DNA of 64,000 nucleotides, taken from contig JAFZPP010000038.1 of the NCBI GenBank assembly GCA_017550285.1, forward strand, positions 1 to 64,000, read 5' to 3'. Position numbers and translations under genes: made by a program. Position 1 is the first letter of the stretch; every line of letters starts with the position of its first letter. The stretch comes from Oscillospiraceae bacterium (GTDB lineage: Bacteria; Bacillota; Clostridia; Oscillospirales; Ruminococcaceae). This document shows positions 1 to 64,000 of this stretch, piece by piece. The notes under the pieces are model-generated. The model saw only the letters and a list, made by a program, of their open reading frames with translations. It made no database searches and was not told the DNA's origin.

Positions 1-200
1 CGGGGCGGTCGGGGGACATTGTGGGGACGCTGTCCCCACACCCCTGCCTAGGGGATACTATCCCCTAGGAACCCCGCTGCTGCTCCGTACCAGCCCCATA
101 AAGGGGCTGATGCGGAGCAGAAATGGGATTCTCAAGGGACAATGTCCCTTGAGCGGGAGTCTGAGGGCAGAGCCCTCAGAACATCTCTCAATCATCCCGC
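1..200 (+). repeat. Multi-hairpin intergenic repeat, copy 1
   Basis: A GC-rich non-coding block made of five consecutive palindromes: 22-38 (TGGGGAC/GTCCCCA), 47-69 (CCTAGGGGATA/TCCCCTAGG), 80-120 (a long two-part stem), 131-153 (CTCAAGGGAC/GTCCCTTGAG) and 161-179 (CTGAGGGC/GCCCTCAG). The reverse complement of 52138-52327 aligns along nearly its whole length. The central hairpin differs in sequence between copies while keeping its shape. The left end may lie outside the window. No ORF is credible here. The function is unknown. Candidates are a structured RNA, a transcription barrier or a small mobile element. Confidence 0.85.
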
Positions 201-235
201 CGGATTCCGTTTTCTCTTCGTACCAATCTAATAAT

Positions 236-270
236 GCAAAGCCCCGAAGTGCCTTTGAACACTTCGGGGC
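236..270 (-). terminator. Rho-independent terminator of the phosphofructokinase gene
   Basis: An 11-bp perfect stem (GCCCCGAAGTG/CACTTCGGGGC, 241-270) with an 8-nt loop sits 45 bp past the stop codon. On the minus strand it is followed by a weak T-rich tail. Confidence 0.7.
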
Positions 271-314
271 AAATCTTCTATATGGGTATCTGTCTGACCG
301 CTTCGGGCTGTTTC

Positions 315-1529
315 TTATTTCAGCAGCGACTCCTGAATCGTAAAATGCGCCGGTACGCCGTGGTTCATCTGAATCACCAGCTCACCCTGAATCAGCGGCA
401 TAAAATAGCCGAGTGCCTGATCGGTGATATTATTGCCTGCGGCGTTGATATATTCACGCGGCAGCGCCTTTTCGCAGTTTGCGACCTCCTTCGCATCGGC
501 GGTCTCAATCGTCACCGTATATGGCATATCGTTCAGACGGCGGAATACCATGACCTTGCCGGTCTCGCCGCGGAGTGCACAGCGGACGCCTGCCGAGCCG
601 ATTGCCTCGGATTCGTCGATATCGGTGCGCGAGCAAAGATGCGAGGAGCAGCGCTGCATGACATTCAGCTCGATTGAGCGCACCTTGCAGCCAATCTCCG
701 CACGGACCGCGCGTTCCAGATAGCTGCCGATGCCGGACAGATACTTATGTCCGAAATTATCCACAACGCCGGACTGCACGCCCTCCGGCACCTCAATGCC
801 CTCGGAAACGGCAACAATCACAGCCTTGTGCTTTGCCATTTCCTGCCGGACATCCTTCATAAACTTTTCCAGCGAGAAATCCGCCTCCGGAACATAAATC
901 AGATGCGGCGCAGCCTCGCCCAGACCGTGCAGCACCGCGCTCGAAGCGGTCAGCCAGCCTGCGTGTCTGCCCATGACCTCAACAATCGTCACGGACGGAA
1001 TGCTGTAAACGGAGCTGTCGCGGATGATCTCCTGCATCGTTGCAGCGACATATTTTGCCGCAGAGCCGAAGCCCGGCGTATGGTCGGTCACGCAGAGATC
1101 ATTGTCAATCGTCTTCGGGATGCCGATGATCTTAATGTCGATCTCCTGCTCGGCAAAATAGGCAGAGAGCTTCTGCACGGTATCCATGGAATCATTGCCG
1201 CCGATATAGAAGAATGCACCGATCTGCCGCTGCTGCATCGTCCGGAGAATGCGCTTGTAGACGCTTTCGTCCTCGTGCCAGTCCGGCAGCTTATAGCGGC
1301 AGGAGCCGAGCACTGTTGAGGGGGTCTGCCGCAGCAGCTCCATGTCCTCGTTCGTGAAGATCATCGTTTTCAGGTCGATCAGGTGGTTCTCGATCATGCC
1401 CTCAATGCCGTTGACAGAACCGAAAATCGCGTCGATCTCGGGTTCCTTCAAAGATTCCTTGAATACGCCGACAAGCGATGCATTGATCGCACAGGTCGGA
1501 CCGCCGGACTGCGCAACTGCTATATTCAT
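315..1529 (-). CDS. 6-phosphofructokinase, probably pyrophosphate-dependent
   Basis: A 404-aa enzyme phosphorylating fructose 6-phosphate to fructose 1,6-bisphosphate in cytoplasmic glycolysis. The N-terminus has the SGGPT phosphate-binding motif. Later come GGNDS, PKTIDND and MGRHAGW, all core PFK motifs. ATP-dependent enzymes have Gly in GGDGS and Gly in PGTIDND. Here the corresponding residues are Asp and Lys, the pair associated with PPi as phosphoryl donor, so a PPi-dependent enzyme is inferred. The ATG at 1529 was chosen because MNIAVAQSGG is the family N-terminus and GAGAGGGG precedes it by a good distance. An upstream in-frame start at 1556 lacks this. The gene is monocistronic, with its own promoter and terminator. 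Confidence 0.93.
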   Translation of the reverse strand: MNIAVAQSGGPTCAINASLVGVFKESLKEPEIDAIFGSVNGIEGMIENHLIDLKTMIFTNEDMELLRQTPSTVLGSCRYKLPDWHEDESVYKRILRTMQQRQIGAFFYIGGNDSMDTVQKLSAYFAEQEIDIKIIGIPKTIDNDLCVTDHTPGFGSAAKYVAATMQEIIRDSSVYSIPSVTIVEVMGRHAGWLTASSAVLHGLGEAAPHLIYVPEADFSLEKFMKDVRQEMAKHKAVIVAVSEGIEVPEGVQSGVVDNFGHKYLSGIGSYLERAVRAEIGCKVRSIELNVMQRCSSHLCSRTDIDESEAIGSAGVRCALRGETGKVMVFRRLNDMPYTVTIETADAKEVANCEKALPREYINAAGNNITDQALGYFMPLIQGELVIQMNHGVPAHFTIQESLLK

Positions 1530-1574
1530 ATGATTTACCCCTCTCAATCCGCACAAGCGGATTTTATCTATTTT

Positions 1575-1603
1575 ATTGTAGCATACTCACAGAGGAAAGT
1601 CAA
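1575..1603 (-). promoter_or_regulatory. Promoter of the phosphofructokinase gene
   Basis: On the minus strand TTGACT (1598-1603), a 17-bp spacer and TACAAT (1575-1580), with TGC directly before the -10. Confidence 0.75.
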
Positions 1604-1710
1604 TGCATCCAAGTTGTATTTATATCATTTATTGCTGCGTACAACTCATTTTTTGCGATTTTTGTCATGATTCACAATAAAACTGATGATTTACCTTTTT
1701 CCGGCGCAGC

Positions 1711-1745
1711 AAAAAGCCTCCGGCAGAGACCGGAGACTTTTTGAA
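1711..1745 (-). terminator. Terminator of the 1756-2334 gene
   Basis: Stem around CTCCGG/CCGGAG extended by AAAG/CTTT and flanked by A and T runs on both sides, so it could stop transcription in both directions. Confidence 0.75.
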
Positions 1746-1755
1746 TCAATCATAA

Positions 1756-2334
1756 TCAATGGATGCACATGCCGAGCACAAAGCCCGTTGCGAAATTATC
1801 CTCGCCGTTCGTGCTGATCGGAATCAGCTCACCGCCCTGCTTCTTGCAGGGAATCATTCTGACATTTTCAGCCTCTGCATAGAACTTGCAGATAACCTTG
1901 AGTCCGGAGGATTCAAATATGCCCATGATGCGCTTGCCGTTTGCATCGGGCTGGGAGCCGAGGATACCGTAATCGCGCAGACCGCTGTCTTCCTTATCCG
2001 CCTCTGCGCCGTCAATGATCAGCGTACCCTTGAATTTCTTATTGTTGCCTTCGATTTTGTGTCCGTTATACTCGGCAGAAAAGGTCTTGGTCTCCTTGTC
2101 GTACTCTGTTTCAAGCGGCTTTCCGACAATACAGGAGCAGTCGCCGTTTTCCAGATGAATCACAACAGAAAGCGTCGGATCGGTCGGAACCGTGCCGGTC
2201 AAGCCGACAGTCATATGAAGCCCCGCCTTGTTTTCCGCGATTGTCTGACCGTCAAAGCGCAGCTCCTCGTTGTCATCCGAGATCACTACAATATCATGAT
2301 CGTTCCATTTACCCGCAAAATACTGTGTAGCCAT
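1756..2334 (-). CDS. Conserved protein of unknown function
   Basis: A 192-aa acidic, apparently cytoplasmic protein without signal peptide or membrane segment. I do not recognise a family. The sequence is rich in alternating hydrophobic and polar residues, as in a beta-sandwich, and holds four scattered cysteines. AGAAGGAAGAG precedes the ATG. It is transcribed alone from the promoter at 2391-2419 and ends at a clear terminator. Confidence 0.7.
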   Translation of the reverse strand: MATQYFAGKWNDHDIVVISDDNEELRFDGQTIAENKAGLHMTVGLTGTVPTDPTLSVVIHLENGDCSCIVGKPLETEYDKETKTFSAEYNGHKIEGNNKKFKGTLIIDGAEADKEDSGLRDYGILGSQPDANGKRIMGIFESSGLKVICKFYAEAENVRMIPCKKQGGELIPISTNGEDNFATGFVLGMCIH

Positions 2335-2390
2335 TTTTTCTCTTCCTTCTTTTATTATGATAAAATATCGGACGGAATGTCCGTATGTTT

Positions 2391-2419
2391 ATTATAACAT
2401 ATCACAATGCAAAAATCAA
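2391..2419 (-). promoter_or_regulatory. Promoter of the 1756-2334 gene, member of a repeated promoter family
   Basis: Minus strand TTGATT (2414-2419), 17 bp, TATAAT (2391-2396). Spacer and flanks (CAGCTTG, TTTTTGC, ATATG) also match the promoters at 11284, 48839 and 61381, more than the promoter hexamers require. Confidence 0.75.
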
Positions 2420-2594
2420 GCTGAAACTGTATTTACGATGCATGTTTTCTGCCGGAGCGCTTTAGAGAAATGCGCAGTCCTGCATCATCACCAAAAGAAA
2501 GGCGAAACAAAATACCGGCGGGAGTTCCCCGCCCGCCTGCACGAAAATGCGCCGCTCAATCGTTTTATAAGTGAAGCGCGAATCAAATCCGCGC

Positions 2595-2634
2595 TGCATT
2601 GCGCAATGCAAACCATTCCGACAGGAGGTGATCC
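2595..2634 (+). promoter_or_regulatory. 16-bp palindrome and an extreme Shine-Dalgarno sequence before the sigma factor gene
   Basis: 2595-2610 is a perfect palindrome (TGCATTGC/GCAATGCA). AGGAGGTGATCC at 2623-2634 is complementary to 12 consecutive bases at the 3' end of bacterial 16S rRNA. The following in-frame codons run ACG (2638) to ATG (2665). The SD is ideally spaced for the ACG and too far from the ATG. The stretch 2420-2594 otherwise shows only a GC hairpin near 2518-2535. Confidence 0.6.
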
Positions 2635-2664
2635 GCCACGGATACACTCAGCTTTGAGGAAATC

Positions 2665-3213
2665 ATGACCGCAAACTACAATACCCTGCTCCGGATTGCC
2701 GTCCAGCATACCGGAAACCTTCCGGAGGCGGAGGATATCGTGCAGGAAACCTTCCTGCGGCTGCTCGAATCCGGCAGAAAATTCCGGAATCCGGAGCACG
2801 CAAAGGCGTTTCTCATCCGTTCGGCGGTCAACCGCTGCCTCGATTACCTCAAATCCGCCCGTCACCGGCAAAACATCGCCCTGACCGATGCAGCTGAAAA
2901 CATGCTTCCGGCTGACAGCGGCGGCTTCGGCAATGCGGAAACAGAGGCGGTTCTGGATGCGGTCGGACGGCTGCGCCCCGAATACCGGAATGTGATTTAT
3001 CTTTATTATTACGAAGAATATTCGATCAGGGAAATTGCGGCGATACTGCGAAAAAGCAGCAATACCGTCAGCTCATGGCTGACCAGAGCACGCAAACAGC
3101 TAAAGGAGGTTTTGCAGGATGAAGAATTCAGCTTATCGGAATGCCATGATGCAGATTTCCGCCGACAGAGAGGAGATTCTCATGAAAGCAAGAGAAATGC
3201 AGGCAAAATATGA
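2665..3213 (+). CDS. ECF-family RNA polymerase sigma factor
   Basis: A 182-aa protein that should direct RNA polymerase to a small regulon. Region 2 is seen in AEDIVQETFLRL and the following Arg-rich helix. Region 4 is seen in RPEYRNVIYLYYYEEYSIREIA, whose helix-turn-helix ends in SSWLTRARKQL. The start is uncertain. ATG 2665 has a modest GAGGA. The reading frame stays open upstream to an in-frame TGA at 2629, and the nine upstream codons from ACG 2638 encode DTLSFEEI, which fits the normal start of region 2. The last 95 bp overlap the next gene, which has its own AAAGGAGG. The overlap and order suggest a sigma/anti-sigma pair. Confidence 0.9.
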   Translation: MTANYNTLLRIAVQHTGNLPEAEDIVQETFLRLLESGRKFRNPEHAKAFLIRSAVNRCLDYLKSARHRQNIALTDAAENMLPADSGGFGNAETEAVLDAVGRLRPEYRNVIYLYYYEEYSIREIAAILRKSSNTVSSWLTRARKQLKEVLQDEEFSLSECHDADFRRQRGDSHESKRNAGKI

Positions 3214-4216
3214 TGCTGCGCATCCGGCGCGGCAGAAAGAGCGGCACGGCTTCCGCATCGGCATTGCAGCCGCGGCAGCGGTTCTGTTCTGCGGCACCGT
3301 GACGGCAGGTGCCGTCAGTGACTGGGATTATGCGGCGCTGTTCCGAAAATATTTCAGTGAGAAAGCCGGCACAGAAATCGACTATGATTTCTCCGGTATG
3401 GGCATCGACATCGGGGAAAGCTATCGGGGCGAGGGCTACACGCTGACCGTGGAGGCGGTGCTTGCAGATCAGACCGCAGTCTATCTGCTCTATGATATCG
3501 CGCTCGATGAATCCGTGCAGGCGCAGATCGCAGACAGCGAAATCATCAGCTTCCACGGCGGTCTGGGCAGCGGACTGAGCGATACAGGCGGCACCGGACA
3601 TCATGAGCCGCTCAACGAAGATGAAAACGGCGTCTGGCACGGCGTTTTCACCGCAGAGATCGACTACGGCACCGATCCCACCGCAAAGTCGCTGGATTAT
3701 TATCCCGGCTTAGTCATCATAGCACGCGAAAACGCCGAGACAATCATTCTGCCGCAGATCGGTGACGGCCATGCGCTCGGCTCGGTACCGCTGGCGGATA
3801 TTACCGTGCAGAAAGGCATCAAGCGCGATTGCAGCGTCACGCTGCCGGATGACATCAATCAGGTGGAATACACCTCGCTGTATCTCACACCGATGCAGCT
3901 CAAGCTCACGCGCACCGATCAGTTCTCTTACGATCAGCTCAGTCAGACGAACCGCAGCCTGCTGCCGACCATTCTCACGCAGGATGTCCGAACGGTTGAC
4001 GAGATCGTCTCGGACAGCTGCGCCCTGATCTTTGCAGACGGCTCCGAGCAGCCTGTGCAGGGCAGTTTCCAATGCAGCAGCGGCAGCACACGGAACGAAT
4101 ACGGCACCTACGATGTTGAGAGCGGTGCCATGATGATCTTCCGGACACCGGTTGACCTTGCAGAGGTCACCGCAGTCCGCATCGGAGACACCGTGATCGC
4201 AGTCACAGACGAATAA
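3119..4216 (+). CDS. Membrane-anchored probable anti-sigma factor
   Basis: 365 aa. A cytoplasmic N-terminal stretch of about 45 residues precedes one membrane segment (about 47-66, rich in Ala) and a long extracellular beta-rich part of about 290 residues. This is the layout of DUF4179-type anti-sigma factors encoded next to ECF sigma genes in Firmicutes. The inferred role is to hold the sigma factor until an envelope signal arrives. AAAGGAGG lies 9 bp before the ATG, inside the sigma gene. A strong hairpin terminator follows. Confidence 0.75.
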   Translation: MKNSAYRNAMMQISADREEILMKAREMQAKYDAAHPARQKERHGFRIGIAAAAAVLFCGTVTAGAVSDWDYAALFRKYFSEKAGTEIDYDFSGMGIDIGESYRGEGYTLTVEAVLADQTAVYLLYDIALDESVQAQIADSEIISFHGGLGSGLSDTGGTGHHEPLNEDENGVWHGVFTAEIDYGTDPTAKSLDYYPGLVIIARENAETIILPQIGDGHALGSVPLADITVQKGIKRDCSVTLPDDINQVEYTSLYLTPMQLKLTRTDQFSYDQLSQTNRSLLPTILTQDVRTVDEIVSDSCALIFADGSEQPVQGSFQCSSGSTRNEYGTYDVESGAMMIFRTPVDLAEVTAVRIGDTVIAVTDE

Positions 4217-4230
4217 TGCATCCATACAAA

Positions 4231-4265
4231 AGGCGCACCGCATAAACATACGGTGCGCCTCTTTA
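4231..4265 (+). terminator. Terminator of the sigma/anti-sigma operon, usable on both strands
   Basis: Stem GGCGCACCG/CGGTGCGCC with a 10-nt loop, followed by TCTTTA on the plus strand and TTTTGT on the minus strand. Confidence 0.8.
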
Positions 4266-4376
4266 TCTCCAAAGCGATGCTGCACGCTGCCCCTGAACCG
4301 AAAGCACTTCTTCGGGCAGCGTGACGCTCTGCCATACTGCCACTTTCCGTTCATCCGGAGCGCGGGTCGACCGCTT
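4231..4376 (-). ncRNA. Candidate small RNA in the 3' region of the symporter gene
   Basis: On the minus strand TTGCAA (4405-4410), 16 bp and TATAAT (4383-4388) lie just past the symporter stop codon. About 145 nt later comes the 4231-4265 terminator. Between them is a 9-bp perfect stem (4284-4292 with 4314-4322). No ORF is convincing. It resembles no RNA class I know (not SRP RNA, tmRNA or tRNA). It could equally be untranslated 3' sequence with a chance promoter. Confidence 0.35.
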
Positions 4377-4432
4377 GACAGTATTATATGCAGATTTGCG
4401 CAAATTGCAACAGGAAAAATCTGTCGCCTGCA

Positions 4433-5827
4433 TTATTTTTTTGCGGATTCCCTGTCCGCGCCGATCTTTGAGAGGACCTTTTTCTCGTTGTACCGCAGGA
4501 AGACGATGCCGCCCAGCAGACAGAGAACCACTGCCAGCAGCGCCGTCAGACGGTAGCCAAGTCCGTAGCCCGATTCGCCTGCCGGTGTATCTCTGCCGAT
4601 TACTGCAATGCTCGTAAACAGCAGCATTGCCGCCGACTGTCCCAGCTTAAAGGCAAAGGTGCGCGCCGCATAGAACATGCCCTGACGGCTCTCGCCGGTC
4701 TCCTGCTGATCCTCCTCGGAGATATCCGCGACAACCGCCTGCGGCAGGATGCCGAGAATCGCCATCGGGACCGCTGCCAGCGCCGCGACAATCACACCGT
4801 ATGCAACCGGAGGAATCGCGGTCTTGCCTGCGAACGATGTCACTGCAAAGGCGACGGAAAAAAATGCAAACGCAAAGACAATCAGCTTCTTTTTTCCGAT
4901 CTTCTTCGAGACGATGTTGACGACCGGATAGCATACCAGACTCAGCGCGGTCATCACGGCGAACAGCGGAAACGTCATCGAATCCGAAAGCCCCATGAGC
5001 ACAGTGATATAGAAGGGCAGTCCCGTCTGGAACAGCGTCAGTCCGATCCAGTAGAGAATATCGGAGCAGACGAAGATGCGGAAATCCTTGTTTTTGAAGG
5101 TTGCCGCCAGCGAGCGGAACGCCGAAGTCTTGCTCGGCGTCGTATCGGCATAGACCTGCTCGTCAATCAGAAATGCCGGAATCAGCATACAGATGACGGC
5201 AACCGCCGCAAGAATCCCGATTGTAATGCGATAGCTGCCTGCATATCCGGCAGCATCCATAAAGATGCCGGCGATATTCGGCACCAGATAGGCAATCGCC
5301 GTGCCAAAGAAATAGGTCACGGAAATGAACGTCGAAAGATTGATGCGCGCTTCCTGCGTTCTGCCGAGCTCCGGAATGAGCGCGTTATAGGGTGTGCAGT
5401 AGCAGGTCATGCAGAGATAAAAGAGCATCGCGCAGAGGAACAGACAGACCGTATTGACCGTGCTCTCGCCCTTCACCGGCGAACAGAACATCAGCACCGT
5501 CACCAGCCCGAACGGAATCGCAGCAAAGCGCATGAACGGGATGCGCCGCCCGAGCCGATGCGTACAGCGGTCGGATTTGCCTGCGATCAGCGGATCGGTC
5601 ACGGCATCGAACACTCTGCCGATTGCCGTAATCAGACCGATTGCCGTCAGCCCGAGGAAGGTTCCCTGCGGGATAAATTCAAGCTGACCGTTCGCAAGCT
5701 CCTGCTTGCTCGGCTGAAAGAAAAAGACAAGCCAGTTCGCAATAATACCGGACAGAATCGACCAGCCGAACTGTCCGATTGCAAAGATCCATAAAATACT
5801 ATTTGCGGCGGTTTTCTTCTCCTTCAT
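4433..5827 (-). CDS. GPH/MFS-type sugar:cation symporter
   Basis: A 464-aa inner-membrane protein with about 12 hydrophobic segments. The motifs DAVTDPLIAGKSDR near residue 75 and LGRRIPFM after it mark the glycoside-pentoside-hexuronide:cation symporter family (MFS_2), which imports oligosaccharides or glycosides with Na+ or H+. The substrate cannot be read from sequence. The ATG at 5827 is preferred over 5833 because AAGGAG is then 7 bp away. The first 29 bp overlap the end of the TetR gene, so the two are probably translationally coupled and regulated together. Confidence 0.88.
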   Translation of the reverse strand: MKEKKTAANSILWIFAIGQFGWSILSGIIANWLVFFFQPSKQELANGQLEFIPQGTFLGLTAIGLITAIGRVFDAVTDPLIAGKSDRCTHRLGRRIPFMRFAAIPFGLVTVLMFCSPVKGESTVNTVCLFLCAMLFYLCMTCYCTPYNALIPELGRTQEARINLSTFISVTYFFGTAIAYLVPNIAGIFMDAAGYAGSYRITIGILAAVAVICMLIPAFLIDEQVYADTTPSKTSAFRSLAATFKNKDFRIFVCSDILYWIGLTLFQTGLPFYITVLMGLSDSMTFPLFAVMTALSLVCYPVVNIVSKKIGKKKLIVFAFAFFSVAFAVTSFAGKTAIPPVAYGVIVAALAAVPMAILGILPQAVVADISEEDQQETGESRQGMFYAARTFAFKLGQSAAMLLFTSIAVIGRDTPAGESGYGLGYRLTALLAVVLCLLGGIVFLRYNEKKVLSKIGADRESAKK

Positions 5828-6479
5828 TTGCATTCTCCTTCCTGAGATAGCTCACTGCCATAGCAGCCAGCATTTCCAGTTCGGCTCTTCCGCTGCCGAA
5901 ATCATCAGAGGGAAGCAGCTCGCCGCAGAGCATCTTTTTGCAGAGCGAGAGCATGGAATGACCGAAGGTCAGATAAAACAGCTTGAAATCAATATCCGAC
6001 CGGACCGTGCCGTCCGCGACGCCGGCGAGATATGCAGATTCCATGTAAGGGTAGAAATTGATGATCGAGCGCTCATAATCAAAGAGCGCCGCCTTCGGAA
6101 CATTCTCGTGCTGGAGCATCAGATCGAATTCGCCGACCAGCCGCATCAGATCTCTGTGCGTATCAAACAGCACCAGATACATATGCATCAGATCAGACAG
6201 ACGCTTGATGCCGCTTTGCCGGAGAAACACCTCCGATTCAAAGACATGTTCATACATGCCGCGCAGCATGTTCCAGAGATGTGTCATAGCCGCGATTGTG
6301 ATTGTCGTTTTTGTGCCGAAGTAGCGATAGAGCGTTGCAACGCCGACGCCGCATGCATCTGCAATATCCGTCATCTTGACGGCTTCAATGCCGTTGCGGA
6401 GAAACATCTCGGCGCTGATCTCAACTGCACGCTCAATCCGCTTTGTTTTGAGACTTTCCTGCGCATGTTGATTTTCCAC
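5799..6479 (-). CDS. TetR/AcrR-family transcriptional regulator
   Basis: 226 aa. The N-terminal helix-turn-helix is visible at about residues 15-60 (MTDIADACGVGVATLYRYFGTK). The rest is a helical ligand-binding domain. The start is GTG with AGGAGG 8 bp upstream. It is the first gene of an operon with the symporter and is divergent from the glycosyltransferase-like gene at 6598. Two inverted repeats in the shared intergenic region are probable operators, so it likely represses both directions until an inducer, perhaps the transported sugar, is bound. Confidence 0.9.
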   Translation of the reverse strand: MENQHAQESLKTKRIERAVEISAEMFLRNGIEAVKMTDIADACGVGVATLYRYFGTKTTITIAAMTHLWNMLRGMYEHVFESEVFLRQSGIKRLSDLMHMYLVLFDTHRDLMRLVGEFDLMLQHENVPKAALFDYERSIINFYPYMESAYLAGVADGTVRSDIDFKLFYLTFGHSMLSLCKKMLCGELLPSDDFGSGRAELEMLAAMAVSYLRKENANEGEENRRK

Positions 6480-6496
6480 TTGACAAACCTCCTATT

Positions 6497-6579
6497 TTGT
6501 GATAGACTATATATCAAATATAATAGTACGGCTATCATATCATACTGATAGTATAGCATATTATTTTTACATTTGTCAA
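6497..6579. promoter_or_regulatory. Divergent promoters with two TetR-operator-like dyads
   Basis: Plus promoter: TTGTGA (6497-6502), 16 bp, TATAAT (6519-6524). Minus promoter: TTGACA (6574-6579), 18 bp, TATACT (6550-6555). TGATA-N7-TATCA (6500-6516) overlaps the plus promoter. CTATCA-N8-TGATAG (about 6532-6551) overlaps the minus -10. The two dyads share the same half site, fitting control by the adjacent TetR protein. Confidence 0.7.
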
Positions 6580-6597
6580 GTAGGAAGGCGTGAAAAT

Positions 6598-8049
6598 ATG
6601 GACAAGTCAAAGACCATTTTCGGAAACGAAATGTCTGACCGCAGCTATCGGAAGGCGATGCGGACTAAGGAAAAATTCGCGCGAAAATACGGCGATGACG
6701 GAGACCATATTTATCATCTGCGTGCAGAGGCTGCGCCGGCAATCGGAGAACTGCTCGGTGTACAGAATCTGGTTCTGAGCGATGAACCGGCTGTCAGCTT
6801 CGATGAAAAGAGCGTCATCATCGGCAATATCCGCATGGGCTTCGGGCATTACCGCATTTCTATGGCAATGGCATCCGCAGCGCGTGCGCTCGGCTATCAG
6901 CCCTACTGGTTCGATCTGCATTCGTTTCAGTCAGCAGCCTGCGGCAAGATTATCGGCGAGCAGAATCAGCTCTATTCACTCGGTTCACGGCTCTCGCAGC
7001 AGCTTCCGCCGTTCAATAAATTCGTCTGGGAGCCGCTCAACAGCGAAGGCTTCCGCCGCCTGAGCTATAACTGCTCCGACCAGAAAACCGCAGAGCTCAT
7101 GACCGGCGTCTATTTCGATCTGCCGAAGGATATCCCGTTTCTCGCGGCGCATGTCTGGCCCTCGCAGGCGGCGATTCACGCAGGGCTGACGCATGTTGTC
7201 AATGCCGTGCCGGATAACTGGCCCATGGCGCTGCATCTCTCTGAGGGCGCCGTGCATACGGTTCAGACGCCCTCTGCCTATCTCGGCTACCGTGCACTGC
7301 GCGGCATGGACAGCAACCGTCCGCTGCGCCCGATGCCGAAGGAGTCTATTGTCTGTACGGGACACTATATCGACCATGAACTTGTCAGCAATATCGAAGC
7401 GGACTGCGCCAAGCGGACAGAGCGCATGCAGCACTGCGCACCGAAGCGCTGGCTGATGTCCGTCGGCGGTGCAGGCGCGCAGAAGGATATCTTCGTCACG
7501 ATTATCCGGCGGCTGATTCCGGCAATCAAACAGCAGAAGGCTGCGCTGCTGGTCAATGTCGGCGATCATGCAAATGTCTGGCAGGAGCTGCTCCGCGAAA
7601 TCCCCGAGATGCAGCCGATGCTGCATACACATTTCGATGATTTTGCAGAGACCGCCGCATTCTGCAAGCAGGCATATTCGGGCGATGTCACGGGCATTCA
7701 CGCCTTCTGTCACAAGGATATCTTCGCGGCAGTCTATTCGACAAACCTGCTGATGCGTGTCTCGGATATGCTGATTACGAAGCCGAGCGAGCTCGCTTTC
7801 TATCCGATTCCGAAACTGATGATCAAGCGCGTCGGCGGGCATGAGGCATGGGGCGCGATCCGTGCCGCAGAGATCGGCGACGGCACCTATGAATGCAGCA
7901 CGCCCTCTGAGACTGCAGCAATGCTCATGCTCCTGCAAAAGAACGGTGATATCATCGAGCAGATGTGCGGGCATATTCTCGCAGCAAAGCAGGCAGGCAT
8001 CTATAACGGCGCATACCGTGCCGTGGAGCTTGCCGCCGGAAAGCTCTGA
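6598..8049 (+). CDS. GT-B-like glycosyltransferase-type protein
   Basis: 483 aa, no signal peptide. Around residue 80 the motif GFGHYRISMAMA resembles the GxGH nucleotide/lipid-binding motif of MGDG-synthase-like and MurG-like glycosyltransferases. Around 285 a glycine motif (SVGGAGAQK) and a C-terminal ITKPSELAFYPIPK fit a second Rossmann-like domain that binds an activated sugar. The acceptor is unknown. Start: ATG with GGAAGG upstream. The reading frame is open further upstream but without a ribosome binding site. It is divergent from the tetR-symporter operon and shares its operator region. A strong terminator follows. Confidence 0.55.
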   Translation: MDKSKTIFGNEMSDRSYRKAMRTKEKFARKYGDDGDHIYHLRAEAAPAIGELLGVQNLVLSDEPAVSFDEKSVIIGNIRMGFGHYRISMAMASAARALGYQPYWFDLHSFQSAACGKIIGEQNQLYSLGSRLSQQLPPFNKFVWEPLNSEGFRRLSYNCSDQKTAELMTGVYFDLPKDIPFLAAHVWPSQAAIHAGLTHVVNAVPDNWPMALHLSEGAVHTVQTPSAYLGYRALRGMDSNRPLRPMPKESIVCTGHYIDHELVSNIEADCAKRTERMQHCAPKRWLMSVGGAGAQKDIFVTIIRRLIPAIKQQKAALLVNVGDHANVWQELLREIPEMQPMLHTHFDDFAETAAFCKQAYSGDVTGIHAFCHKDIFAAVYSTNLLMRVSDMLITKPSELAFYPIPKLMIKRVGGHEAWGAIRAAEIGDGTYECSTPSETAAMLMLLQKNGDIIEQMCGHILAAKQAGIYNGAYRAVELAAGKL

Positions 8050-8065
8050 GTTCCATATAAAACAA

Positions 8066-8110
8066 ACGCCGTGAAATCAGGCATTGTGCTTGATTTCACG
8101 GTGTTTTTTT
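8066..8110 (+). terminator. Terminator after the glycosyltransferase-like gene
   Basis: 12-bp stem CCGTGAAATCA/TGATTTCACGG followed by a run of seven T. The neighbouring minus-strand gene ends inside its T run. Confidence 0.88.
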
Positions 8111-8876
8111 ATGACTGTGTATGATTCCTGCCGCAGTATTGCGTGCAGAGCTTGTCGGTGCAGTTCGTGCAGCGCAGCGCGGCATTGGAATTCTCCCAGA
8201 AGCGCTCGGGATACATCATAATGCAGAGCTCCCAGAGCAGCCAGTCCGCAAATGCCATCAGCACCAGTGTCCGCGAATAAAATCCGCTGACCATGAGCAT
8301 CGGCGAGAACATCATCAGATGATCCCAGTTGAAGATGCGGCAGGTCGTGCAGCATTTCGCCTTGACAATCAGCCGGAACGGACACCAGATCAGCACACAG
8401 ATCAGATCGCAGACATAGAATACCATTGTAATCATCAGCAGCGCGGTATCGCTCAGGATATCAAAGACGCGCAGCATCGAGACAATGGCGACAATCACCG
8501 CCCAGAGCGCAAAAACCTTGTAGGCTGCCTTTGTCGTTTCAATGATATGCCGCCGGAGCGCCTGCATGCTGAATGCCTCCTTGATCGGCTGAAACCGGAA
8601 GCGAAAATGCTTCTGCGAGCCGAGCGCGATCACAACGCGCTTTTTGACCGGCACAAGCTGCCAGAGCATATCGAGCATCCATGCAAGCCAGAGCAGATGA
8701 AACGGCGAAAGCCGCCGGAAGAAGTTCCACTCCTGCAAAATCTCCGTCTGCTTCGGGTCAAAAATCACGATCAGAATGCAGACTGCCAGAACGATGCAGC
8801 GTATCACAAGCTGCAAAATATACACACGCCGTGTTCTGGATGTTTTCGGCTTCACGGCGGCTGCGGTGTGCTGCAT
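8109..8876 (-). CDS. Polytopic membrane protein of unknown function
   Basis: 255 aa with about five hydrophobic segments (roughly residues 19-40, 58-75, 120-140, 143-165, 190-215). The cytoplasm-facing tail carries a cysteine cluster (CTNC, then CTQYC) that could bind metal. GGGGAG precedes the ATG. It is the last gene of a four-gene leftward operon, 24 bp after the Fe-S protein gene. I do not recognise a family. Confidence 0.65.
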   Translation of the reverse strand: MQHTAAAVKPKTSRTRRVYILQLVIRCIVLAVCILIVIFDPKQTEILQEWNFFRRLSPFHLLWLAWMLDMLWQLVPVKKRVVIALGSQKHFRFRFQPIKEAFSMQALRRHIIETTKAAYKVFALWAVIVAIVSMLRVFDILSDTALLMITMVFYVCDLICVLIWCPFRLIVKAKCCTTCRIFNWDHLMMFSPMLMVSGFYSRTLVLMAFADWLLWELCIMMYPERFWENSNAALRCTNCTDKLCTQYCGRNHTQS

Positions 8877-8900
8877 GGTCTCTCACTCCCCTGCTGCGGA

Positions 8901-10133
8901 TTATGTCTTCGGCTTTCTTGCATTTGCGAGCATCAGCTTGACGCGGTTCTCCTGATTGACGCGCGTCGCGCCGGGATCGTAGTCGATTGCAGTGATATTG
9001 GCTTCGGGATAGGCATTCTTGATGACACGCATCATGCCCTTTGCAACGATATGGTTCGGCAGACAGCCGAATGGCTGCGTGCAGATGATATTCTCCGTGC
9101 CGGATTCCACAAGCGCCGCCATTTCCGCGGTAATCAGCCAGCCCTCGCCCATGCTGACGCCCTGACTGATATACTGATCGGCTCTTGCGCGCAGCAGCTC
9201 GAAATCATGCGGCGGATCGAATACGCCGTGCGCCTCCACGGCTTTGATCTGCTGCTTCTGCATCGCGTAAATTGCCTTATAGCCGAGTCCGTTTTTCAGA
9301 ACGCTCTTGTCAAAGAAATGATAGAGCTTGCCGTCCACCGCCGTACTGATTGCACAGTACATGACAAATTCCAGCAGCGACGGAATCACCGGCTCACAGT
9401 TCTCCGAGAGCAGATACTCCTCCAGATGATTGTTTGCGAGCGGCGAATATTTGACATAGATTTCGCCGACGATGCCGACACGCACCTTATTGCGCGCCGT
9501 CCGCGGAATCGCAGCAAAATCATCAAGAATACGCTTGTAAAATGTCTTCGTATGCAGATAGTCTCTCGACTGGAATGCCCGTTCCAGCTTTTTCTGCCAC
9601 TTTTTCAGAACCTTGTCCGTCGAGCCCTTTTGCAGCTCATAGGGGCGGCACTGGTTTGCAATCAGCATCAGCAGATCGCCGTACAATACCGCATAGAGGA
9701 ATTTCAGGAAGATCGCCGGTGTCAGCTTCCAGCCGGATTTCGGGTCTTTTTCCAGTCCCGAGAAATTCAGCGAGATAACCGGCACCTGCGGAAACTGCTC
9801 CGTCATTGCCTTGCGCAGCAGATGAATATAATTCGATGCGCGGCAGCCGCCGCCGGTCTGCGTGATGAGCAGCGCGGTGCGGTCGGGGTTATAGCGTCCC
9901 GATTTCAGCGCCTCCATAAACTGTCCGATGACAAGCAGTGCCGGATAGCAGGTATCGTTATGCACATTCTTGAGTCCCTCATCGACCACGGCACGGCTTG
10001 CCGTTTGCAGCAGCTCACAGTGATAGCCGTAGGGCTTGAGCACGCTGATCAGAAGCTGAAAATGCACCGGCAGCATGTCCGGCACGAGGATCGTATGCGT
10101 TTGTTTCATTTCGGGTGTAAACCGGACTGACAT
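8901..10133 (-). CDS. 2-hydroxyacyl-CoA-dehydratase-activase-related Fe-S protein
   Basis: 410 aa. Three cysteine motifs, NDTCYPA near 60, GGGCRASN near 95 and CTQPFGC near 345, together with the fold pattern, place it with the dehydratase/DUF2229-like half of large activase-related proteins (COG3581 type). The ATPase half that normally accompanies it is absent from this gene and from the window. The cysteines probably hold a [4Fe-4S] cluster. The reaction is unknown. GGAGG lies 6-7 bp before the ATG. Start and end sit close to neighbours in a four-gene operon. Confidence 0.75.
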   Translation of the reverse strand: MSVRFTPEMKQTHTILVPDMLPVHFQLLISVLKPYGYHCELLQTASRAVVDEGLKNVHNDTCYPALLVIGQFMEALKSGRYNPDRTALLITQTGGGCRASNYIHLLRKAMTEQFPQVPVISLNFSGLEKDPKSGWKLTPAIFLKFLYAVLYGDLLMLIANQCRPYELQKGSTDKVLKKWQKKLERAFQSRDYLHTKTFYKRILDDFAAIPRTARNKVRVGIVGEIYVKYSPLANNHLEEYLLSENCEPVIPSLLEFVMYCAISTAVDGKLYHFFDKSVLKNGLGYKAIYAMQKQQIKAVEAHGVFDPPHDFELLRARADQYISQGVSMGEGWLITAEMAALVESGTENIICTQPFGCLPNHIVAKGMMRVIKNAYPEANITAIDYDPGATRVNQENRVKLMLANARKPKT

Positions 10134-10172
10134 GCAATAACCTCCAATGACTGTATATCCGCTTCACCGGCA

Positions 10173-10700
10173 TCAGAAGCGAATCTGATACGGAAAGCCG
10201 ATTGCTTCCAGATATTCCGGAAAATGTGTTGTAACCGGAAACGGACGCTGCTCGAGCTTGCCCTCTTTTGTCCGGACAAGCGCACAGAGCGCCCCGATCT
10301 CGATCCGCTCCGCTTTGCAGAATTCGGCAAAGCTCGTGCAGAACGCATCAAACAGATCGCTCGTCGGCGTCCGGAGCATACAGGTTTCCTGCCACTGCGC
10401 CGTCCAGAAATTCTGTTTGCGGGTCCGTTTCAGAAGCGGCTGATCAAAATGCGGCTCCTCGATCCGGCAGAAGCCGCAGACGACCATCGCATTGCCGTCC
10501 CGCTCATATCTGCCGGACTGGGCATCCAGCCGCGCATAGCTTTTCATCATATTGACATAGGTTTCCGCGATTTCGCGTCCCTGCTGAAAATGGATGCTTT
10601 GCAGGTTGATCTGCTTGCTGGTATGTGCATCGGCATCCTGCCGCAGCGCTTCTGCAAATGCAGGCTGCGATTTCGTTTCATATGCAAACTGCGCTTCCAT
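10173..10700 (-). CDS. Unknown protein, paralogue of its upstream neighbour
   Basis: 175 aa, soluble. It shares with the product of 10715-11209 the order: helical N-terminus, a central SGRYER segment, a GFC motif, a C-terminal hydrophobic strand set and the terminal GFPYQIRF. The stop of the upstream gene is 14 bp away and AAAGGAG lies in that gap, so the pair is cotranscribed. No catalytic motif is recognised. Confidence 0.6.
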   Translation of the reverse strand: MEAQFAYETKSQPAFAEALRQDADAHTSKQINLQSIHFQQGREIAETYVNMMKSYARLDAQSGRYERDGNAMVVCGFCRIEEPHFDQPLLKRTRKQNFWTAQWQETCMLRTPTSDLFDAFCTSFAEFCKAERIEIGALCALVRTKEGKLEQRPFPVTTHFPEYLEAIGFPYQIRF

Positions 10701-10714
10701 CTCTGACGCTCCTT

Positions 10715-11209
10715 TCAGAATTCGATCTGATACGGGAAGCCGAATGCCTGTATTTTTTCTTTTTTCGGATTCAGCAGCGTGAACGGCAGCGTATGGTAAA
10801 CTGTTTTACCGTCTTTATCGAGAATCTGCGCCTGAAACGGAAAATAGATGATATCCTCCTCCACGCAGAGCTGCCGGAATGCCGAAAGGAACACTTCAAA
10901 CAGCTCGTTCTCCGGCGTCAGCGTGTAGCTCACCTGCTTTTTTCCGGTTACAAAGCGCCGCTTGCGCTCCATTTGCACGAAGGGCATATCAAAATCCTTC
11001 TCATTGAGCGGACAAAAACCGCTGATGAGCGCATGTCCCTCTATCCGCTCATAGTTTCCGCTGCGGGCAGCTATCCGCGCCTCCTCCTCGATCATGTCCA
11101 CATATTTCGCGGCGAGATTGCGCGCCTGATGATAGCGGCGGCTCCGGAAATCGGTTTCCATATCGCCGTGGATTTTTACCTCTGCTTTGAGCTGATCAAT
11201 AAATCGCAT
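10715..11209 (-). CDS. Unknown protein, first gene of a four-gene operon
   Basis: 164 aa, soluble, ending in GFPYQIEF, almost identical to the end of the next gene's product. Both also contain SGNYER/SGRYER and GFC. They are tandem duplicates that have diverged. ATG 11209 is chosen because AAAAGG lies 8-9 bp upstream. Longer in-frame starts lack this. Transcription starts at the promoter at 11284-11312. Confidence 0.6.
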   Translation of the reverse strand: MRFIDQLKAEVKIHGDMETDFRSRRYHQARNLAAKYVDMIEEEARIAARSGNYERIEGHALISGFCPLNEKDFDMPFVQMERKRRFVTGKKQVSYTLTPENELFEVFLSAFRQLCVEEDIIYFPFQAQILDKDGKTVYHTLPFTLLNPKKEKIQAFGFPYQIEF

Positions 11210-11283
11210 TTGTATCATCCTTTTAATTGTTGTCGGCTTCTTTCTTTTTCTATCCGGCGGCTGTAAATAAGCCACCACATTAT

Positions 11284-11312
11284 ATTATAGCATATAATGA
11301 CGCAAAAAGCAA
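11284..11312 (-). promoter_or_regulatory. Promoter of the 11209-8109 operon, member of a repeated promoter family
   Basis: Minus strand TTGCTT (11307-11312), 17 bp, TATAAT (11284-11289), extended TGC. The similarity with the trmB promoter at 48839 reaches about 17 bp further upstream (GATTGCTT, CTCAGC). Confidence 0.8.
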
Positions 11313-11339
11313 GCTGAGAAAAGCAATCTTTCCGGATAC

Positions 11340-11420
11340 AAGCTGGGGGATTTCGCGCTCTGCGGAGCGCGCCCAAAGGGCGCCGCCCTTTGGAAACCCG
11401 CGAGCTTTTGAAAAAGCTCG
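11340..11420. repeat. Array of three GC-rich hairpins
   Basis: Three palindromes follow each other: GCGCTC/GAGCGC (11355-11370), CCAAAGGG/CCCTTTGG (about 11373-11393) and CGAGCTTTT/AAAAGCTCG (11401-11420). No ORF. The spacing resembles the other multi-hairpin element at 1-200 but the sequence differs. It stands upstream of the 11284 promoter. The remainder of the 11313-11490 gap shows nothing else. Confidence 0.6.
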
Positions 11421-11490
11421 ACCAAAACTTTTCATATTGCCCGCCGGAAGCGCTCTGAATCACCGCGAATCATCTGTTCCCTCATAAGAA

Positions 11491-11530
11491 GAAAAACCGC
11501 AGAACCGATCCGAGACCGGTTCTGCGGTAT
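11491..11530 (-). terminator. Terminator of the GH9 cellulase gene
   Basis: 12-bp stem ACCGCAGAACCG/CGGTTCTGCGGT (11496-11528), followed on the minus strand by TTTTTC. Confidence 0.85.
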
Positions 11531-11559
11531 GTTTCTGATTTCGCGTGAATGCGCAGTGC

Positions 11560-14031
11560 TCAGATCACCTTGCCCATCTGATCCGGCGTCACGAGCTTTG
11601 CAATCAGCTTGAGAATGCGAAGCACATCGTCGCTGTCCAGTTCACTGTTTCCGTCACAGTTCGAGTTCAGCTTTCCCTGCGCGTCGATCTTCGCCCCAGA
11701 ATCCTCAGCAAGATAGCGGCTGAGAAGAACAGCATCGGAAACATCCACGGTGCCGTCGCAGTTGGAATCACCGTAGAGAAACTTGTCACCCCCGTTGGAC
11801 TGGGTGCTTTTCGTGGTGGATTCCGTAGAGTCCGGTGTGGTATTGCTCGAGGTGGTGGTTGTTTCCGTCGAAGACTTTGTGGTCTCGGTGGACTGCTTGG
11901 TCGTTTCCGTTGTCTGCTTGGTGCTCTCGGTGGTCTTCGGCGGCGTAACCGCAGATTCTCCGAGGTCTGCACCGGAGCTGCCCTTTGTGCCGTCCGGCTG
12001 GACACCCCAGACCTGTGCGCCGTTTACGAACATAACGAAATTCTCATTGATCGAATCCGCCTTCTTGAGGTCAGTTGCATCCTCAAGACCCTTATAGGAC
12101 GGGTCATTCGTTGCATCCCATGCGCCTGCGGTAGACTTGCCGTCCACAGCATCCGGAATGGAAATACGGAACTGCACTTCGTCGCGGTGCTCAGACTGTC
12201 CGGTCGGGCAGATCGCTCTGCCGTCCTCAAACTTGATCGAAGCATAGTAGATATTGCCGTCATACTTGTGCGGACCGGTCACGGTTGCATAGCCCTGCTC
12301 ACCGGCGCCGTACTGCTGCGATTTCGCCTCGACCTTGACATCGTCTACGGTGAGACCTGCCTTATCCAGCTCAGAGACATCAAAGTAATAGCGCACCTCA
12401 ACGTCCTTCTGGACTCTGGTCGGCCATGCGGTGTGGTTCATCGCCCACATCTTGATCTCGGTATAGCTGGTGCCCGGCGTGCCGTTGATGACAGCCGCGA
12501 CTTCCCACTCTGCCCACTTCGGTTCCTCAACAGGCGGGAATTCTGCCAGCGGTGTGCCGCCGTTCTCGTCAATCATCGCGCAGAGAACTGCGGTGTAGCC
12601 TGCATTATAGTCGATTGCAACCTCGGTCTGCTCGTAATTCGCAACACCGATCTGCGACATATCATAGGAGCCGTCGCTCTTCGGACCGCCGATCAGCGCG
12701 CCGTAAAGCGTATGCGCATACTCTGTCTGCCAGCCTTCATCGCCGCCGGACTTCTTGCCCAGCTCATTCCAGTGGTCATCATGGATGCCGGATGCGGTTC
12801 TGTGGTGAATCGCAGTCGGATTCTTGTCGCCCATGCCGAGCACATAGCTGAGCTTCAGCGCGTTGTCACCGAAGCAGTAATTTACCTGCGTATCCGCCCA
12901 CTTGTTGTACTTGTCGGCATTGCCGCCGTCCTTGAGCACGGTGTCGCAGGCGAGCTTCGTCAGCCATGCGGTATTGCAGGCATGACGCAGGCAGCCCCAG
13001 TTCGTCAGATGCGAAAGACCGTCCTTTGTGATATTGCCCTCAAACGGCTTGAGATCAGGGTCGCCGGCATTCATCCAGTAACGGATATGCTTGTCAATAT
13101 GCTTGATCCACTCTTCCTTTTTGGTGATCTGCGCATAGAGCAGCGCAGCCGCCTGTGTGGTATCATCCCACGCAAGACCCCATGTGTATTTCCAGTCAGT
13201 GGACTGATTCTCCTGCGGGAAATTCGGGACATAATCCTTCTCGATCTTATCGAGATAGGAATTGTCGCCGGTCGCCTTATAGAGCCAGCAGGCTGCATAC
13301 ATGCAGTCATCGAGCCATGTCGAGGTATTATACATACCGGACATATTGCCGATATCCTTTGCGCTGCGAATCTTGTCCGCTCCTTCAAAGAGGTCCTTTG
13401 CGTGCTTTAAGTAGTTTTCATCCTTCCAGATGAGGTAGCCCTGCGCCAGTGCTGCTGCGGAAAGCGCCGCAACGGTGGAGTTCTTGACCGTATCGTATTC
13501 GCGCGTCCAGTTGCCCTGCTTCAGATAATGCTTGCGCAGATAGACCTCCGCGCTGCACCATGTATTGTGATCCATGCCGCTGTCGCCGATCGTGCCGATC
13601 ATCTCGCCGCCGCCGAGATCACATGCAAGAACATAGTCCATTGCGAACTTCATATTATTCTTGTAGACCTCGTCCAGACCTGCCTTTTTGATTGCGTCCT
13701 CATATTCCAGATAGCCCCATGCCATCAGGGAAACGGAATATGCATTCGTCAGCGTAAACTTGAAATGGTCGCCGGCATCAAACCAGCCGCCCGGAACCTT
13801 GTCGGTATCCTTGCCGCTCTCATCAACCATGCTGTCTGCTCTCCACGGCACATTGTTCCACTCAGGCAGAACGCCCGACTGCTGGACCTCGTAGAAGAAC
13901 ATCGACTTTTGCAGCGCTTCCGCATAATTATATGCAGATGCTGCGGACACCGGCACGGCAGATGAAAACGGTACAGCCGTCGCGGTGAGAACTGCCGCTG
14001 AAAGCATCGCGGCAATTTTTTTGGATTTCAT
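11560..14031 (-). CDS. Cellulosomal GH9 endoglucanase with CBM3c and dockerin
   Basis: 823 aa, secreted. Signal peptide 1-31. The GH9 catalytic domain (about 35-500) has the DAGD motif at 85-88 (catalytic base), HHRTASG near 410 and the TEVAIDYNAG segment near 470 with the catalytic acid. A family 3c carbohydrate-binding module (about 510-660) follows, the usual arrangement of processive endoglucanases. Then come a Thr/Ser linker (about 685-748) and a dockerin (about 750-815) with two calcium loops, NCDGTVDVSD and NCDGNSELDSD. It cuts cellulose and should plug into scaffoldin cohesins. GAGAGGGGG precedes the ATG. Its dockerin resembles that of ScaA in helix 1 (VLLxRYLA). Confidence 0.95.
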   Translation of the reverse strand: MKSKKIAAMLSAAVLTATAVPFSSAVPVSAASAYNYAEALQKSMFFYEVQQSGVLPEWNNVPWRADSMVDESGKDTDKVPGGWFDAGDHFKFTLTNAYSVSLMAWGYLEYEDAIKKAGLDEVYKNNMKFAMDYVLACDLGGGEMIGTIGDSGMDHNTWCSAEVYLRKHYLKQGNWTREYDTVKNSTVAALSAAALAQGYLIWKDENYLKHAKDLFEGADKIRSAKDIGNMSGMYNTSTWLDDCMYAACWLYKATGDNSYLDKIEKDYVPNFPQENQSTDWKYTWGLAWDDTTQAAALLYAQITKKEEWIKHIDKHIRYWMNAGDPDLKPFEGNITKDGLSHLTNWGCLRHACNTAWLTKLACDTVLKDGGNADKYNKWADTQVNYCFGDNALKLSYVLGMGDKNPTAIHHRTASGIHDDHWNELGKKSGGDEGWQTEYAHTLYGALIGGPKSDGSYDMSQIGVANYEQTEVAIDYNAGYTAVLCAMIDENGGTPLAEFPPVEEPKWAEWEVAAVINGTPGTSYTEIKMWAMNHTAWPTRVQKDVEVRYYFDVSELDKAGLTVDDVKVEAKSQQYGAGEQGYATVTGPHKYDGNIYYASIKFEDGRAICPTGQSEHRDEVQFRISIPDAVDGKSTAGAWDATNDPSYKGLEDATDLKKADSINENFVMFVNGAQVWGVQPDGTKGSSGADLGESAVTPPKTTESTKQTTETTKQSTETTKSSTETTTTSSNTTPDSTESTTKSTQSNGGDKFLYGDSNCDGTVDVSDAVLLSRYLAEDSGAKIDAQGKLNSNCDGNSELDSDDVLRILKLIAKLVTPDQMGKVI

Positions 14032-14096
14032 ACGAAATGCCCCCTCTCAAAAATTGCGGTTTGTACGCGCCCCGCAGCGCATACACCACCTTTTAT

Positions 14097-14126
14097 ATCA
14101 TAACACATCGAGCGCCGCTTTGTCAA
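14097..14126 (-). promoter_or_regulatory. Promoter of the GH9 gene
   Basis: Minus strand TTGACA (14121-14126), 18 bp, TATGAT (14097-14102). The -10 TATGAT recurs at two other dockerin genes (30928, 32362). Confidence 0.7.
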
Positions 14127-14145
14127 GAGCATCCGCGGAAATGCA

Positions 14146-14176
14146 GCAAAAAACGCCTCCCGTTTCCGGAAGGCGC
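14146..14176 (-). terminator. Terminator of yajC
   Basis: Imperfect stem GGCGCCTTCCG/CGGGAGGCG with a GAAA-like loop, followed on the minus strand by TTTTTT. Confidence 0.75.
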
Positions 14177-14182
14177 CTGTCA

Positions 14183-14683
14183 TCAGTCCTCAGACTTTTT
14201 CTTCTTTTTGCCGTCATTATTTGCGGCGGCTGCTGCGATGCCGTTGGAACGTGCAGCCTTGCGTTCTCTTTCCGCCTGCTTGCGCTCCTCGATCTGCGTG
14301 ATATTCTCGTGAATCGCCCACTTCTTAATGCGGATGCGGTTGCGCTCTGCACCGGTCTCAAGGACAACAGTATCCTCCTCGACCTTGAGGACGATGCCGA
14401 CGATGCCGCCTGCCGTGCAGACCTCATCACCGATCCGGACTGCATCACGCATTGCCTGCGCTTCCTTCTCGCGCTTCTGCTGCGGACGAAGCAGCAGAAA
14501 ATAAAGCAGAATCAGCGCACCGATAAACGGCACCAGCTGGAGCAGCATTGCGCCCGCTGTCATCTGCGGCGACGCGGCATCCGTTGCGGCAGCCTCGCCC
14601 TCTGCAAATGCACAGACGGCAAACGCCAGCGCCGCAGAAGCTGCAGCGGTCAGACGCACTGCGATTTTGGTCATCAGTTTCAT
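14183..14683 (-). CDS. yajC: Preprotein translocase subunit YajC with a signal-like N-terminus
   Basis: 166 aa, accessory subunit of the SecYEG/SecDF export machinery. The family core is the single membrane helix followed by LLRPQQKREKE and the GDEVCTAGGIVG loop. Unusually, about 50 residues precede the core, beginning with a second hydrophobic stretch that reads as a signal peptide (AFAVCAFAEG). The C-terminus is a Lys-rich tail. ATG 14683 has AAAGGGGA upstream. It has its own promoter and terminator. Confidence 0.9.
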   Translation of the reverse strand: MKLMTKIAVRLTAAASAALAFAVCAFAEGEAAATDAASPQMTAGAMLLQLVPFIGALILLYFLLLRPQQKREKEAQAMRDAVRIGDEVCTAGGIVGIVLKVEEDTVVLETGAERNRIRIKKWAIHENITQIEERKQAERERKAARSNGIAAAAANNDGKKKKKSED

Positions 14684-14716
14684 TGGGAATCCCCTTTCAT
14701 CATTCAATCAAGTGTT

Positions 14717-14745
14717 ATTATAGCATACTTCCGGCGATTTTGCAA
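14717..14745 (-). promoter_or_regulatory. Promoter of yajC
   Basis: Minus strand TTGCAA (14740-14745), 17 bp, TATAAT (14717-14722), with TGC before the -10. Confidence 0.75.
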
Positions 14746-14752
14746 GCATTTT

Positions 14753-15430
14753 TCAGTTATCCGTCAAATCAAACTGTTCTTCTTCATTCGTCATTGCCAA
14801 ATCAATGATTTTGCCGAAAAACCGCGCCGGATTGCGCAAAATCCGCTCGCTGAGCTCCTCCGCGACATCGCGCGAGGGCGTTGAAATCCGCAGGAAGAAC
14901 ATCTCCGTTCCGTGATCCATGCAGCAGAGACAGAGCTTGCAGCCATTCTCATCCGGCTCATAGGTGATGTTCAGATCGCGCAGCGCCTTCTGCCTTGCGA
15001 CACAGCGCAGCGCCGTCAGATGCACCTGATCGCGGAAGATTTTCGGCACCATGAGGCGCAGATTCTGTGCGTTCTGCCTGCCGGACTCTGTCAGCACGAT
15101 CATATCCGTATCACGCTCTGTCACCCGCTCAACCGCCTTCGATTCGAGCAGCGAGCCGAGCGCATCATGATAGAGAAAATTGCTCAGATACTTGCCCCCG
15201 ACCATGATATCAAAGAGCCATGCCTCCGGCAGCTTTCCGTCGAACCGCATCAGCACATCGCTCATGATGATGCAGAAATGCCAGTCCTCCATTTGCGAAA
15301 GCTCCGGCGGCGGGATCGGTTTCCGCAGCAGAATATGCGGTGCAGGGTCGGGCTCCATATCCGGAAAAAACGCCATTTGTCCCGGCAGATCATATTGCTG
15401 CTGTTCATCCTGCCGCATTTCCGGTTTCAT
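14753..15430 (-). CDS. DUF4364-family winged-helix protein
   Basis: 225 aa, cytoplasmic. After about 50 residues of charged and Pro-rich sequence comes a winged-helix-like region with TESGRQNAQNL, then an alpha/beta half, the pattern of DUF4364 proteins of Firmicutes, which are thought to be DNA-binding. ATG 15430 has GGGAGGTG upstream. It lies 31 bp after aroC and is probably cotranscribed with it. The function is unknown. Confidence 0.65.
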   Translation of the reverse strand: MKPEMRQDEQQQYDLPGQMAFFPDMEPDPAPHILLRKPIPPPELSQMEDWHFCIIMSDVLMRFDGKLPEAWLFDIMVGGKYLSNFLYHDALGSLLESKAVERVTERDTDMIVLTESGRQNAQNLRLMVPKIFRDQVHLTALRCVARQKALRDLNITYEPDENGCKLCLCCMDHGTEMFFLRISTPSRDVAEELSERILRNPARFFGKIIDLAMTNEEEQFDLTDN

Positions 15431-15461
15431 GCGCCGCACCTCCCTCTGCTGTAGTTTGTGA

Positions 15462-16568
15462 TCAGATAAAGTTCGGATAATCGAGCATATGCGAAACAAG
15501 CGCAATCGACATTGCCGCTTCGATGCTCGGAACCGCCTCCGGCACGAGGCACGGATGCGAAACCTCTGCACTTTGCAGCACCTCGTTCGTCATTGCGGAA
15601 TAATCAACGGTTGCCTGCGGCTTCCCGATTGATGCCGTCGGCTTGATCGCCACATTGAAGCAGATCGGCATGCCCGAGGAAATACCGCCCAGAATGCCGC
15701 CGTGATGATTCGACTGCGTTTTCACATGCCCGTGCTCGTCCACATAGAACGGGTCATTGCACTGGCTGCCGGTCATTTTCGCCGTCCGGAAGCCGTCGCC
15801 GAATTCGAGACCGCGCACGCCGGGGATACCGAATACGAGCTGTGCAATCGAATTTTCAAGTCCCTCAAAGATCGGCGAGCCGATGCCGGCAGGCACATTG
15901 ACCGCATAGCAGCTGATCGTACCGCCGAGCGTTTCGCCGCCTGCCGCCGCATTCTGGATATCGGCGAGCATCTTTTTGCCCTGCGCCGGATTGTTCACAG
16001 GGAATCTGCGGTGCCGGATCGCAAGCAGCTCATCCCGCGTCACCTCTGTCGGGGAAAGCGGTTTGTCTTTGATATTATGAACGGATGTAATCTGTGCGCC
16101 GACATAAATGCCGCGGCGCTCGAGCATCTGCTGGCAGACAGCGCCTGCAAAGCAGAGCGGGATCGTCATGCGCTCAGAGAGATGACCGCCGCTGCGGACA
16201 TCCGCAAAGCCGCGGTAACGCATCGCGCCGGTATAATCCGCATGACCGGGACGCGCCAGATGTGACAACTCCTGATAATCAACCTGCTGCATGCCGCGCG
16301 GATTATTGAGAAATGCACAGAGCGGCGAGCCGGTCGTCCGGTTGTTGATCAGTCCGGAGAGCACCTGCGGGAAATCAAGCTGTTCGCGCTGATGTGCAGG
16401 ATCGTCCGGCAGAAAAACTGAGCGTGTTCTGCGCGTCATAAAGCGCGCCAATTCTTCAATATCGACATACTCTCCGGGCGGAATATTATCAAGCACGACG
16501 CCGATCGCCGGACCCTCCGCCTCACCGAACAAAGAGATGCTGATGCGATGATTCCATATAGATGCCAT
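15462..16568 (-). CDS. aroC: Chorismate synthase
   Basis: 368 aa. It converts 5-enolpyruvylshikimate 3-phosphate to chorismate with reduced FMN, the last step of the shikimate pathway. RPGHADY near 110, YRGFADVRSGGH and the later GGILGGISSG are family signatures. The length is normal. GGAGG precedes the ATG. No other aro gene is in the window. Confidence 0.97.
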   Translation of the reverse strand: MASIWNHRISISLFGEAEGPAIGVVLDNIPPGEYVDIEELARFMTRRTRSVFLPDDPAHQREQLDFPQVLSGLINNRTTGSPLCAFLNNPRGMQQVDYQELSHLARPGHADYTGAMRYRGFADVRSGGHLSERMTIPLCFAGAVCQQMLERRGIYVGAQITSVHNIKDKPLSPTEVTRDELLAIRHRRFPVNNPAQGKKMLADIQNAAAGGETLGGTISCYAVNVPAGIGSPIFEGLENSIAQLVFGIPGVRGLEFGDGFRTAKMTGSQCNDPFYVDEHGHVKTQSNHHGGILGGISSGMPICFNVAIKPTASIGKPQATVDYSAMTNEVLQSAEVSHPCLVPEAVPSIEAAMSIALVSHMLDYPNFI

Positions 16569-16597
16569 ATGTGCCTCCGTTCATGATTGCTTTTATT

Positions 16598-16626
16598 ATT
16601 ATACCACAGCAGGCGCAAAAACACAA
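16598..16626 (-). promoter_or_regulatory. Promoter of aroC
   Basis: Minus strand TTGTGT (16621-16626), 17 bp, TATAAT (16598-16603). Confidence 0.7.
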
Positions 16627-16646
16627 GTCTTTTTTGTCGCGGAACA

Positions 16647-16682
16647 GAAAAAACGGAGAAGCGCATGCCTCTCCGTTTTTAT
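16647..16682 (-). terminator. Terminator at the end of the scaffoldin operon
   Basis: Stem AACGGAGA/TCTCCGTT with A and T runs on both sides, 24 bp beyond the scaE stop. Confidence 0.85.
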
Positions 16683-16705
16683 TTTCAGATCATTTGAGAA
16701 AAGGA

Positions 16706-17644
16706 TCAGTGTTCCTTCTTCTGCTTGCAGACCATAGCAGCAGCACCGGCAATCATCAGACCTGCGGCAGCAACACCGACACCGGCATCACCGGTCTTGG
16801 TTGCAGTTGTCGTCGAGGTATTGGATGCGGGCTTTTTGGTGGTCTGTGTGACACCGTTCTCGCGGCTTGCCGTAGTCGGCTCGCTGCCCGGATCCTGACG
16901 GTCGGTCTTGCTGGTGTTGGACACCGTGGAGACATCGGTCTGGATCGAGGTGGTCACAGTGGCGGTCGGCGTCGTGCTCGAAGAAATCTTCGTGCTTTCA
17001 GACTTGCTGGTGGTCGGCTCAGAGCTAACCGTCGTCTTGGACGTCGTCACCGTCGTAACAGAAGTAGCCGTGGTTGTCGTCGCTGCCGGAAGCTGAATAC
17101 GAATCCAGCCGTTGACAGCATTGTATGCAACCGGATCGGTTTTTGCATCGAGGAACTTATCAACATCCAGCGTCAGCGGGTAAACCGTACCCTCCTTTGC
17201 ATCCTCCGGAACAACAAACTTTGCGGTATAAATTGCACCGTCTCTTTCGCAGTTATCCATACCGGACGAAGCATAGCCGATCAAATGCTTATCAAAATTG
17301 ATACTTCCGCCTTTGGTCAGACCGTAGCTTGCGTCGCCCCATGTCAGATCGGGCTTTTTGCCGTCCTCAGTGAGGACAGGCGTGAGCGCGCTGTCATAGG
17401 TCAGGGAGATACCGCTCGGAGCGTAACCCGTATTATTCTTCAGCATAACGCGGAAAGAAACCGTCTCACCGGGTTCTGCATATACCTCATCTGCAATAAT
17501 GTTTGTTACACCGTTTTTCAGCTCGGAAGCGCGGTCACCGAGGTCAACCTGCTTAAAAGCGAGGACACTCACTGCGCTTGCAGCCAATCCAACCGCAGCA
17601 GTCATACTGCTTACGATTGCGATCACCTTTTTCAAAGCTCTCAT
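16706..17644 (-). CDS. scaE: ScaE-like wall-anchored single-cohesin scaffoldin
   Basis: 312 aa. Signal peptide (about 1-29), one cohesin (about 33-185), a 95-residue Thr/Ser linker, and a C-terminal sorting signal: KTGD, a hydrophobic helix and the tail KQKKEH. The sortase motif is a KTGD type rather than LPXTG. In R. flavefaciens the ScaE cohesin receives the X-dockerin of ScaB and fixes the cellulosome to the wall. Its place as last gene of this cluster supports the same role. AAAAGGAG precedes the ATG. A terminator-like hairpin lies directly before it. Confidence 0.88.
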   Translation of the reverse strand: MRALKKVIAIVSSMTAAVGLAASAVSVLAFKQVDLGDRASELKNGVTNIIADEVYAEPGETVSFRVMLKNNTGYAPSGISLTYDSALTPVLTEDGKKPDLTWGDASYGLTKGGSINFDKHLIGYASSGMDNCERDGAIYTAKFVVPEDAKEGTVYPLTLDVDKFLDAKTDPVAYNAVNGWIRIQLPAATTTTATSVTTVTTSKTTVSSEPTTSKSESTKISSSTTPTATVTTSIQTDVSTVSNTSKTDRQDPGSEPTTASRENGVTQTTKKPASNTSTTTATKTGDAGVGVAAAGLMIAGAAAMVCKQKKEH

Positions 17645-17664
17645 CGAAACACTCCTTTTCTCTG

Positions 17665-17703
17665 TAAAAAACGGGCAGGGCAGAGACTGCTCTGCCCGTT
17701 TTT
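17665..17703 (-). terminator. Internal terminator or attenuator between scaB and scaE
   Basis: Stem AACGGGCAG/CTGCCCGTT (17670-17700) followed on the minus strand by TTTTTTA, ending 5-6 bp before the scaE ribosome binding site. No promoter is visible after it, so scaE expression probably depends on read-through. Confidence 0.75.
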
Positions 17704-17720
17704 GCGTGGGTTAAACTGGG

Positions 17721-20700
17721 TTATCCTTCTTTTACGCCGCCGTAGAATTCATCAATCAGGTCATAGCCGACAATCGACTCCCATGTAGTCGTATCAATCA
17801 GCGTGACATACTTTTCAGTATAGTAATTGAGGATATTCTGCGCGTCTTCGACATCGAGGACAGGCGGATCAACCTGCTTGCCGTCCTTGTCTCTGAATGC
17901 GACGTTACCGAGATAGAAGCACAGACCGTCTTCACCCTCGAATTCAGGATCGACCTTCTTCTCAGGATTGATCAGTGCGCTGTCATTAAAGGCAAGAACC
18001 TTCTCGGTGTAGTAGGTCAGAACGAGCTGCGGATCCTCAGCGGAAACGACGTTGTCGAGGTTGACATCGCCCTTGACGCCGATATAGATCTTGAACTCGC
18101 CGAATTCGACCGGCTCGCCGTTGTTGATGTTGAAGTCCGGATCAGACTGCTCAGACGGGAAGTAGTACGCCTTGACAGGATACTTGTTGGCATGTGTTGC
18201 CTTGAGCTCCTGCTCAGCGGTGTAGTTCTCGCCGAACTGTGCCTTGATCTCGTTCTCCCAAACCTTCTTCGGTCCGTCCTCAGTCTCCTTCGGATGCGTG
18301 TAAGCACTTGCATCGAGCGTCTTGGTCTCGAACGGCTTGACGCCGCCCGGAATCTCGCCGGTCTCTGCGTCATACTTTACGTGGACAAGCTCAACACCCT
18401 TTTCGTTGACGAAGTAGCCTTCATCGTTGATGTAGAACTTGCTGACGGTCAGGGAAGCTGCCAGACCCTTGAGTCCGTTGCTGTCCTTGAAGGTGCGGGT
18501 ATCGTGCGACCAGTAGTTCACACGGGTAGGCGGCTCGAACGTGAACTTGTAGGAAGTAACAACCTTCGGAGTCGTCTCGCTGTTCGGATTCGTCTCAGAC
18601 GTCGGAACAGTTGCGCTCGTGGAAACAGTGCTCTCGGTAGAAACCGTTGCGCTGGTCGAAACAGTGCTCTGCGTAGAAACAGTTGCGCTGGTGGAAACAG
18701 TGCTCTCGGTAGAGCCTGTGCCGCTGGTCGAAACAGTGCTCTCGGTGGAGCCTGTGCCGCTGGTCGAAACAGTGCTCTCGGTGGAACCTGTGCCGCTGGT
18801 CGAAACAGTGCTCTGCGTAGAAACAGTTGCGCTGGTCGAGACAGAGCTCTCGGTCGAACCGTTTGCGCTGGTCGAAACAGTTGCGCTGGTGGAAACAGTG
18901 GTGCTTTCCTTCGTTACCTCAGGATCAATGGTAATCGAACCGTCGAGTTCCTGATGCTTGAGGAGGTTACGCTCCGTATCGGAAGCAGAAACGCTGTCCT
19001 TCACGAAGGTGACCGGATACTCGATGCCTGCCGGAACGCCAGCCGGAACGTCGATCAGCAGCGTTGCGATCGTTGCACCGACCTTTGCGGTCTGGTTTGC
19101 ACCGTCAGCGGAAGCCCAGACCAGAACGCGCTTGCTGTTGTCCCAAGTGAACTCGCCGTTTGCGCTGGTATAAGCATCGCCGTACTCAATGCCGGAAATC
19201 TTGAAGCCGTCCGGAACTGCAAACTCCATGGTGAAGCCTGCTGTGCCCGTATCGTACCAGACATATACCGGAACCTTCGCGGTGGTACCTGCCGCAGCTT
19301 TCACCTTTGCAATCTGGTAAACGACGTTGCCGACGTTGGCAACCGGCGTGGTGGAAGTTTCAGACTTGCTGCTGTCGGAGACAGTACCGCTGGTGGAAAC
19401 AGTGCTCACGGTGGAGCCTGTGCCGCTGGTGGAAACAGTGCTCTCGGTAGAGCCTGTGCCGCTGGTCGAAACAGTGCTCTCGGCGGAGCCTGTGCCGCTG
19501 GTCGAAACAGTGCTCTCGGTAGAGCCTGTGCCGCTGGTCGAAACAGTGCTCTCGGTGGAACCTGTGCCGCTGGTCGAAACAGTGCTCTCGGTAGAGCCTG
19601 TGCCGCTGGTCGAAACAGTTGCGCTTGTAGATGCTGTAGAATCAGTAGACTGCGTGGACTCGCTGGTGGATTCAGTCGGCGTTGTGCCTACCTTGACCCA
19701 GCCGTTCTCCTTCTCGATGACAAGTGCGACACCTGCCTTATCGGAAGAATCGAAGTTCACGAATCTGACCGGATAAGTACCTTCCTCTTCCGGAGCGGTA
19801 AATACCAGATACAGAACCACTGCATCGTCAGCTGCCTTCTGGTTTTCACCGTTGGCATCTGCCCAGACAACGATCTGCTTGTTGATGTTCAGCGTTGCGT
19901 TGCCGGTATAGGCTTTGCCTGCCCACTCAAAACCGGTGAACGTGAGGTTCTGGTCATAAGCGAACTCGACATTGAAGCCTGCGGTACCGGTATCACCCTT
20001 AACGGTAACCGGAACCTTAACGGTTGCGCCCTTATCGCAGGTTTCCTTGCCGATGATCCAGTTTGCAGAGCCTGCATTCGGATCCTTGACAATGACCTTG
20101 CCGTCCTGCTTTGTCAGAGCGAGGAACGCACCGTCTTCATTGGAAACAGAGAGATCCTTGAAGGTGACAGGATATTCACCAGCCTGTGCCGGAGCGGTGT
20201 AGAGGAGGTAGAGGACGACTGCGTCGTTCGCTGCCTTCTGGTTTGCGCCGTTCGCATCTGCCCAGACAACGATCTTCTTGTTGGTGTTAATGGTAGCAGT
20301 GCCGGTATAGCCCTTGCCCCACTCAACACCGGTGAAGGTGAGCTTGCTGTCGTTTGCAAATTCGACGCTGAAGCCTGCGGAGCCGGTATCACCCTGAACG
20401 GTGACCGGAACCTTGACCTGTGCGCCAGCCTCTGCAACTTCCTCACCGATGATCCATGTAGCAGAACCTGCCTTCGGATCGGTGACGATGACTGCGCCGT
20501 TCTCCTTCGTGACCTTCAGCCATGCGCCGTTTTCGTCGCAGACTTCCAGCGCTGCAAATTCAACAGGATATTCACCTGCTGCTGCCGGAGCGGTAAAGTT
20601 CAGGTAAAGAACAACATCGTTATCCTTTGCCTTCTGGTTTGCATCCGCGCCCCAGACTGCAATGAGTTCCTTGTCATTGATCGTGGCGTCGCCGGTGTAA

Positions 20701-23510
20701 CCCTTTGCCCACTCAATGCCGTCGAACTTCAGTGCCTTGTCAGCCTTGAACTGAACATTGATACCTGCGGTTCCCTCATCACCGGAAACGGTAACCGGAA
20801 CCTTGACCTTTGCATTTGCAGAGACGGTCTCCTTGCCGATTGTCCAGTTGGAGGAACCAACCTTGCCGGTAACGGTAACAGAACCGTTATCCTTGGTCAG
20901 CGTGAGAGCCTTGCCTGCGGTGTTGGTAACTTCGAGACCCTTGAAGGTAACATCATAGGTACCTGCTTCTGCCGGAGCGGTGAAGTTGAGGTACAGGACA
21001 ACAGCGTTGTCCTTAGCCTTCTGGTCTGCGCCGTTTGCATCTGCCCAGACAGCGATTGCGTTCTTGGAGTTCAGGGTTGCCTCACCGGTATAGCCCTCGC
21101 CCCATGTGATACCGTTGAACTTCAGCTTGGTGTCGAAGCCAAACTCTGCAACGATACCTGCGGTACCCTGGTCGCCGGAAACGGTAACCGGAACCTTGAC
21201 GTCTGCGCCTGCCGCAGCAGTTTCCTTGCCGATCTTCCAGCTTGCAGAGCCTGCCGGAACGTCAGCGGTGGTTGCGGTGGTCTTGGTGGATTCGGTGCCG
21301 GAGGTAGACTTAGACTCAGACGTGCTGTCGGTCTTCTCAGAAGAAGACGAAGAAGCGGTGGTCTCGTCGCCGCCGATGTTAATGGTCAGACCGTGGAACA
21401 GGAACTTATGCTCCTTGCCGTCTTCCGTCGGAACGACCTTGTTGTTGATGTTGCTGCCGGTCTTCATGCCGATCGTAGCAGTGCCGGATTCCGGAGCCTT
21501 GATGGTGAAGCTGTAGATGACTGCACCGTCATCAGCAGTCTGACCGTCCTTGTCAGCCATTGCGTAGTTCACTTCGCCGGTGGTCTTTGCATCCTTGGCA
21601 TTGAACTGCGGCGTACCTGCATAAGCAGAGCCCTTCTTTGCCTTGACATACTCAACGCCGGAGAAGTCGAAGGTCATCTGGAGACCTGCGGTGCCCTGAT
21701 CCTGCTTGACCGTCCAGTTAATGGTCAGCTCCTCGCCTGCGGCTGCCTTCATGGTGTTGTTGCCGGTCATATTGTCAGCAACAGCCGTGAAGTCTCCACT
21801 CGCCGGAACGAGGTTGTAGATGATCGTGTTGGTGATATCCACCTTGCTGCCCTCAGTGGAAGCAGTGGAACCCTTGGTGGTGTTCTCTCCGCCGCCGACG
21901 TTAATCGTCAGACCGTGGAACAGGAACTTGTGCTCCTTACCGTCTTCCGTCGGAACAACCTTGTTGTCGTTGCCCATCGGAGCGATTGTTGCGGAGCCGG
22001 ATGCCGGAGCCTTGACGGTGAAGCTGTAGATGACTGCGCCGTCTTCAGCAGTCTGACCGTCCTTGTCAGCCATTGCGTAGTTTACTTCGCCGGTGGTTGC
22101 AGCAGCCTTGGCATTGAACTGCGGCGTACCTGCATAAGCAGAGCCCTTCTTTGCCTTGACATACTCAACGCCGGAGAAGTCGAAGGCCATCTGGAGACCT
22201 GCGGTACCCTGGTCCTTCTTGACTGTCCAGTTAATGGTCAGCTCCTCGCCTGCGGAAGCGGTCATCGTGTTGTTGCCGGTCATATCGTCAGCAACAGCCG
22301 TGAAGTCTCCACTCGCCGGAACGAGGTTGTAGATGATCGTGTTGGTGATATCCACCTTGCTGCCCTCAGTGGAAGCAGTGGTCTTGGTGGTGTTATCTCC
22401 GCCGCTGACGTTAATCGTCAGACCGTGGAACAGGAACTTGTGCTCCTTACCGTCTTCCGTCGGGACAACCTTGTTGTCGTTGCCCATCGGAGCGATTGTT
22501 GCGGAGCCGGATGCCGGAGCCTTGACGGTGAAGCTGTAGATGACCGCGCCGTCTTCAGCAGTCTGACCGTCCTTGTCCGCCATTGCGTAGTTCACTTCGC
22601 CGGTGGTTGCAGCAGCCTTGGCATTGAACTGCGGCGTACCTGCATAAGCAGAGCCCTTCTTTGCCTTGACGTACTCAACGCCGGAGAAGTCGAAGGACAT
22701 CTGGAGACCTGCGGTACCCTGATCCTTCTTGACCGTCCAGTTAATGGTTAGCTCCTCGCCTGCGGAAGCGGTCATCGTGTTGTTGCCGGTCATATTGTCC
22801 GCAACAGCCGTGAAGTCCCCGCTAGCCGGAACGAGGTTATAAATAATCGTGTTGGAAATATCCACTTCGCTGCCCTTGGTGGTCGCGCTTGTGGATTTGG
22901 TGGTATCGGAGGATGAGCTCTTGGTGGTGTCCTCGCCGCCTGCGTCAATCGTCAGACCGTGGAACAGGAACGCATGCTCCTTGCCGTCTTCCGTCGGAAC
23001 AACCTTGTTGTTGATATTGGTGCCCGTCTTCATACCGACAGTCGCCTTGCCGGATTCCGGCGCCTTCACAGTGAAGGTATAGATGACTGCATCATCATCA
23101 GCAGTCTGTCCGTCTTTGTCTGCCATTGCATAGTTTACTTCACCGGTGGTCGCAGCTGCCTTGGCATTGAACTGCGGCGTACCTGCATAAGCAGAGCCCT
23201 TCTTTGCCTTGACATATTCAACACCGGAAAAGTCGAACGTCATCTGGAGACCTGCGGTACCCTGGTCGTTTTTGACCGTCCAGTTGATCGCCAGCTCTTC
23301 ACCCGGGGTAACCTTTACGAGGTTGTTGTCTTTGGAATCGACAGCAGCCGGCGTATAGTCCTTACCCTGCGGGACAAGGTCATAGACGATCGTATTTGCA
23401 GGTGCGTCAGCTTTCACTGTCGCCGCAGATGCAGTAATCCCCGGAAAAGCTCCCAGCAGTGACGTTGCAGCAAGGCACAAGGAAGACAGAGCCGAAATAA
23501 GTCTCTTCAT
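17721..23510 (-). CDS. scaB: ScaB-like primary scaffoldin with nine cohesins and an X-dockerin
   Basis: 1929 aa, secreted. Signal peptide about 1-29. Cohesins 1-4 (about 39-191, 219-367, 390-538, 560-712) are nearly identical to each other and to the ScaA cohesin. Cohesins 5-8 (about 750-1273) are a second type. Linker 1 (about 1276-1386), cohesin 9 of the second type (about 1393-1531), linker 2 (about 1533-1643), X module, then a dockerin (about 1813-1925) with a long insert between its two repeats. R. flavefaciens ScaB has the same plan: some cohesins take enzymes, others take the ScaA dockerin, and the X-dockerin binds ScaE. Start at ATG 23510 with AAAGGGAT, opening the signal peptide; an upstream extension is not plausible. 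Confidence 0.95.
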   Translation of the reverse strand: MKRLISALSSLCLAATSLLGAFPGITASAATVKADAPANTIVYDLVPQGKDYTPAAVDSKDNNLVKVTPGEELAINWTVKNDQGTAGLQMTFDFSGVEYVKAKKGSAYAGTPQFNAKAAATTGEVNYAMADKDGQTADDDAVIYTFTVKAPESGKATVGMKTGTNINNKVVPTEDGKEHAFLFHGLTIDAGGEDTTKSSSSDTTKSTSATTKGSEVDISNTIIYNLVPASGDFTAVADNMTGNNTMTASAGEELTINWTVKKDQGTAGLQMSFDFSGVEYVKAKKGSAYAGTPQFNAKAAATTGEVNYAMADKDGQTAEDGAVIYSFTVKAPASGSATIAPMGNDNKVVPTEDGKEHKFLFHGLTINVSGGDNTTKTTASTEGSKVDITNTIIYNLVPASGDFTAVADDMTGNNTMTASAGEELTINWTVKKDQGTAGLQMAFDFSGVEYVKAKKGSAYAGTPQFNAKAAATTGEVNYAMADKDGQTAEDGAVIYSFTVKAPASGSATIAPMGNDNKVVPTEDGKEHKFLFHGLTINVGGGENTTKGSTASTEGSKVDITNTIIYNLVPASGDFTAVADNMTGNNTMKAAAGEELTINWTVKQDQGTAGLQMTFDFSGVEYVKAKKGSAYAGTPQFNAKDAKTTGEVNYAMADKDGQTADDGAVIYSFTIKAPESGTATIGMKTGSNINNKVVPTEDGKEHKFLFHGLTINIGGDETTASSSSSEKTDSTSESKSTSGTESTKTTATTADVPAGSASWKIGKETAAAGADVKVPVTVSGDQGTAGIVAEFGFDTKLKFNGITWGEGYTGEATLNSKNAIAVWADANGADQKAKDNAVVLYLNFTAPAEAGTYDVTFKGLEVTNTAGKALTLTKDNGSVTVTGKVGSSNWTIGKETVSANAKVKVPVTVSGDEGTAGINVQFKADKALKFDGIEWAKGYTGDATINDKELIAVWGADANQKAKDNDVVLYLNFTAPAAAGEYPVEFAALEVCDENGAWLKVTKENGAVIVTDPKAGSATWIIGEEVAEAGAQVKVPVTVQGDTGSAGFSVEFANDSKLTFTGVEWGKGYTGTATINTNKKIVVWADANGANQKAANDAVVLYLLYTAPAQAGEYPVTFKDLSVSNEDGAFLALTKQDGKVIVKDPNAGSANWIIGKETCDKGATVKVPVTVKGDTGTAGFNVEFAYDQNLTFTGFEWAGKAYTGNATLNINKQIVVWADANGENQKAADDAVVLYLVFTAPEEEGTYPVRFVNFDSSDKAGVALVIEKENGWVKVGTTPTESTSESTQSTDSTASTSATVSTSGTGSTESTVSTSGTGSTESTVSTSGTGSTESTVSTSGTGSAESTVSTSGTGSTESTVSTSGTGSTVSTVSTSGTVSDSSKSETSTTPVANVGNVVYQIAKVKAAAGTTAKVPVYVWYDTGTAGFTMEFAVPDGFKISGIEYGDAYTSANGEFTWDNSKRVLVWASADGANQTAKVGATIATLLIDVPAGVPAGIEYPVTFVKDSVSASDTERNLLKHQELDGSITIDPEVTKESTTVSTSATVSTSANGSTESSVSTSATVSTQSTVSTSGTGSTESTVSTSGTGSTESTVSTSGTGSTESTVSTSATVSTQSTVSTSATVSTESTVSTSATVPTSETNPNSETTPKVVTSYKFTFEPPTRVNYWSHDTRTFKDSNGLKGLAASLTVSKFYINDEGYFVNEKGVELVHVKYDAETGEIPGGVKPFETKTLDASAYTHPKETEDGPKKVWENEIKAQFGENYTAEQELKATHANKYPVKAYYFPSEQSDPDFNINNGEPVEFGEFKIYIGVKGDVNLDNVVSAEDPQLVLTYYTEKVLAFNDSALINPEKKVDPEFEGEDGLCFYLGNVAFRDKDGKQVDPPVLDVEDAQNILNYYTEKYVTLIDTTTWESIVGYDLIDEFYGGVKEG
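18600..18905. repeat. Minisatellite coding for ScaB linker 2
   Basis: Imperfect tandem copies of a 36-bp unit, each encoding 12 residues of the STVSTSGTGSTE type, with shorter variants (SATVSTQ). The linker joins cohesin 9 to the X module. Confidence 0.85.
19380..19650. repeat. Minisatellite coding for ScaB linker 1
   Basis: At least six tandem copies of the 36-bp unit also found in linker 2, differing by one or two bases. It joins cohesins 8 and 9. Copy number is expected to vary between strains. Confidence 0.85.
21370..22850. repeat. 513-bp tandem repeats encoding ScaB cohesins 2-4
   Basis: Three consecutive cohesin-plus-linker units recur with a period of 513 bp and only scattered differences. 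A boundary segment starts at 21789 and again at 22302. Such identity among paralogous domains implies recent duplication or gene conversion. Confidence 0.8.
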
Positions 23511-23527
23511 CTTTATCCCTTTCTGGA

Positions 23528-23561
23528 TTATGTGCGCAGAGAATTCACTCCGCGCACATAA
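23528..23561 (-). promoter_or_regulatory. mRNA hairpin between scaA and scaB
   Basis: Perfect 10-bp stem TTATGTGCGC/GCGCACATAA with a 14-nt loop, just before the scaB ribosome binding site and without a T run. A stabilising or processing hairpin is more likely than a terminator. Confidence 0.6.
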
Positions 23562-23607
23562 AACCGTCAACTAAATTCTGTTTTCTGCCCTCTGGGCAGC
23601 TTTCTGA

Positions 23608-25446
23608 TTACTTCTTCGGAAGAACGTCAATCAGCTTTGCCAGGTACTCCTTGATTGCGCTGGAGTCGCCCTGACCGATCTTGCCGTCGCCGTCGCACTC
23701 AGCGTTCTTCAGACCCTGCTCGGAAACCTCAGCGGTCTTTGCGAGGTATCTGTTGAGGAGAACGACGTCGTTGATCTGAACCTGACCGTTGCAGTTCACG
23801 TCACCAGGCAGAACAGTACCGGTCTTGGTCTCAGACTTGGAATCAGAAGAAGAAGCGGTGGTCTCAGAAGAGGTCGGCTTCGTATCGGAAGAAGCAGTGG
23901 TCTCAGAAGAGGTCGGCTTCGTATCGGAAGAAGCGGTGGTCTCAGAAGAGGTCGGCTTGTCAACATTGATCGTCAGACCGTGGAACAGGAACTCGTGCTT
24001 CTTGCCGTCCTCAGTCGGAACAACCTTGTTGTTGACGTTATCGCCGGTCTTCGGGCCGATCGTTGCAGAACCGGATTCCGGAGCCTTAATCGTGAAGGTG
24101 TAGATGACTGCATCGTCTTCAGCAGTCTGACCGTCCTTGTCAGCCATTGCGTAGTTGATTTCGCCGGTGGTCGCTGCTTCCTTGGCATTGAACTGCGGCG
24201 TACCGGAGTAAGCGGAGCCCTTCTTTGCCTTGGAGTAGGTAACGCCGGAGAAGTCGAAGGTCATCTGGAGACCTGCGGTACCCTGGTCGTTCTTAACGGT
24301 CCAGTTGATCTTGAGCTCTTCGCCCGGCTCAGCGGTCATGGTGTTGTTGCCGGTCATATCATCAGCAACCTTAGTGCAATCCTTGTCAGCCGGAACGAGG
24401 TTGTAGATGATGGTGTTCTTGATATCAACCTTGCTGCCCTCGGTGGAAGAAGCAGTGGTCTTCGACTCAGAGGAAGAAGACGGCTTCGTGTCGGAGGTAG
24501 CGGTGGTCTCAGAAGTAGACGGCTTCGTATCGCTCGGCGTGCCGACGGTGATAACCAGTGGCTCGGTCTTGAAGGTCTTCTCGACGGTCTTGCCGCCCTC
24601 GACACCGGAGACCTTGGACTTTGCGGAGGTCTTCTTGGAGTCGTCGATTTCCTTGTAGGAACCGTCAGTCTGCTTCTCGAAGAGGGAAGCCGGTGCGCAG
24701 TTATAGAACTGCTTGGTGTAAACATCGAGCGTATAGGTGCCTGCCGGCAGATCAGCCGGAAGGTCCAGATCGAAGGACAGGAAAGCGGTGTCATATGCCC
24801 ACTTCTCATCCTTGGTCCATGTCTCAACGGTGGTGTAGTCAGTCAGATCATCCGGCTTGCCTGCTGCAACCCATGCATCGTAAGAGTCGATGTTGTGAGG
24901 GCCGTTTCCGCGCGGATTCTCATCAGCTGCCTGGAAGTTGATTGCGTGAGCAGCCTGATAGGAGATGTTGAATGCATCCGGCGTGAAGGTGCAGACCTGG
25001 CCGTTGTTGTAGTAACCTGCGCCGCTGGTGTCACCCTCAGCCTCTTCGTAACCGTAAGCACCGGAATCGAGGCAGATCTTGGTCTTCTTGTCTGCCCAGG
25101 AAGAATTCTTCGCGGTGATGCCGTAGTTGCTGAATGCATACTTATAGTTTGCGTACTCCTTGCCGCCCTGGTCCTTAACGGTACCCTTACCGAGGGTCTC
25201 GTCGCCGTTAATCGCCATCTTCAGAGCGAGGCTGTGGAAGCCGCTGGACTGCGGAATGTAAATCGAAACAGGAACGGTTGTGCCGCCCTTTTCGACAGTG
25301 ACCTCATTTTTACCATTGGATCTGAACGAAATAATCGTATCATCGACCTTACCGTTTGTTGCAGCGTCTGCACTGAAAGCCAGAGCGCCGCCCATAGCCG
25401 TCGCTGCGAGTACGAGCGACGAAAGAGCAGAGATGAATTTCTTCAT
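23608..25446 (-). CDS. scaA: ScaA-like enzyme-binding scaffoldin
   Basis: 612 aa, secreted. Signal peptide 1-29. A long divergent cohesin-like domain (about 32-290). A Ser/Thr linker. A cohesin (about 345-497) almost identical to ScaB cohesins 1-4. A second linker with TSSETTASSDTKP repeats. A dockerin (about 548-610) with calcium loops NCNGQVQIND and CDGDGKIGQGD. In R. flavefaciens, ScaA carries the enzymes and its dockerin plugs into ScaB. The same is inferred here. AAAGGA lies 11 bp before the ATG. The gene follows scaC after a 178-bp leader (25447-25688 including structured stems) and precedes scaB by 97 bp. Confidence 0.92.
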   Translation of the reverse strand: MKKFISALSSLVLAATAMGGALAFSADAATNGKVDDTIISFRSNGKNEVTVEKGGTTVPVSIYIPQSSGFHSLALKMAINGDETLGKGTVKDQGGKEYANYKYAFSNYGITAKNSSWADKKTKICLDSGAYGYEEAEGDTSGAGYYNNGQVCTFTPDAFNISYQAAHAINFQAADENPRGNGPHNIDSYDAWVAAGKPDDLTDYTTVETWTKDEKWAYDTAFLSFDLDLPADLPAGTYTLDVYTKQFYNCAPASLFEKQTDGSYKEIDDSKKTSAKSKVSGVEGGKTVEKTFKTEPLVITVGTPSDTKPSTSETTATSDTKPSSSSESKTTASSTEGSKVDIKNTIIYNLVPADKDCTKVADDMTGNNTMTAEPGEELKINWTVKNDQGTAGLQMTFDFSGVTYSKAKKGSAYSGTPQFNAKEAATTGEINYAMADKDGQTAEDDAVIYTFTIKAPESGSATIGPKTGDNVNNKVVPTEDGKKHEFLFHGLTINVDKPTSSETTASSDTKPTSSETTASSDTKPTSSETTASSSDSKSETKTGTVLPGDVNCNGQVQINDVVLLNRYLAKTAEVSEQGLKNAECDGDGKIGQGDSSAIKEYLAKLIDVLPKK

Positions 25447-25688
25447 GACAACTTAATCCTTTCTGGTCTGATACCGTGAAAGCCGCCTTCCCGGTTCAAA
25501 CGCATTTGTTTATTTGGTTTTGTTGGGTTTGTCTTCGGCGATTCTCCGTCGGCATGCTCCCGGCGGAGCGTGCGGCTCATTGCCGACCACGAAATGTTGC
25601 AGTAGATACGCGCCTTGCGGCCGCATATCACGGAGCATGGAATCATTCAGCTTACCCGTGCGTCTGTTGATTCCCCGTGGGTGAGCTC
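25447..25688 (-). promoter_or_regulatory. Structured untranslated region between scaC and scaA
   Basis: No ORF and no promoter are seen in these 242 bp. As minus-strand RNA it can form GATATGCG/CGCGTATC (25605-25612 with 25622-25629) and a nested stem GTCGGCA/TGCCGAC (25548-25554 with 25581-25587) enclosing GCTCC/GGAGC with a 4-nt loop. I could not match it to a riboswitch class. It may be a processing or stability element or a new leader RNA. Confidence 0.5.
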
Positions 25689-26510
25689 TTAACGTGCCTC
25701 CTGAGTGTCGTCTTCGCGGTCATGTTCCATGATCCGAAGCATCAGCGATACATCACTCATTGTCAGCATTCCGTCAGTCTCACAATCTGCGTTTGCGTAT
25801 GCTGCGGCGCTGAGAGCCAGCTCTTCTGCGATTGCCCGATGCATCAACACTGCGTCCGCAACCGTGCGTCTGCCGTCCAGATCAATGTCGCCGTACATTG
25901 TTGCGCCGGTTTCATCAATCGGTTTCCAGACGATGCCGTTCCGCACGACGGTTTCACAGGAGTGGGTTGTTCCGTCCGCATCCAAATAGCCAGCAGCTAT
26001 TACCGCATCCGCGGCATCCCCCGCTGCTGAAACGAGCTTCAACTCCGTCGGAGAGCCCTTCGGCATTTCATCCTTGAGCCTGCCTTCGACCTTGAAGAAA
26101 GCCTGTTCCGTTCTCAGCCAGTATTCTGCGTCCAGAGCCGTTGCCCAGCGAATCCACAGCAGTCCGTTTCTGACTTCAAACTGAAAGACAGTCCCGGCGA
26201 GCTTCGGGTTCGCACGTACTTCCGCTTTCTGTGCTCCGGTGTCATACAGCAGCTTCACATCGGTAATCCCGAGAGCAGCAGTGTCGTATGCGATTGCAAA
26301 CTCCAGTGCGCACAATCCGGTTTCCGGCAGTTGATCCAGTGAGAGTGTCGCCTCGAAATGCCCGTCCGTGTCAGCCGCCGTCCGGTCAAGGACAAGTGCA
26401 GCAACAGGCTCTTTCTCCGCGGCAAGCACCTGAAAGGGCGCCGTTCCCAGAGCTGAGTACGCCATGAAGCCCGCAGCCATTACGGCAGCCGCCGCTTTCT
26501 GCGCCTTCAT
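25689..26510 (-). CDS. scaC: ScaC-like adaptor scaffoldin (cohesin plus dockerin)
   Basis: 273 aa, secreted. Signal peptide (about 1-31), one cohesin (about 36-180) more divergent than those of ScaA and ScaB, then a dockerin (about 200-262) with calcium loops DLDGRRTVAD and CETDGMLTMSD. In R. flavefaciens, ScaC is an adaptor: its dockerin binds ScaA and its cohesin accepts a different set of dockerin proteins. ATG 26510 has GGAGGAAAGGA upstream and begins a proper signal peptide. The open frame further upstream is not coding-like. First gene of the scaC-scaA-scaB-scaE operon. Confidence 0.85.
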   Translation of the reverse strand: MKAQKAAAAVMAAGFMAYSALGTAPFQVLAAEKEPVAALVLDRTAADTDGHFEATLSLDQLPETGLCALEFAIAYDTAALGITDVKLLYDTGAQKAEVRANPKLAGTVFQFEVRNGLLWIRWATALDAEYWLRTEQAFFKVEGRLKDEMPKGSPTELKLVSAAGDAADAVIAAGYLDADGTTHSCETVVRNGIVWKPIDETGATMYGDIDLDGRRTVADAVLMHRAIAEELALSAAAYANADCETDGMLTMSDVSLMLRIMEHDREDDTQEAR

Positions 26511-26773
26511 TCCTTTCCTCCTTCTTTCATGATAATGTATATACTCCAAGAAACGCGCTGATACATTTCTTTTCATATACCTCGGACGAAACGAAGCAGT
26601 TTTGCGCCCCTTCACCGGATTCAGCGTTTCCGGAGCTGCACACCGCCGCGAACGTCCGTCTGTTCCGTACCGGTTTACGCATGCCCGATTGCAGGTGTCC
26701 TTCCGCTTCCGTACTAAAGCGTCAGAGGCTCCCTCAAAAGGGTATACGTATCCAGACAATACGGCTTACTACC

Positions 26774-26802
26774 ATTATAATAAACCACTGTCACAAAGTC
26801 AA
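26774..26802 (-). promoter_or_regulatory. Promoter of the scaffoldin operon
   Basis: Minus strand TTGACT (26797-26802), 17 bp, TATAAT (26774-26779). The resulting leader to scaC is about 257 nt and can form a stem GTATAT/ATATAC with inner AAGAAA/TTTCTT shortly before the ribosome binding site. No other sca promoter was found. Confidence 0.8.
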
Positions 26803-26867
26803 GACTTCGGTACCGTTTTTGTGATTATTGATAAATCCCGCATGTTAAAATTATGCAATCCGACAAC

Positions 26868-26925
26868 AAAATCCCGCGATTATCCTACCTCATCAGTAGG
26901 AATCAAATCTCACGGGATTTTGCTT
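26868..26925 (-). terminator. Terminator of the capA-like gene
   Basis: AAAATCCCG/CGGGATTTT arms enclose an inner CCTAC/GTAGG hairpin, followed on the minus strand by TTTTG. Confidence 0.7.
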
Positions 26926-26946
26926 TGTTTTATGATATGCAGAATA

Positions 26947-28218
26947 TCATTCGAGCCACTGATATTCCTTCGGGATATTCGCATCGACAATCGCATTGAT
27001 GACATCCATGCCGAAATCCTTTGCCGTTTCACGCGGCGCATGCGTATAGGGCAGCGCATGGGAATCCGCAAGCTCCGGCGTATACAGATTATAGGGATAC
27101 AGGCGCAGGTTTGAGAAGGAATCCTCGTAGTGCGTGATGACCGGCATCACGCCGATATCCTCGACCGTCACAGCGCCCGTCTCGCCGTTCTTGACAATAT
27201 TGAAGTTCGCCATTTCGCCGACGACATTAAAGTTATCGGTCTGTGCAGAGATGAAATTGCCGAGCGAATAGAACACGAAGCCCTGCGTACCGTCCTCGCG
27301 CGTCAGATATTCCATTGTCTCTGCGGTATGGGAATGCGTACCGATGATGACGTCCGCACCCCAGTTGATGATCTTCTGTGCCAGCTCGCGGACATCGGCA
27401 CGCACCACATGCGTATCCTCATCGCCCCAGTGCGTTGCAACAACAACTGCATCCGCAACCTCCTTCGCGCGCTTGATCTGGCGCTCGATCAGGTCCTCTT
27501 CCTTCGTCATGCCGACGCAAATCTCGGAATAAGCCGGAATATAATAGCCGTTGAGCATTTCCGCATAGGAGAGATAGGCAATGCGCATGCCCTTGATATC
27601 CTGCACGCGGATCGTCTCCTGATCGTTCGGACCGCGGTATGCGCCGAGCGCAAGCACCGGTCTTTTGCGCATCATATCGTCCCAGAAATTGATCGAGGCT
27701 TCCAGACCTTCGATGCCGCGGTCGAGCATATGGTTATTTGCAATCGTGAAGATATCGAAGCCGACGTCGATCATGGTATCCGCAAGCACCGGCGGCGAGC
27801 AGAAATTGAGATTCGAGCCGGAGATTTCAAATCCGTCGCCGCAGATGATCGTTTCCTGATTGATAACGGCGACATCCGCTGCCTGTACAATCGGCGCGAC
27901 ATTCTCATAAAGCGGCATGAAGTTATACTCCTCGCCGTTCGTCGCCTTCGCCTGTGCCGCCTTATAGACATAGGTCTGGACGAGATTGTCGCCGACGGCA
28001 AGCATATTGACAGAAATATCAGGCGGGGCGGCAGGCTCCGTTGTCGTCGAGAGGGCGGTTGTCTCCGTGTCCAGCGTGACGGGCGCCGTGGAATCCGTCA
28101 CAGCCGGTTCGATGCTTTCAATGGGCTGATTCTCCGTTTTGCCGCTGCATGCCGCAAGGCAGAGCATCACGCCGAATGTGAGCAGCGCTGCCGCCGCTTT
28201 ATCCGTTCGCTTCATCAT
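26947..28218 (-). CDS. CapA-family lipoprotein
   Basis: 423 aa, secreted and lipid-anchored: a basic start, a hydrophobic stretch and the lipobox LAAC. A Thr-rich spacer leads to a metallophosphoesterase-like domain with GDN, NQET, ANNHMLDRG and THSHTAE motifs, the pattern of CapA proteins (PGA_cap). CapA proteins take part in poly-gamma-glutamate or other surface polymer handling. Without capB/capC nearby the substrate is unknown. ATG 28218 has AGGAAAGG upstream. Confidence 0.87.
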   Translation of the reverse strand: MMKRTDKAAAALLTFGVMLCLAACSGKTENQPIESIEPAVTDSTAPVTLDTETTALSTTTEPAAPPDISVNMLAVGDNLVQTYVYKAAQAKATNGEEYNFMPLYENVAPIVQAADVAVINQETIICGDGFEISGSNLNFCSPPVLADTMIDVGFDIFTIANNHMLDRGIEGLEASINFWDDMMRKRPVLALGAYRGPNDQETIRVQDIKGMRIAYLSYAEMLNGYYIPAYSEICVGMTKEEDLIERQIKRAKEVADAVVVATHWGDEDTHVVRADVRELAQKIINWGADVIIGTHSHTAETMEYLTREDGTQGFVFYSLGNFISAQTDNFNVVGEMANFNIVKNGETGAVTVEDIGVMPVITHYEDSFSNLRLYPYNLYTPELADSHALPYTHAPRETAKDFGMDVINAIVDANIPKEYQWLE

Positions 28219-28288
28219 TCCGAAGTTCCTTTCCTGTGCTGAGGGGCTGAATTTGTCGGATTTTGCCGTTTCAACCCATGTATTCTTT

Positions 28289-28317
28289 ATTATAACACAC
28301 TCAGAAAAAAAAAGCAA
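28289..28317 (-). promoter_or_regulatory. Promoter of the capA-like gene
   Basis: Minus strand TTGCTT (28312-28317), 17 bp, TATAAT (28289-28294). The plus-strand stretch 28318-28455 before gerA shows no convincing promoter. Weak GAATA-type sigma-F/G-like words were not accepted. Confidence 0.7.
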
Positions 28318-28455
28318 CGATTATTTTTCTTAATTTTGCGCCGCAGAGAAAAAATCCGCGAATACTATATTATAAATGATTGCAGCGAATAAACATCTTC
28401 GGGCAGCGGAATAATCAAACAGAAAATGCAAATCCTATCCGGCGGAGATGAGAAT

Positions 28456-29898
28456 ATGCAGCTAACCGATACACTGGAAACCAATCTCAATATACTCACG
28501 CACCTGACGGGCGGCTCGGCGGACCGGATCGTCAGCCGGATCACAGTCTGCGGCATTGCCTGTGCCCTGCTCTCCTGCGAGGGCATGTGCAGCAGCGAAG
28601 GCTTCACGGAACGGCTCGCGGCACCGCTCAGCGCCTTGGCGGGCAGCTTCGGCAGCGGCGATGCACTGCTGCGGCATCTGCAAAAAACGCAGCTCCCTTC
28701 CGCAGACTGCACAGCCGTATGCGAAACCGCAGAGTTGCTCCGGCTGCTGCATGCGGGATTTGTGATTCTGCTCGCAGACGGTGCCGCATTCGGTCTTGCA
28801 TACGGCATGCAGGGCTTTGCGTCGCGCAGCATCTCGGAGCCCTCCGGCGAGCTGAATCTCTACGGCGCAAGAGAAGGCTTCACGGAGCCCGTCCGCACGA
28901 ATATGGCACTGCTGCGCAGACGGCTGAAATCACCGCTGCTGTGCTTTGAAATGCATACCGCAGGCACGCTCTCGCAGACCGAGCTCTGCATGGTCTATCT
29001 ACGCGACCGCGTGCCGGAGAATCTGCTGCAAAGTGTCCGGCAAACGCTGCAAGCACTGCCGCTCGAGAGCATATTTTCCGTCGGATATGTGCGTCCGTTT
29101 CTCGAGGGCAGCGATATGCAGCTCGTGCACAGCACCGGTATCACAGAGCGTCCCGATATCTGCTGCGCGAAACTGCTTGAGGGCAGGGTCGGCATTCTGA
29201 TCGACGGAACGCCCTTTGCACTGCTGCTGCCGCAGCTTTTCTGCGAAACCTTCCAGACGCTCGATGATTATAACTATCCGCCGCTCTATGCGACACTGCT
29301 GCGCTGGATCAAATATGCCGCCGCACTGACCGCGCTGCTGCTGCCTGCATTCTATCTCGCCGCGGCGCTGCATCATCCCGAGCTGCTGCATGAAACGCTG
29401 CTGCGTCTGCTTGCGGATTCGGAGCAGAATGTGCCGTTTTCGCTTGCCGCGGAGATGCTCGGCGTCCTGCTGCTGTTCGAGATTGTGCGCGAGGCGGGGC
29501 TGCGGCTCCCGAAAGCAGTCGGCGGCGCGGTCGGCATGATCGGCGGTCTGCTGATCGGAGATGCGGCAGTGCAGTCGGGGCTGATCAGTACGCCTGTGCT
29601 GACTGCGGCGGCACTCTCGGCAACGGCAGGCTTCATCATTCCGGAGCACCATGCCGCACTGACAGTGCTGCGTCCCGCGTTTATCCTCGCGGCTGCGGCG
29701 GCAGGTCTCCCCGGCATCGCGCTTGCCGGTACGGCACTGCTGATGCATATTTGCAGCACGGAAATCTTCGGCTATCCGGTCTCGGCGCCGGTCGCGCCGC
29801 TGTTGCCGAAGCGGCTTGCGGATATCGCCGCACGCATCGGCTTCCGCCGTCTCTCACAGCGGAATTTCCGCATTTCCGAGATCAAACCCGACCCCTGA
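28456..29898 (+). CDS. GerA/SpoVAF-family spore germination protein (A subunit)
   Basis: 480 aa. An N-terminal soluble half of about 270 residues, then about five membrane helices (about 285-445), with PEN near residue 190, DDYNYP near 270 and EIVREAGLRLPKAVGGAVGMIGG near 345, typical of GerAA/SpoVAF. Germination receptors of this family sense nutrients in the spore inner membrane. Start at ATG 28456 with GGAG 8 bp upstream. The B- and C-like subunits are 2.6 kb away at 32534 and 33499, after two dockerin genes on the other strand. Confidence 0.88.
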   Translation: MQLTDTLETNLNILTHLTGGSADRIVSRITVCGIACALLSCEGMCSSEGFTERLAAPLSALAGSFGSGDALLRHLQKTQLPSADCTAVCETAELLRLLHAGFVILLADGAAFGLAYGMQGFASRSISEPSGELNLYGAREGFTEPVRTNMALLRRRLKSPLLCFEMHTAGTLSQTELCMVYLRDRVPENLLQSVRQTLQALPLESIFSVGYVRPFLEGSDMQLVHSTGITERPDICCAKLLEGRVGILIDGTPFALLLPQLFCETFQTLDDYNYPPLYATLLRWIKYAAALTALLLPAFYLAAALHHPELLHETLLRLLADSEQNVPFSLAAEMLGVLLLFEIVREAGLRLPKAVGGAVGMIGGLLIGDAAVQSGLISTPVLTAAALSATAGFIIPEHHAALTVLRPAFILAAAAAGLPGIALAGTALLMHICSTEIFGYPVSAPVAPLLPKRLADIAARIGFRRLSQRNFRISEIKPDP

Positions 29899-29910
29899 AT
29901 CCGCAGAAAG

Positions 29911-29942
29911 CAAAAGCCGCAAGCGCAGGGCTCACGGCTTTG
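29911..29942 (-). terminator. Terminator shared by the germination and dockerin genes
   Basis: Stem AAAGCCG/CGGCTTT with the minus-strand tail TTTTGCTTT, between converging genes. Confidence 0.6.
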
Positions 29943-29954
29943 CAGTATGATTCA

Positions 29955-30875
29955 TCATTTCTCATGTTTGATCAGGTCTTCCCACTCGGTCGGAATACCT
30001 GCGATGTTATTCTGCACATAGTAGTTCAGGATGAGCTGTGCATCGACGGCGTCAACAGAGCCGTCCTCATTGACATCGGCGGCATGCTGCTGCTGCGCAT
30101 TCAGCTTCGGCGCATTGTCTGCCAGCGTCTGCACATAAACATTCAGGACAGACTGTGCATCAATCACCGTGACCATATTATCATGGTTCCAGTCACCCTT
30201 TTCCCGCTCGATCATCTCCATAACGCAAGCAGTGATCGTTTCCGTCATGCCGCCGGCAGTGACTGTAATCTCATAGTCGCCCGCTTTGCTGCCGTCAAAT
30301 GCCGAAGCATCCACAAATTCCGGATGACTGCCGAGCGATTCCCCGTGGACAGACCATGTTTGTCCGTCCTTTCTGCCGGTCGTCGTCAGCTTCACTGCGT
30401 CCAGATTCAGCGGCTCACCGACTTCAAAATACAGTCTGTCCGCCGAAATACCGAGGTTTGTGTAGTCCGTTTCCCCGTCAACGTATTCGAGCTCGAGCAG
30501 CTTGTAGCGGAGCGGTTCTGCGCCGTCATACAGCCCTTCAACCACAAGATAGACCGGATATTTGCCGGGCTTTGTAATATCGACCTCTGAATAATCCAGC
30601 TTCTGGCTGCTGATCGGTGCCTGAAAGATATCCCAGTATACATATTGCTCCATACCCTTCGAGACCGTACCGTAGCCGGATACGACAGCGCCGGTCAGAT
30701 CGGGCTCCTCGCCGACCGTATATACCTTGATATACGGTTCATGATTCAGAATCGCGCCGCCCGAGATGCGGGGTGTCTCCTCGTCGGATGCCGCCTGCAC
30801 GGGCAGCGCTGCCGTACAGGAGCATGCGGTCAGGAGTGCAGCTGTCATGCATACATACTTCATCTTTTTCATCAT
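29955..30875 (-). CDS. Secreted dockerin protein with Ig-like repeats
   Basis: 306 aa. Signal peptide (about 1-28), then about 190 residues that look like two beta-sandwich domains of the bacterial Ig type. One ends in KPGKYPVYLVV, the other in KAGDYEITVTAGG. The C-terminal dockerin (about 225-295) has loops DWNHDNMVTVID and NEDGSVDAVD and the DAQxVLNxY/DAQLILNYY helices shared with the LRR-dockerin proteins of the window. Its role in the cellulosome is unknown; it has no visible catalytic domain. Start at 30875 gives AAAGG a 6-bp spacing. It has its own promoter. Confidence 0.8.
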   Translation of the reverse strand: MMKKMKYVCMTAALLTACSCTAALPVQAASDEETPRISGGAILNHEPYIKVYTVGEEPDLTGAVVSGYGTVSKGMEQYVYWDIFQAPISSQKLDYSEVDITKPGKYPVYLVVEGLYDGAEPLRYKLLELEYVDGETDYTNLGISADRLYFEVGEPLNLDAVKLTTTGRKDGQTWSVHGESLGSHPEFVDASAFDGSKAGDYEITVTAGGMTETITACVMEMIEREKGDWNHDNMVTVIDAQSVLNVYVQTLADNAPKLNAQQQHAADVNEDGSVDAVDAQLILNYYVQNNIAGIPTEWEDLIKHEK

Positions 30876-30927
30876 TCTCATCCTTTCTCAGTAAATTCGG
30901 GCAAGCGGGCGTTTGCTCTTCTGTTTC

Positions 30928-30956
30928 ATCATAGCAGCAGAAGCGGCGAAAGTCAA
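30928..30956 (-). promoter_or_regulatory. Promoter of the Ig-dockerin gene
   Basis: Minus strand TTGACT (30951-30956), 17 bp, TATGAT (30928-30933), TGC before the -10. The stretch 30957-31107 shows nothing recognisable. Confidence 0.75.
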
Positions 30957-31107
30957 GTATTCAGACGAAAAATCTGCCTATTGAACAAGAAATAGCCTGC
31001 CGTTTCAGTAGTTACACCGATTTTTCGGATTTTGGAAAATTTCGGCGTTCTGCACATACAAACCGGCTGCCGGCACAGCCAATCTCAGCAATCAATACAA
31101 TATAGTA

Positions 31108-31141
31108 ATGCCCCTGCGCATGTTGTAACACGCAGGGGCAA
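31108..31141 (-). terminator. Terminator of the LRR-dockerin gene at 31154
   Basis: Perfect 9-bp stem GCCCCTGCG/CGCAGGGGC (31110-31139). The tail is only weakly T-rich. Confidence 0.65.
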
Positions 31142-31153
31142 AATGTCTCATGT

Positions 31154-32308
31154 TCAGAGCGCATTCCAGTCGGTCGGAATGCCTGCAATGGTATTCTGCA
31201 CGTAGTAGGTCAGGATGCGCTGTGCATCGGCTGCATTGATTTCGCCGTCGCCGTTGACATCGGCAGCCTGTTCCTGCAATGCACGGAGCTTCACGGAATT
31301 GTAAGCAATCCGCTCCGCCGTGATATTGAGCACGCTCTGTGCATCGCCGGCAGTGACCTTACCGTTCAGATCGACGTCGCCCGTGACCTTCTGAATCACC
31401 TCAAACGGATAATTGCGCGCCGCTGTATACGTCTGCAAGGTGGAATTCTCCCAGCCGCGGATCGTCCCCAGATAATATGCCTGATGCCGCGCATAGTTAT
31501 TGGAGATTGTCGCGTCCATATCGCAGATTACGCAGTCCGGATTCAGCAGCGTAATGCATTCAAGACTTGTGCAGTCGAAGAAGCCGTACTGTGCAATCTC
31601 CTGCACATTCTCCGGCACGAGCACGCTTGTAATGTAATAATTATACGCGAAGGCACTCGGTCCGATTGTTGTCACATCTTCCGGAATGATGATATCGCCG
31701 CGGCAGGCATTGCCGTCAATCAGCACATGATTGATAATCAGAAACGGATTCTCCGCACGCTTTGCCGCAATCCACGGCGTATCGAGAAATGCATCCTCGC
31801 CGACGGTTTCGAGTGTCTCCGGCAGATTCAGCTCCTCGAGCGCCAGACACTTTGCAAATGCCTTCTCCCCGATGCTTTTGACCTGTTCCGGAATGTTCAG
31901 CTCCGCGAGCTTGCGGCTCTCAAGGAACGCATTATCCGGAATCGCCGTAATCGCCGCAGAGAGCTTCACGCTTTTCAGCTTGAAGCAGGATTTGAACGAT
32001 TCCGCGCCGATCTCTTTCACACTGTCGGGCAGTGTGATGCTGACCGCATTCGCATTGTAGCGGAATGCGCCCTCCGCGATCTTCGTGACCGGCAGCCCGT
32101 CAATCTCCGCCGGAACAGCAACCTCCTCCGGCAGATCGGCGGTATAGCCCGTGATCGTCACAGCGCCGTCCGTCACAGCATATTTGAGCCCTTCGTATAC
32201 GGGCTGCGTTTCTTCGGCAGCGCATACCGAAGACGGTGCAGGCAATGCCGCTCCTGTCCCGATGAGACAGGCTGCGCACAGCATCGCCGCGCCTTTTCCT
32301 GTTTTCAT
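31154..32308 (-). CDS. Secreted leucine-rich-repeat dockerin protein
   Basis: 384 aa. Signal peptide (about 1-30), BspA-type LRR_5 repeats (about 55-280; units such as ITLPDSVKEIGAESFKSC and LNIPEQVKSIGEKAFAKC), and a dockerin (about 310-375) with loops DLNGKVTAGD and NGDGEINAAD, ending in GIPTDWNAL. LRR_5 proteins mediate binding to proteins or surfaces. Attached to a cellulosome this could serve adhesion. GAGAGGGGA precedes the ATG. It has its own promoter and terminator and lies inside the germination gene set on the opposite strand. Confidence 0.85.
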   Translation of the reverse strand: MKTGKGAAMLCAACLIGTGAALPAPSSVCAAEETQPVYEGLKYAVTDGAVTITGYTADLPEEVAVPAEIDGLPVTKIAEGAFRYNANAVSITLPDSVKEIGAESFKSCFKLKSVKLSAAITAIPDNAFLESRKLAELNIPEQVKSIGEKAFAKCLALEELNLPETLETVGEDAFLDTPWIAAKRAENPFLIINHVLIDGNACRGDIIIPEDVTTIGPSAFAYNYYITSVLVPENVQEIAQYGFFDCTSLECITLLNPDCVICDMDATISNNYARHQAYYLGTIRGWENSTLQTYTAARNYPFEVIQKVTGDVDLNGKVTAGDAQSVLNITAERIAYNSVKLRALQEQAADVNGDGEINAADAQRILTYYVQNTIAGIPTDWNAL

Positions 32309-32361
32309 TTGAATTTCCCCTCTCGATTCATGTAATCAGCATATCATTTGCTGATTTTATT

Positions 32362-32390
32362 ATCATAGCATACAAGAAGCAATTTTGCAA
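32362..32390 (-). promoter_or_regulatory. Promoter of the 31154-32308 gene
   Basis: Minus strand TTGCAA (32385-32390), 17 bp, TATGAT (32362-32367), TGC before the -10. Confidence 0.7.
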
Positions 32391-32533
32391 GCCATGAAGC
32401 CGAAAATCAGCATTATACATAAAAAGGGAAACAGGCGAATGCAGCGGAAGGTACGCGCTGCGTCAGCATACCGTAAAGTATATTTTCTGCAATTCCGGCA
32501 ATCCTATCCGTTGAAGAGGAAGGAGGCGGAGCG

Positions 32534-33502
32534 ATGCAGTTTCAGGGAAAACGGAGCGCCGTGCAGGCAGCCGCGATATTGATTCTGCTGCGGATGTGCG
32601 TTTTTTTCTGCGGTGATACGCCTTTTTCCATGGCATACGCAAAGCAGATGCTCCTGACCGCAGGCGTACAGGCGGCACTGATTCTGCCGCTGCTCCGCTT
32701 CCGGCACCGGCTGCAAATCCCGCCGCGGATGCGCTTCTGTTTCCGGCTCTGCGCAGCATGGGAAGCGGCATATCTGACGCACTGCTTCGGGCGGCTCAGT
32801 ATACAGCTGCATTTGCAGTATCAAAAGACGCTCCTGCCGCTGCTGCTCCTGATGCTGCTGTATACGGTTCCGCTGCATGACCGTGCATCCGCGCGGACGG
32901 CGTCACTGCTGCTGTTTCTGGCGGTCAGCGGATTTCTGCTGCTGCCGGTCAGCGGCATCGGGACGGCACAGCGCATCCTTCTGCATACCCCTGCGCCGCC
33001 GGTCAGTCCGCTGCGTGAATGGGCGGATGCTTGTGAGCTGCCGTTTCTTCCGCTGCTCATGCAGCAGCAGACAGCGCAGGATGCAAAGCGCAGTACGGCT
33101 GTCTGGGCGGGATTCCGGCTGCTGTTTCTGCCTGCACTCGTGCTGTTCGGGACGATGCAGAACGGTCGCCTGCTGCATTTTCAGGGGAATCCGTTTTTTC
33201 TGCTGCTTGCCCGCACGCCGCTCTCGGATGCGGTCCGGACGGACGGCTTCTGGCTGCTGCTCGCCTGCGCCTGCGGTGCGCTCTGCATCACCTTCTGCCT
33301 GCAAACCGCCAAGCCGCATCTGCAAGCACAGCGCCGGATGCTCGCGGCTGCATTTCTGCCGTACTTTTTGTTTCTCGCGCTGCTCCGGATGCTTCCGCAG
33401 GCAAAAGCGGTCAACGGAATTGTCAACGCTTTCTTCGGCATTGTGCTCCCGTGGGGCATCATTCTCTGTCACTGCCTGACGAAACGGAGGGAAACCGCAT
33501 GA
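32534..33502 (+). CDS. GerAB-like spore germination permease, divergent
   Basis: 322 aa with about 8-10 hydrophobic segments and almost no long soluble loop, fitting the GerAB permease subunit of germination receptors (normally about 360 aa). Sequence identity to the family is not obvious by eye. The assignment leans on membrane layout and on the 4-bp overlap with the GerAC-like gene. GGAAGGAGG precedes the ATG. No promoter was identified for 32396-32533. Confidence 0.6.
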   Translation: MQFQGKRSAVQAAAILILLRMCVFFCGDTPFSMAYAKQMLLTAGVQAALILPLLRFRHRLQIPPRMRFCFRLCAAWEAAYLTHCFGRLSIQLHLQYQKTLLPLLLLMLLYTVPLHDRASARTASLLLFLAVSGFLLLPVSGIGTAQRILLHTPAPPVSPLREWADACELPFLPLLMQQQTAQDAKRSTAVWAGFRLLFLPALVLFGTMQNGRLLHFQGNPFFLLLARTPLSDAVRTDGFWLLLACACGALCITFCLQTAKPHLQAQRRMLAAAFLPYFLFLALLRMLPQAKAVNGIVNAFFGIVLPWGIILCHCLTKRRETA

Positions 33503-34440
33503 AAACCTTGCTGCCGCTCATAATCTGTATGATGCTGCTGACCGGCTGTACCGATATCCGGACGCGCCTGCTGCTTGATATTCTCGCTGTCGATCCGGAG
33601 CAGCCGGTGAAATTCGCCGCGCACACCTCGCAGGAAAGTGAAATCATACCGGCACAGGCAGAATCGCTGCTGCAAATGCCCGAGGCGCTCAAAAATGCAT
33701 CCGGCGCGGAGATTTCAACGGGTCATCTCTCCATGCTTGCGGTCTCAGGAAATCCTGTCAGTGTACTGGAAACCTATTTTCAGGCGCAGATGCTCGCCCC
33801 GACCTGCACGGTGCTGTCTGTTCCGTCGGATGCCTGCGGGCAGCTTGCAGCGGGCAGTCTGCCGGAACCGGAGCAGATACAGTCCGCTGCGGAAACAGGG
33901 TTGCTCCCCAGCCGCACCGCCGATGCCGTTCTCGCAGATGTGCGGGGCGGCTCCGGCATCACCGCACTCTGCACGGCGCTGGATGACGGTCTGACCCTGA
34001 CGCTCTGTTCTGCCGATCAGTGCTGCGCGGTACTCACGGAGGATGCCTGCCGCGGGCTTGCACTGCTCGGACGGCGCTGGCAATCCTTTGCATTTGCCGC
34101 AGAGGGCATCACCTACCGGCTGCAATCCGCACCGGTGCGCATCGAAGTCACCATGGCAGATACGCTCCAAATCGCACTCTCCGGCACAATCGACTCCGAT
34201 CCGCCGCTGACCGATGCTGCCGCTGACCGCCTGACGGAAATGCTCTCGGCAGCGGTTTATGAGACTGCAATCCGCTGCGGCGCCGATCTGCTGTTCCTGC
34301 GCGAATACGCGATCCGTTCCGGCGTCACCGAAGCACGGTCCTGTTCGCAGGCGCAGTGGCGCGACATGCTGCGGCATGCAGAATGCAGCATCAGCCTGCA
34401 TCAGCAAAATATCAGCAAACACGAGAATTCTGTTTGCTGA
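33499..34440 (+). CDS. GerAC-like germination lipoprotein
   Basis: 313 aa. The signal sequence ends in the lipobox LLTGC. The next residues (TDIRTRLLLDILAVD) follow the pattern of Ger(x)C proteins, whose mature N-terminus reads CWDxxEL..xGID. The product should sit on the spore inner membrane as part of a receptor with the GerAB- and GerA-like proteins. ATG 33499 overlaps the previous stop, with GGAGGG upstream. Confidence 0.72.
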   Translation: MKTLLPLIICMMLLTGCTDIRTRLLLDILAVDPEQPVKFAAHTSQESEIIPAQAESLLQMPEALKNASGAEISTGHLSMLAVSGNPVSVLETYFQAQMLAPTCTVLSVPSDACGQLAAGSLPEPEQIQSAAETGLLPSRTADAVLADVRGGSGITALCTALDDGLTLTLCSADQCCAVLTEDACRGLALLGRRWQSFAFAAEGITYRLQSAPVRIEVTMADTLQIALSGTIDSDPPLTDAAADRLTEMLSAAVYETAIRCGADLLFLREYAIRSGVTEARSCSQAQWRDMLRHAECSISLHQQNISKHENSVC

Positions 34441-34509
34441 TTGTGCAAACTGTCAAAAACAATGTCGCTTTTATCCTGTAAGTTTTACGATGATTTTCCG
34501 GAAAAGATA

Positions 34510-34538
34510 TTGACGTTTTCATTGCAAACGGATATACT
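34510..34538 (+). promoter_or_regulatory. Promoter of acpP
   Basis: TTGACG (34510-34515), 17 bp, TATACT (34533-34538). Confidence 0.75.
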
Positions 34539-34611
34539 ATATACGATGTGACCGGCAGAACCAGCTGCATGTGTGCACAGTTAAAATCACATACAGAGAG
34601 GAGCAGATTAC

Positions 34612-34842
34612 ATGGTATTTGAGAAGCTCAAGGAAATCATCCTCGATCAGCTTGACGTGGATGAGGACGAGATCACAATGGAAGCAGACTTCGTTGATGA
34701 TCTTCAGGCGGATTCGCTCGACATCGCACTGCTGATGCGAACGATCTCCGAAGAATTCGATATCGCCGTTCAGGATGACGCAGTCGATAAGATCAGCACC
34801 GTCGGCGACGCAGTTGAATTTATCGAATCCTATATCAACTGA
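34612..34842 (+). CDS. acpP: Acyl carrier protein
   Basis: 76 aa, acidic. Ser35 in the DSLD motif receives the 4'-phosphopantetheine arm that carries acyl intermediates in fatty acid synthesis. Length and helix pattern are standard. GAGAGGAG precedes the ATG. It is monocistronic with promoter and terminator. No other fab gene is in the window. Confidence 0.96.
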   Translation: MVFEKLKEIILDQLDVDEDEITMEADFVDDLQADSLDIALLMRTISEEFDIAVQDDAVDKISTVGDAVEFIESYIN

Positions 34843-34851
34843 TTTGAACAC

Positions 34852-34884
34852 AAAAACCGGACTTGCAGAGAGTCCGGTTTTTTT
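34852..34884 (+). terminator. Terminator of acpP
   Basis: 12-bp stem AAACCGGACT/AGTCCGGTTT followed by seven T. Confidence 0.92.
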
Positions 34885-34952
34885 CTGTCTGATTCTCCTT
34901 TGCAGTCCGCCGGCGCACTGCGGTTCCGCATTTCATATTTTAGTTTCTCATC

Positions 34953-34991
34953 AGAAAAAATCCGCCGCTCTCGCAATGAGAACGGCGGATC
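34953..34991 (-). terminator. Terminator of rpsT
   Basis: Stem ATCCGCCGTTCTC/GAGAGCGGCGGAT on the minus strand followed by TTTTTTC. Confidence 0.88.
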
Positions 34992-35015
34992 GTTTCCTTG
35001 AAAGATCAGATAAGA

Positions 35016-35288
35016 TTATACTGCCTTGTTGAGGAGTCTCATGAGCTGAGACTTCTTTCTTGCAGCGTTGTTCTTGTGCAGAATGCCCTTTGCACATGCC
35101 TGATCGACGCGCTTGATCGCATAGCGGATCACGGTCTCGCGGTCCTTGCCGCCGACATATGCCTTCTTGAGTGCAGTCTTCAGCGCAGACTTGGTAGCCT
35201 TGTTGCGTGCTGCACGGATCTTGCTGGTCTTATCTCTCTTTTCAGGTGTCGGGCGCTTCTTCGGCGCGGTGTTTTTTGCTGCTGCCAT
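35016..35288 (-). CDS. rpsT: 30S ribosomal protein S20
   Basis: 90 aa, very basic. It binds the 5' domain of 16S rRNA. The conserved KTSKIRAARNKATKSALKTA helix start is visible. The N-terminus MAAAKNTAPKKRPTPEKRD is more Ala/Pro-rich than usual. ATG 35288 has AAAAGGAG upstream. In many Firmicutes rpsT is the divergent neighbour of gpr; here 2.6 kb of dockerin genes lie between. Confidence 0.94.
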   Translation of the reverse strand: MAAAKNTAPKKRPTPEKRDKTSKIRAARNKATKSALKTALKKAYVGGKDRETVIRYAIKRVDQACAKGILHKNNAARKKSQLMRLLNKAV

Positions 35289-35471
35289 AATTGGTACTCC
35301 TTTTCTTGTCTGCAAATATGCAGATGTTCAGAAATCTTCCGGAAAGCAGCATATACAGTCATCACAGAATGATTATGGCGGGATCATTCTGCCTGTGCGG
35401 GTGGGGACCGCTTACTTGTTACATGCTGCCAAACCAAATATTATTATACCAGTTTCGCAGATAAAATGCAA
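35289..35471 (-). promoter_or_regulatory. rpsT promoter and hairpin leader
   Basis: Minus strand TTGCAT (35466-35471), 17 bp, TATAAT (35443-35448). The leader of about 150 nt holds a perfect 9-bp hairpin (35365-35373 with 35383-35391). A long leader would allow autogenous control by S20, as known in other bacteria; this is inference. Confidence 0.65.
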
Positions 35472-35538
35472 TATGGCAAAATGCGGAATTTTGCGCTTCT
35501 CACGCAGATTTTTTCAGCATCATGCACAGTTTCCGGTT

Positions 35539-36528
35539 TCATTCATCGCGCAGCGACTTTCCGCTGATGATTGTATCCCAGTCATTCTCCCACGAGATGC
35601 AATCTGTCGGCGGCATATCGGGATTCATCAGGTTGAATTCCGTATAGTAGATCAGAATAAACTGCGCATCGCTGATATCGACGGAACCGTCTTTGTTGAC
35701 ATCGCAGGTATCCTTTTGCAGCGCGTTCAGCTTCGGTGCATTGCCCGCGAGCGTTTCCGCATAGGCGAGCAGCACATTCTGTGCATCCTCAATGCTGATC
35801 ATATCATCGCCGTTATAGTCGCCGCGGGCAGTCGGTTTCAGCGGGGCAAGTTCGACTTCCGCGCCCGTGACCGCAAACTGCCGGTTAAACTTTTTTGCGT
35901 ATGCCTCGGCAGTCGAGCCTGCTGCGCCGAAAATCACGCCGTAATACTGATAGCTGCCGCCTTTTGTCGTTTCTATGAAAGTGTTGCAGATCGTATCGCT
36001 GCTCTGCGCAATCTCACAGTCCGGATTTTCGATTGTAATGCTCCGCAGATTGGTACAGCCGCTAAATGCCTTTTCGTCAATTTCCCTGACAGTCTCCGGA
36101 ATGACAAGACTATACACTGCGGCTCCGCTGAATGCGCCGGCACCGATCTTTGTCACCGATTTCGGAAACTCTACAACAAGTTCGGGATCGGCAGAACGGT
36201 AATAAGGCGGGCTGCATGCACCGCCGCCGATGCTTGTGATACCCTCTTCTATCACAATCTTTTTCGGGCAGAACCATTGGCTGCTGTCAGTCATCTCATA
36301 TAAATCTTCGCCGACATCCAGACAGACCGAACCATACATATCGCCGGTGCCGGAATAAGTCAGCGTATGCGTTCCGACATCATACTGCCATGTGATGTTT
36401 TCGCCCGCTTTGCCCTTCGTCGGATACGGCATCGCTGCCGCGGAAGCCGTCAGCGGCGCAGACATTGCGGTCAGCGCGCCGGTCACGGCAAGGCAGGCTG
36501 CGCAAAGAATGTTTGTCAGCTTTTTCAT
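35539..36528 (-). CDS. Secreted LRR-type dockerin protein
   Basis: 329 aa. Signal peptide (about 1-31), a beta-rich N-terminal region starting near ITWQYDVGTHTLTYSG, a few BspA-type LRR_5 units (VTKIGAGAFSG, VREIDEKAFSGC), and a dockerin (about 235-300) with loops DYNGDDMISIED and NKDGSVDISD. It is the second gene of an operon 35 bp after the larger LRR-dockerin gene, and is probably made together with it. AAAGGGG precedes the ATG. No terminator was seen after it. Confidence 0.82.
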   Translation of the reverse strand: MKKLTNILCAACLAVTGALTAMSAPLTASAAAMPYPTKGKAGENITWQYDVGTHTLTYSGTGDMYGSVCLDVGEDLYEMTDSSQWFCPKKIVIEEGITSIGGGACSPPYYRSADPELVVEFPKSVTKIGAGAFSGAAVYSLVIPETVREIDEKAFSGCTNLRSITIENPDCEIAQSSDTICNTFIETTKGGSYQYYGVIFGAAGSTAEAYAKKFNRQFAVTGAEVELAPLKPTARGDYNGDDMISIEDAQNVLLAYAETLAGNAPKLNALQKDTCDVNKDGSVDISDAQFILIYYTEFNLMNPDMPPTDCISWENDWDTIISGKSLRDE

Positions 36529-36563
36529 TGTCAGATACCCCTTTCGTCTTTTATGATATCAGC

Positions 36564-38135
36564 TCAGTTTTTCTTGCCGATGATCTTCTCCCAGCTTGTC
36601 GGATTGGCAGAAACGGAATTTTCGACATAATAGATCAGGATATACTGTGCGTCGGTGACATCAATCACACCGTTGCCGTCAACGTCTGCGGCTTTTTTCT
36701 GTGCATCGGTCAGCTGCGGTTCATTGCCTGCAAGCGCTTCCGCATAGACATTGAGCACCTTCTGCGCATCCTCGATGCTGATCTCGCCGTCGCCGTCAAA
36801 ATCGCCGAGGAGATTATCCTTCGCCGGATTCTGTGTGACCGTGGTCGTGACGGTCGTTTCTGTTGCAGAGGTCACTGTTGTCGTCTTGGCTGTGGTTGTC
36901 GTACTGCTTACAGTTACGGGGGCAGTGGTGGTTACAGCGGTCGTTGTTGCAGTGGTTGTGGTCTTTGCGGAGGTTGTTGCCGTTGTTGTGGTGGTGACTG
37001 CGGTGGTCTCGGAGCTCGTCTGCACCGGCGCAGAACCGATTGCCTCAAACGTGATATTCTTCTCCGTCGCAAATTTCTCTGTCGTAGAGCCGCTCAGACC
37101 GATGAGCTTCGCATCCTTCGGGAAGGATGTATAGGACGGGTATTTGCAGTCCGGATTCATCACTGTAACAGACTTTAGTTTATTACCGGTGTGCAGTCCG
37201 TTTTTCAGAATCTCGGTAACTGTCTCCGGCAGTACAACACTTGTAATGCCCGAGTCATAGAAGGCTCTGTCGCCGATCCTTGTCACATTTGCCGGAACCG
37301 TAATATCGCCCGTGCATTTTGAAGCATTAACCAGTGTACCGTTCACAACAACAAACGGGTTTTCTGCCTGTTTGTTGCTCAGCCACTTTGTGCCATTCAT
37401 GCAAAAGGAATCAAACACCTCAACGCTCTCAGGGAACGTGATCTCAGCCAGATTCACGGCATCCCGAAATGCAACGTAACCGATTGTCTTGACTCCGTCC
37501 GGAATCACATACGAGGTTTCGGTCTTTGAAGCCGGATATTTGAGCAATTCGCTCTTATCCTTCGTGAACAGCACGCCGTCCGCAGCACAATAATACGGAT
37601 TATCCGCATCAACCGTGACCGATTCCAGACCGCCGCAATAGCCGATTGCACCTCTGCCGATGCTCGTGACATTCTTTGAGAAGGAAATCGTTTTCAGCGC
37701 ATCGCAGAAGTTGAACGCACTGTCCCCAATTTTTTTCACAGATTCCGGAATGGTGATCTCCGAGAGATGCGAGCAGCTTTCAAATGCACTGCTGCCGATT
37801 GTCTCCACACCCTCGGGCAGAGAAACCGAAGTCAGCTTCGACATGCCGTTGAATGCACCGTTGCCGATAACCGTAATACCCTTTTCAATGACGACTTTTT
37901 GGACGGTTTCCTTCTGCTGTACCCACGGATAGTCAGAATACGTCTCTGTCATTTCTCCCGTACCGGAGACCGTCAGCGTGCCGTCATCGTCGAGCTTCCA
38001 TGTCTGACCGCCTTTCAGCGTGCCGCTCTTGGGCAGCTCTTCCTCAGCGTATACTGCAACAGGTGCGGGCATCGCCGCAGCCGAGCCGGTAAATGCAAGG
38101 CAGGCTGCGCACATCAGGTTCATCATTTTCTTCAT
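36564..38135 (-). CDS. Secreted LRR dockerin protein with Thr-rich linker
   Basis: 523 aa. Signal peptide (about 1-30), a beta-rich start, about eight LRR_5 units (about 70-365; for example VEKGITVIGNGAFNGMSKL), a linker of about 75 residues of almost pure Thr/Val/Ala, and a dockerin (about 445-515) with loops DFDGDGEISIED and DGNGVIDVTD and the DAQYILIYY helix. Likely a surface or substrate-binding component of the cellulosome. AAAGGAG lies 9-10 bp before ATG 38135. Transcribed from a consensus promoter. Confidence 0.85.
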   Translation of the reverse strand: MKKMMNLMCAACLAFTGSAAAMPAPVAVYAEEELPKSGTLKGGQTWKLDDDGTLTVSGTGEMTETYSDYPWVQQKETVQKVVIEKGITVIGNGAFNGMSKLTSVSLPEGVETIGSSAFESCSHLSEITIPESVKKIGDSAFNFCDALKTISFSKNVTSIGRGAIGYCGGLESVTVDADNPYYCAADGVLFTKDKSELLKYPASKTETSYVIPDGVKTIGYVAFRDAVNLAEITFPESVEVFDSFCMNGTKWLSNKQAENPFVVVNGTLVNASKCTGDITVPANVTRIGDRAFYDSGITSVVLPETVTEILKNGLHTGNKLKSVTVMNPDCKYPSYTSFPKDAKLIGLSGSTTEKFATEKNITFEAIGSAPVQTSSETTAVTTTTTATTSAKTTTTATTTAVTTTAPVTVSSTTTTAKTTTVTSATETTVTTTVTQNPAKDNLLGDFDGDGEISIEDAQKVLNVYAEALAGNEPQLTDAQKKAADVDGNGVIDVTDAQYILIYYVENSVSANPTSWEKIIGKKN

Positions 38136-38186
38136 CGTCAAAAACTCCTTTCGTGGTCGCGCATAATCCGCGCCGTATTGTACATC

Positions 38187-38215
38187 ATTATAACAGAAGA
38201 AAAACTGCTTGTCAA
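38187..38215 (-). promoter_or_regulatory. Promoter of the LRR-dockerin operon
   Basis: Minus strand TTGACA (38210-38215), 17 bp, TATAAT (38187-38192): full consensus. Confidence 0.88.
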
Positions 38216-38233
38216 TAGAATGAGGTGAGAATA

Positions 38234-39082
38234 ATGCAGGTCAGAACCGATCTGGCGCTCGAACGTGCCGCCGGCTCCCCTTCGCAGGAGGGCATTCTGC
38301 TGCGCCGCCGCGGAACGGCATTCCGCATCACGGAGATTGAAATTGATTCCGACGAGCACGGCGCCGCAATCGGCAGACCGAAGGGGCGCTATCTGACGCT
38401 CGAAGCCATGCATCTGCATCATGCATCGCCGCAGATGAAGCAGCAGATCACGGAGCTTGCAGAGGAGCTGCGCCGCTTCATCCCCGAAGGCGCTGCGCTC
38501 GTTGCAGGGCTCGGCAATGCCGATATCACACCGGATGCACTCGGTCCGATGACGGCAGGGCGCATTCTCGCTACGCGGCATCTGCGGCAGGAGCTTGCCG
38601 AAAACGATCCGGATACGGATTTTCTGCGTTCCCTGCGTCCGGTCAGCGTCCTTGCAAACGGCGTCCTCGGGCAGACCGGCATCGAAACTGCGGAGCTGAT
38701 TGCCGCACTGCGCGACCGCATTAAGCCGCAGTGCATCCTCGCCGTGGATGCGCTCGCCTGCTCCGATCTGCACCGGCTCGGCTCAACCGTCCAGATTTCG
38801 GATGCAGGCATCTCCCCCGGAAGCGGCGTGAAGAACAGCCGCGCCGAGCTCAGTGCCAAAACGCTCGGCGTGCCGGTGATTGCGGTCGGCATCCCGACGG
38901 TTGTCGATCTGCATACGGTTGTGCGGCAGGCAGGTGCAGAGCCGCCGCAGGCGCTGCCGAATCTCATGGTCACGCCGCGCGATATCGACCGGCTGCTGCA
39001 TCACGCGGCGCGGCTGCTCGCCCTCAGCATCAATCTTGCGCTGCATCCGCAGCTCTCCTACGAGGACGCAGAGGCATTATAG
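38234..39082 (+). CDS. gpr: GPR germination protease
   Basis: 282 aa. The spore endopeptidase of family A25 that degrades small acid-soluble proteins at germination. RTDLALE at the N-terminus is the propeptide cleavage region. LGNADITPDALGP and the later ISPGSGVKN are family signatures. It is shorter than the Bacillus enzyme (about 370 aa), mainly at the C-terminus. Start at ATG 38234 with GAGGTGAG 6 bp upstream. It leads a group with the DUF421 and DUF4363 genes. Confidence 0.93.
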   Translation: MQVRTDLALERAAGSPSQEGILLRRRGTAFRITEIEIDSDEHGAAIGRPKGRYLTLEAMHLHHASPQMKQQITELAEELRRFIPEGAALVAGLGNADITPDALGPMTAGRILATRHLRQELAENDPDTDFLRSLRPVSVLANGVLGQTGIETAELIAALRDRIKPQCILAVDALACSDLHRLGSTVQISDAGISPGSGVKNSRAELSAKTLGVPVIAVGIPTVVDLHTVVRQAGAEPPQALPNLMVTPRDIDRLLHHAARLLALSINLALHPQLSYEDAEAL

Positions 39083-39111
39083 GACATCGCACAGGAAGAA
39101 AGGGATGAAAT

Positions 39112-39789
39112 ATGTTTGTCAGTTTTCTGCGTGTATTGATCTTATATCCGATTGTCGTATTCGGTGTACGGCTCATGGGCAAGCGCCAGATCGGCGAATT
39201 GCAGCCTGCCGAGCTCGTGATTACGATTCTGATTTCCAATATTGCGACGCTTCCGCTCGAGGATCAGAATTTACCGCTGCTCATGGGCATCACACCGATG
39301 CTGCTGCTCATCTGCTTTGAGGTGCTGCTCGCGCGGCTCGGGCTCAGAAGCAGACGCATCCGGCATCTGCTTGCGGGCGGTCCGCAGGTGATTATCCGCG
39401 GCGGAAAAATCGACCGGCGCATGATGACCGAACTGCGCTTCACGCTCGACGATCTCATGACCGCCCTGCGCAGCAACGGCGTATTTGATCTGCGCGATGT
39501 GCAGTTTGCCGTCGTCGAGACAAACGGGACGGTCTCTGTCTGCCAGAAGGCAAATGCAAAGCCGCTCACGCCCGATGACCTGCATCTGCATCCGGCGCAG
39601 AGCGACCCGCCGGAGGTGCTCATCGCCGACGGGAGCATCAGTGAAGAGGGACTCAAAGCGCTCGGCAGCTCCGAGCAGACTTTGCTGCATGAGCTGAAAC
39701 GGAAGCATCTGACGCCGGAACAGGTCTTTCTGCTGACGGCGGACCGCAGCGGCATCTGTACGCTCATCCGGAAGGAGGATTCTATATGA
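39112..39789 (+). CDS. DUF421 (YetF-type) membrane protein
   Basis: 225 aa. Three N-terminal membrane segments with GKRQIGELQPAELV, then the two-part DUF421 domain (DDLMTALRSNGVFDLRDVQFAVVETNG). The family is linked with sporulation and germination in Firmicutes. AAAGGGATG precedes the ATG. The stop overlaps the next gene by 4 bp. Confidence 0.88.
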   Translation: MFVSFLRVLILYPIVVFGVRLMGKRQIGELQPAELVITILISNIATLPLEDQNLPLLMGITPMLLLICFEVLLARLGLRSRRIRHLLAGGPQVIIRGGKIDRRMMTELRFTLDDLMTALRSNGVFDLRDVQFAVVETNGTVSVCQKANAKPLTPDDLHLHPAQSDPPEVLIADGSISEEGLKALGSSEQTLLHELKRKHLTPEQVFLLTADRSGICTLIRKEDSI

Positions 39790-40139
39790 AAAATCTGCGT
39801 GTATGGATCGCGGCAGGGCTGCTCTGCGCGATTGTGCTGCTGTCATGCTTTTCTGCGGCAGCGGTCCGGAAAAGCTGCACCCTGCTGATTGCACAGACCG
39901 AAGCCGTCCTCACAGCGGACGATCCGGCGGCGGCAATCGAAGCACTGACAGAAGAATGGCACAGGCAGAGCGTTCTGCTGCATCTGTTCGTGCCGAATCA
40001 GCCGCTGACCGAACTGAATACCGCGATTCTGCGGCTGGATGCGCTCTATGCCGTGCAGAGCGATGCACTTCCGGCAGAACTGCACGGCATCGCGGCAGCG
40101 CTCAAATGGATTCGCGGCAGGGAGCTGACGGCGTTCTGA
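39786..40139 (+). CDS. DUF4363 family protein
   Basis: 117 aa. One N-terminal membrane helix and an extracytoplasmic four-helix-like region. Its place directly after a DUF421 gene, with a 4-bp overlap, is the usual one for this family. GGAAGGAGG precedes the ATG. Confidence 0.75.
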   Translation: MKNLRVWIAAGLLCAIVLLSCFSAAAVRKSCTLLIAQTEAVLTADDPAAAIEALTEEWHRQSVLLHLFVPNQPLTELNTAILRLDALYAVQSDALPAELHGIAAALKWIRGRELTAF

Positions 40140-40170
40140 CCTGTCTGCGGCGTGTTTTTTATGATATCCC

Positions 40171-40199
40171 TTGCATAATTCGCATTTTTGTGGTATACT
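40171..40199 (+). promoter_or_regulatory. Promoter of the darA-holB-ricT operon
   Basis: TTGCAT (40171-40176), 17 bp, TATACT (40194-40199). Confidence 0.72.
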
Positions 40200-40279
40200 G
40201 ATTATGGGTTAGCCTGTGCAGAGCGCGCAGGCGCCCGCAAATGCGACAATGCGATAGCAGAATTGAGGTTGATACATAG

Positions 40280-40609
40280 ATGAAACTGATCTTTGCGATT
40301 GTAAACGGCGACGACAGCGCAGCAGTATCCAAAGCGCTCGGCAAAAACGGCTTCCGCGCAACGAAGCTCGCCTCTTCCGGCAGCTTTCTCAGCTCAGGCA
40401 ACACGACATTTCTGATCTGCGTGGAGGAATCCGAAGTGGATACCGTAATCAATATTGTACAGCAGAAATGTCACCACAGAAAGCAGTTTGTTCCCTCGGC
40501 ACCGACCTACGGTCCGGCAACCGGAGAGCTCCCCGCAATGCCGCTGGAGGTTCCCGTCGGCGGCGCGACTGTCTTTGTCACCAATATCGAGCGGTTTGAA
40601 AAGCTGTGA
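40280..40609 (+). CDS. darA: Cyclic-di-AMP receptor DarA (PstA)
   Basis: 109 aa, PII-like. MKLIFAIVNGDDS at the start and the F-x-ATKLASSGSFLSSGNTT region are the family nucleotide site. It binds c-di-AMP as a trimer. It is the first gene of the yaaQ-holB-yaaT arrangement common in Firmicutes. GAGG lies 11 bp before the ATG. Confidence 0.93.
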   Translation: MKLIFAIVNGDDSAAVSKALGKNGFRATKLASSGSFLSSGNTTFLICVEESEVDTVINIVQQKCHHRKQFVPSAPTYGPATGELPAMPLEVPVGGATVFVTNIERFEKL

Positions 40610-41592
40610 GCACGCCCGAACTGCCGGTCATCGCCGGAAATGAGCAGCTCCGCGCCGATTTGCAGCTCATGCGCCGGCAGAATCATCTGCCGCATGCACT
40701 GCTGCTGCACGGCGAACGCGGCTGCGGCAAAAAAACGCTCGCAAAATGGTTCTCGATGCTCGTGCTCTGCGAGGATGCGGAACATGCGCCCTGCGGCGGC
40801 TGCAAAAACTGCCGTCTGGTCAGCGAAAATGCGCATCCCGATGTCATGACGGCGGAGCATTCCGGCAAGCGCATGGGCTTTTCCGTGGAGACGGTCCGTG
40901 CCGTCCGGAGAGAGGCAGGGATTCTGCCGAACAACGGCGATATGCGGATTTTTCTCTTTACCGATGCCGACGGCATGAGCATTCAGGCGCAGAACGCGCT
41001 GCTCAAATCGGTTGAAGAGCCGCCTGCACATGCATGCTTTGTCTTCACGGTTGAGACAATCGGCACACTGCTCCCGACGCTGCTCTCCCGTATGACGGCA
41101 AAGGCGGTCTTTCCGGTTTCCGAGAGCGAATGCGTCACGGCGCTGACGCGGCTTTCATATTCCGCCGAGGAGATTCAGTCGGCGGTATCGCGCTTCGGCG
41201 GCAATATCGGGAAATGCATCGGCTATCTCAGCGATGAGATGCAGCGGCAGGCTGCCGAAACGGCTGCCGGTCTGACGGCGGCGCTCGCGCAGGTCAATGA
41301 ATATGAGCTGCTCCGGCTGCTGACGGCTGCCGCAGCGGACAAGGACCTGCTGCGAAGGACGCTCGAACTGTTTGATATGCAGATTCGGGATGCGGCGGTG
41401 CATTCACTGGAGGGTGAATTCCGGCTCATGGGCTGTGACCGCAGCGCATCCGAGGCACTGGCAGGCAGACTGTCTCCGCGGCGTGCCATGCGGATGCACG
41501 GTGCGATTGCAGAAGCATTCGCCGATCTGGAAAGCAATGTCGGTGCGGCGCTGACCGTCACGGCACTCTGTGCGGCGCTCTGCGAAGCGTAA
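40606..41592 (+). CDS. holB: DNA polymerase III delta' subunit
   Basis: 328 aa. Clamp-loader subunit: GERGCGKKTLA as a modified P-loop, four cysteines of the zinc module (C-x8-C-x2-C-x2-C near residue 53), and ALLKSVEEPP, typical of delta'. GTG start overlapping the darA stop by 4 bp, so translation is coupled. Confidence 0.92.
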   Translation: MSTPELPVIAGNEQLRADLQLMRRQNHLPHALLLHGERGCGKKTLAKWFSMLVLCEDAEHAPCGGCKNCRLVSENAHPDVMTAEHSGKRMGFSVETVRAVRREAGILPNNGDMRIFLFTDADGMSIQAQNALLKSVEEPPAHACFVFTVETIGTLLPTLLSRMTAKAVFPVSESECVTALTRLSYSAEEIQSAVSRFGGNIGKCIGYLSDEMQRQAAETAAGLTAALAQVNEYELLRLLTAAAADKDLLRRTLELFDMQIRDAAVHSLEGEFRLMGCDRSASEALAGRLSPRRAMRMHGAIAEAFADLESNVGAALTVTALCAALCEA

Positions 41593-41623
41593 ACGCAACG
41601 GGAAAGGAATCGCAACGGAACAT

Positions 41624-42430
41624 ATGCAGGATATGATCTTTTCAGACGGGGCAATGCTCGGATACGGCATCACGGCGGCTGTATATCTGCTGCTGCCGTG
41701 TGTGGCGCTGATACAGATGCTCCGGCACAATGCCGCACGCATCTATCCCGTAATTGTCGGAGCGATTGTCCGGTTTGTTTCTGTCCGTCTGTGCGATCTG
41801 ACGGTTTCCGTGCTGCTTCTGCGTGTATCCTTTGCACTGAAAACAGTCTATGCAGCAGAATGTGTTGCATATTTTGAAGAACCCGGACGCTGGCTTGCGA
41901 TGAAATGTCCGCTCACGGATATCCGAAAACCCGGCGACGCAGTCTGTTACGGCATCGGACATGCCGGCGCGGAATGCCTGAACCGCGCGCTCAGCGTCTT
42001 GCAGACAATCCGGCTCGGACAAACGCTGAACCGCAGCGGCGTTCAGGCATTTCTTGCAGATCAGACACCTGAGAAGGCTGCGGAAACCTTGAAAATGCTG
42101 CATTATTATGCAGACGGCTCGCTGTTTTCCGGCATGCTGGGCGCGTGCTGCGCAGTCACAAATTTCGGCGTACATCTTGCGCTTTCCCTGCTGATTTTCC
42201 GGAAAATCCGTGAATACCGTGTCAAAAGAAGGTGGCTGCTGCTTGCAATTCTGCTGCATCTTCTGCTGAATGCAGTCACATGGCTTGCATCATTCAGCGG
42301 CAGAGCATGGGTTGTCAGTCTCACAGGAATTGCAGCCGGTATCGGTATCATTGCACTGATCGTGCGGATCATTGACGGCAGATCGCTGATAGATGCAATC
42401 CGGTATCCGCTTGCAGATGATACGGAATAA
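41624..42430 (+). CDS. YhfC-family putative intramembrane peptidase
   Basis: 268 aa with seven or so membrane segments. YFEEPGRW near residue 87 and GIGHAGAECL near 112 match the glutamate- and histidine-bearing motifs of YhfC proteins, described as putative membrane peptidases. ATG 41624 starts the first membrane segment after a short tail. The ribosome binding site (GGAAAGGAA) is distant. It separates holB from ricT, which are normally adjacent, and seems less GC-rich than they are. Confidence 0.65.
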   Translation: MQDMIFSDGAMLGYGITAAVYLLLPCVALIQMLRHNAARIYPVIVGAIVRFVSVRLCDLTVSVLLLRVSFALKTVYAAECVAYFEEPGRWLAMKCPLTDIRKPGDAVCYGIGHAGAECLNRALSVLQTIRLGQTLNRSGVQAFLADQTPEKAAETLKMLHYYADGSLFSGMLGACCAVTNFGVHLALSLLIFRKIREYRVKRRWLLLAILLHLLLNAVTWLASFSGRAWVVSLTGIAAGIGIIALIVRIIDGRSLIDAIRYPLADDTE

Positions 42431-42475
42431 ATCCCTCAAAAGGGCTTGAATAATAAGATTTGGTGGTTAGTTAGA

Positions 42476-43849
42476 ATGATTGAAGTAATCGGAGTGAAAT
42501 TCAAAAGCGGCGGCAAAATGTATTATTTTGCGCCGGGCGACTTAAATCCCGCAGAGGGCAGCTATGTTGTCGTCGAGACCGCAAGAGGTCCGGAATGCGG
42601 CGAGGTCGCGGCAAGACGCCATGCCGTGCAGGATGAAAGCATCACGGCTCCGCTCAAGCCGATTCTGCGGCTGGCGACGGCGGAGGATATGGCAATCCTG
42701 GAAAAGAACCGTGCCTATATGGCAGACGCTATGCGCATCTGTCAGGAACGCATCGACGCAAGAGGGCTGCCGATGCGGCTCGTGGATGTCGAATGCGGTT
42801 TTGACAGCAACAAGCTGATTTTCTATTTCACCGCAGAATCGCGCGTGGATTTCCGCGAGCTGGTCAAGGACCTCGCACTGGCATTCCATGTCCGCATTGA
42901 GCTGCGTCAGATCGGTGACAGAGACGAGGCAAAGCTGCTCGGCGGACTCGGCATCTGCGGCAGAGAATTCTGCTGCAAGGGCTATCTCAACAGCTTCCAG
43001 CCGATCTCGATCAAAATGGCAAAGGAGCAGGGACTCGCGCTGAATCCGACGAAGATTTCCGGCGCCTGCGGCAGACTGATGTGCTGCCTGCGCTATGAAA
43101 GCCCCGTCTATGAGGAGCTCATCAAGCTGACGCCGAAGGTCGGCTCGACGGTCATTCTGCCGGCAGAAATCACCGGAACGGTTCCGGTCCGCGCCTATGT
43201 CATGGAGGCAAATCTCGTGACGGGCAATCTGCGCGTCAAGCCGGAGAATTCCGATGTGCCGGTCACGGTCAGCCGCGATAAGGTCGAGCGCTTGCAGGAT
43301 GCCAGCCGCCGCATGACGAAGGACGATCTGCGCGACAAGCGCAATCAGCCGGAAAAAGCCGATGCACCGCAGAAAAAGGAGGCAACGCAGCAGAAACAGG
43401 AAAAACCTGAGAAGCCGAAGGCGGAGCGTCCGCAGCGGCAGAAGCCGCAGCCGAAGCCTGCCGAGGAAAAGCCGCAGGTACAGGTGCGCTCCGCTGCCGA
43501 AAAAGTGCAGCAGGAGAAACCGGCAGCGCATGCCGCAGCCGTGCTGCATCCGGAATTCGGTGAGAACCGTCAGCCGAAAGCGGTGTCCGTACCGCAGCCG
43601 AAGCCCGCTCCGCGCACTGCACCGCTGCCGGATGATCTCATGGATTTCACCGAGCACCGCGCGCTTGCGGAGCATCCCGAACGCGCCGCCGAGCATCCGA
43701 AGCAGACGCCGCAAAAGCAGGGCGAACAGAACCGCCGCTTCCGCAGACCGAACAACAATAACCGCCGCAATCCGAATCACCGCGGACATAATCCGCACCG
43801 TCCGCAGGGTGACGGGAAACCGCAGGGCGGCGGGCATACCGAAGCCTGA
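42476..43849 (+). CDS. ricT: RicT (YaaT), PSP1-domain protein with long disordered tail
   Basis: 457 aa. The PSP1 domain (about 1-270) has the cysteine motifs GICGREFCC and GACGRLMCC that hold a [4Fe-4S] cluster in the RicAFT complex, which steers RNase Y cleavage. The last 185 residues are low complexity: a K/E/Q/P-rich part, then an Arg/Asn/His-rich end (RRFRRPNNNNRR). Bacillus YaaT lacks such a tail. ATG 42476 fits the family N-terminus; its ribosome binding site is weak. Confidence 0.9.
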   Translation: MIEVIGVKFKSGGKMYYFAPGDLNPAEGSYVVVETARGPECGEVAARRHAVQDESITAPLKPILRLATAEDMAILEKNRAYMADAMRICQERIDARGLPMRLVDVECGFDSNKLIFYFTAESRVDFRELVKDLALAFHVRIELRQIGDRDEAKLLGGLGICGREFCCKGYLNSFQPISIKMAKEQGLALNPTKISGACGRLMCCLRYESPVYEELIKLTPKVGSTVILPAEITGTVPVRAYVMEANLVTGNLRVKPENSDVPVTVSRDKVERLQDASRRMTKDDLRDKRNQPEKADAPQKKEATQQKQEKPEKPKAERPQRQKPQPKPAEEKPQVQVRSAAEKVQQEKPAAHAAAVLHPEFGENRQPKAVSVPQPKPAPRTAPLPDDLMDFTEHRALAEHPERAAEHPKQTPQKQGEQNRRFRRPNNNNRRNPNHRGHNPHRPQGDGKPQGGGHTEA

Positions 43850-43859
43850 ACCGAATCAA

Positions 43860-43899
43860 ACAAGCCGCCGTATTCCCGCTGCGGAATACGGCGGCTTGG
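43860..43899 (+). terminator. Hairpin after ricT
   Basis: Perfect 15-bp stem AAGCCGCCGTATTCC/GGAATACGGCGGCTT without a T run. Probably ends the darA-ricT operon. Confidence 0.6.
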
Positions 43900-43907
43900 C
43901 AGATACA

Positions 43908-43940
43908 CAAAAAACAGCCCGTGCAGAGCTGCACAGGCTG
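43908..43940 (-). terminator. Terminator of the Rrf2 regulator gene
   Basis: Stem AGCCTGTGCA/TGCACGGGCT on the minus strand followed by TTTTTTG. Confidence 0.82.
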
Positions 43941-43957
43941 CTTCATAATTTTACGGG

Positions 43958-44392
43958 TCAGATGCAGTAATCGTTGCCTGCCTCGGCGGCATGGTCGATG
44001 ATATCCTGCACGGTGACGCTGTTGAGATAATCGCTGACGGCTTTTTCGAGCCCCTGCCAGATATAGAGTGTCGGGCAGAAACCGGCGCGCGGGCAGTCAT
44101 TCTCCTCATAATCGAGGCAGGAGACCGGCGCAAGGCTGCCTTCGGTCGCGCGCAGCACCTCTCCGACCGTACATTCGCTTGCGGGCTTTGCGAGCATATA
44201 GCCGCCCTTGTTGCCGCGGTTTGTCCGGAGGATGCCGCTTTTATTGAGCATCGGAACGATCTGTTCCAGATACTTTTTGGAAATATTCTGCCGCTCGGAA
44301 ATATCCTTGAGGGAAACATAGCCCTCCTGCTGATGCACTGCCAGTTCGATCAGCATACGCAGCGCGTATCTGCCCTTTGTCGAGATTTTCAT
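43958..44392 (-). CDS. Rrf2-family (IscR-like) transcriptional regulator
   Basis: 144 aa. Winged helix-turn-helix at about 1-80 (MKISTKGRYALRML is the family start). Three cysteines in the pattern C-x7-C-x5-C near 93-107, the site of an Fe-S cluster in IscR-like members. It lies one gene upstream of nifS-iscU-mnmA on the other strand, so it probably senses Fe-S or cysteine status and controls that operon. AAAGGAG precedes the ATG. Confidence 0.92.
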   Translation of the reverse strand: MKISTKGRYALRMLIELAVHQQEGYVSLKDISERQNISKKYLEQIVPMLNKSGILRTNRGNKGGYMLAKPASECTVGEVLRATEGSLAPVSCLDYEENDCPRAGFCPTLYIWQGLEKAVSDYLNSVTVQDIIDHAAEAGNDYCI

Positions 44393-44430
44393 GTATTGCT
44401 CCTTTCACACAGAATTCACATCTGTATACT

Positions 44431-44459
44431 ATTATATCACAACTGATTTGCGAATGCAA
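44431..44459 (-). promoter_or_regulatory. Promoter of the Rrf2 gene
   Basis: Minus strand TTGCAT (44454-44459), 17 bp, TATAAT (44431-44436). GAATTCTG lies just downstream and recurs after the nifS -10. Confidence 0.75.
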
Positions 44460-44610
44460 GCAATTTTCGCATGGCAATCTCACGTTTTTTGTACAGAAAA
44501 ACGCATCCGATTCTTGCAAAACATACAAAATCTGTATGCTTACAGTGTATTCCGGAATCCGTCTGCGGATACGGGAATACATGATGATCCGCACAAAAAG
44601 GAGAACCCAT

Positions 44611-45783
44611 ATGCCGACACTTTCCTCCAGAACCGCCGGTTTTACCGATTCGGTCATCCGCAGAATGACGCGGATATCCAATCAGTTCGGCGCGGTCAAT
44701 CTTTCGCAGGGCTTTCCGGATTTCGATCCGCCGAAAGCAATCCTCGACCGGCTCGCAGAAGTCACGCGCGAGGATTTTCACCAGTATTCGATCACATGGG
44801 GCGCGCAGAATTTCCGCGAGGCGCTCGCCGCAAAATACGAACACTTCGCGGGCAGGGCAATCGACCCGAACGGCGAGATTGTCGTCACCTGCGGCAGCAC
44901 CGAAGCCATGATGGCGGCGATGATGAGCGTGACCAATCCCGCCGACAAGGTGATCGTCTTCTCGCCGTTCTATGAGAATTACGGCGCAGATACGATTCTT
45001 TCCGGCGCAGAGCCGATCTATGTCCCGCTGATTCCGCCCGCATTCACATTCGACGCGGATGTCCTCGAGGCTGCATTCCGGCAGCATCCGAAGGCACTGA
45101 TTCTCTGCAATCCCTCCAATCCCTGCGGCAAGGTCTTTACCCGTCAGGAACTGGAGGTCATTGCAGACCTCGCAAAGAAATATGACACCTTTGTCATCAC
45201 GGACGAGGTCTATGAGCATATTCTCTATCAGCCGCATCGGCATACTTATCTGGCAACGCTGCCCGGCATGTGGGAGCGCACGATTCAGTGCAGCTCGCTC
45301 AGCAAAACCTATTCGATTACCGGCTGGCGGCTCGGTTATGTCATCGCTGCGCCGGAGATCATTGAGACCGTCAAGAAGGTGCATGATTTCCTGACAGTCG
45401 GTGCTGCGGCACCCTTGCAGGAGGCGGCGGTCACGGGTCTGCGCTTCGGCGACGATTATTATATGGCATTGCAGCAGGAATATACCGAAAAGCGTGATCT
45501 GTTCCTTAAAGGACTTGACCGGATCGGCATTGCGCATACGGTGCCGGAGGGCGCATACTATATTCTGCTCGATATTTCGGAATTCGGCTATGCAAACGAT
45601 CTGGAATTTTGCGAGCTGCTTGCGGAAAAGGTCGGCGTCGGCGCGGTGCCGGGCTCGAGCTTCTTCAGGGAATCCGAAAACCGCTACATCCGGCTGCATT
45701 TTGCAAAAAAACAGCAAACACTCGAGGACGCACTCAGCCGCCTTGCCGATATCCGCAAAAGAATGCCTGTCAGGCAGCGCTGA
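44611..45783 (+). CDS. Class I/II pyridoxal-phosphate aminotransferase
   Basis: 390 aa, cytoplasmic. NLSQGFPDFD near residue 30, NPSNPCGK, DEVYEHILY and the lysine of SSLSKTYSITGWRLGY (Schiff base with PLP) are fold-type I aminotransferase motifs. The N-terminus resembles aspartate or methionine/kynurenine aminotransferases. The substrate is not assignable by eye. AAAAGGAG precedes the ATG. The promoter for 44460-44610 is unclear. Confidence 0.9.
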   Translation: MPTLSSRTAGFTDSVIRRMTRISNQFGAVNLSQGFPDFDPPKAILDRLAEVTREDFHQYSITWGAQNFREALAAKYEHFAGRAIDPNGEIVVTCGSTEAMMAAMMSVTNPADKVIVFSPFYENYGADTILSGAEPIYVPLIPPAFTFDADVLEAAFRQHPKALILCNPSNPCGKVFTRQELEVIADLAKKYDTFVITDEVYEHILYQPHRHTYLATLPGMWERTIQCSSLSKTYSITGWRLGYVIAAPEIIETVKKVHDFLTVGAAAPLQEAAVTGLRFGDDYYMALQQEYTEKRDLFLKGLDRIGIAHTVPEGAYYILLDISEFGYANDLEFCELLAEKVGVGAVPGSSFFRESENRYIRLHFAKKQQTLEDALSRLADIRKRMPVRQR

Positions 45784-45892
45784 GTTTTATATTTCCCCTT
45801 CGGCGAATGACCGTGAGGCGAGTTTTTTGCGCACCCTGCCGGCGATACCGCATAAATGCAATCCTGTTTCACCAGAAATTTTACTTTGCCTA

Positions 45893-45921
45893 TTGACAAA
45901 GTAGGAAAAACGTGTTATAAT
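45893..45921 (+). promoter_or_regulatory. Promoter of the nifS-iscU-mnmA operon
   Basis: TTGACA (45893-45898), 17 bp, TATAAT (45916-45921). The leader has a hairpin CTGCTGT/ACAGCAG (45940-45960) preceded by GAATTCTG, a possible Rrf2 site. Confidence 0.85.
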
Positions 45922-45998
45922 GTGCTTACTGCAAGAATTCTGCTGTAATTATCACAGCAGATGCGTTATATCATCTATGAAACAGGAGGCTTCTGTCC

Positions 45999-47186
45999 AT
46001 GATCTATGCGGATAACGCTGCAACAACCAAAGTCAGCGAAGCGGCGCTCGCGGCAATGCTCCCCTGCCTGACGCAGGTCTACGGCAACCCTTCGAGCCTG
46101 TATGCCTTCGGTCAATCCGCGAAGGAACAGCTTGAGGATGCCCGTGCACGCATCGCACGCTGCCTGCATGCCGACCCGAAGGAGATCACCTTCACATCCG
46201 GCGGCAGTGAAGCGGATAATCAGGCACTGCGCACCGCAGCGGCGCTCGGTGCAAAAAAAGGAAAAAAGCATATCATCTCGACCGCGTTTGAGCATCATGC
46301 GATTCTGCATACGCTCGACGCACTCAAAAAGGAAGGCTTCGAGATCACGCTGCTCGATGTCCACGAAAACGGACTGATTACAGCGCAGCAGGTCGCGGAG
46401 GCAATCCGTCCCGATACGGCACTTGTCACGGTGATGTTTGCGAACAACGAGATCGGTACCGTGCAGCCGATTGCAGAAATCGGCGCGGTCTGCCGCGAAA
46501 AGGGCGTGCTGTTCCATACGGATGCCGTGCAGGCGGCAGGACATCTGCCGATTGACGTACAGGCTATGCAGATCGACATGCTCTCGCTCTCCGGACATAA
46601 ATTTCACGGTCCGAAGGGCACCGGCGTACTCTATGCCAGAAAGGGCATCCGGCTCGAAAACCTGATCTACGGCGGCGCTCAGGAACGCAATAAGCGCGCA
46701 GGTACGGAAAATCTTCCCGCGATTGCCGGTATGGCGGCGGCGCTTGAGGAAAGCGTCGCGCATCTCAGTGAGACGACAGAGAAGCTCATCCGGCAGCGCG
46801 ACAGACTGATCAGGGGACTGTCCGAGATTCCGCACAGCACCTTAAACGGGGATGCCGTGCACCGGCTCCCTTCCAATGTCAATTTCTGCTTTGAGGCAAT
46901 CGAAGGCGAATCGCTGCTGCTTCTGCTCGACGATAAAGGCATCTGTGCCTCCTCGGGCAGCGCGTGCACATCCGGTTCGCTCGATCCGAGCCATGTGCTG
47001 CTGGCAATCGGCAGACCGCATGAGGTCGCGCACGGTTCGCTGCGGCTTTCGCTCGGCGAGGATATTACCGATGATGAGATTGATTATCTGATTGCATCGG
47101 TCAAAGACGTTGTCACATATCTGCGGAACATGTCGCCGGTCTGGCGCAGTCTGAATGAGGGAAAGCAGCCGTTCGTGCTGCCGTAA
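45999..47186 (+). CDS. nifS: Cysteine desulfurase
   Basis: 395 aa PLP enzyme that removes sulfur from cysteine to a persulfide for Fe-S clusters and tRNA thiolation. DNAATTK start, LSGHKFHGPKG with the PLP lysine, and SSGSACTSG with the active cysteine are clear. AGGAGG precedes the ATG. It leads an operon with the scaffold protein and MnmA. Confidence 0.95.
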   Translation: MIYADNAATTKVSEAALAAMLPCLTQVYGNPSSLYAFGQSAKEQLEDARARIARCLHADPKEITFTSGGSEADNQALRTAAALGAKKGKKHIISTAFEHHAILHTLDALKKEGFEITLLDVHENGLITAQQVAEAIRPDTALVTVMFANNEIGTVQPIAEIGAVCREKGVLFHTDAVQAAGHLPIDVQAMQIDMLSLSGHKFHGPKGTGVLYARKGIRLENLIYGGAQERNKRAGTENLPAIAGMAAALEESVAHLSETTEKLIRQRDRLIRGLSEIPHSTLNGDAVHRLPSNVNFCFEAIEGESLLLLLDDKGICASSGSACTSGSLDPSHVLLAIGRPHEVAHGSLRLSLGEDITDDEIDYLIASVKDVVTYLRNMSPVWRSLNEGKQPFVLP

Positions 47187-47208
47187 TATCGGGAGGAGAT
47201 GCTTTACT

Positions 47209-47652
47209 ATGGCACTTTACAGTGAAAAGGTTATGGACCACTTCCGCAATCCGCGGAATGTCGGCGTCATCGAAAATGCCGACGGCGTCGGCGAGGTCGG
47301 CAACGCCAAGTGCGGCGATATCATGAAAATCTATCTGAAAATCACGGGAGAACAGGGCAGCGAGATCATCGAGGATGTCAAGTTCGAGACCTTCGGCTGC
47401 GGCAGCGCAATCGCATCGAGCTCTATGGCAACCGAGCTGATCGCAGGCAAGCCGCTTTCCGAGGCGCTCACGCTGACGAACAAAGCCGTCACCGAGGCAC
47501 TCGACGGTCTGCCGGCACATAAGCTGCACTGCTCCGTGCTCGCGGAGGAAGCAATCAAGGCGGCAGTCAAGGATTACTACGATAAAAACGGCATCGCCTA
47601 TGATCCGGAACAGTTCCGCGAGGGGGACGAACCGCATTGCTGCGGAGATTAA
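47209..47652 (+). CDS. iscU: Fe-S cluster scaffold protein (IscU/NifU N-terminal type)
   Basis: 147 aa. The three cluster cysteines are in NAKCGD, TFGCGSA and LHCSVLAEEA, followed by a CC near the end. It receives sulfur from the neighbouring desulfurase. ATG 47209 has GGGAGGAG upstream. It follows nifS by 22 bp. Confidence 0.95.
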   Translation: MALYSEKVMDHFRNPRNVGVIENADGVGEVGNAKCGDIMKIYLKITGEQGSEIIEDVKFETFGCGSAIASSSMATELIAGKPLSEALTLTNKAVTEALDGLPAHKLHCSVLAEEAIKAAVKDYYDKNGIAYDPEQFREGDEPHCCGD

Positions 47653-47668
47653 CGGAGAATCAAACAAT

Positions 47669-48742
47669 ATGGCAAAGGCATTGATCGCAATGAGCGGCGG
47701 CGTGGATTCAAGCGTCGCCGCACATCTGACATTGCAGGCAGGCTATGAGGGCATCGGCTGCACGATGCGGCTCTATGACAACGAGGATGCGGCAGTCTCC
47801 GGCGAGAGCACCTGCTGCTCGCTCGATGATGTCGAGGATGCAAGGGCTGTCGCTTTCCGGCTCGGTATGCCGCATTATGTATTCAATTTCACGGAGGCGT
47901 TCCGCAGACAGGTGATCGGCAAGTTCATCCGCTGTTATCAGTGCGGCAAAACGCCGAATCCCTGCATTGAATGCAACCGGTATCTGAAATTTGAAAAGCT
48001 GCTCGAACGCGCACAGGTGCTCGGCTGCGACAAGATCGTCACGGGGCATTATGCACAGGTTGTTGAGACCGATTCCGGTTTTCAGCTCCGCCGCGGTGCC
48101 GATGCCTCAAAGGATCAGAGCTATGTGCTCTATATGCTGACGCAGGAACAGCTAAAGCATATCCTGCTGCCGCTCGGCGGACTGACAAAGACGGAAGTGC
48201 GCCGGATTGCAGAGGCACAGGGCTTTGTCAATGCACACAAATCCGATTCGCAGGATATCTGCTTTGTGCCGGACGGCGACTATGCGCGCGTCATTCAGGC
48301 ACATACCGGCGAAACACCCGCCGCGGGTGATTTTGTAGATTTGCAGGGCAATGTCATCGGGCAGCATCAGGGTCTGATTCACTATACGGTCGGACAGCGG
48401 CGCGGTCTCGGCATTGCAATCGGCAAGCCTGCATATGTCTGCGGTCTGGATGTGCCGCGGAACCGCGTGATTATCGGCACAAACGATGATCTTTTTACCG
48501 ATACCTGCACCGTCGAAGCGGTCAACTGGATTGCCGGTGCGCCGCCGCAGGAACCCGTGCGATGTCAGGCGAAAATCCGCTACCGGCATCCGGCACAGCC
48601 TGCAACGGTCACATTCACGGACGAACACACCGCCGTGCTGAAATTCGATGCATCGCAGCGCGCAATCACTGCCGGACAGGCTGCCGTATTCTATGACGGA
48701 GAGATCGTGCTCGGCGGCGGCGAAATCCGTTCCGTGCCGTAA
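47669..48742 (+). CDS. mnmA: tRNA-specific 2-thiouridylase
   Basis: 357 aa. It thiolates U34 of Lys, Glu and Gln tRNAs. The SGGVDSS PP-loop at residues 9-15, NPCIECN with the first catalytic cysteine and DSQDICFVPDGDY with the second are visible. ATG 47669 is set by the family start MAKALIAMSGG, with GGAG upstream. It is last in the sulfur operon, which supplies its sulfur. Confidence 0.95.
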   Translation: MAKALIAMSGGVDSSVAAHLTLQAGYEGIGCTMRLYDNEDAAVSGESTCCSLDDVEDARAVAFRLGMPHYVFNFTEAFRRQVIGKFIRCYQCGKTPNPCIECNRYLKFEKLLERAQVLGCDKIVTGHYAQVVETDSGFQLRRGADASKDQSYVLYMLTQEQLKHILLPLGGLTKTEVRRIAEAQGFVNAHKSDSQDICFVPDGDYARVIQAHTGETPAAGDFVDLQGNVIGQHQGLIHYTVGQRRGLGIAIGKPAYVCGLDVPRNRVIIGTNDDLFTDTCTVEAVNWIAGAPPQEPVRCQAKIRYRHPAQPATVTFTDEHTAVLKFDASQRAITAGQAAVFYDGEIVLGGGEIRSVP

Positions 48743-48750
48743 TATATGAT

Positions 48751-48788
48751 GAAATCCCCGATGATACGTTTCATCGGGGATTATTTTG
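48751..48788 (+). terminator. Terminator of the nifS operon
   Basis: 12-bp stem AATCCCCGATGA/TCATCGGGGATT with a 6-nt loop, then ATTTTG. Confidence 0.82.
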
Positions 48789-48838
48789 TATCCTGGCTTT
48801 TTTCGCAGTTCGTTTTTTCAAAGATTGCTTCTCTCAGC

Positions 48839-48867
48839 TTGCTTTTTGCGTAATAATATGATATAAT
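48839..48867 (+). promoter_or_regulatory. Promoter of trmB, member of a repeated promoter family
   Basis: TTGCTT (48839-48844), 17 bp, TATAAT (48862-48867). Together with upstream GATTGCTT and CTCAGC it matches the minus-strand promoter at 11284-11312 over more than 45 bp. Confidence 0.82.
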
Positions 48868-48907
48868 AGAATGGATTATACAATTACAAGAATAAGGAAC
48901 GATTGCT

Positions 48908-49744
48908 ATGAGAATCCGATTCAAAAAATGGGCAAGACCTGAGCTCGCCGCATCACCGTTCTGCATGGATAACGCATTTGCACTCGCCGGAACATGGCGG
49001 CAGCAGTTCGCAAAACCCGATCAGCCGTTTTATGTCGAGCTCGGCTGCGGCAAGGGCGGCTGGGTCTCGCAGGCAGCCGTGCTGCATCCCGAAAACAATT
49101 ACCTCGCGCTGGATATCAAATCCGAGATGCTTGCCGTCGCCAAGCGCAAGACCGAGCAGGCATTCGCCGATGCAGGCAGAGAGCCGGACAATATCCGCCT
49201 TTCGATCCTGAATATCGAGCGCATCTCCGAGGTGCTCAAACCCGAGGACGGTGTAGACCGCATCTATATCAATTTCTGCAATCCGTGGCCGAAAGAAGGC
49301 CATAAAAAGCGCCGCCTGACGCATCCGCGGCAGCTCCGGCAGTATGCGGCGATCCTGCGCGGCGAACTGCATTTCAAAACCGATGACTGCGATCTCTTCA
49401 CCGAATCTATCGAATATTTCGAGCAATCCGGCTGGGAGATTCTGACGAAGAGCTTTGATCTGCATGCAGATGAGCCTGCTGACAATATCCGCACGGAGCA
49501 TGAGAATATGTTTACGGAAATGGGCAAGAAAATCCATTTCCTGATTGCCAAACCGCCGGCAGATGCCTTCGGAAAACCCGTTCCGAATCTGCACGCGCCG
49601 GATACGGTCAAGCTGTTTCATGCACTGGAAAAGCAGCGCATGCTCGGCATCCTGACAGAGGAGCAGTTCGAGCAGCGCAAACGTGAAATCCTCGGAGAAC
49701 CGGAGGAGGTACCGCATGACGAGGGAATGGAAGTGGAAAAGTAA
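48908..49744 (+). CDS. trmB: tRNA (guanine-N7)-methyltransferase with SHOCT-like tail
   Basis: 278 aa. The SAM site ELGCGKGGW near 45-53 and NPWPKEGHKKRRLTHP near 120 are TrmB motifs; it methylates G46 of tRNA. The family is usually about 215 aa. The extra C-terminal stretch contains KLFHALEKQRMLGILTEEQF, which reads like a SHOCT helix-turn-helix found in membrane-associated or oligomerising proteins. AAGGAA precedes the ATG. The last 29 bp overlap the next small gene. Confidence 0.88.
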   Translation: MRIRFKKWARPELAASPFCMDNAFALAGTWRQQFAKPDQPFYVELGCGKGGWVSQAAVLHPENNYLALDIKSEMLAVAKRKTEQAFADAGREPDNIRLSILNIERISEVLKPEDGVDRIYINFCNPWPKEGHKKRRLTHPRQLRQYAAILRGELHFKTDDCDLFTESIEYFEQSGWEILTKSFDLHADEPADNIRTEHENMFTEMGKKIHFLIAKPPADAFGKPVPNLHAPDTVKLFHALEKQRMLGILTEEQFEQRKREILGEPEEVPHDEGMEVEK

Positions 49745-49979
49745 ATCCGGCAAGGCATATTTTCATGCCGGATGCGGAACACAGGACGCCGTCGGCGCAG
49801 AAAAGCCGAGCGAAGCAATCCCCTTGCAGGAAGGCGTCCGGCTGCTCTTCGGCAGAGGCGTCGATCATGTCTGGTTTCTCTCGCTGATTGCCGGTCTGCT
49901 CGCGCTGCTGCTGCCGCGCAAAAAACATCGGCGCAGAAAGCTCAGAAGCAATCTGGCAAAAATCAGACGGACGTTCTGA
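49716..49979 (+). CDS. Small single-pass membrane protein
   Basis: 87 aa. A basic start, one membrane helix (VWFLSLIAGLLALLLP, about 52-67), then a highly basic tail. ATG 49716 has GGAGGAGG upstream and overlaps trmB. Unknown function, probably translated with trmB. Confidence 0.55.
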   Translation: MTREWKWKSKSGKAYFHAGCGTQDAVGAEKPSEAIPLQEGVRLLFGRGVDHVWFLSLIAGLLALLLPRKKHRRRKLRSNLAKIRRTF

Positions 49980-50016
49980 GGGTCCTGATACAGCGGGCAA
50001 AGCGGAAGGCGGTCTT

Positions 50017-50778
50017 ATGATGGAAATGAATGTTTGCCCGTTCTGCGGGCAGGGACGAATCTTCAAGGTCAGACTGAAAACGGATATCAGCAGATACTCC
50101 GGCAGCCAGATGATTCGGCTCTGCGATGAATGTGACGGTATCTGGAAACCGGACGAGCCGATTACCGGACATACCGGAGCGTCCGTACATGTGCTGGCGG
50201 AAATGCTCGGGCTTCCGGAGGAGCAGTTATGGGATGACATGAAAATCGTACAGATTGAGCTGCTGTATGCGGATACAGAAAAGACGCTTCGGATCACTGA
50301 TTTCCAGTCCGGCGGCAGTCATTCGGATTTTACTGCCGCGGATACGCTCTGGGGACAAAAGCTCCGGATTGATGTTTCCTTCTCGGAGACGCTCGGCAAA
50401 ACTGCGGAAACGCTTGCGGCAGCGCTGCCGGCAATCAGCAACAAGCTGGCATTTCTCGAAGAACTGGAGGACAACATCCGGCAGTGTACCGCTTACCGGC
50501 ATCTGGATCAGCTTGCAGCGGAACAGCTCAGTACGCGCGCAAAGAACGAAGACGGCAAAACGGTCACGCTTGCGGACGGCAGCACCGTTCCGGCTGATGT
50601 GACACCTGAATGCTTCATGAAAAGCCTGTATCCCGTTGAGATGCGCTTTCTGTTTCAGGACAGCACAGAGCGCAGTCAGGCTGATCTTTTACTCGGCTGC
50701 AAGCCCGATTATTTCGCAGGGCGCCGCATCCGTATCAGTATCAATGAACAATACCGGATCGAATGCGAGGGCATCTGA
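50017..50778 (+). CDS. Unknown two-part protein with zinc-ribbon start
   Basis: 253 aa, soluble, acidic. The N-terminal CPFCG and later CDEC fit a zinc ribbon. The C-terminal part (about 105-253) ends in a beta pattern (RISINEQYRIECEGI) that recalls DUF2262-type domains found among polymorphic-toxin immunity proteins. This likeness is tentative. GGAAGGCGG precedes ATG 50017. It sits between the trmB group and pyrC. Confidence 0.55.
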   Translation: MMEMNVCPFCGQGRIFKVRLKTDISRYSGSQMIRLCDECDGIWKPDEPITGHTGASVHVLAEMLGLPEEQLWDDMKIVQIELLYADTEKTLRITDFQSGGSHSDFTAADTLWGQKLRIDVSFSETLGKTAETLAAALPAISNKLAFLEELEDNIRQCTAYRHLDQLAAEQLSTRAKNEDGKTVTLADGSTVPADVTPECFMKSLYPVEMRFLFQDSTERSQADLLLGCKPDYFAGRRIRISINEQYRIECEGI

Positions 50779-50825
50779 AAGCCGGCGCACCCGATCTGAA
50801 CAAGCAATAAAGGAGGCTGGTTCCC

Positions 50826-52094
50826 TTGGAGACCATACTCATCCGCAGCGTCCGCGCGGCTGACAGCCTGCGGGACGCCGTCTGCGATATTCTCCTGAAA
50901 GACGGCAGAATCGCCGGAATCGGGGAGAATCTCACTGTCGCGGCAGACCGTGTCATCGACGGCACAGGACTTGCCGCACTGCCGGGACTCTTCGATATGC
51001 ATGTGCATTTCCGCGATCCCGGTCAGACGCAGAAGGAGGATGTCAATACCGGCACTGCCGCAGCCCTTGCAGGCGGTGTCACAGGCGTACTCTGTATGCC
51101 GAATACCGTCCCGCCGATGGACAATCCGGCGCAGGTACGTGAATTTCTCGCACGCGCCGCAAAGACCGGCGTAGATGTACATCAGGCGGGTACGCTGACC
51201 GTCGGACTGAAAGGCGAAGAACTCGCCGATTATGAAGCACTCAAAAAAGCCGGCGTCACAGCGCTCTCCGATGACGGCAGACCCGTCCCGACGGCTGCGA
51301 TGATGAAGGAAGCACTTATCAAAGCAAAAGCTGCCGGACTGCCCGTTGTCTCGCACTGCGAAGATTTGGCGATCATCAACAGCGGCATTATCAACAAGGG
51401 CGCTGTCTCCGAAGCGCTCGGCGTCAAGGGTATGGACCGCCGCTCTGAGGATTCGATCACGGAGCGTGACCTGCAAATGGCGCTCGAAACCGGCGCACAG
51501 CTCCATATCTGCCATGTCTCGACGCGCGGCAGTACGGACGCCGTCCGGAAGGCAAAGGCGGCAGGCGGCAATGTCTCCTGCGAGACCGCGCCGCATTACT
51601 TCCTGCTGACCGACGAGCTGCTCCTGAAGCGCGATGCCGATTACCGGATGAATCCGCCGCTGCGCACGCCCGATGACGTCGCAGCGATCAAGGAGGGCAT
51701 CCTCGACGGCACAATCGACTGCATCATCACCGACCACGCGCCGCATACCGCAAAGGAGAAAGCAAACTTTGAAACCGCACCGAACGGCGTTGTCGGGCTC
51801 GAAACCTCGCTCGCCGCGACACTGACCGTATTTTATCATACGGGGCTGCTTTCCCTGCAGGATATCGTGAAGCTGATGAGCGACAATCCGCGCAGACTGC
51901 TGCATCTGCCGGAGCGGACGCTCTCTGAAGGTCAGCCCGCCGATCTGATCCTCGTTGATCTGAACCGCAAGTGGACGGTCGATCCCGATAAGCTGCATTC
52001 CCGTTCGCACAATACCGTGTTCAAGGGCATGACGTTCACCGGCAAAGTACTCAAAACGATCACCGGCGGCGTGGTGCGCTATGAGGCACAATAA
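50826..52094 (+). CDS. pyrC: Dihydroorotase
   Basis: 422 aa. It cyclises N-carbamoyl-aspartate to dihydroorotate in pyrimidine synthesis. MHVHFRDPG (metal ligands) near 60, SDDGRPV, SHCED, CHVST and DHAPHT are the type I dihydroorotase motifs. TTG start with AAAGGAGG 9 bp upstream. No other pyr gene is in the window. Confidence 0.95.
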   Translation: METILIRSVRAADSLRDAVCDILLKDGRIAGIGENLTVAADRVIDGTGLAALPGLFDMHVHFRDPGQTQKEDVNTGTAAALAGGVTGVLCMPNTVPPMDNPAQVREFLARAAKTGVDVHQAGTLTVGLKGEELADYEALKKAGVTALSDDGRPVPTAAMMKEALIKAKAAGLPVVSHCEDLAIINSGIINKGAVSEALGVKGMDRRSEDSITERDLQMALETGAQLHICHVSTRGSTDAVRKAKAAGGNVSCETAPHYFLLTDELLLKRDADYRMNPPLRTPDDVAAIKEGILDGTIDCIITDHAPHTAKEKANFETAPNGVVGLETSLAATLTVFYHTGLLSLQDIVKLMSDNPRRLLHLPERTLSEGQPADLILVDLNRKWTVDPDKLHSRSHNTVFKGMTFTGKVLKTITGGVVRYEAQ

Positions 52095-52137
52095 CCCTCT
52101 TTCAGGTGGTGCACTCCTGCGGTAAACCATAGGTTGA

Positions 52138-52327
52138 CGGGATGATTGAGAGACGCTCTGAGGGCTCTGCCCTCAGACTCCCGCTCAAGGGACACTGTCC
52201 CTTGAGCATCCCATTTCAAGTTTTGCCTGCCCCATACGGGGCAGACAAAACTTGCAGCGGGGTGCCTAGGGGATAGTATCCCCTAGGCAGGGGGGCAGCG
52301 TCCCCACAATGTCACCCGACCGCCCCG
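52138..52327 (-). repeat. Multi-hairpin intergenic repeat, copy 2 (inverted)
   Basis: Reverse complement of the element at 1-200. Palindromes at 52158-52176, 52184-52206, 52217-52254, 52265-52287 and about 52291-52306. The outer palindromes are nearly identical to copy 1. The central one has a different basal stem (CAAGTTTTG/CAAAACTTG instead of CTGCTCCG/CGGAGCAG) but the same apical GCCCC/GGGGC. It begins 44 bp after pyrC and could double as its terminator. The rest of the gap to 52444 shows nothing else. Confidence 0.85.
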
Positions 52328-52444
52328 ACAAACTCCGGTTTATCATAGGGGATGCAATACCTGAAAGGGACTCCCGCAAAACCGGCGATTACGCCGCATA
52401 TATCCAGAATTTCAACGCTGCAAAAACATGAAAGAGGTTGTTCT

Positions 52445-52666
52445 ATGCTGAAAGTATTTTTGATCCTGCTGGCGATTATTGCAGTCATTTTATTGGTTAC
52501 ACTTTATATTATTGGTATTGTAAAACGCTGGCAGTTTTATGATGCCAACGTCAGAATTGCAGAATCGGCGGAATCTATTGCCCGCCATATCAAATCCATT
52601 GATGCGCAGATGAAAGCCGGAGCTGCCGGATATAAGGACAGCAGCAACCAGTACGAAACACGCTGA
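52445..52666 (+). CDS. Small membrane protein
   Basis: 73 aa. One N-terminal membrane helix (about 2-24) and a polar, mostly helical cytoplasmic part. AAAGAGG precedes ATG 52445. Unknown family. It begins a run of closely spaced genes leading to the aminotransferase at 53441. Confidence 0.5.
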   Translation: MLKVFLILLAIIAVILLVTLYIIGIVKRWQFYDANVRIAESAESIARHIKSIDAQMKAGAAGYKDSSNQYETR

Positions 52667-52715
52667 TTCGTTTCGATTCAAATAATCATAACCCCAAACA
52701 GAAAGGATGATTTTT

Positions 52716-52937
52716 ATGCCGGCAAGAAAACTGCCGCCCCCGCCGCCCGGACTGTTTCCGCCGCCCATGGAGCCCAAGCGCCGCAGACGCAAGCGCAAGC
52801 AGACCCCGACCGAAAAGCTCAAGCGCAAGATTGCCAAGGTCACGGGCATCCCGACCACCTCTGCCGGACGCAAAAAGAAAGCAGAGCGCATGGTCTGCGA
52901 TTTCCTGATTGACAAGCTGGATAAGCTGGACAAATAA
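52716..52937 (+). CDS. Small Pro-rich basic protein
   Basis: 73 aa: a run of prolines (LPPPPPGLFPPP), a stretch of about ten Arg/Lys, then a helical end. ATG 52716 has AAAGGATG upstream; the earlier ATG at 52707 touches the ribosome binding site. It might bind nucleic acid. No family recognised. Confidence 0.5.
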   Translation: MPARKLPPPPPGLFPPPMEPKRRRRKRKQTPTEKLKRKIAKVTGIPTTSAGRKKKAERMVCDFLIDKLDKLDK

Positions 52938-52967
52938 CAATTACAAACCGTAAAGGAGCGATTTACC

Positions 52968-53444
52968 ATGAAAGAGCTGTTGCAGCTTTTGAAACAAAAT
53001 GCAAGACTCTCCAATGCAGAGCTTGCGGCCATGCTCGGCAGAGACGAAGCAACTGTCGCAAAGCAGATCAAGGAGCTGGAGGAATCCGGCGTCATCCGCG
53101 GCTACAGCGTCATTGTCGATGAGGAACTCGCCGACCGCGACGAGGTCTCCGCATACATTGAACTGAAAATCACCCCGCAGCCCGACTGCGGCTTCGATGA
53201 AATTGCACGTATTATCTCCGGTTTCGAGGAGGTCGAATCCGTCACGCTGATGTCCGGCGGCTATGATCTCGGCATCACGCTGAACGGCTCCGGTCTGCGC
53301 GATATCGCAGGCTTTGTCTCGCAGCGCCTCGCAACGCTCAACGGCGTGCTCTCGACCCGGACGCACTTCGTCCTCAAGCGCTATAAGGAAAAGGGCATCC
53401 TGATTCAGGATGAACCGAGTGATGAAAGAGGTGTATACCTGTGA
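52968..53444 (+). CDS. Lrp/AsnC-family regulator
   Basis: 158 aa. N-terminal helix-turn-helix (LSNAELAAMLGRDEATVAKQI) and a C-terminal ligand-binding RAM-like domain with GGYDLGI. It probably responds to an amino acid and regulates the aminotransferase with which it overlaps by 4 bp. AAAGGAG precedes the ATG. Confidence 0.88.
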   Translation: MKELLQLLKQNARLSNAELAAMLGRDEATVAKQIKELEESGVIRGYSVIVDEELADRDEVSAYIELKITPQPDCGFDEIARIISGFEEVESVTLMSGGYDLGITLNGSGLRDIAGFVSQRLATLNGVLSTRTHFVLKRYKEKGILIQDEPSDERGVYL

Positions 53445-54610
53445 ATTATGAGTCCATTCTCTCGGAGCGCGCACAGGCGATTGCACCCTCTCCGATCCGC
53501 CGCTTCTTCGATCTGGCGGAGAGCATGGAGGGCGTCATCTCGCTTGGTGTCGGCGAGCCCGATTTCCGTACACCGTGGACAATCCGCGCCGCTGCGATCT
53601 CGACTCTCGAACGGCAGGCGATCTTCTACGGCGCGAATTCCGGATTGCTCCAGCTCCGTGAAGAAATCGCACACTTTATGCAGCGGAAATATAAGCTCAC
53701 CTACTGTCCCGAGAATGAGCTGCTTGTCACAATCGGCGGCTCCGAGGCGGTCGATCTGACCTTCCGCACGCTGATCAATCCCGGCGATGAGGTGCTGATT
53801 ACCGAGCCCTGCTTTGTCTGTTATGCGCCGCTTGTCTCCATGGCAGACGGCGTGCCGGTCTCGCTGCCGACCAGAGAGGAAAATGAATTCCGCCTGACCG
53901 CTGAAGATTTGAAAGCGAAGATCACCCCGAAGACCAAGCTGCTCATGCTCTCCTATCCGAATAATCCGACCGGTGCGATCATGCGGCGCGAGGATTACGA
54001 GGCAATCGCAGAGGTGCTGCGCGGCACGGATATCATGGTACTCTCGGATGAAATCTACTCCGAGATGACCTACGGTACAAAGCATGTATCCATTGCCGAG
54101 CTGGACGGTATGCGCGAGCGGACGGTCGTCGTCAACGGCTTCTCCAAGACATTTGCCATGACCGGCTGGCGTCTCGGCTGGATGGCTGCTCCGCCGGAAA
54201 TCATTGCGCAGGCGAGAAAGATTCATCAGTACGGCATCATGTGCGCACCGATGGTCAGCCAGCGCGCTGCGATTGAGGCACTCAAGCACTGCGACGCCGA
54301 CTGCGCGCATATGATTGAGGAATACGATCACCGCCGCCGCTTCCTGCTCGAGCGCTTCGAGCAAATGGGTCTGCGCTGTTTCCCTGCACAGGGCGCATTC
54401 TATTTGTTCCCGAGCATCGAATCGAGCGGTCTGAGCAGCGAGGAATTCTGCGAGCGTCTCTTGCAGGAGGAAAAGGTCGCGGTCGTGCCGGGCTCTGCCT
54501 TCGGCGAATGCGGCAAGAATAATATCCGTATTTCCTATGCATATTCCCTGAAACACCTCACCGAGGCTGCAAACCGCATGGAGCGCTTCCTGCAAAAGTA
54601 TCATAAATAA
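53441..54610 (+). CDS. Class I/II PLP aminotransferase
   Basis: 389 aa. GVGEPDF near 35, YPNNPTGA, DEIYSEMTY and the PLP lysine in NGFSKTFAMTGWRLGW. The start is GTG, overlapping the Lrp-type gene stop. The Lrp-aminotransferase pairing is common in Firmicutes and suggests an amino acid substrate, otherwise undefined. Confidence 0.92.
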   Translation: MNYESILSERAQAIAPSPIRRFFDLAESMEGVISLGVGEPDFRTPWTIRAAAISTLERQAIFYGANSGLLQLREEIAHFMQRKYKLTYCPENELLVTIGGSEAVDLTFRTLINPGDEVLITEPCFVCYAPLVSMADGVPVSLPTREENEFRLTAEDLKAKITPKTKLLMLSYPNNPTGAIMRREDYEAIAEVLRGTDIMVLSDEIYSEMTYGTKHVSIAELDGMRERTVVVNGFSKTFAMTGWRLGWMAAPPEIIAQARKIHQYGIMCAPMVSQRAAIEALKHCDADCAHMIEEYDHRRRFLLERFEQMGLRCFPAQGAFYLFPSIESSGLSSEEFCERLLQEEKVAVVPGSAFGECGKNNIRISYAYSLKHLTEAANRMERFLQKYHK

Positions 54611-54612
54611 CG

Positions 54613-54655
54613 AAAAAAACCCTGCCGCACCCGTAACGAGCGGCAGGATTTTTTC
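54613..54655 (+). terminator. Bidirectional terminator
   Basis: Stem CCTGCCGC/GCGGCAGG with an A run before and ATTTTTT after; serves the aminotransferase and the converging response regulator gene. Confidence 0.9.
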
Positions 54656-54678
54656 AGGAAGAAGAGTAAATGAAATCC

Positions 54679-55359
54679 TTATGAGCCTGTTAACATATAG
54701 CCCTGTTTCCGGACTGTGCGCAGGAGCTTGACGGAAAAGCCGTCGTCGATTTTCTTGCGCAGATAGTGGATATAAACCGGAACCACGGCGCTGTCCGAGC
54801 CGTCCGGCGAGACAAACTGTTCGATCTCTTCGCGCGAAAGCGTATTTCCGGCATGCGCAGCAAAGAATTCCAGAATCGCGTATTCCTTTGCCGAAAGCGG
54901 CAGCTTTCTGCCGCCTCTGGTTGCAACATGACGGTTCGTATCGACGGTGAGATCGGCGATACAGTGCACGCCGCTGCCGGATGAGGGCGGTGTATTCCGC
55001 CGGTAAGTACGTACCATGCGTCGGACACGCGCCATGCACTCATCCATATGAAACGGCTTGAGGAGATAGTCATCGGCACCGCTGTCGAGCGCGAGCACAC
55101 GATCCGCAACGGAGCCGCGGCTGCTTAGAATCATCACAGGCGTATCCAGCGAACGGGTGCGCATTTCGCGCAGTACCGAGATACCTGCCATATCAGAAAG
55201 CTGCCAGTCCAGCAGCACGGCTTCAAAGCGCGGAGAATCCAGAAGGCGCAGCGCATCGGTTCCGGTATTGACGGCAACGGGGGAATAGCCGTCTGCGGTA
55301 AGCCTTGCCAAAACTGCTGCACGCAGCGCATCATTCGATTCAATCAGCAGTATTTCCAT
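54679..55359 (-). CDS. OmpR/PhoB-type response regulator without adjacent kinase
   Basis: 226 aa. Receiver domain with phosphoacceptor Asp51 (AVLLDWQLSD) and the conserved Lys of LLKPF. C-terminal winged helix (about 130-226) ending in TVRKQGYMLTGS. No histidine kinase gene lies next to it, so the partner is elsewhere. ATG 55359 is preferred by the receiver start MEILLIE. The ribosome binding site is poor. Confidence 0.92.
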   Translation of the reverse strand: MEILLIESNDALRAAVLARLTADGYSPVAVNTGTDALRLLDSPRFEAVLLDWQLSDMAGISVLREMRTRSLDTPVMILSSRGSVADRVLALDSGADDYLLKPFHMDECMARVRRMVRTYRRNTPPSSGSGVHCIADLTVDTNRHVATRGGRKLPLSAKEYAILEFFAAHAGNTLSREEIEQFVSPDGSDSAVVPVYIHYLRKKIDDGFSVKLLRTVRKQGYMLTGS

Positions 55360-55467
55360 GTTATCACGCTTTCTTTCCGGTTCATCAGGCAGGCGTTTCA
55401 ATCTTTGAAAATATTATACGCAAAAAACCTAAAATGAATCTGAATTTTTTTCTTATACAGCAATCAA

Positions 55468-55530
55468 AACAGCCGCAGCAGTGCATCAGACCGATCATAG
55501 TCCGGAATCACTGCCGCGGCTGTTTTTTCG
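55468..55530 (+). terminator. Orphan terminator-like hairpin
   Basis: Stem of about 15 bp (AACAGCCGCAGCAGTG/CACTGCCGCGGCTGTT) followed by six T on the plus strand, but no plus-strand gene ends nearby. It may end a small RNA from 55402-55468. No good promoter was seen. Confidence 0.4.
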
Positions 55531-55588
55531 TATGACGAGGGATGCGCTGAATGTGTGATGGGGGCTTTTGCCTGCCCTGTACATAATC

Positions 55589-56068
55589 TCACACTTTGCC
55601 TTGATTTGTAATTTCCCCTTGTTTATTAAACTCGATGCGCTCCTTTCGGGAATAATCCACGACCTTTTTTATCATTCCGTTTTCGTACCATTCATATGAT
55701 TTCCCTACCGCTTTTCCATTATCATAGACACGATAGCTTTGAAGCGCACCGGAGGGGTAGAAATCAACATCTGCTCCATCCTGTAAACCATTTACATAAT
55801 ATACATAATCCATCAGGGTTCCATCCTGAAAACCCGTGTTAAAAAACGGATAATACTTCATGTCTTTATGATCGTATACCTCATATGCCAGTCCGGTAAA
55901 ACGAACCCCGTCACGATCAACCGTATAATATCCGCATTCGTCCCAGTCAAGTTCTGCATCGTCCCAGAATACGCCGTGTTCGCGTACATAGTCCGGTGAT
56001 AAGATCGTTATCACTTTATTTTCAAGTAAGTAGTCAAGGGAAAGTTTACTCGGATCAATCGGGTTCAT
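55589..56068 (-). CDS. YwqK-like (MORN-type repeat) protein
   Basis: 159 aa. Repeating Y-x-NG-x-x-DG units (VYYVNGLQDGADVDFYPSG, YEWYENGMIKKV) like those of YwqK-type antitoxin or immunity proteins. Its base composition is lower in GC than its neighbours, which suggests transfer. GAAGGAGG precedes the ATG. A likely promoter lies at 56120-56148. No toxin gene is adjacent. Confidence 0.65.
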   Translation of the reverse strand: MNPIDPSKLSLDYLLENKVITILSPDYVREHGVFWDDAELDWDECGYYTVDRDGVRFTGLAYEVYDHKDMKYYPFFNTGFQDGTLMDYVYYVNGLQDGADVDFYPSGALQSYRVYDNGKAVGKSYEWYENGMIKKVVDYSRKERIEFNKQGEITNQGKV

Positions 56069-56312
56069 ACATTCTCAGACCTCCTTCAAAGGGTTATGAA
56101 TTGCATTCTTTTCTGTTTCATTATATCACATCATTCCCGAAAAAGTAAAGGGGGCGCAGCTATGTTTTTCAGCCTGATCCCTGAAAACGCCGCCGGAGAC
56201 CAAACTGACATGACCGCCGCGGCATGATTGTTCCGCAGTTTGTGCGTATGGTGTGCTTTTCGTGACAAAATATTACAAAAATCTGAACTTTTCTAAAAAG
56301 TTAAAATTACAC

Positions 56313-56342
56313 TTGACAAATTTTGTGCAGATATGCTATAAT
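56313..56342 (+). promoter_or_regulatory. Promoter of hpf
   Basis: TTGACA (56313-56318), 18 bp, TATAAT (56337-56342), TGC before the -10. The leader has a hairpin CCGGCA/TGCCGG. The stretch 56149-56312 is AT-rich and empty. Confidence 0.85.
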
Positions 56343-56395
56343 ATAACCATGAACCGGCAAATATATAATGCCGGACAAAAGGAGGAACTGAACAT

Positions 56396-56926
56396 ATGAA
56401 GCTGAACATTATGGCAAAGAAAATCCAGATCGGTCCGAGCTTTTCGGAATACGCAGAAAAGAAACTGAATCAGAAGCTCGACAAATTTTTTGAGGATGAA
56501 GCTGAAGCGAAGATTACCTTGAATGAACTCCGCGGTCAGATCGTCTGCGAACTGACCGTCCGCGCCGGCAGCATGATCTATCGTGCAGAACAGAGTGCTG
56601 CTGATAAAAACGACGCACTGGATGCCGCAATCGACAAGATCATCCGCAAAATCCGCCGCAATAAGACCAAGCTCGGCAAGCGCATCAAGGCAAGCGCCCT
56701 CTCCCCCGACGCCTTCGCAGATACCGTCGAGGAGCAGACCGAGTACAACCTCATCCGCAAAAAGACCTTCCGCGTCCAGCCGATGAGCACCGAAGAAGCA
56801 ATCCTGCAAATGAATATGCTGGGTCACTCCTTCTTCATCTTCCAGAACGCCGACAACGGTACAATCAACATTGTCTACCGCCGCAACGATGACAACTACG
56901 CGCTTCTGGAGCCGACAACCGACTGA
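56396..56926 (+). CDS. hpf: Ribosome hibernation promoting factor, long form
   Basis: 176 aa. The N-terminal S30AE/YfiA domain (about 1-95) blocks the tRNA path. The C-terminal domain (about 120-176; FRVQPMSTEEAILQMNMLGHSFFIF) dimerises 70S ribosomes into 100S. GGAGGA precedes the ATG. Monocistronic. Confidence 0.95.
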   Translation: MKLNIMAKKIQIGPSFSEYAEKKLNQKLDKFFEDEAEAKITLNELRGQIVCELTVRAGSMIYRAEQSAADKNDALDAAIDKIIRKIRRNKTKLGKRIKASALSPDAFADTVEEQTEYNLIRKKTFRVQPMSTEEAILQMNMLGHSFFIFQNADNGTINIVYRRNDDNYALLEPTTD

Positions 56927-56946
56927 GCGGTCTGATGATAATATTT

Positions 56947-56977
56947 CAGGGGGATGCCTTCCGGTATCCCCCTTTAT
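56947..56977 (+). terminator. Terminator of hpf
   Basis: Stem AGGGGGAT/ATCCCCCT followed by TTATAT. Confidence 0.75.
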
Positions 56978-56984
56978 ATATGCC

Positions 56985-57019
56985 GAAAAAACGCACACCG
57001 GTTTGCTGCCGGTGTGCGC
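56985..57019 (-). terminator. Terminator of the VanY-like gene
   Basis: 10-bp stem CGCACACCGG/CCGGTGTGCG followed on the minus strand by TTTTTT. Confidence 0.88.
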
Positions 57020-57025
57020 TTTATG

Positions 57026-58219
57026 TTATTCTGCATATTTCGAGTCGATGTGGAAATATTCCTCCAGACAGAGCCCGCTGTCATAGATTTTCTTCGCCCA
57101 CTCCTTGCCGAGATAGCGGATATGCCATGACTCATACTTGAAGCCGGTGATTGCCTCCTTATCCTGCGGATAGCGGACAATAAAGCCGTATTTCCATGCA
57201 TTTTCGGCAAGCCACTTTGCTTCCGGCGTCGTATTGAACGCATCGCCCGCCCAGTTGCAGTCGATTGCCATACCGGTCTGATGCTCGGAATGTCCGGCGC
57301 GTGCAGAGAAGGTATCGGCAGCCGCCTGACCGTCCCGCGCGACATAGTTGTGATACAGCGTATCCTGTGTCTCATAGGAGCGGAAATCGGAGACCGAAGT
57401 AATCGTCAGACCGTCCGCCTTCGCCGCCTCCTGCAATTCTGCAAATGCCGCTCTGGTATCCGCGGTCATGCCGCCGGGATTATAGGACTGCGGCAGCGTA
57501 TACGTCTTGTTTACGATCATCACACCGTCAAAATAGGTGATGCCGTCAATGACCTGCATATCCGCGCGCGTATTTTCTGCGGCTGTATTGGCAGCGGTCG
57601 TGGTTTCTGTGTTCCCGCCGGTCTGCGAAGCGGTTGTCGTACCGTCTGCGGTTTTGGTCTTTGCGGTCACGGTCTTGTTCGGATCGACAACGCTGACCTT
57701 GACCTCCGCAAAGACTGCCGGATTATTGACCGATGTCACGCGGACAATGCAGCTGCCTGCGCCGACTGCGGTGATATTGCCGAGATTGTCAACCTTTGCG
57801 ACCTTTTCATCGGTCGATTCCCATTTCTCGGATTTATCGTCTGCTTCTGCCGGTGTCATCGTGACAAGCGGCATCACGGGATCGTCGCCGACCTTGAGTG
57901 CTGCATCCGTAAAGGAGAGCTTGATGCCGGTGACGGAGCCGGGCGGCAGAGGTTTCGACTCTGTCGTCTCGGATACGGTTGTCAGTGTGGTGCTTTCTGT
58001 GCTTTCTGCTGTCGTAGCAGTCACCTCCGTAGTGGTTTCGGACGAAAGCTCAGCCTCAACGATCGGTACAGAATTCTCGATTCCGGATTTTGTCGCACGC
58101 GGCGAATGCTCGGCAACGATGAACGTCAGACCGGCTGCTGCGCCGAAAATCGCTACAATCGCCAGCGGCAGCGGAGAATTTGAGACAGTACCGCTTCTTT
58201 TTTTCTTCTGATTTGACAT
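57026..58219 (-). CDS. VanY-type D-alanyl-D-alanine carboxypeptidase with Ig-like domain
   Basis: 397 aa. An N-terminal membrane anchor (about 17-36), a Thr/Ser-rich spacer, a Big_2-type Ig-like domain (about 93-180; WESTDEKVAKVDNLGNITAV), a second Thr-rich linker and a C-terminal D,D-peptidase domain. Zinc ligands are in SEHQTGMAID and ESWHIRY. It trims peptidoglycan stem peptides outside the membrane. Own promoter and terminator. Confidence 0.9.
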   Translation of the reverse strand: MSNQKKKRSGTVSNSPLPLAIVAIFGAAAGLTFIVAEHSPRATKSGIENSVPIVEAELSSETTTEVTATTAESTESTTLTTVSETTESKPLPPGSVTGIKLSFTDAALKVGDDPVMPLVTMTPAEADDKSEKWESTDEKVAKVDNLGNITAVGAGSCIVRVTSVNNPAVFAEVKVSVVDPNKTVTAKTKTADGTTTASQTGGNTETTTAANTAAENTRADMQVIDGITYFDGVMIVNKTYTLPQSYNPGGMTADTRAAFAELQEAAKADGLTITSVSDFRSYETQDTLYHNYVARDGQAAADTFSARAGHSEHQTGMAIDCNWAGDAFNTTPEAKWLAENAWKYGFIVRYPQDKEAITGFKYESWHIRYLGKEWAKKIYDSGLCLEEYFHIDSKYAE

Positions 58220-58263
58220 GCTTTGTGTTCCTTTCTGTTTTGATTTTCAGAGTCTTCCGCCCT

Positions 58264-58292
58264 ATTATACCATATTATCTGTCGAATTTCAA
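58264..58292 (-). promoter_or_regulatory. Promoter of the VanY-like gene
   Basis: Minus strand TTGAAA (58287-58292), 17 bp, TATAAT (58264-58269). Confidence 0.78.
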
Positions 58293-58339
58293 TGGGAGAA
58301 AATGAAAAAATCTTTAAAAGGCTGCACTGGAGCAAAAAC

Positions 58340-58386
58340 GGCGGCGGGCACTGCCCGCTTATACCACAATATGCGCGAAAATGCAA
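58340..58386 (-). repeat. Promoter-like repeat followed by a GC hairpin
   Basis: Minus strand TTGCAT (58381-58386), 17 bp, TATAAG (58358-58363), then GCGGGC/GCCCGC. The same order, TATAAG then the hairpin, occurs in the repeat copy at 61278-61320. The stretch 58387-58485 shows nothing further. Confidence 0.55.
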
Positions 58387-58485
58387 GAAGGTTCAGATAA
58401 AGTCAGGCGCCGCACGGATTTTTTTATTTCCGTACTTTCACCCTTCTCCTTTTCTCTCATTTCAGAAAAGCGTTCCTGCAATCTG

Positions 58486-58815
58486 TCAGATTTTATCTCC
58501 ATACTGCATGAACCAGTCATCCAATCCAATGCCTCCGATATTTTCAAATATCATATGATCCCATTTTTCTTTTATGGAACGTCCGTGAAAGACTTTTGCA
58601 TTCAGCATTTCGGAAGCAGTCAGAAATTCACAGCCGTCAGGTATATCACAGTACCCGATCCAATACGGCTTTTCATATTCACGAATACAGCCAAGATAGT
58701 GCATTTGCTCATTTTCAGGTTCATCATCAAAACAGAACAAGGTTTCATCAATGAAAAAGACATCATCGTTTTCTAATATTTTTTGAAAATCCTCAAATGA
58801 AAACGGTTTATCCAT
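58486..58815 (-). CDS. Small acidic immunity-like protein
   Basis: 109 aa, acidic, rich in Phe, Trp and Tyr, with clearly lower GC than its surroundings. The size, composition and lack of motifs resemble orphan immunity proteins of the SMI1/KNR4 kind, but no family can be named. ATG 58815 has AAAAGGAG 8 bp upstream. It follows the GNAT gene by 29 bp. Confidence 0.55.
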   Translation of the reverse strand: MDKPFSFEDFQKILENDDVFFIDETLFCFDDEPENEQMHYLGCIREYEKPYWIGYCDIPDGCEFLTASEMLNAKVFHGRSIKEKWDHMIFENIGGIGLDDWFMQYGDKI

Positions 58816-58844
58816 AAACCATGCTCCTTTTTGTCTCCTGTCTG

Positions 58845-59354
58845 TCACAGAGCAATCCGGTAAATATCTGCCGGTTCGCCCTCAAAAACAAAGCTGCGTT
58901 CCAATACGCCGCCGTTCCGGACAATCGTTTTCACGGAAGGCGTATTGCTGCGCTCGACCGAAAGATGCAGCTCGGTCAAGCCGGCGTCCCGCGCAATCCC
59001 GCACAGCTGCCGGAGCATCTCCGTCGCATAGCCCTTTCTGCGTGCCGTCGGGCGGACACTGTAGCCGCAGTTGCCGAAATCGCGCAGAAAATCATTCAGC
59101 GTATGCCGCAGATCAATGATCCCGACGATTGTTCCCGTATCATCCGCTGCGAAAAATGTATCCGTCACAACCCAGTCCGGATTGACAGTTTCAGGACTTG
59201 TATTTTTCGTGACCGATTCGAGCCATGCATCATAATCATCGGTCTGATCGAGCAGCTCACTGCCGTTGATCACCTGCTCGCCGTGATCGTAAAATTCCTG
59301 CCGGAAGGCAAGCGCCTGCGCCTTATGCGCGGCAGACGGACGGATCAGTTTCAT
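58845..59354 (-). CDS. GNAT-family N-acetyltransferase
   Basis: 169 aa. The acetyl-CoA-binding loop is GYSVRPTARRKGYATEM; NTPSVKTIVRNGG follows near the end. The substrate is unknown. GAAAGGAG precedes the ATG. Promoter at 59406-59434. Confidence 0.88.
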   Translation of the reverse strand: MKLIRPSAAHKAQALAFRQEFYDHGEQVINGSELLDQTDDYDAWLESVTKNTSPETVNPDWVVTDTFFAADDTGTIVGIIDLRHTLNDFLRDFGNCGYSVRPTARRKGYATEMLRQLCGIARDAGLTELHLSVERSNTPSVKTIVRNGGVLERSFVFEGEPADIYRIAL

Positions 59355-59405
59355 GCGGTATCTCCTTTCACTGTGCTAAAGCCGGAAAATCATTCATATA
59401 CATCA

Positions 59406-59434
59406 ATTATAGCACAAAGGAATTGCAATGTCAA
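59406..59434 (-). promoter_or_regulatory. Promoter of the GNAT gene
   Basis: Minus strand TTGACA (59429-59434), 17 bp, TATAAT (59406-59411), TGC before the -10. Confidence 0.85.
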
Positions 59435-59452
59435 TCAGACGGGAGGGCGGCT

Positions 59453-60901
59453 ATGCGCAGCACGGCAATCTATGTCCGGCAGTCCGTGGAGCGTCCGGAC
59501 AGCGTCAGCCTTGAAACGCAGGAGGCACTCTGCCGCTCAGAGCTGCCGCCGGAAACACCGGTTACGGTTTACAGTGATGCGGGTTATTCCGGCAAAAATA
59601 CTGCGCGTCCGGCGCTGCATGCACTGATGCAGGCGGTGCGCAGCGATAAAATCGGGACGGTGCTCGTCTACAAGCTCGACCGCATCAGCCGGAATCTTGC
59701 CGATTTCACGCAGCTGCTCCGGATTTTCGCCGCACATCGGGTCGAATTCCGTTCACATACCGAACACTTCGAGACCGCAACCCCGCTCGGGCAGGCGATG
59801 CAGAGCCTGCTCATGGTATTCGCGCAGCTTGAACGCGAAACAATCAGCGGCAGAGTCCGCGATGCCGCATTTGCACGCGCCAAACAGGGGCTCAATACCG
59901 GCGGTCCGCCCCCTGCCGGATTTCAGCGCATTCCGGCGGAGATCGGCGGCATCCGCACACAGATTCTCTCGCCGGATGCCGATGCGCCGCTTGTCGCAAA
60001 GGGGTTCTCTGTCTATTTGCAGGGCAGCGGTTCGCTCTCCGCCGTCAGCCGCTGCTGGAATGATGCCGGATTCCGGACGCGCCGCGGCGGTCAGTGGCAG
60101 CCGCATACGGTCTGCCGTGTTCTGCGCAATCCGGTCTATGTACAGGCGAATGCCGCGGTCTATGCGTATCTCTCGGCAAACGGCGCAGCGCTCTGCATAC
60201 CGGAGCCGCTGCCGCCGCAGCATGCGGTTCTGCTCTATGCCGACCGCCGTATCTGCCGCAGCCGCCTGACCGATCTGCACGGAGTCTATGCAATCTGCGC
60301 ACCGCATCTGGGAATTGTCGCGCCGGAACTCTGGCTCGGATGCCAGAAAAAGCTGACCGCATCCCGACAGCGGCGGACACAGGGCAGCGGTCAGAAAACA
60401 TGGCTCAGCGGCAGAATATTCTGCATGCAGTGCGGCAGTGCGATGACTGCCGTCCGCGGCAGACATGCGGAATATCTGATCTGCTGCGGCAAAAAGCGCG
60501 GTATCTGCGGCGGAACCGGTGCCGTATGGCGCGTCACGGCAGCGGAAAAGCTGGTCGGTGATCTGCTTGCGGAACGGCTCCGGATGCTCGCGGATGCTGC
60601 CCTGCCGGATACGCAGCCGGAGGATGATCCCGCGATGCAGGCGCTGATTCTGCGGCGCGGCGCACTGCTCCGGCAAATGACCGATCCGAACGGCGGTGAT
60701 CTCTCGCTGCTGACGGAAGCAGCCGCACAGCTCTCCGCGCAGATCGCCGCCCTGCGAACATCCGCTTCGGCTGCCGTCACCCGCCCCCTGCATCTGCCGG
60801 ACTGGGATGCCTGCGATTTTTTGCAGCGGAAAACAATCGCGCAGATTCTGCTGCACTGTGTCGCGGCGGAAGGCAATACGCTGCATGTATTTCTCGCCTG
60901 A
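59453..60901 (+). CDS. Large serine recombinase
   Basis: 482 aa. The resolvase domain (about 1-145) has the catalytic serine in YVRQSVERPDSVSLETQ and YKLDRISRN. A recombinase domain (about 165-270), a zinc ribbon (CMQC and CC-x5-CGG) and a C-terminal helical part follow. This is the layout of SpoIVCA and phage integrases. ATG 59453 has GGGAGGG upstream. No phage or transposon genes and no att sites are visible nearby. The bofA-like gene follows by 25 bp and may be cotranscribed. Confidence 0.9.
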   Translation: MRSTAIYVRQSVERPDSVSLETQEALCRSELPPETPVTVYSDAGYSGKNTARPALHALMQAVRSDKIGTVLVYKLDRISRNLADFTQLLRIFAAHRVEFRSHTEHFETATPLGQAMQSLLMVFAQLERETISGRVRDAAFARAKQGLNTGGPPPAGFQRIPAEIGGIRTQILSPDADAPLVAKGFSVYLQGSGSLSAVSRCWNDAGFRTRRGGQWQPHTVCRVLRNPVYVQANAAVYAYLSANGAALCIPEPLPPQHAVLLYADRRICRSRLTDLHGVYAICAPHLGIVAPELWLGCQKKLTASRQRRTQGSGQKTWLSGRIFCMQCGSAMTAVRGRHAEYLICCGKKRGICGGTGAVWRVTAAEKLVGDLLAERLRMLADAALPDTQPEDDPAMQALILRRGALLRQMTDPNGGDLSLLTEAAAQLSAQIAALRTSASAAVTRPLHLPDWDACDFLQRKTIAQILLHCVAAEGNTLHVFLA

Positions 60902-60926
60902 ACCGGAAGGAGGGCTCATTCTGGAT

Positions 60927-61199
60927 ATGCTCCTGCGTCTGCTGACGCCGCACAATCTGCTTCTGTTGCTGGCAGGTGCCGCCGTCCTGCGGATGAGTGC
61001 GGAATATCTGCGGCGGAAGACCGACCGTCTCCCTGCGTTTCTGCTCGGCACCGGCAGCGGGATCGCGGCGCTCCTGCTGCTGCATTATTACGGAGGTGCA
61101 GTCGGCTTTTCACCGCCGCTCACGGTTTATACGCTGTTTGTCTCCGCGGTCGCCGGCATCCCGGGCGTGCTTTTGCTGTATCTGTTTCAAATAATCTAG
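60927..61199 (+). CDS. BofA-like sporulation membrane protein
   Basis: 90 aa. Two or three membrane helices and a C-terminal segment PLTVYTLFVSAVAGIPGVLL, close to the BofA pattern in which GxPGv follows the last helix. BofA restrains the protease that activates pro-sigma-K. The start is uncertain: GGAAGGAGGG lies 12 bp before ATG 60927, and an ATT codon at 60919 is nearer. Confidence 0.72.
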   Translation: MLLRLLTPHNLLLLLAGAAVLRMSAEYLRRKTDRLPAFLLGTGSGIAALLLLHYYGGAVGFSPPLTVYTLFVSAVAGIPGVLLLYLFQII

Positions 61200-61202
61200 G
61201 CA

Positions 61203-61408
61203 GCGGGCAGCGCCCGCCTGTATTGATCTAAAGTTCTCCGGCAGATTCACTGCAACATAAAACGTGATGCGCTCCGCTTGCTTTTTGCGGGATAATGTGC
61301 TATAAGCGGGCAGCGCCCGCCTGTATTGATCTAAAGCTCTCCGACAGATTCACTGCAACATAAAACGTGATGCGCTCCGCTTGCTTTTTGCGGGATAATG
61401 TGCTATAA
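61203..61408 (+). repeat. Tandem duplication of a 103-bp promoter-bearing unit
   Basis: Two units, 61203-61305 and 61306-61408, differ at two positions. Each starts with the hairpin GCGGGC/GCCCGC and ends in a promoter: TTGCTT-17-TATAAG (61278-61306) in the first and TTGCTT-17-TATAAT (61381-61409) in the second. The PAP2 gene follows. Confidence 0.9.
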
Positions 61409-61409
61409 T
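61381..61409 (+). promoter_or_regulatory. Promoter of the PAP2 gene
   Basis: TTGCTT (61381-61386), 17 bp, TATAAT (61404-61409), TGC before the -10; within the second repeat unit. Confidence 0.82.
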
Positions 61410-61442
61410 AAGAATAATTCTGACCGAAAGGATGTTAAAAAT

Positions 61443-62138
61443 ATGGATTGGGAATTTCAATTCTTAAACTGGATTCAAAACAATCTCCGCAGTGAAACAA
61501 TGGATAAGATCATGCCGATCATTACGAAATTCGGCGACGGCGGCATCTTCTGGATCGCCGTGACCCTGCTGCTGTTCATCCCGAAGCGCACAAGAAAATA
61601 TGCGCATGTTTCAGCATTCGCACTGATCTTCTGCGTCATCGGCGGCAATGTGATTCTCAAGAATCTGATTGCAAGACCGCGTCCCTTCTGGCTCGAAAAC
61701 GGCAATCCGCTTGCCATGATCGGCATTCAGGGCAATCCGCTCGAACGGCTCTATATCCGTGACAGCGCCATGGTCGTGCCGGAGGGCAGAACCGTACTTC
61801 AGCTGCTCGTCAAAGCGCCGACGGACTTTGCCTTCCCCTCGGGTCATACGCAGGCTTCTTTTGCCGCTGCAACCTCGATCTGCATGTGGAAGCGCAGATA
61901 CGGCATTCCGGCGCTGGTGCTCGCGGCACTCGTCGCCTTCTCGCGGATGTATCTCTATGTGCACTATCCGACGGATGTGCTCGGCGGCATGCTGTTCGGC
62001 ATCGGCTATGCGCTGCTCGGACTGGCAATCTGCAACAAGCTCTTCCGCAAAAAGACCTGGGACGGCTGCGAAGGTGCACGCCGCCTTGCAAGAAAGAGAC
62101 AGAAGCAGGCAGAAGCTGCTGCCGCTGCCGCAAAATAA
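61443..62138 (+). CDS. PAP2-family membrane phosphatase
   Basis: 231 aa with five or six membrane helices. The three catalytic motifs are KNLIARPRP, PSGH and SRMYLYVHYPTD. It likely dephosphorylates undecaprenyl or phosphatidylglycerol phosphate outside the membrane. About 55 residues separate the first two motifs, more than in short members. The C-terminus is an Ala/Lys tail. AAAGGATG precedes ATG 61443. Confidence 0.92.
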   Translation: MDWEFQFLNWIQNNLRSETMDKIMPIITKFGDGGIFWIAVTLLLFIPKRTRKYAHVSAFALIFCVIGGNVILKNLIARPRPFWLENGNPLAMIGIQGNPLERLYIRDSAMVVPEGRTVLQLLVKAPTDFAFPSGHTQASFAAATSICMWKRRYGIPALVLAALVAFSRMYLYVHYPTDVLGGMLFGIGYALLGLAICNKLFRKKTWDGCEGARRLARKRQKQAEAAAAAAK

Positions 62139-62150
62139 TCCATACGGCAA

Positions 62151-62192
62151 AAAGCCGCGGATTCCGGTCATTCGGTCGGATTCCGCGGCTTG
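62151..62192 (+). terminator. Terminator of the PAP2 gene
   Basis: 14-bp stem AAGCCGCGGATTCCG/CGGATTCCGCGGCTT with a short T-poor tail. Confidence 0.7.
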
Positions 62193-62249
62193 ATTGATAT
62201 ACCGATCTGCCGCCCTGAAAAAATTTTTTTGAGAAAATCAAAAAAAGAC

Positions 62250-62278
62250 TTGACAAATCAGAATGTCTCTGCTATAAT
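62250..62278 (+). promoter_or_regulatory. Promoter of cysK
   Basis: TTGACA (62250-62255), 17 bp, TATAAT (62273-62278). The leader to cysK is about 180 nt. Confidence 0.9.
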
Positions 62279-62341
62279 AGGAACATAAAACATAGCAAGC
62301 AGATAGGTTATATGGGAAATCATGGAGGAGGCAGACAGAAT

Positions 62342-62395
62342 ATGCAGAAACGATGTTGCGGCTGTACCGTGCTGCAGAGGCACCGCATATCATAA
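62342..62395 (+). CDS. Cysteine-rich leader peptide upstream of cysK
   Basis: 17 aa, MQKRCCGCTVLQRHRIS, with three cysteines at 5, 6 and 8. GGAGGAGG lies 11 bp before the ATG, as strong as the sites of real genes here. It lies in the cysK leader, between a consensus promoter and the gene. A hairpin CAGCGG/CCGCTG (62407-62424) follows 11 bp after its stop. Ribosome stalling at the cysteine codons when Cys-tRNA is scarce would be a plausible control of cysK; this is inference. Confidence 0.6.
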   Translation: MQKRCCGCTVLQRHRIS

Positions 62396-62406
62396 TTGTT
62401 AAGCAT

Positions 62407-62424
62407 CAGCGGCAGATTCCGCTG
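62407..62424 (+). promoter_or_regulatory. Hairpin between the Cys leader peptide and cysK
   Basis: Perfect 6-bp stem CAGCGG/CCGCTG, followed by the AT palindrome ATAAAAATTTTTAT. Could be an attenuator or ribosome-access structure. Confidence 0.45.
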
Positions 62425-62467
62425 TATCCGAATAAAAATTTTTATACTGAAAAGGAGATTTTTTACC

Positions 62468-63394
62468 ATGGGCGTTTATCAGAAAATTACCGACCTGATC
62501 GGCGGCACACCGCTGCTGGAACTCGTCAACACCGAAAAGGAAAATCAGCTTTCCGCAACCATTCTTGCAAAGCTGGAATATTTCAATCCGGCAGGCTCTG
62601 TCAAGGACAGAATCGCAAAGGCGATGATTGACGATGCTGAGGCAAAGGGTCTGCTCAAGAAGGGCAGCGTCATCATTGAGCCGACCTCCGGCAATACCGG
62701 TATCGGTCTCGCATCCGTCGCGGCTGCACGCGGCTACAGACTGATTATCACCATGCCCGAGACGATGAGCATTGAGCGCCGCAACCTCATGAAGGCATAC
62801 GGCGCAGAGCTCGTGCTGACTGACGGCACCAAGGGCATGAAGGGCGCAATCGCAAAGGCAGAGGAGCTTGCCGCAGAAATTCCGGACAGCTTCATTCCTT
62901 CGCAGTTCACAAACCCTGCCAATCCGGCAGCACATGAGGCTTCGACCGGTGTTGAAATCTGGAAGGATACCGACGGCAAGGTTGATATCTTCGTCGCAGG
63001 CGTCGGCACGGGCGGTACGATCAGCGGCACCGGCGCATATCTGAAGCGGCAGAATCCGGATGTCAAGGTTGTTGCTGTAGAGCCGAAGGGCTCGCCGGTC
63101 CTCTCCGAGGGTGTCTCCGGCAAGCACGGCATCCAGGGCATCGGCGCAGGATTTGTGCCGGATACGCTCAATACGCAGATTTACGATGAGGTCATCACCG
63201 TTACCAATGAAGATGCATATGCAACCGGCAGAGCCATTGCACGCACAGAGGGTGTCCTCGTCGGCATCTCCTCCGGCGCGGCAGTCTGGGCTGCACTCGA
63301 GCTTGCAAAGCGTCCGGAGAACAAGGGCAAGACGATTGTCGCGCTGCTGCCCGATACCGGTGAACGCTATCTCTCGACGCCGATGTTTGACTGA
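62468..63394 (+). CDS. cysK: Cysteine synthase (O-acetylserine sulfhydrylase)
   Basis: 308 aa PLP enzyme making cysteine from O-acetylserine and sulfide. IGGTPLLEL at the start, the PLP lysine in [22 protein letters not shown], and [12 protein letters not shown] are clear. ATG 62468 has AAAAGGAG upstream. Monocistronic. Confidence 0.96.
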
Positions 63395-63420
63395 GCCAAC
63401 AAATATCGACGGATCAAAAT

Positions 63421-63462
63421 ATCCCCGACGGTCAGTTTTCTGAATGACCGTCGGGGATTTCT
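63421..63462 (+). terminator. Terminator between cysK and the converging last gene
   Basis: 14-bp perfect stem ATCCCCGACGGTCA/TGACCGTCGGGGAT followed by TTTCTG. Confidence 0.85.
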
Positions 63463-63464
63463 GT

Positions 63465-64000
63465 TTATCCGAAAAGATAAGTGCCGTCCTTTGTTTTGAC
63501 CATCATGATCTCATTGCCGCTGACAACCGTGACAGGCTCCTCATCGCCTTCATACAGCGCTTGCAGCGAAAACTGTATATCGCGTATCTCCTCCGCCTCC
63601 TGCTTGCAGGCTTCGATAAATTTGTCGTCGATGATACCTGCATCCTTGAACGCATCAAAGAAGCCGTCCAGATCGAGCTTCTCCTCCGGATAATAGGCAA
63701 GATGCAGCGAGGTCAGCTTCCAGCTCTCATAGCCGTCCTCGTCGAAGCGCTTGCAGAGCTTGTCGAAATTCTCCTCCGGCGTTGTATCCTGCGTTTTCAG
63801 GAATGCCTGATAGGATTCCAGATAGAGCGGATACATCGTCTTGCAGTAGGCATCAAAATCCTTCTGCTCGATCGCGGTAAAATAAGTCCGCAGCGTATCG
63901 CAGTAGGCAGCATCCACATCCTCCGTAATGATGCTCAGACCGTCCTCTCCGCATTTTTCCGCCGCAGATGCAGCGCTCTCCTCCGGCTTCTGCGCATCCG
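63465..64000 (-). CDS. Unknown, probably secreted protein (5' end outside the window)
   Basis: The frame stays open from the stop at 63465 to the window end, giving at least 178 residues. The N-terminal visible part is Ala/Glu/Ser-rich (SAASAAEKCGEDG), like a spacer behind a signal or lipoprotein sequence. The rest is acidic and aromatic, with a C-terminal beta segment (VTVVSGNEIMMVKTKDG) in the style of NTF2-like extracellular domains. A GTG at 63917 is unlikely to be the start because coding-like sequence continues upstream. Confidence 0.55.
   Translation of the reverse strand, partial: DAQKPEESAASAAEKCGEDGLSIITEDVDAAYCDTLRTYFTAIEQKDFDAYCKTMYPLYLESYQAFLKTQDTTPEENFDKLCKRFDEDGYESWKLTSLHLAYYPEEKLDLDGFFDAFKDAGIIDDKFIEACKQEAEEIRDIQFSLQALYEGDEEPVTVVSGNEIMMVKTKDGTYLFG

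Follow-up and report, generated by a model that had tools for sequence, protein, structure and literature searches.

A MITE-like palindromic repeat in a Ruminococcus-type genus with probable insertion at terminator-like hairpins

The target-site duplications that bacterial transposons leave usually have one short, fixed length, dictated by how far apart the transposase cuts. Group IIC introns insert beside terminator stem-loops and are not known to make a target duplication. EFAR of Enterococcus faecalis reportedly comprises modular palindromic miniature elements at unrelated stem-loops of 24–37 bp (Venditti et al., 2007); parts of the target stems are said to be kept at the element ends, most of the stem-loop being deleted. 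The YPAL (RU-2) repeats of Yersinia are ∼168 bp, intergenic, palindromic and not TA-ended (De Gregorio et al. 2006, via PMC2229807). YPAL has variable target-site duplications of 3–26 bp, its targets span or adjoin dyad symmetry, and empty and filled sites show recent mobility (PMC2229807).

The window analyzed here, meaning the whole stretch of 64,000 nucleotides, carries two copies of a palindromic repeat. The closest known systems appear to be YPAL and EFAR. Compared by description only, the present element resembles YPAL in being a small intergenic palindromic repeat with a dyad-symmetry target and variable duplications. It differs from the published description of YPAL in duplicating an entire terminator-like stem-loop that abuts each end (24–34 bp, seven single-contig cases) and in having inverted repeats that run to the ends, whereas those of YPAL are internal. 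The target stem-loop is reportedly mostly deleted in EFAR, whereas intact copies here duplicate it whole. Insertion beside terminator stem-loops is shared with group IIC introns, but the present elements are non-coding and built as inverted repeats. REP, BIME, and REPIN sequences are likewise palindromic, extragenic, and of high copy number, some near stop codons; in contrast, the genome of origin lacks a Y1 transposase, and long inverted repeats and target duplications are found here. The BrickBuilt MITE of Porphyromonas gingivalis is also intergenic with target duplications of differing length, but it is longer and minisatellite-based, and the text consulted describes no terminator-hairpin duplication (PMC4596501). 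RUP, BOX, and SPRITE of Streptococcus pneumoniae are small non-autonomous interspersed repeats too; RUP and BOX show target duplications as well as terminal inverted repeats, and SPRITE is enriched near gene 3′ ends (PMC3049150). RUP, however, inserts at TA (PMC2229807), and hairpin-length duplication is not described for these repeats in the consulted text of either source (PMC3049150, PMC2229807).

Element copies in the window and across the genus

Positions 1–199 of the window align with the reverse complement of 52138–52327 at 84% identity, bearing out the near end-to-end match of inverted elements in the initial annotation; its palindromes and the replaced basal stem of the central hairpin were likewise found as described (Table 1). 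The statement that four outer palindromes are almost unchanged was slightly too strong, palindrome A of copy 2 being damaged at ∼52290–52305, and palindrome detection found no A+B module for this arm of copy 2 (L013). Both copies fold far below shuffled sequences (z −9.0 to −9.5), with 0 of 200 shuffles equally low. Copy 1 begins with the first base of its contig (G000:C46); eight contig ends of this assembly, this one included, fall within element copies. The left end of copy 1 is therefore missing, and the 52-kb spacing defines no unit. At its right end, the match to L002 (93%) covers 1–243 and other matches reach ∼213–222. The inverted repeat of copy 2 runs further out in both directions, reaching CAG at 52103 and CTG at 52361–52363.

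Table 1. Coordinates of the two element copies and neighboring features in the window
Feature	Position	Strand	Basis
Element copy 1, left end missing, right end approximate	1–218	+	blastn matches
Palindrome A, left arm, copy 1	20–40	+	Palindrome detection
Palindrome B, left arm, copy 1	47–69	+	Palindrome detection; R1 model match 21–79
Central hairpin, copy 1, basal stem CTGCTCCG/CGGAGCAG	80–120	+	
Palindrome B, right arm, copy 1	131–153	−	R1 model match 121–179, minus
Palindrome A, right arm, copy 1	160–180	−	Palindrome detection
pyrC (dihydroorotase), name read from the sequence	50826–52094	+	ORF; copy 2 just past stop codon
Left flank CCCTCTTT, flush with CAG end of copy 2	52095–52102		
Full element copy 2 (CAG...CTG), 261 bp	52103–52363	−	
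Palindrome A (GAGGGC type), copy 2	52157–52177	+	L013 1520–1540
Palindrome B, copy 2	52184–52206	+	R1 model match 52158–52216
Central hairpin, copy 2, basal stem CAAGTTTTG/CAAAACTTG	52217–52254	−	
Palindrome B, other arm, copy 2	52265–52287	−	R1 model match 52255–52307, minus
Palindrome A (GGGGAC type), other arm, copy 2, damaged	52290–52305	−	
Right flank AAAGGGAC, flush with CTG end of copy 2	52364–52371		

When the genome and related genomes were searched with the copies, as the initial annotation had proposed, many further copies were found. The genome of origin gave 37 blastn matches, some being the two strands of one copy; a half-module search that scored 150 of 1204 candidates gave 53 matches at E ≤ 0.01. 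Copies are spread over many contigs. The family was present in this genome and in 22 of 24 same-genus relatives and in 0 of 16 genomes from other families of the same order, in a comparison set that included no second genus from its own bacterial family. Phage and plasmid collections contained no match to window positions 1–220, and a pattern scan of IMG/VR returned none. No published description of the family was found among the titles and abstract openings of the matches listed, although this does not prove that none exists.

A full copy is a long inverted repeat whose arms, placed around a variable center, each consist of an end region, palindromes A and B, and short spacers. The element is MITE-like, ∼230–260 bp, being short, non-coding, and dispersed with terminal inverted repeats.

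Matches to pyrC were found in 28 of 30 genus genomes (including that of origin). Because the 3′ side of the gene is empty of the element in all 26 readable relatives, copy 2 looks like a lineage-specific insertion. Downstream of pfkA, an end-profile match was present in 8 of 27 loci. The right flank of copy 2 is partly complementary to the left, and the left flank could be a remnant of a target-hairpin arm, although this is suggestive only. No whole-hairpin duplication was seen at any copy in the genome of origin, including copy 2, and the window copies would represent a diverged subfamily in which the target duplication is not readable.

The two copies are inverted relative to each other, as paired sites for inversion of the intervening 52 kb would be. 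This reading from the initial annotation is extremely improbable, with copies on many contigs, copy 1 at an assembly break, and no element after pyrC in the 26 readable relatives. The same annotation had also offered a small non-autonomous mobile element, and here dispersal, terminal inverted repeats, site polymorphism, and the target-site duplications of sibling copies all agree. We consider it probable that the window sequences are copies of a non-autonomous, MITE-like mobile element within one Ruminococcus-type gut/rumen genus, with structure-targeted insertion.

Paired variation in the palindromes

The palindromes vary by paired Watson–Crick changes, both arms shifting together. Across 29 distinct half-modules, whose rows had already been picked by palindrome detection before pairing was scored, pairing holds in 98.1% of 522 cells, with 84 of the cells changed on both sides; slid controls pair at 33–54%. 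The 23 distinct central hairpins fall into ∼7 basal-stem types by our own grouping, in a set restricted to candidates that pair at 12 or more of 15 positions. The pairing-preserving stem replacement pointed out in the initial annotation is thus real and recurs, but it does not prove selection on structure, because template-switch repair of palindromes can also change both arms in concert.

Such pairing, together with the very stable folds of the window copies, is what would be expected of a structured RNA family (a 3′ untranslated region element or cis-regulator) under selection on RNA folding. The position of many ends is also consistent with it: of the 173 ends that were classifiable, out of 315 distinct flanks, 49 lie 0–12 nt past a stop codon, most of them lacking the terminal motif. 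Against this, there was no G–U excess: among mismatches in 217 palindromes (2170 cells), GT numbered 23 and AC 36, and where the transcribed strand was known the counts were GT 1, AC 4, other 3, and Watson–Crick 772, excluding 14 B palindromes with more than three mismatches. Central hairpins, read on an arbitrarily chosen strand and preselected for pairing, gave GT 8 and AC 18. As G–T mismatches do not exceed A–C, the paired variation looks like a DNA-level signal and not an RNA-level one. In addition, copies come and go at orthologous sites (pyrC, pfkA). Rfam gave no match in the window at gathering score; at E up to 5 there were 21 matches, all below gathering scores, of which 13 were microRNA models. 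The RNA family put forward in the initial annotation is therefore unsupported, and we regard it as improbable.

Hairpin targets and their duplication in sibling subfamilies

Sibling subfamilies end in CAGnYTGTMGAnAAAG. This terminus pattern was present in 25 of 30 genus genomes (all but G006, G016, G019, G022, and G024), nine of them with a single match, and was most frequent in G008 (172 matches); as a control, the reversed pattern gave three matches across all 30. A strict regular expression for end regions yielded 6 pairs only and was dropped, and one intermediate locus set used 80 of 113 loci. CAG...CTG sibling ends abutted a hairpin in 165 of 210 distinct cases, compared with 1 of 419 control windows, and an A-rich tract lay outside the hairpin at 140 of the 165 flush ends. 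The flush hairpins are thus mostly terminator-like, with the A-rich tract outside as in an intrinsic terminator. Insertion at or beside sequence-unrelated stem-loops was found in the sibling subfamilies but not in the window copies. A looser hairpin rule gave 39 of 46 ends and 29 of 184 control windows, a control that is not small; by eye, the terminators near L002 and L003 are ∼25–35 nt away.

Seven CAG...CTG sibling copies are flanked on both sides by direct copies of a whole hairpin of 24–34 bp. The single-contig repeats measured 32, 32, 30 (one mismatch), 29, and 24 bp in a first set and 34 (two mismatches) and 31 bp in a second. The target duplication in these copies is therefore the stem-loop itself, and the target-site duplications that the initial annotation had suggested looking for are found in sibling copies of relatives. 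L325 and L552, two of the seven, have a different interior with the same termini. As one terminus set serves at least two unrelated multi-hairpin interiors, the machinery would recognize the ends and the target structure, not the target sequence.

Within single genomes, a flanking hairpin of at least 19 nt was common to two ends in 25 of 8804 end pairs, of which five were single-contig copies and one was L464, where the hairpin lies between two elements; no common hairpin was seen in 6074 cross-genome end pairs. Perfect pairs numbered 17 without L464, 13 of them across contigs (the tally dropped L464 where stated and a 9-nt match). Of the 11 genuine elements that have both ends on the same contig, a set without the L229 row (false left end), four carry a different hairpin on each side. 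For 75 ends, a second copy of the flanking hairpin was sought inward, as far as 7 kb but often over much less, and the furthest lay at 373 bp.

A direct-repeat test that demanded CA...TG ends was positive for 3 of 61 full copies, one of the repeats being internal (L044); given that demand, the test is weak for copies of the genome of origin (L002, L003, L006), whose CAG ends are unrecognizable. Copy-specific outer inverted repeats were scored in 61 copies, leaving out L001 (no left flank): 13 exceeded the 95% level of cross-copy pairs and 12 the 99% level. The outer repeat of L127 is a whole-hairpin direct repeat, and the others are possible target-arm remnants.

Terminal inverted repeats would also be expected of a miniature element derived from a DDE insertion sequence, in which the duplication would be of the usual short kind and hairpins only a target preference. 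Direct repeats of 10 bp in L140, which has no hairpin, and of 9 bp in L167 fit such an origin, although L167 is also readable as a partly deleted hairpin copy. Duplications of 24–34 bp that track hairpin length misfit a fixed short stagger, and PF01609 (DDE_Tnp_1, IS4/IS5-type), the only DDE family searched, was absent from all four genomes examined, including that of origin and G008. This origin is unlikely; a duplication length that follows the target hairpin points instead to structure-guided cutting.

Mobilizing enzyme and proposed mechanism

No transposase mobilizing the element was found when the Y1, DDE_Tnp_1, and Cas1 families were searched in genus genomes. Y1 (PF01797) was absent from the genome of origin (G000) and from G008, and present in 3 of 26 genus genomes (G001, G015, and G023), a set that excludes G043 and G045. 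Spread of REP/BIME-like palindromes by a Y1 transposase (TnpA-REP or IS200/IS605) is accordingly very improbable, even though the loaded genome G023 has a Y1 match. Single-strand Y1 insertion is not expected to give long inverted repeats with whole-hairpin duplications, which fit such a mechanism poorly. The likeness lies in an intergenic, palindromic, modular element, often near stop codons as are a minority of Escherichia coli REPs, 446 of 4072 being within 15 nt of one (PMC12306157).

Cas1 (PF01867) was found in 7 of 14 genomes, including G023 and G043, with a partial match in G000. It was absent from G008 and G045, the top two for terminus matches (assemblies 92 and 82% complete, respectively), and Cas1-type integration was rejected because these heavily loaded genomes have none. 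As no member of the three families was found in G008, the mobilizing enzyme probably lies outside them. In 132 of 134 end pairs, the ends are ≤200 nt apart, too short to hold a transposase. The two longer pairs are L267 (324 nt) and L234 (2.4 kb with four ORFs), the interior of the latter giving no Pfam transposase and one weak match, DUF2065 (E 0.23). The smallest relative contigs available to this search for autonomous copies were 3004 and 3019 b, and shorter contigs may be missing.

In the probable reading of structure-targeted insertion, a trans-acting integrase would recognize the terminator palindrome extruded as hairpins and nick both strands, each at a single foot of the hairpin it forms. 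The element would be joined at the nicked feet, and gap filling would then duplicate the entire hairpin, giving the product A-tract/hairpin/element/hairpin/T-tract. Each direction would still meet a hairpin and then T residues, which should leave neighboring genes with a terminator and would make the element part of their 3′ untranslated region. Later loss of one hairpin copy could put ends beside stop codons. More tentatively, at somewhat less than even confidence, we propose that the integration system is an undescribed one that senses intrinsic terminators by their DNA structure and cuts both strands at the feet of the extruded hairpin, with bidirectional termination surviving every insertion.

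The paired variation carries the caution that pairing-preserving changes in repeats need not imply RNA function. The proposal gives palindromic repeats near bacterial gene ends a concrete model that can be tested, and it opens a way toward a structure-specific integrase. If every insertion brings a spare terminator, this would be a simple reason for the high numbers reached by the family, as in the 172 terminus matches of G008.

Copies and modular anatomy of the element

Window positions 1-200 had been reported in the initial annotation to align almost end to end with the reverse complement of 52138-52327, and the alignment was confirmed, at 84% over 1-199. Both copies have predicted folds far better than those of shuffled sequence. 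Base 1 of contig C46 is the start of copy 1, and copies contain eight contig ends of the organism's own 50-contig assembly (C2, C4, C14, C20, C25, C38, C46, and C48). The genome-wide search proposed at that stage was carried out with blastn and a covariance model of the half-module (R1), whereby the pair proved to be two among many copies. In the own genome, blastn gave 37 matches, some representing both strands of a single copy, and R1, with which 150 of 1204 candidates were scored, gave 53 half-module matches at E <= 0.01; for copy 1 the two halves reached 78.2 and 85.8 bits, and for copy 2 they reached 82.2 and 42.2 bits. The 41 genomes searched belong either to the same genus or to other families of the same order; matches were found in the own genome and 22 of its 24 congeneric relatives, and in none of the 16 genomes from other families. 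When GTDB contigs were scanned for the pattern, at least 113 stretches were returned, 80 of which carry the assembly names Ruminococcus, Oscillospiraceae, Clostridiales, or Clostridia and are mostly marked MAG.

Coordinates of the copies and associated features
Feature	Sequence	Positions	Strand
Copy 1, left end missing, right end approximate	window	1-218	+
Copy 2	window	52103-52363	-
Downstream hairpin (L001)	window	240-290	
Second multi-hairpin repeat (L552)	G021:C35	L552:155-379	
Four-ORF stretch between halves (L234)	Ruminococcus sp. UBA4275, DGVV01000132.1	L234:3264-5699	

Each half runs from an end region through palindrome A (loop of 3, arms usually of 6-9 pairs), a spacer usually of 6-8 nt, and palindrome B (loop of 3, usually 10 pairs) to AATCCCATTT or a variant. 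A full element consists of two facing halves, with a centre formed by a hairpin (the window copies are of this type), by unrelated sequence of roughly 50-150 nt, or by an apparent intrinsic terminator (L023 and L182). For copy 2, partial pairing between the spacers of both arms gives a predicted tree with side hairpins. Halves also occur alone: in the 80 GTDB loci, 49 modules were paired, 53 single, and 11 cut off. Judged by their R1 scores, the window copies share modules with sibling subfamilies. In several copies from one relative, G008 (L146 and L150-L154), the loop of palindrome A holds a nested repeat, a short palindrome formed by TGAATTTGCAGGCAAATTCA and CGCTTCGCATG.

Paired changes in the palindromes

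In 30 half-modules (29 distinct) preselected by palindrome detection, 98.1% of 522 pairing cells were paired, versus 33-54% in slid controls. Both sides had changed in 9 of 18 pairs, versus 6.5 in shuffles, with 7 of 500 shuffles as high. The central hairpin showed about 7 basal-stem types among 23 distinct hairpins, a set selected for pairing. Selection acting on RNA is expected to favour G-U over A-C. Nearly all palindrome changes were Watson-Crick: 217 palindromes found via sequence landmarks gave 2063 Watson-Crick, 23 GT, 36 AC, and 48 other pairs, and the sense strand downstream of stop codons gave 772, 1, 4, and 3, respectively, after removal of palindromes with >3 mismatches. These paired changes are consistent with DNA palindromes that persist either because the hairpins have a function as DNA or because template switching corrects one arm to match the other.

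Termini, flanking stem-loops and hairpin duplication

Ends of the sibling subfamilies follow CAGnYTGTMGAnAAAG, which was found in 25 of 30 genomes (a single match in 9 of these); the reversed pattern gave 3 matches in the 30. A stem-loop lies outside the CAG at 165 of 210 distinct ends, versus 1 of 419 control windows. These hairpins vary in sequence between sites and have a median length of 28; for 140 of the 165, the side facing away from the element is A-rich. Under looser rules, hairpins were found at 39 of 46 ends (control, 29 of 184), with further counts of 61/68, 40/45, and 159/173. With open frames of at least 80 codons considered, a stop codon precedes the element by 0-12 nt at 49 of 173 classifiable ends, 4 of the 49 having the terminal motif. 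Four loci (L147, L044, L459, and L464) are arrays with element ends on both sides of a terminator-like hairpin, which suggests that a single terminator has been hit more than once.

In each of five copies contained within a single contig, one hairpin abuts both ends of the element in direct orientation; these repeats measure 32 bp (G043), 32 bp (G023), 30 bp with one mismatch (G043), 29 bp (G023), and 24 bp (G023). A flanking hairpin of at least 19 nt was common to 25 of 8804 within-genome end pairs (four genomes) and to 0 of 6074 cross-genome pairs. The 25 include the five single-contig copies, the L464 hairpin between two elements, and some near-identical hairpins; with L464 excluded, 17 within-genome pairs were perfect, 13 of them across contigs, and beyond some of the cross-contig hairpins lies another element. 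A 10-bp repeat flanks L140, without a hairpin. At L167 the hairpin is intact at one end, and the other end seems, by eye, to retain about the final 20 bases of it. Hairpins differed between the two sides in 4 of 11 real elements with both ends in one contig, of which two are short (93 and 134 bp) and two (L044 and L459) have further element ends alongside.

Similar repeats enclose a different multi-hairpin interior in L325 (G023; 34 bp, two mismatches), which starts with an end region of the main family, and L552 (G021; 31 bp). Both contain a second non-coding repeat, unrelated in its interior (AAAAGTTTCGGTCAAGCCTTTTCAAAGGCTTG...) but with the CAG...CTG termini of the main family, flanked by two hairpin copies; similar interiors occur in L101, L102, L108, L149, L159, and L162.

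Copy 2 has CAG...CTG ends, and its flanks, CCCTCTTT and AAAGGGAC, are partly complementary. No direct repeats were found around own-genome full copies in a test requiring CA...TG ends; the hairpin-duplication model for the window copies therefore rests on the siblings, from which it is carried over by analogy. A hairpin, GCCCCGAAG...CTTCGGGGC followed by TTCTATAnGGGTATC, is the same downstream of three own-genome copies (L001, L004, and L005).

Orthologous sites and a possible mechanism

Copy 2 lies directly after pyrC. Among 28 genus loci, including its own (G007 unreadable, and the stop position less certain in the most distant), no end-profile match (E <= 0.1) occurred within 700 nt of the stop in 26 relatives; in the nearest, G012 (94% identical protein), stop and next start are about 75 nt apart. 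After a gene that, from its sequence, we take to be pfkA, end-profile matches were found at 8 of 27 loci (the own genome G000, G012, G001, G044, G006, G013, G023, and G008), G018 being unreadable and the G008 match weak (E 0.015) and cut by a contig end. G023 has L325 at this site, and G045, with little sequence there, the start of the second repeat.

Y1 transposases were absent from the own genome and G008, with 3 of 26 genomes positive (G001, G015, and G023); DDE_Tnp_1 was found in 0 of 4 genomes, and Cas1 in 7 of 14, G008 and G045 lacking it. No transposase enclosed by element ends was seen. L234 carries 2.4 kb with four small ORFs between two inward-facing halves and is possibly a cargo-bearing copy; two ORFs encode similar 119-aa proteins, HEAT-like by eye, and Pfam gave nothing convincing for the stretch.

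Because the duplicated palindrome is of variable length, the simplest explanation is that an enzyme would cut each strand at one hairpin foot, with subsequent fill-in duplicating the palindrome. Later loss of the gene-side hairpin would explain ends 0-12 nt after stop codons. Stem-loops are also the targets of EFAR in Enterococcus faecalis. YPAL of Yersinia has variable duplications of 3-26 bp at dyad symmetries (PMC2229807). In its behaviour the present family resembles both. Since the product would preserve, in both directions, a hairpin with T residues after it, we infer that an insertion would scarcely affect termination.
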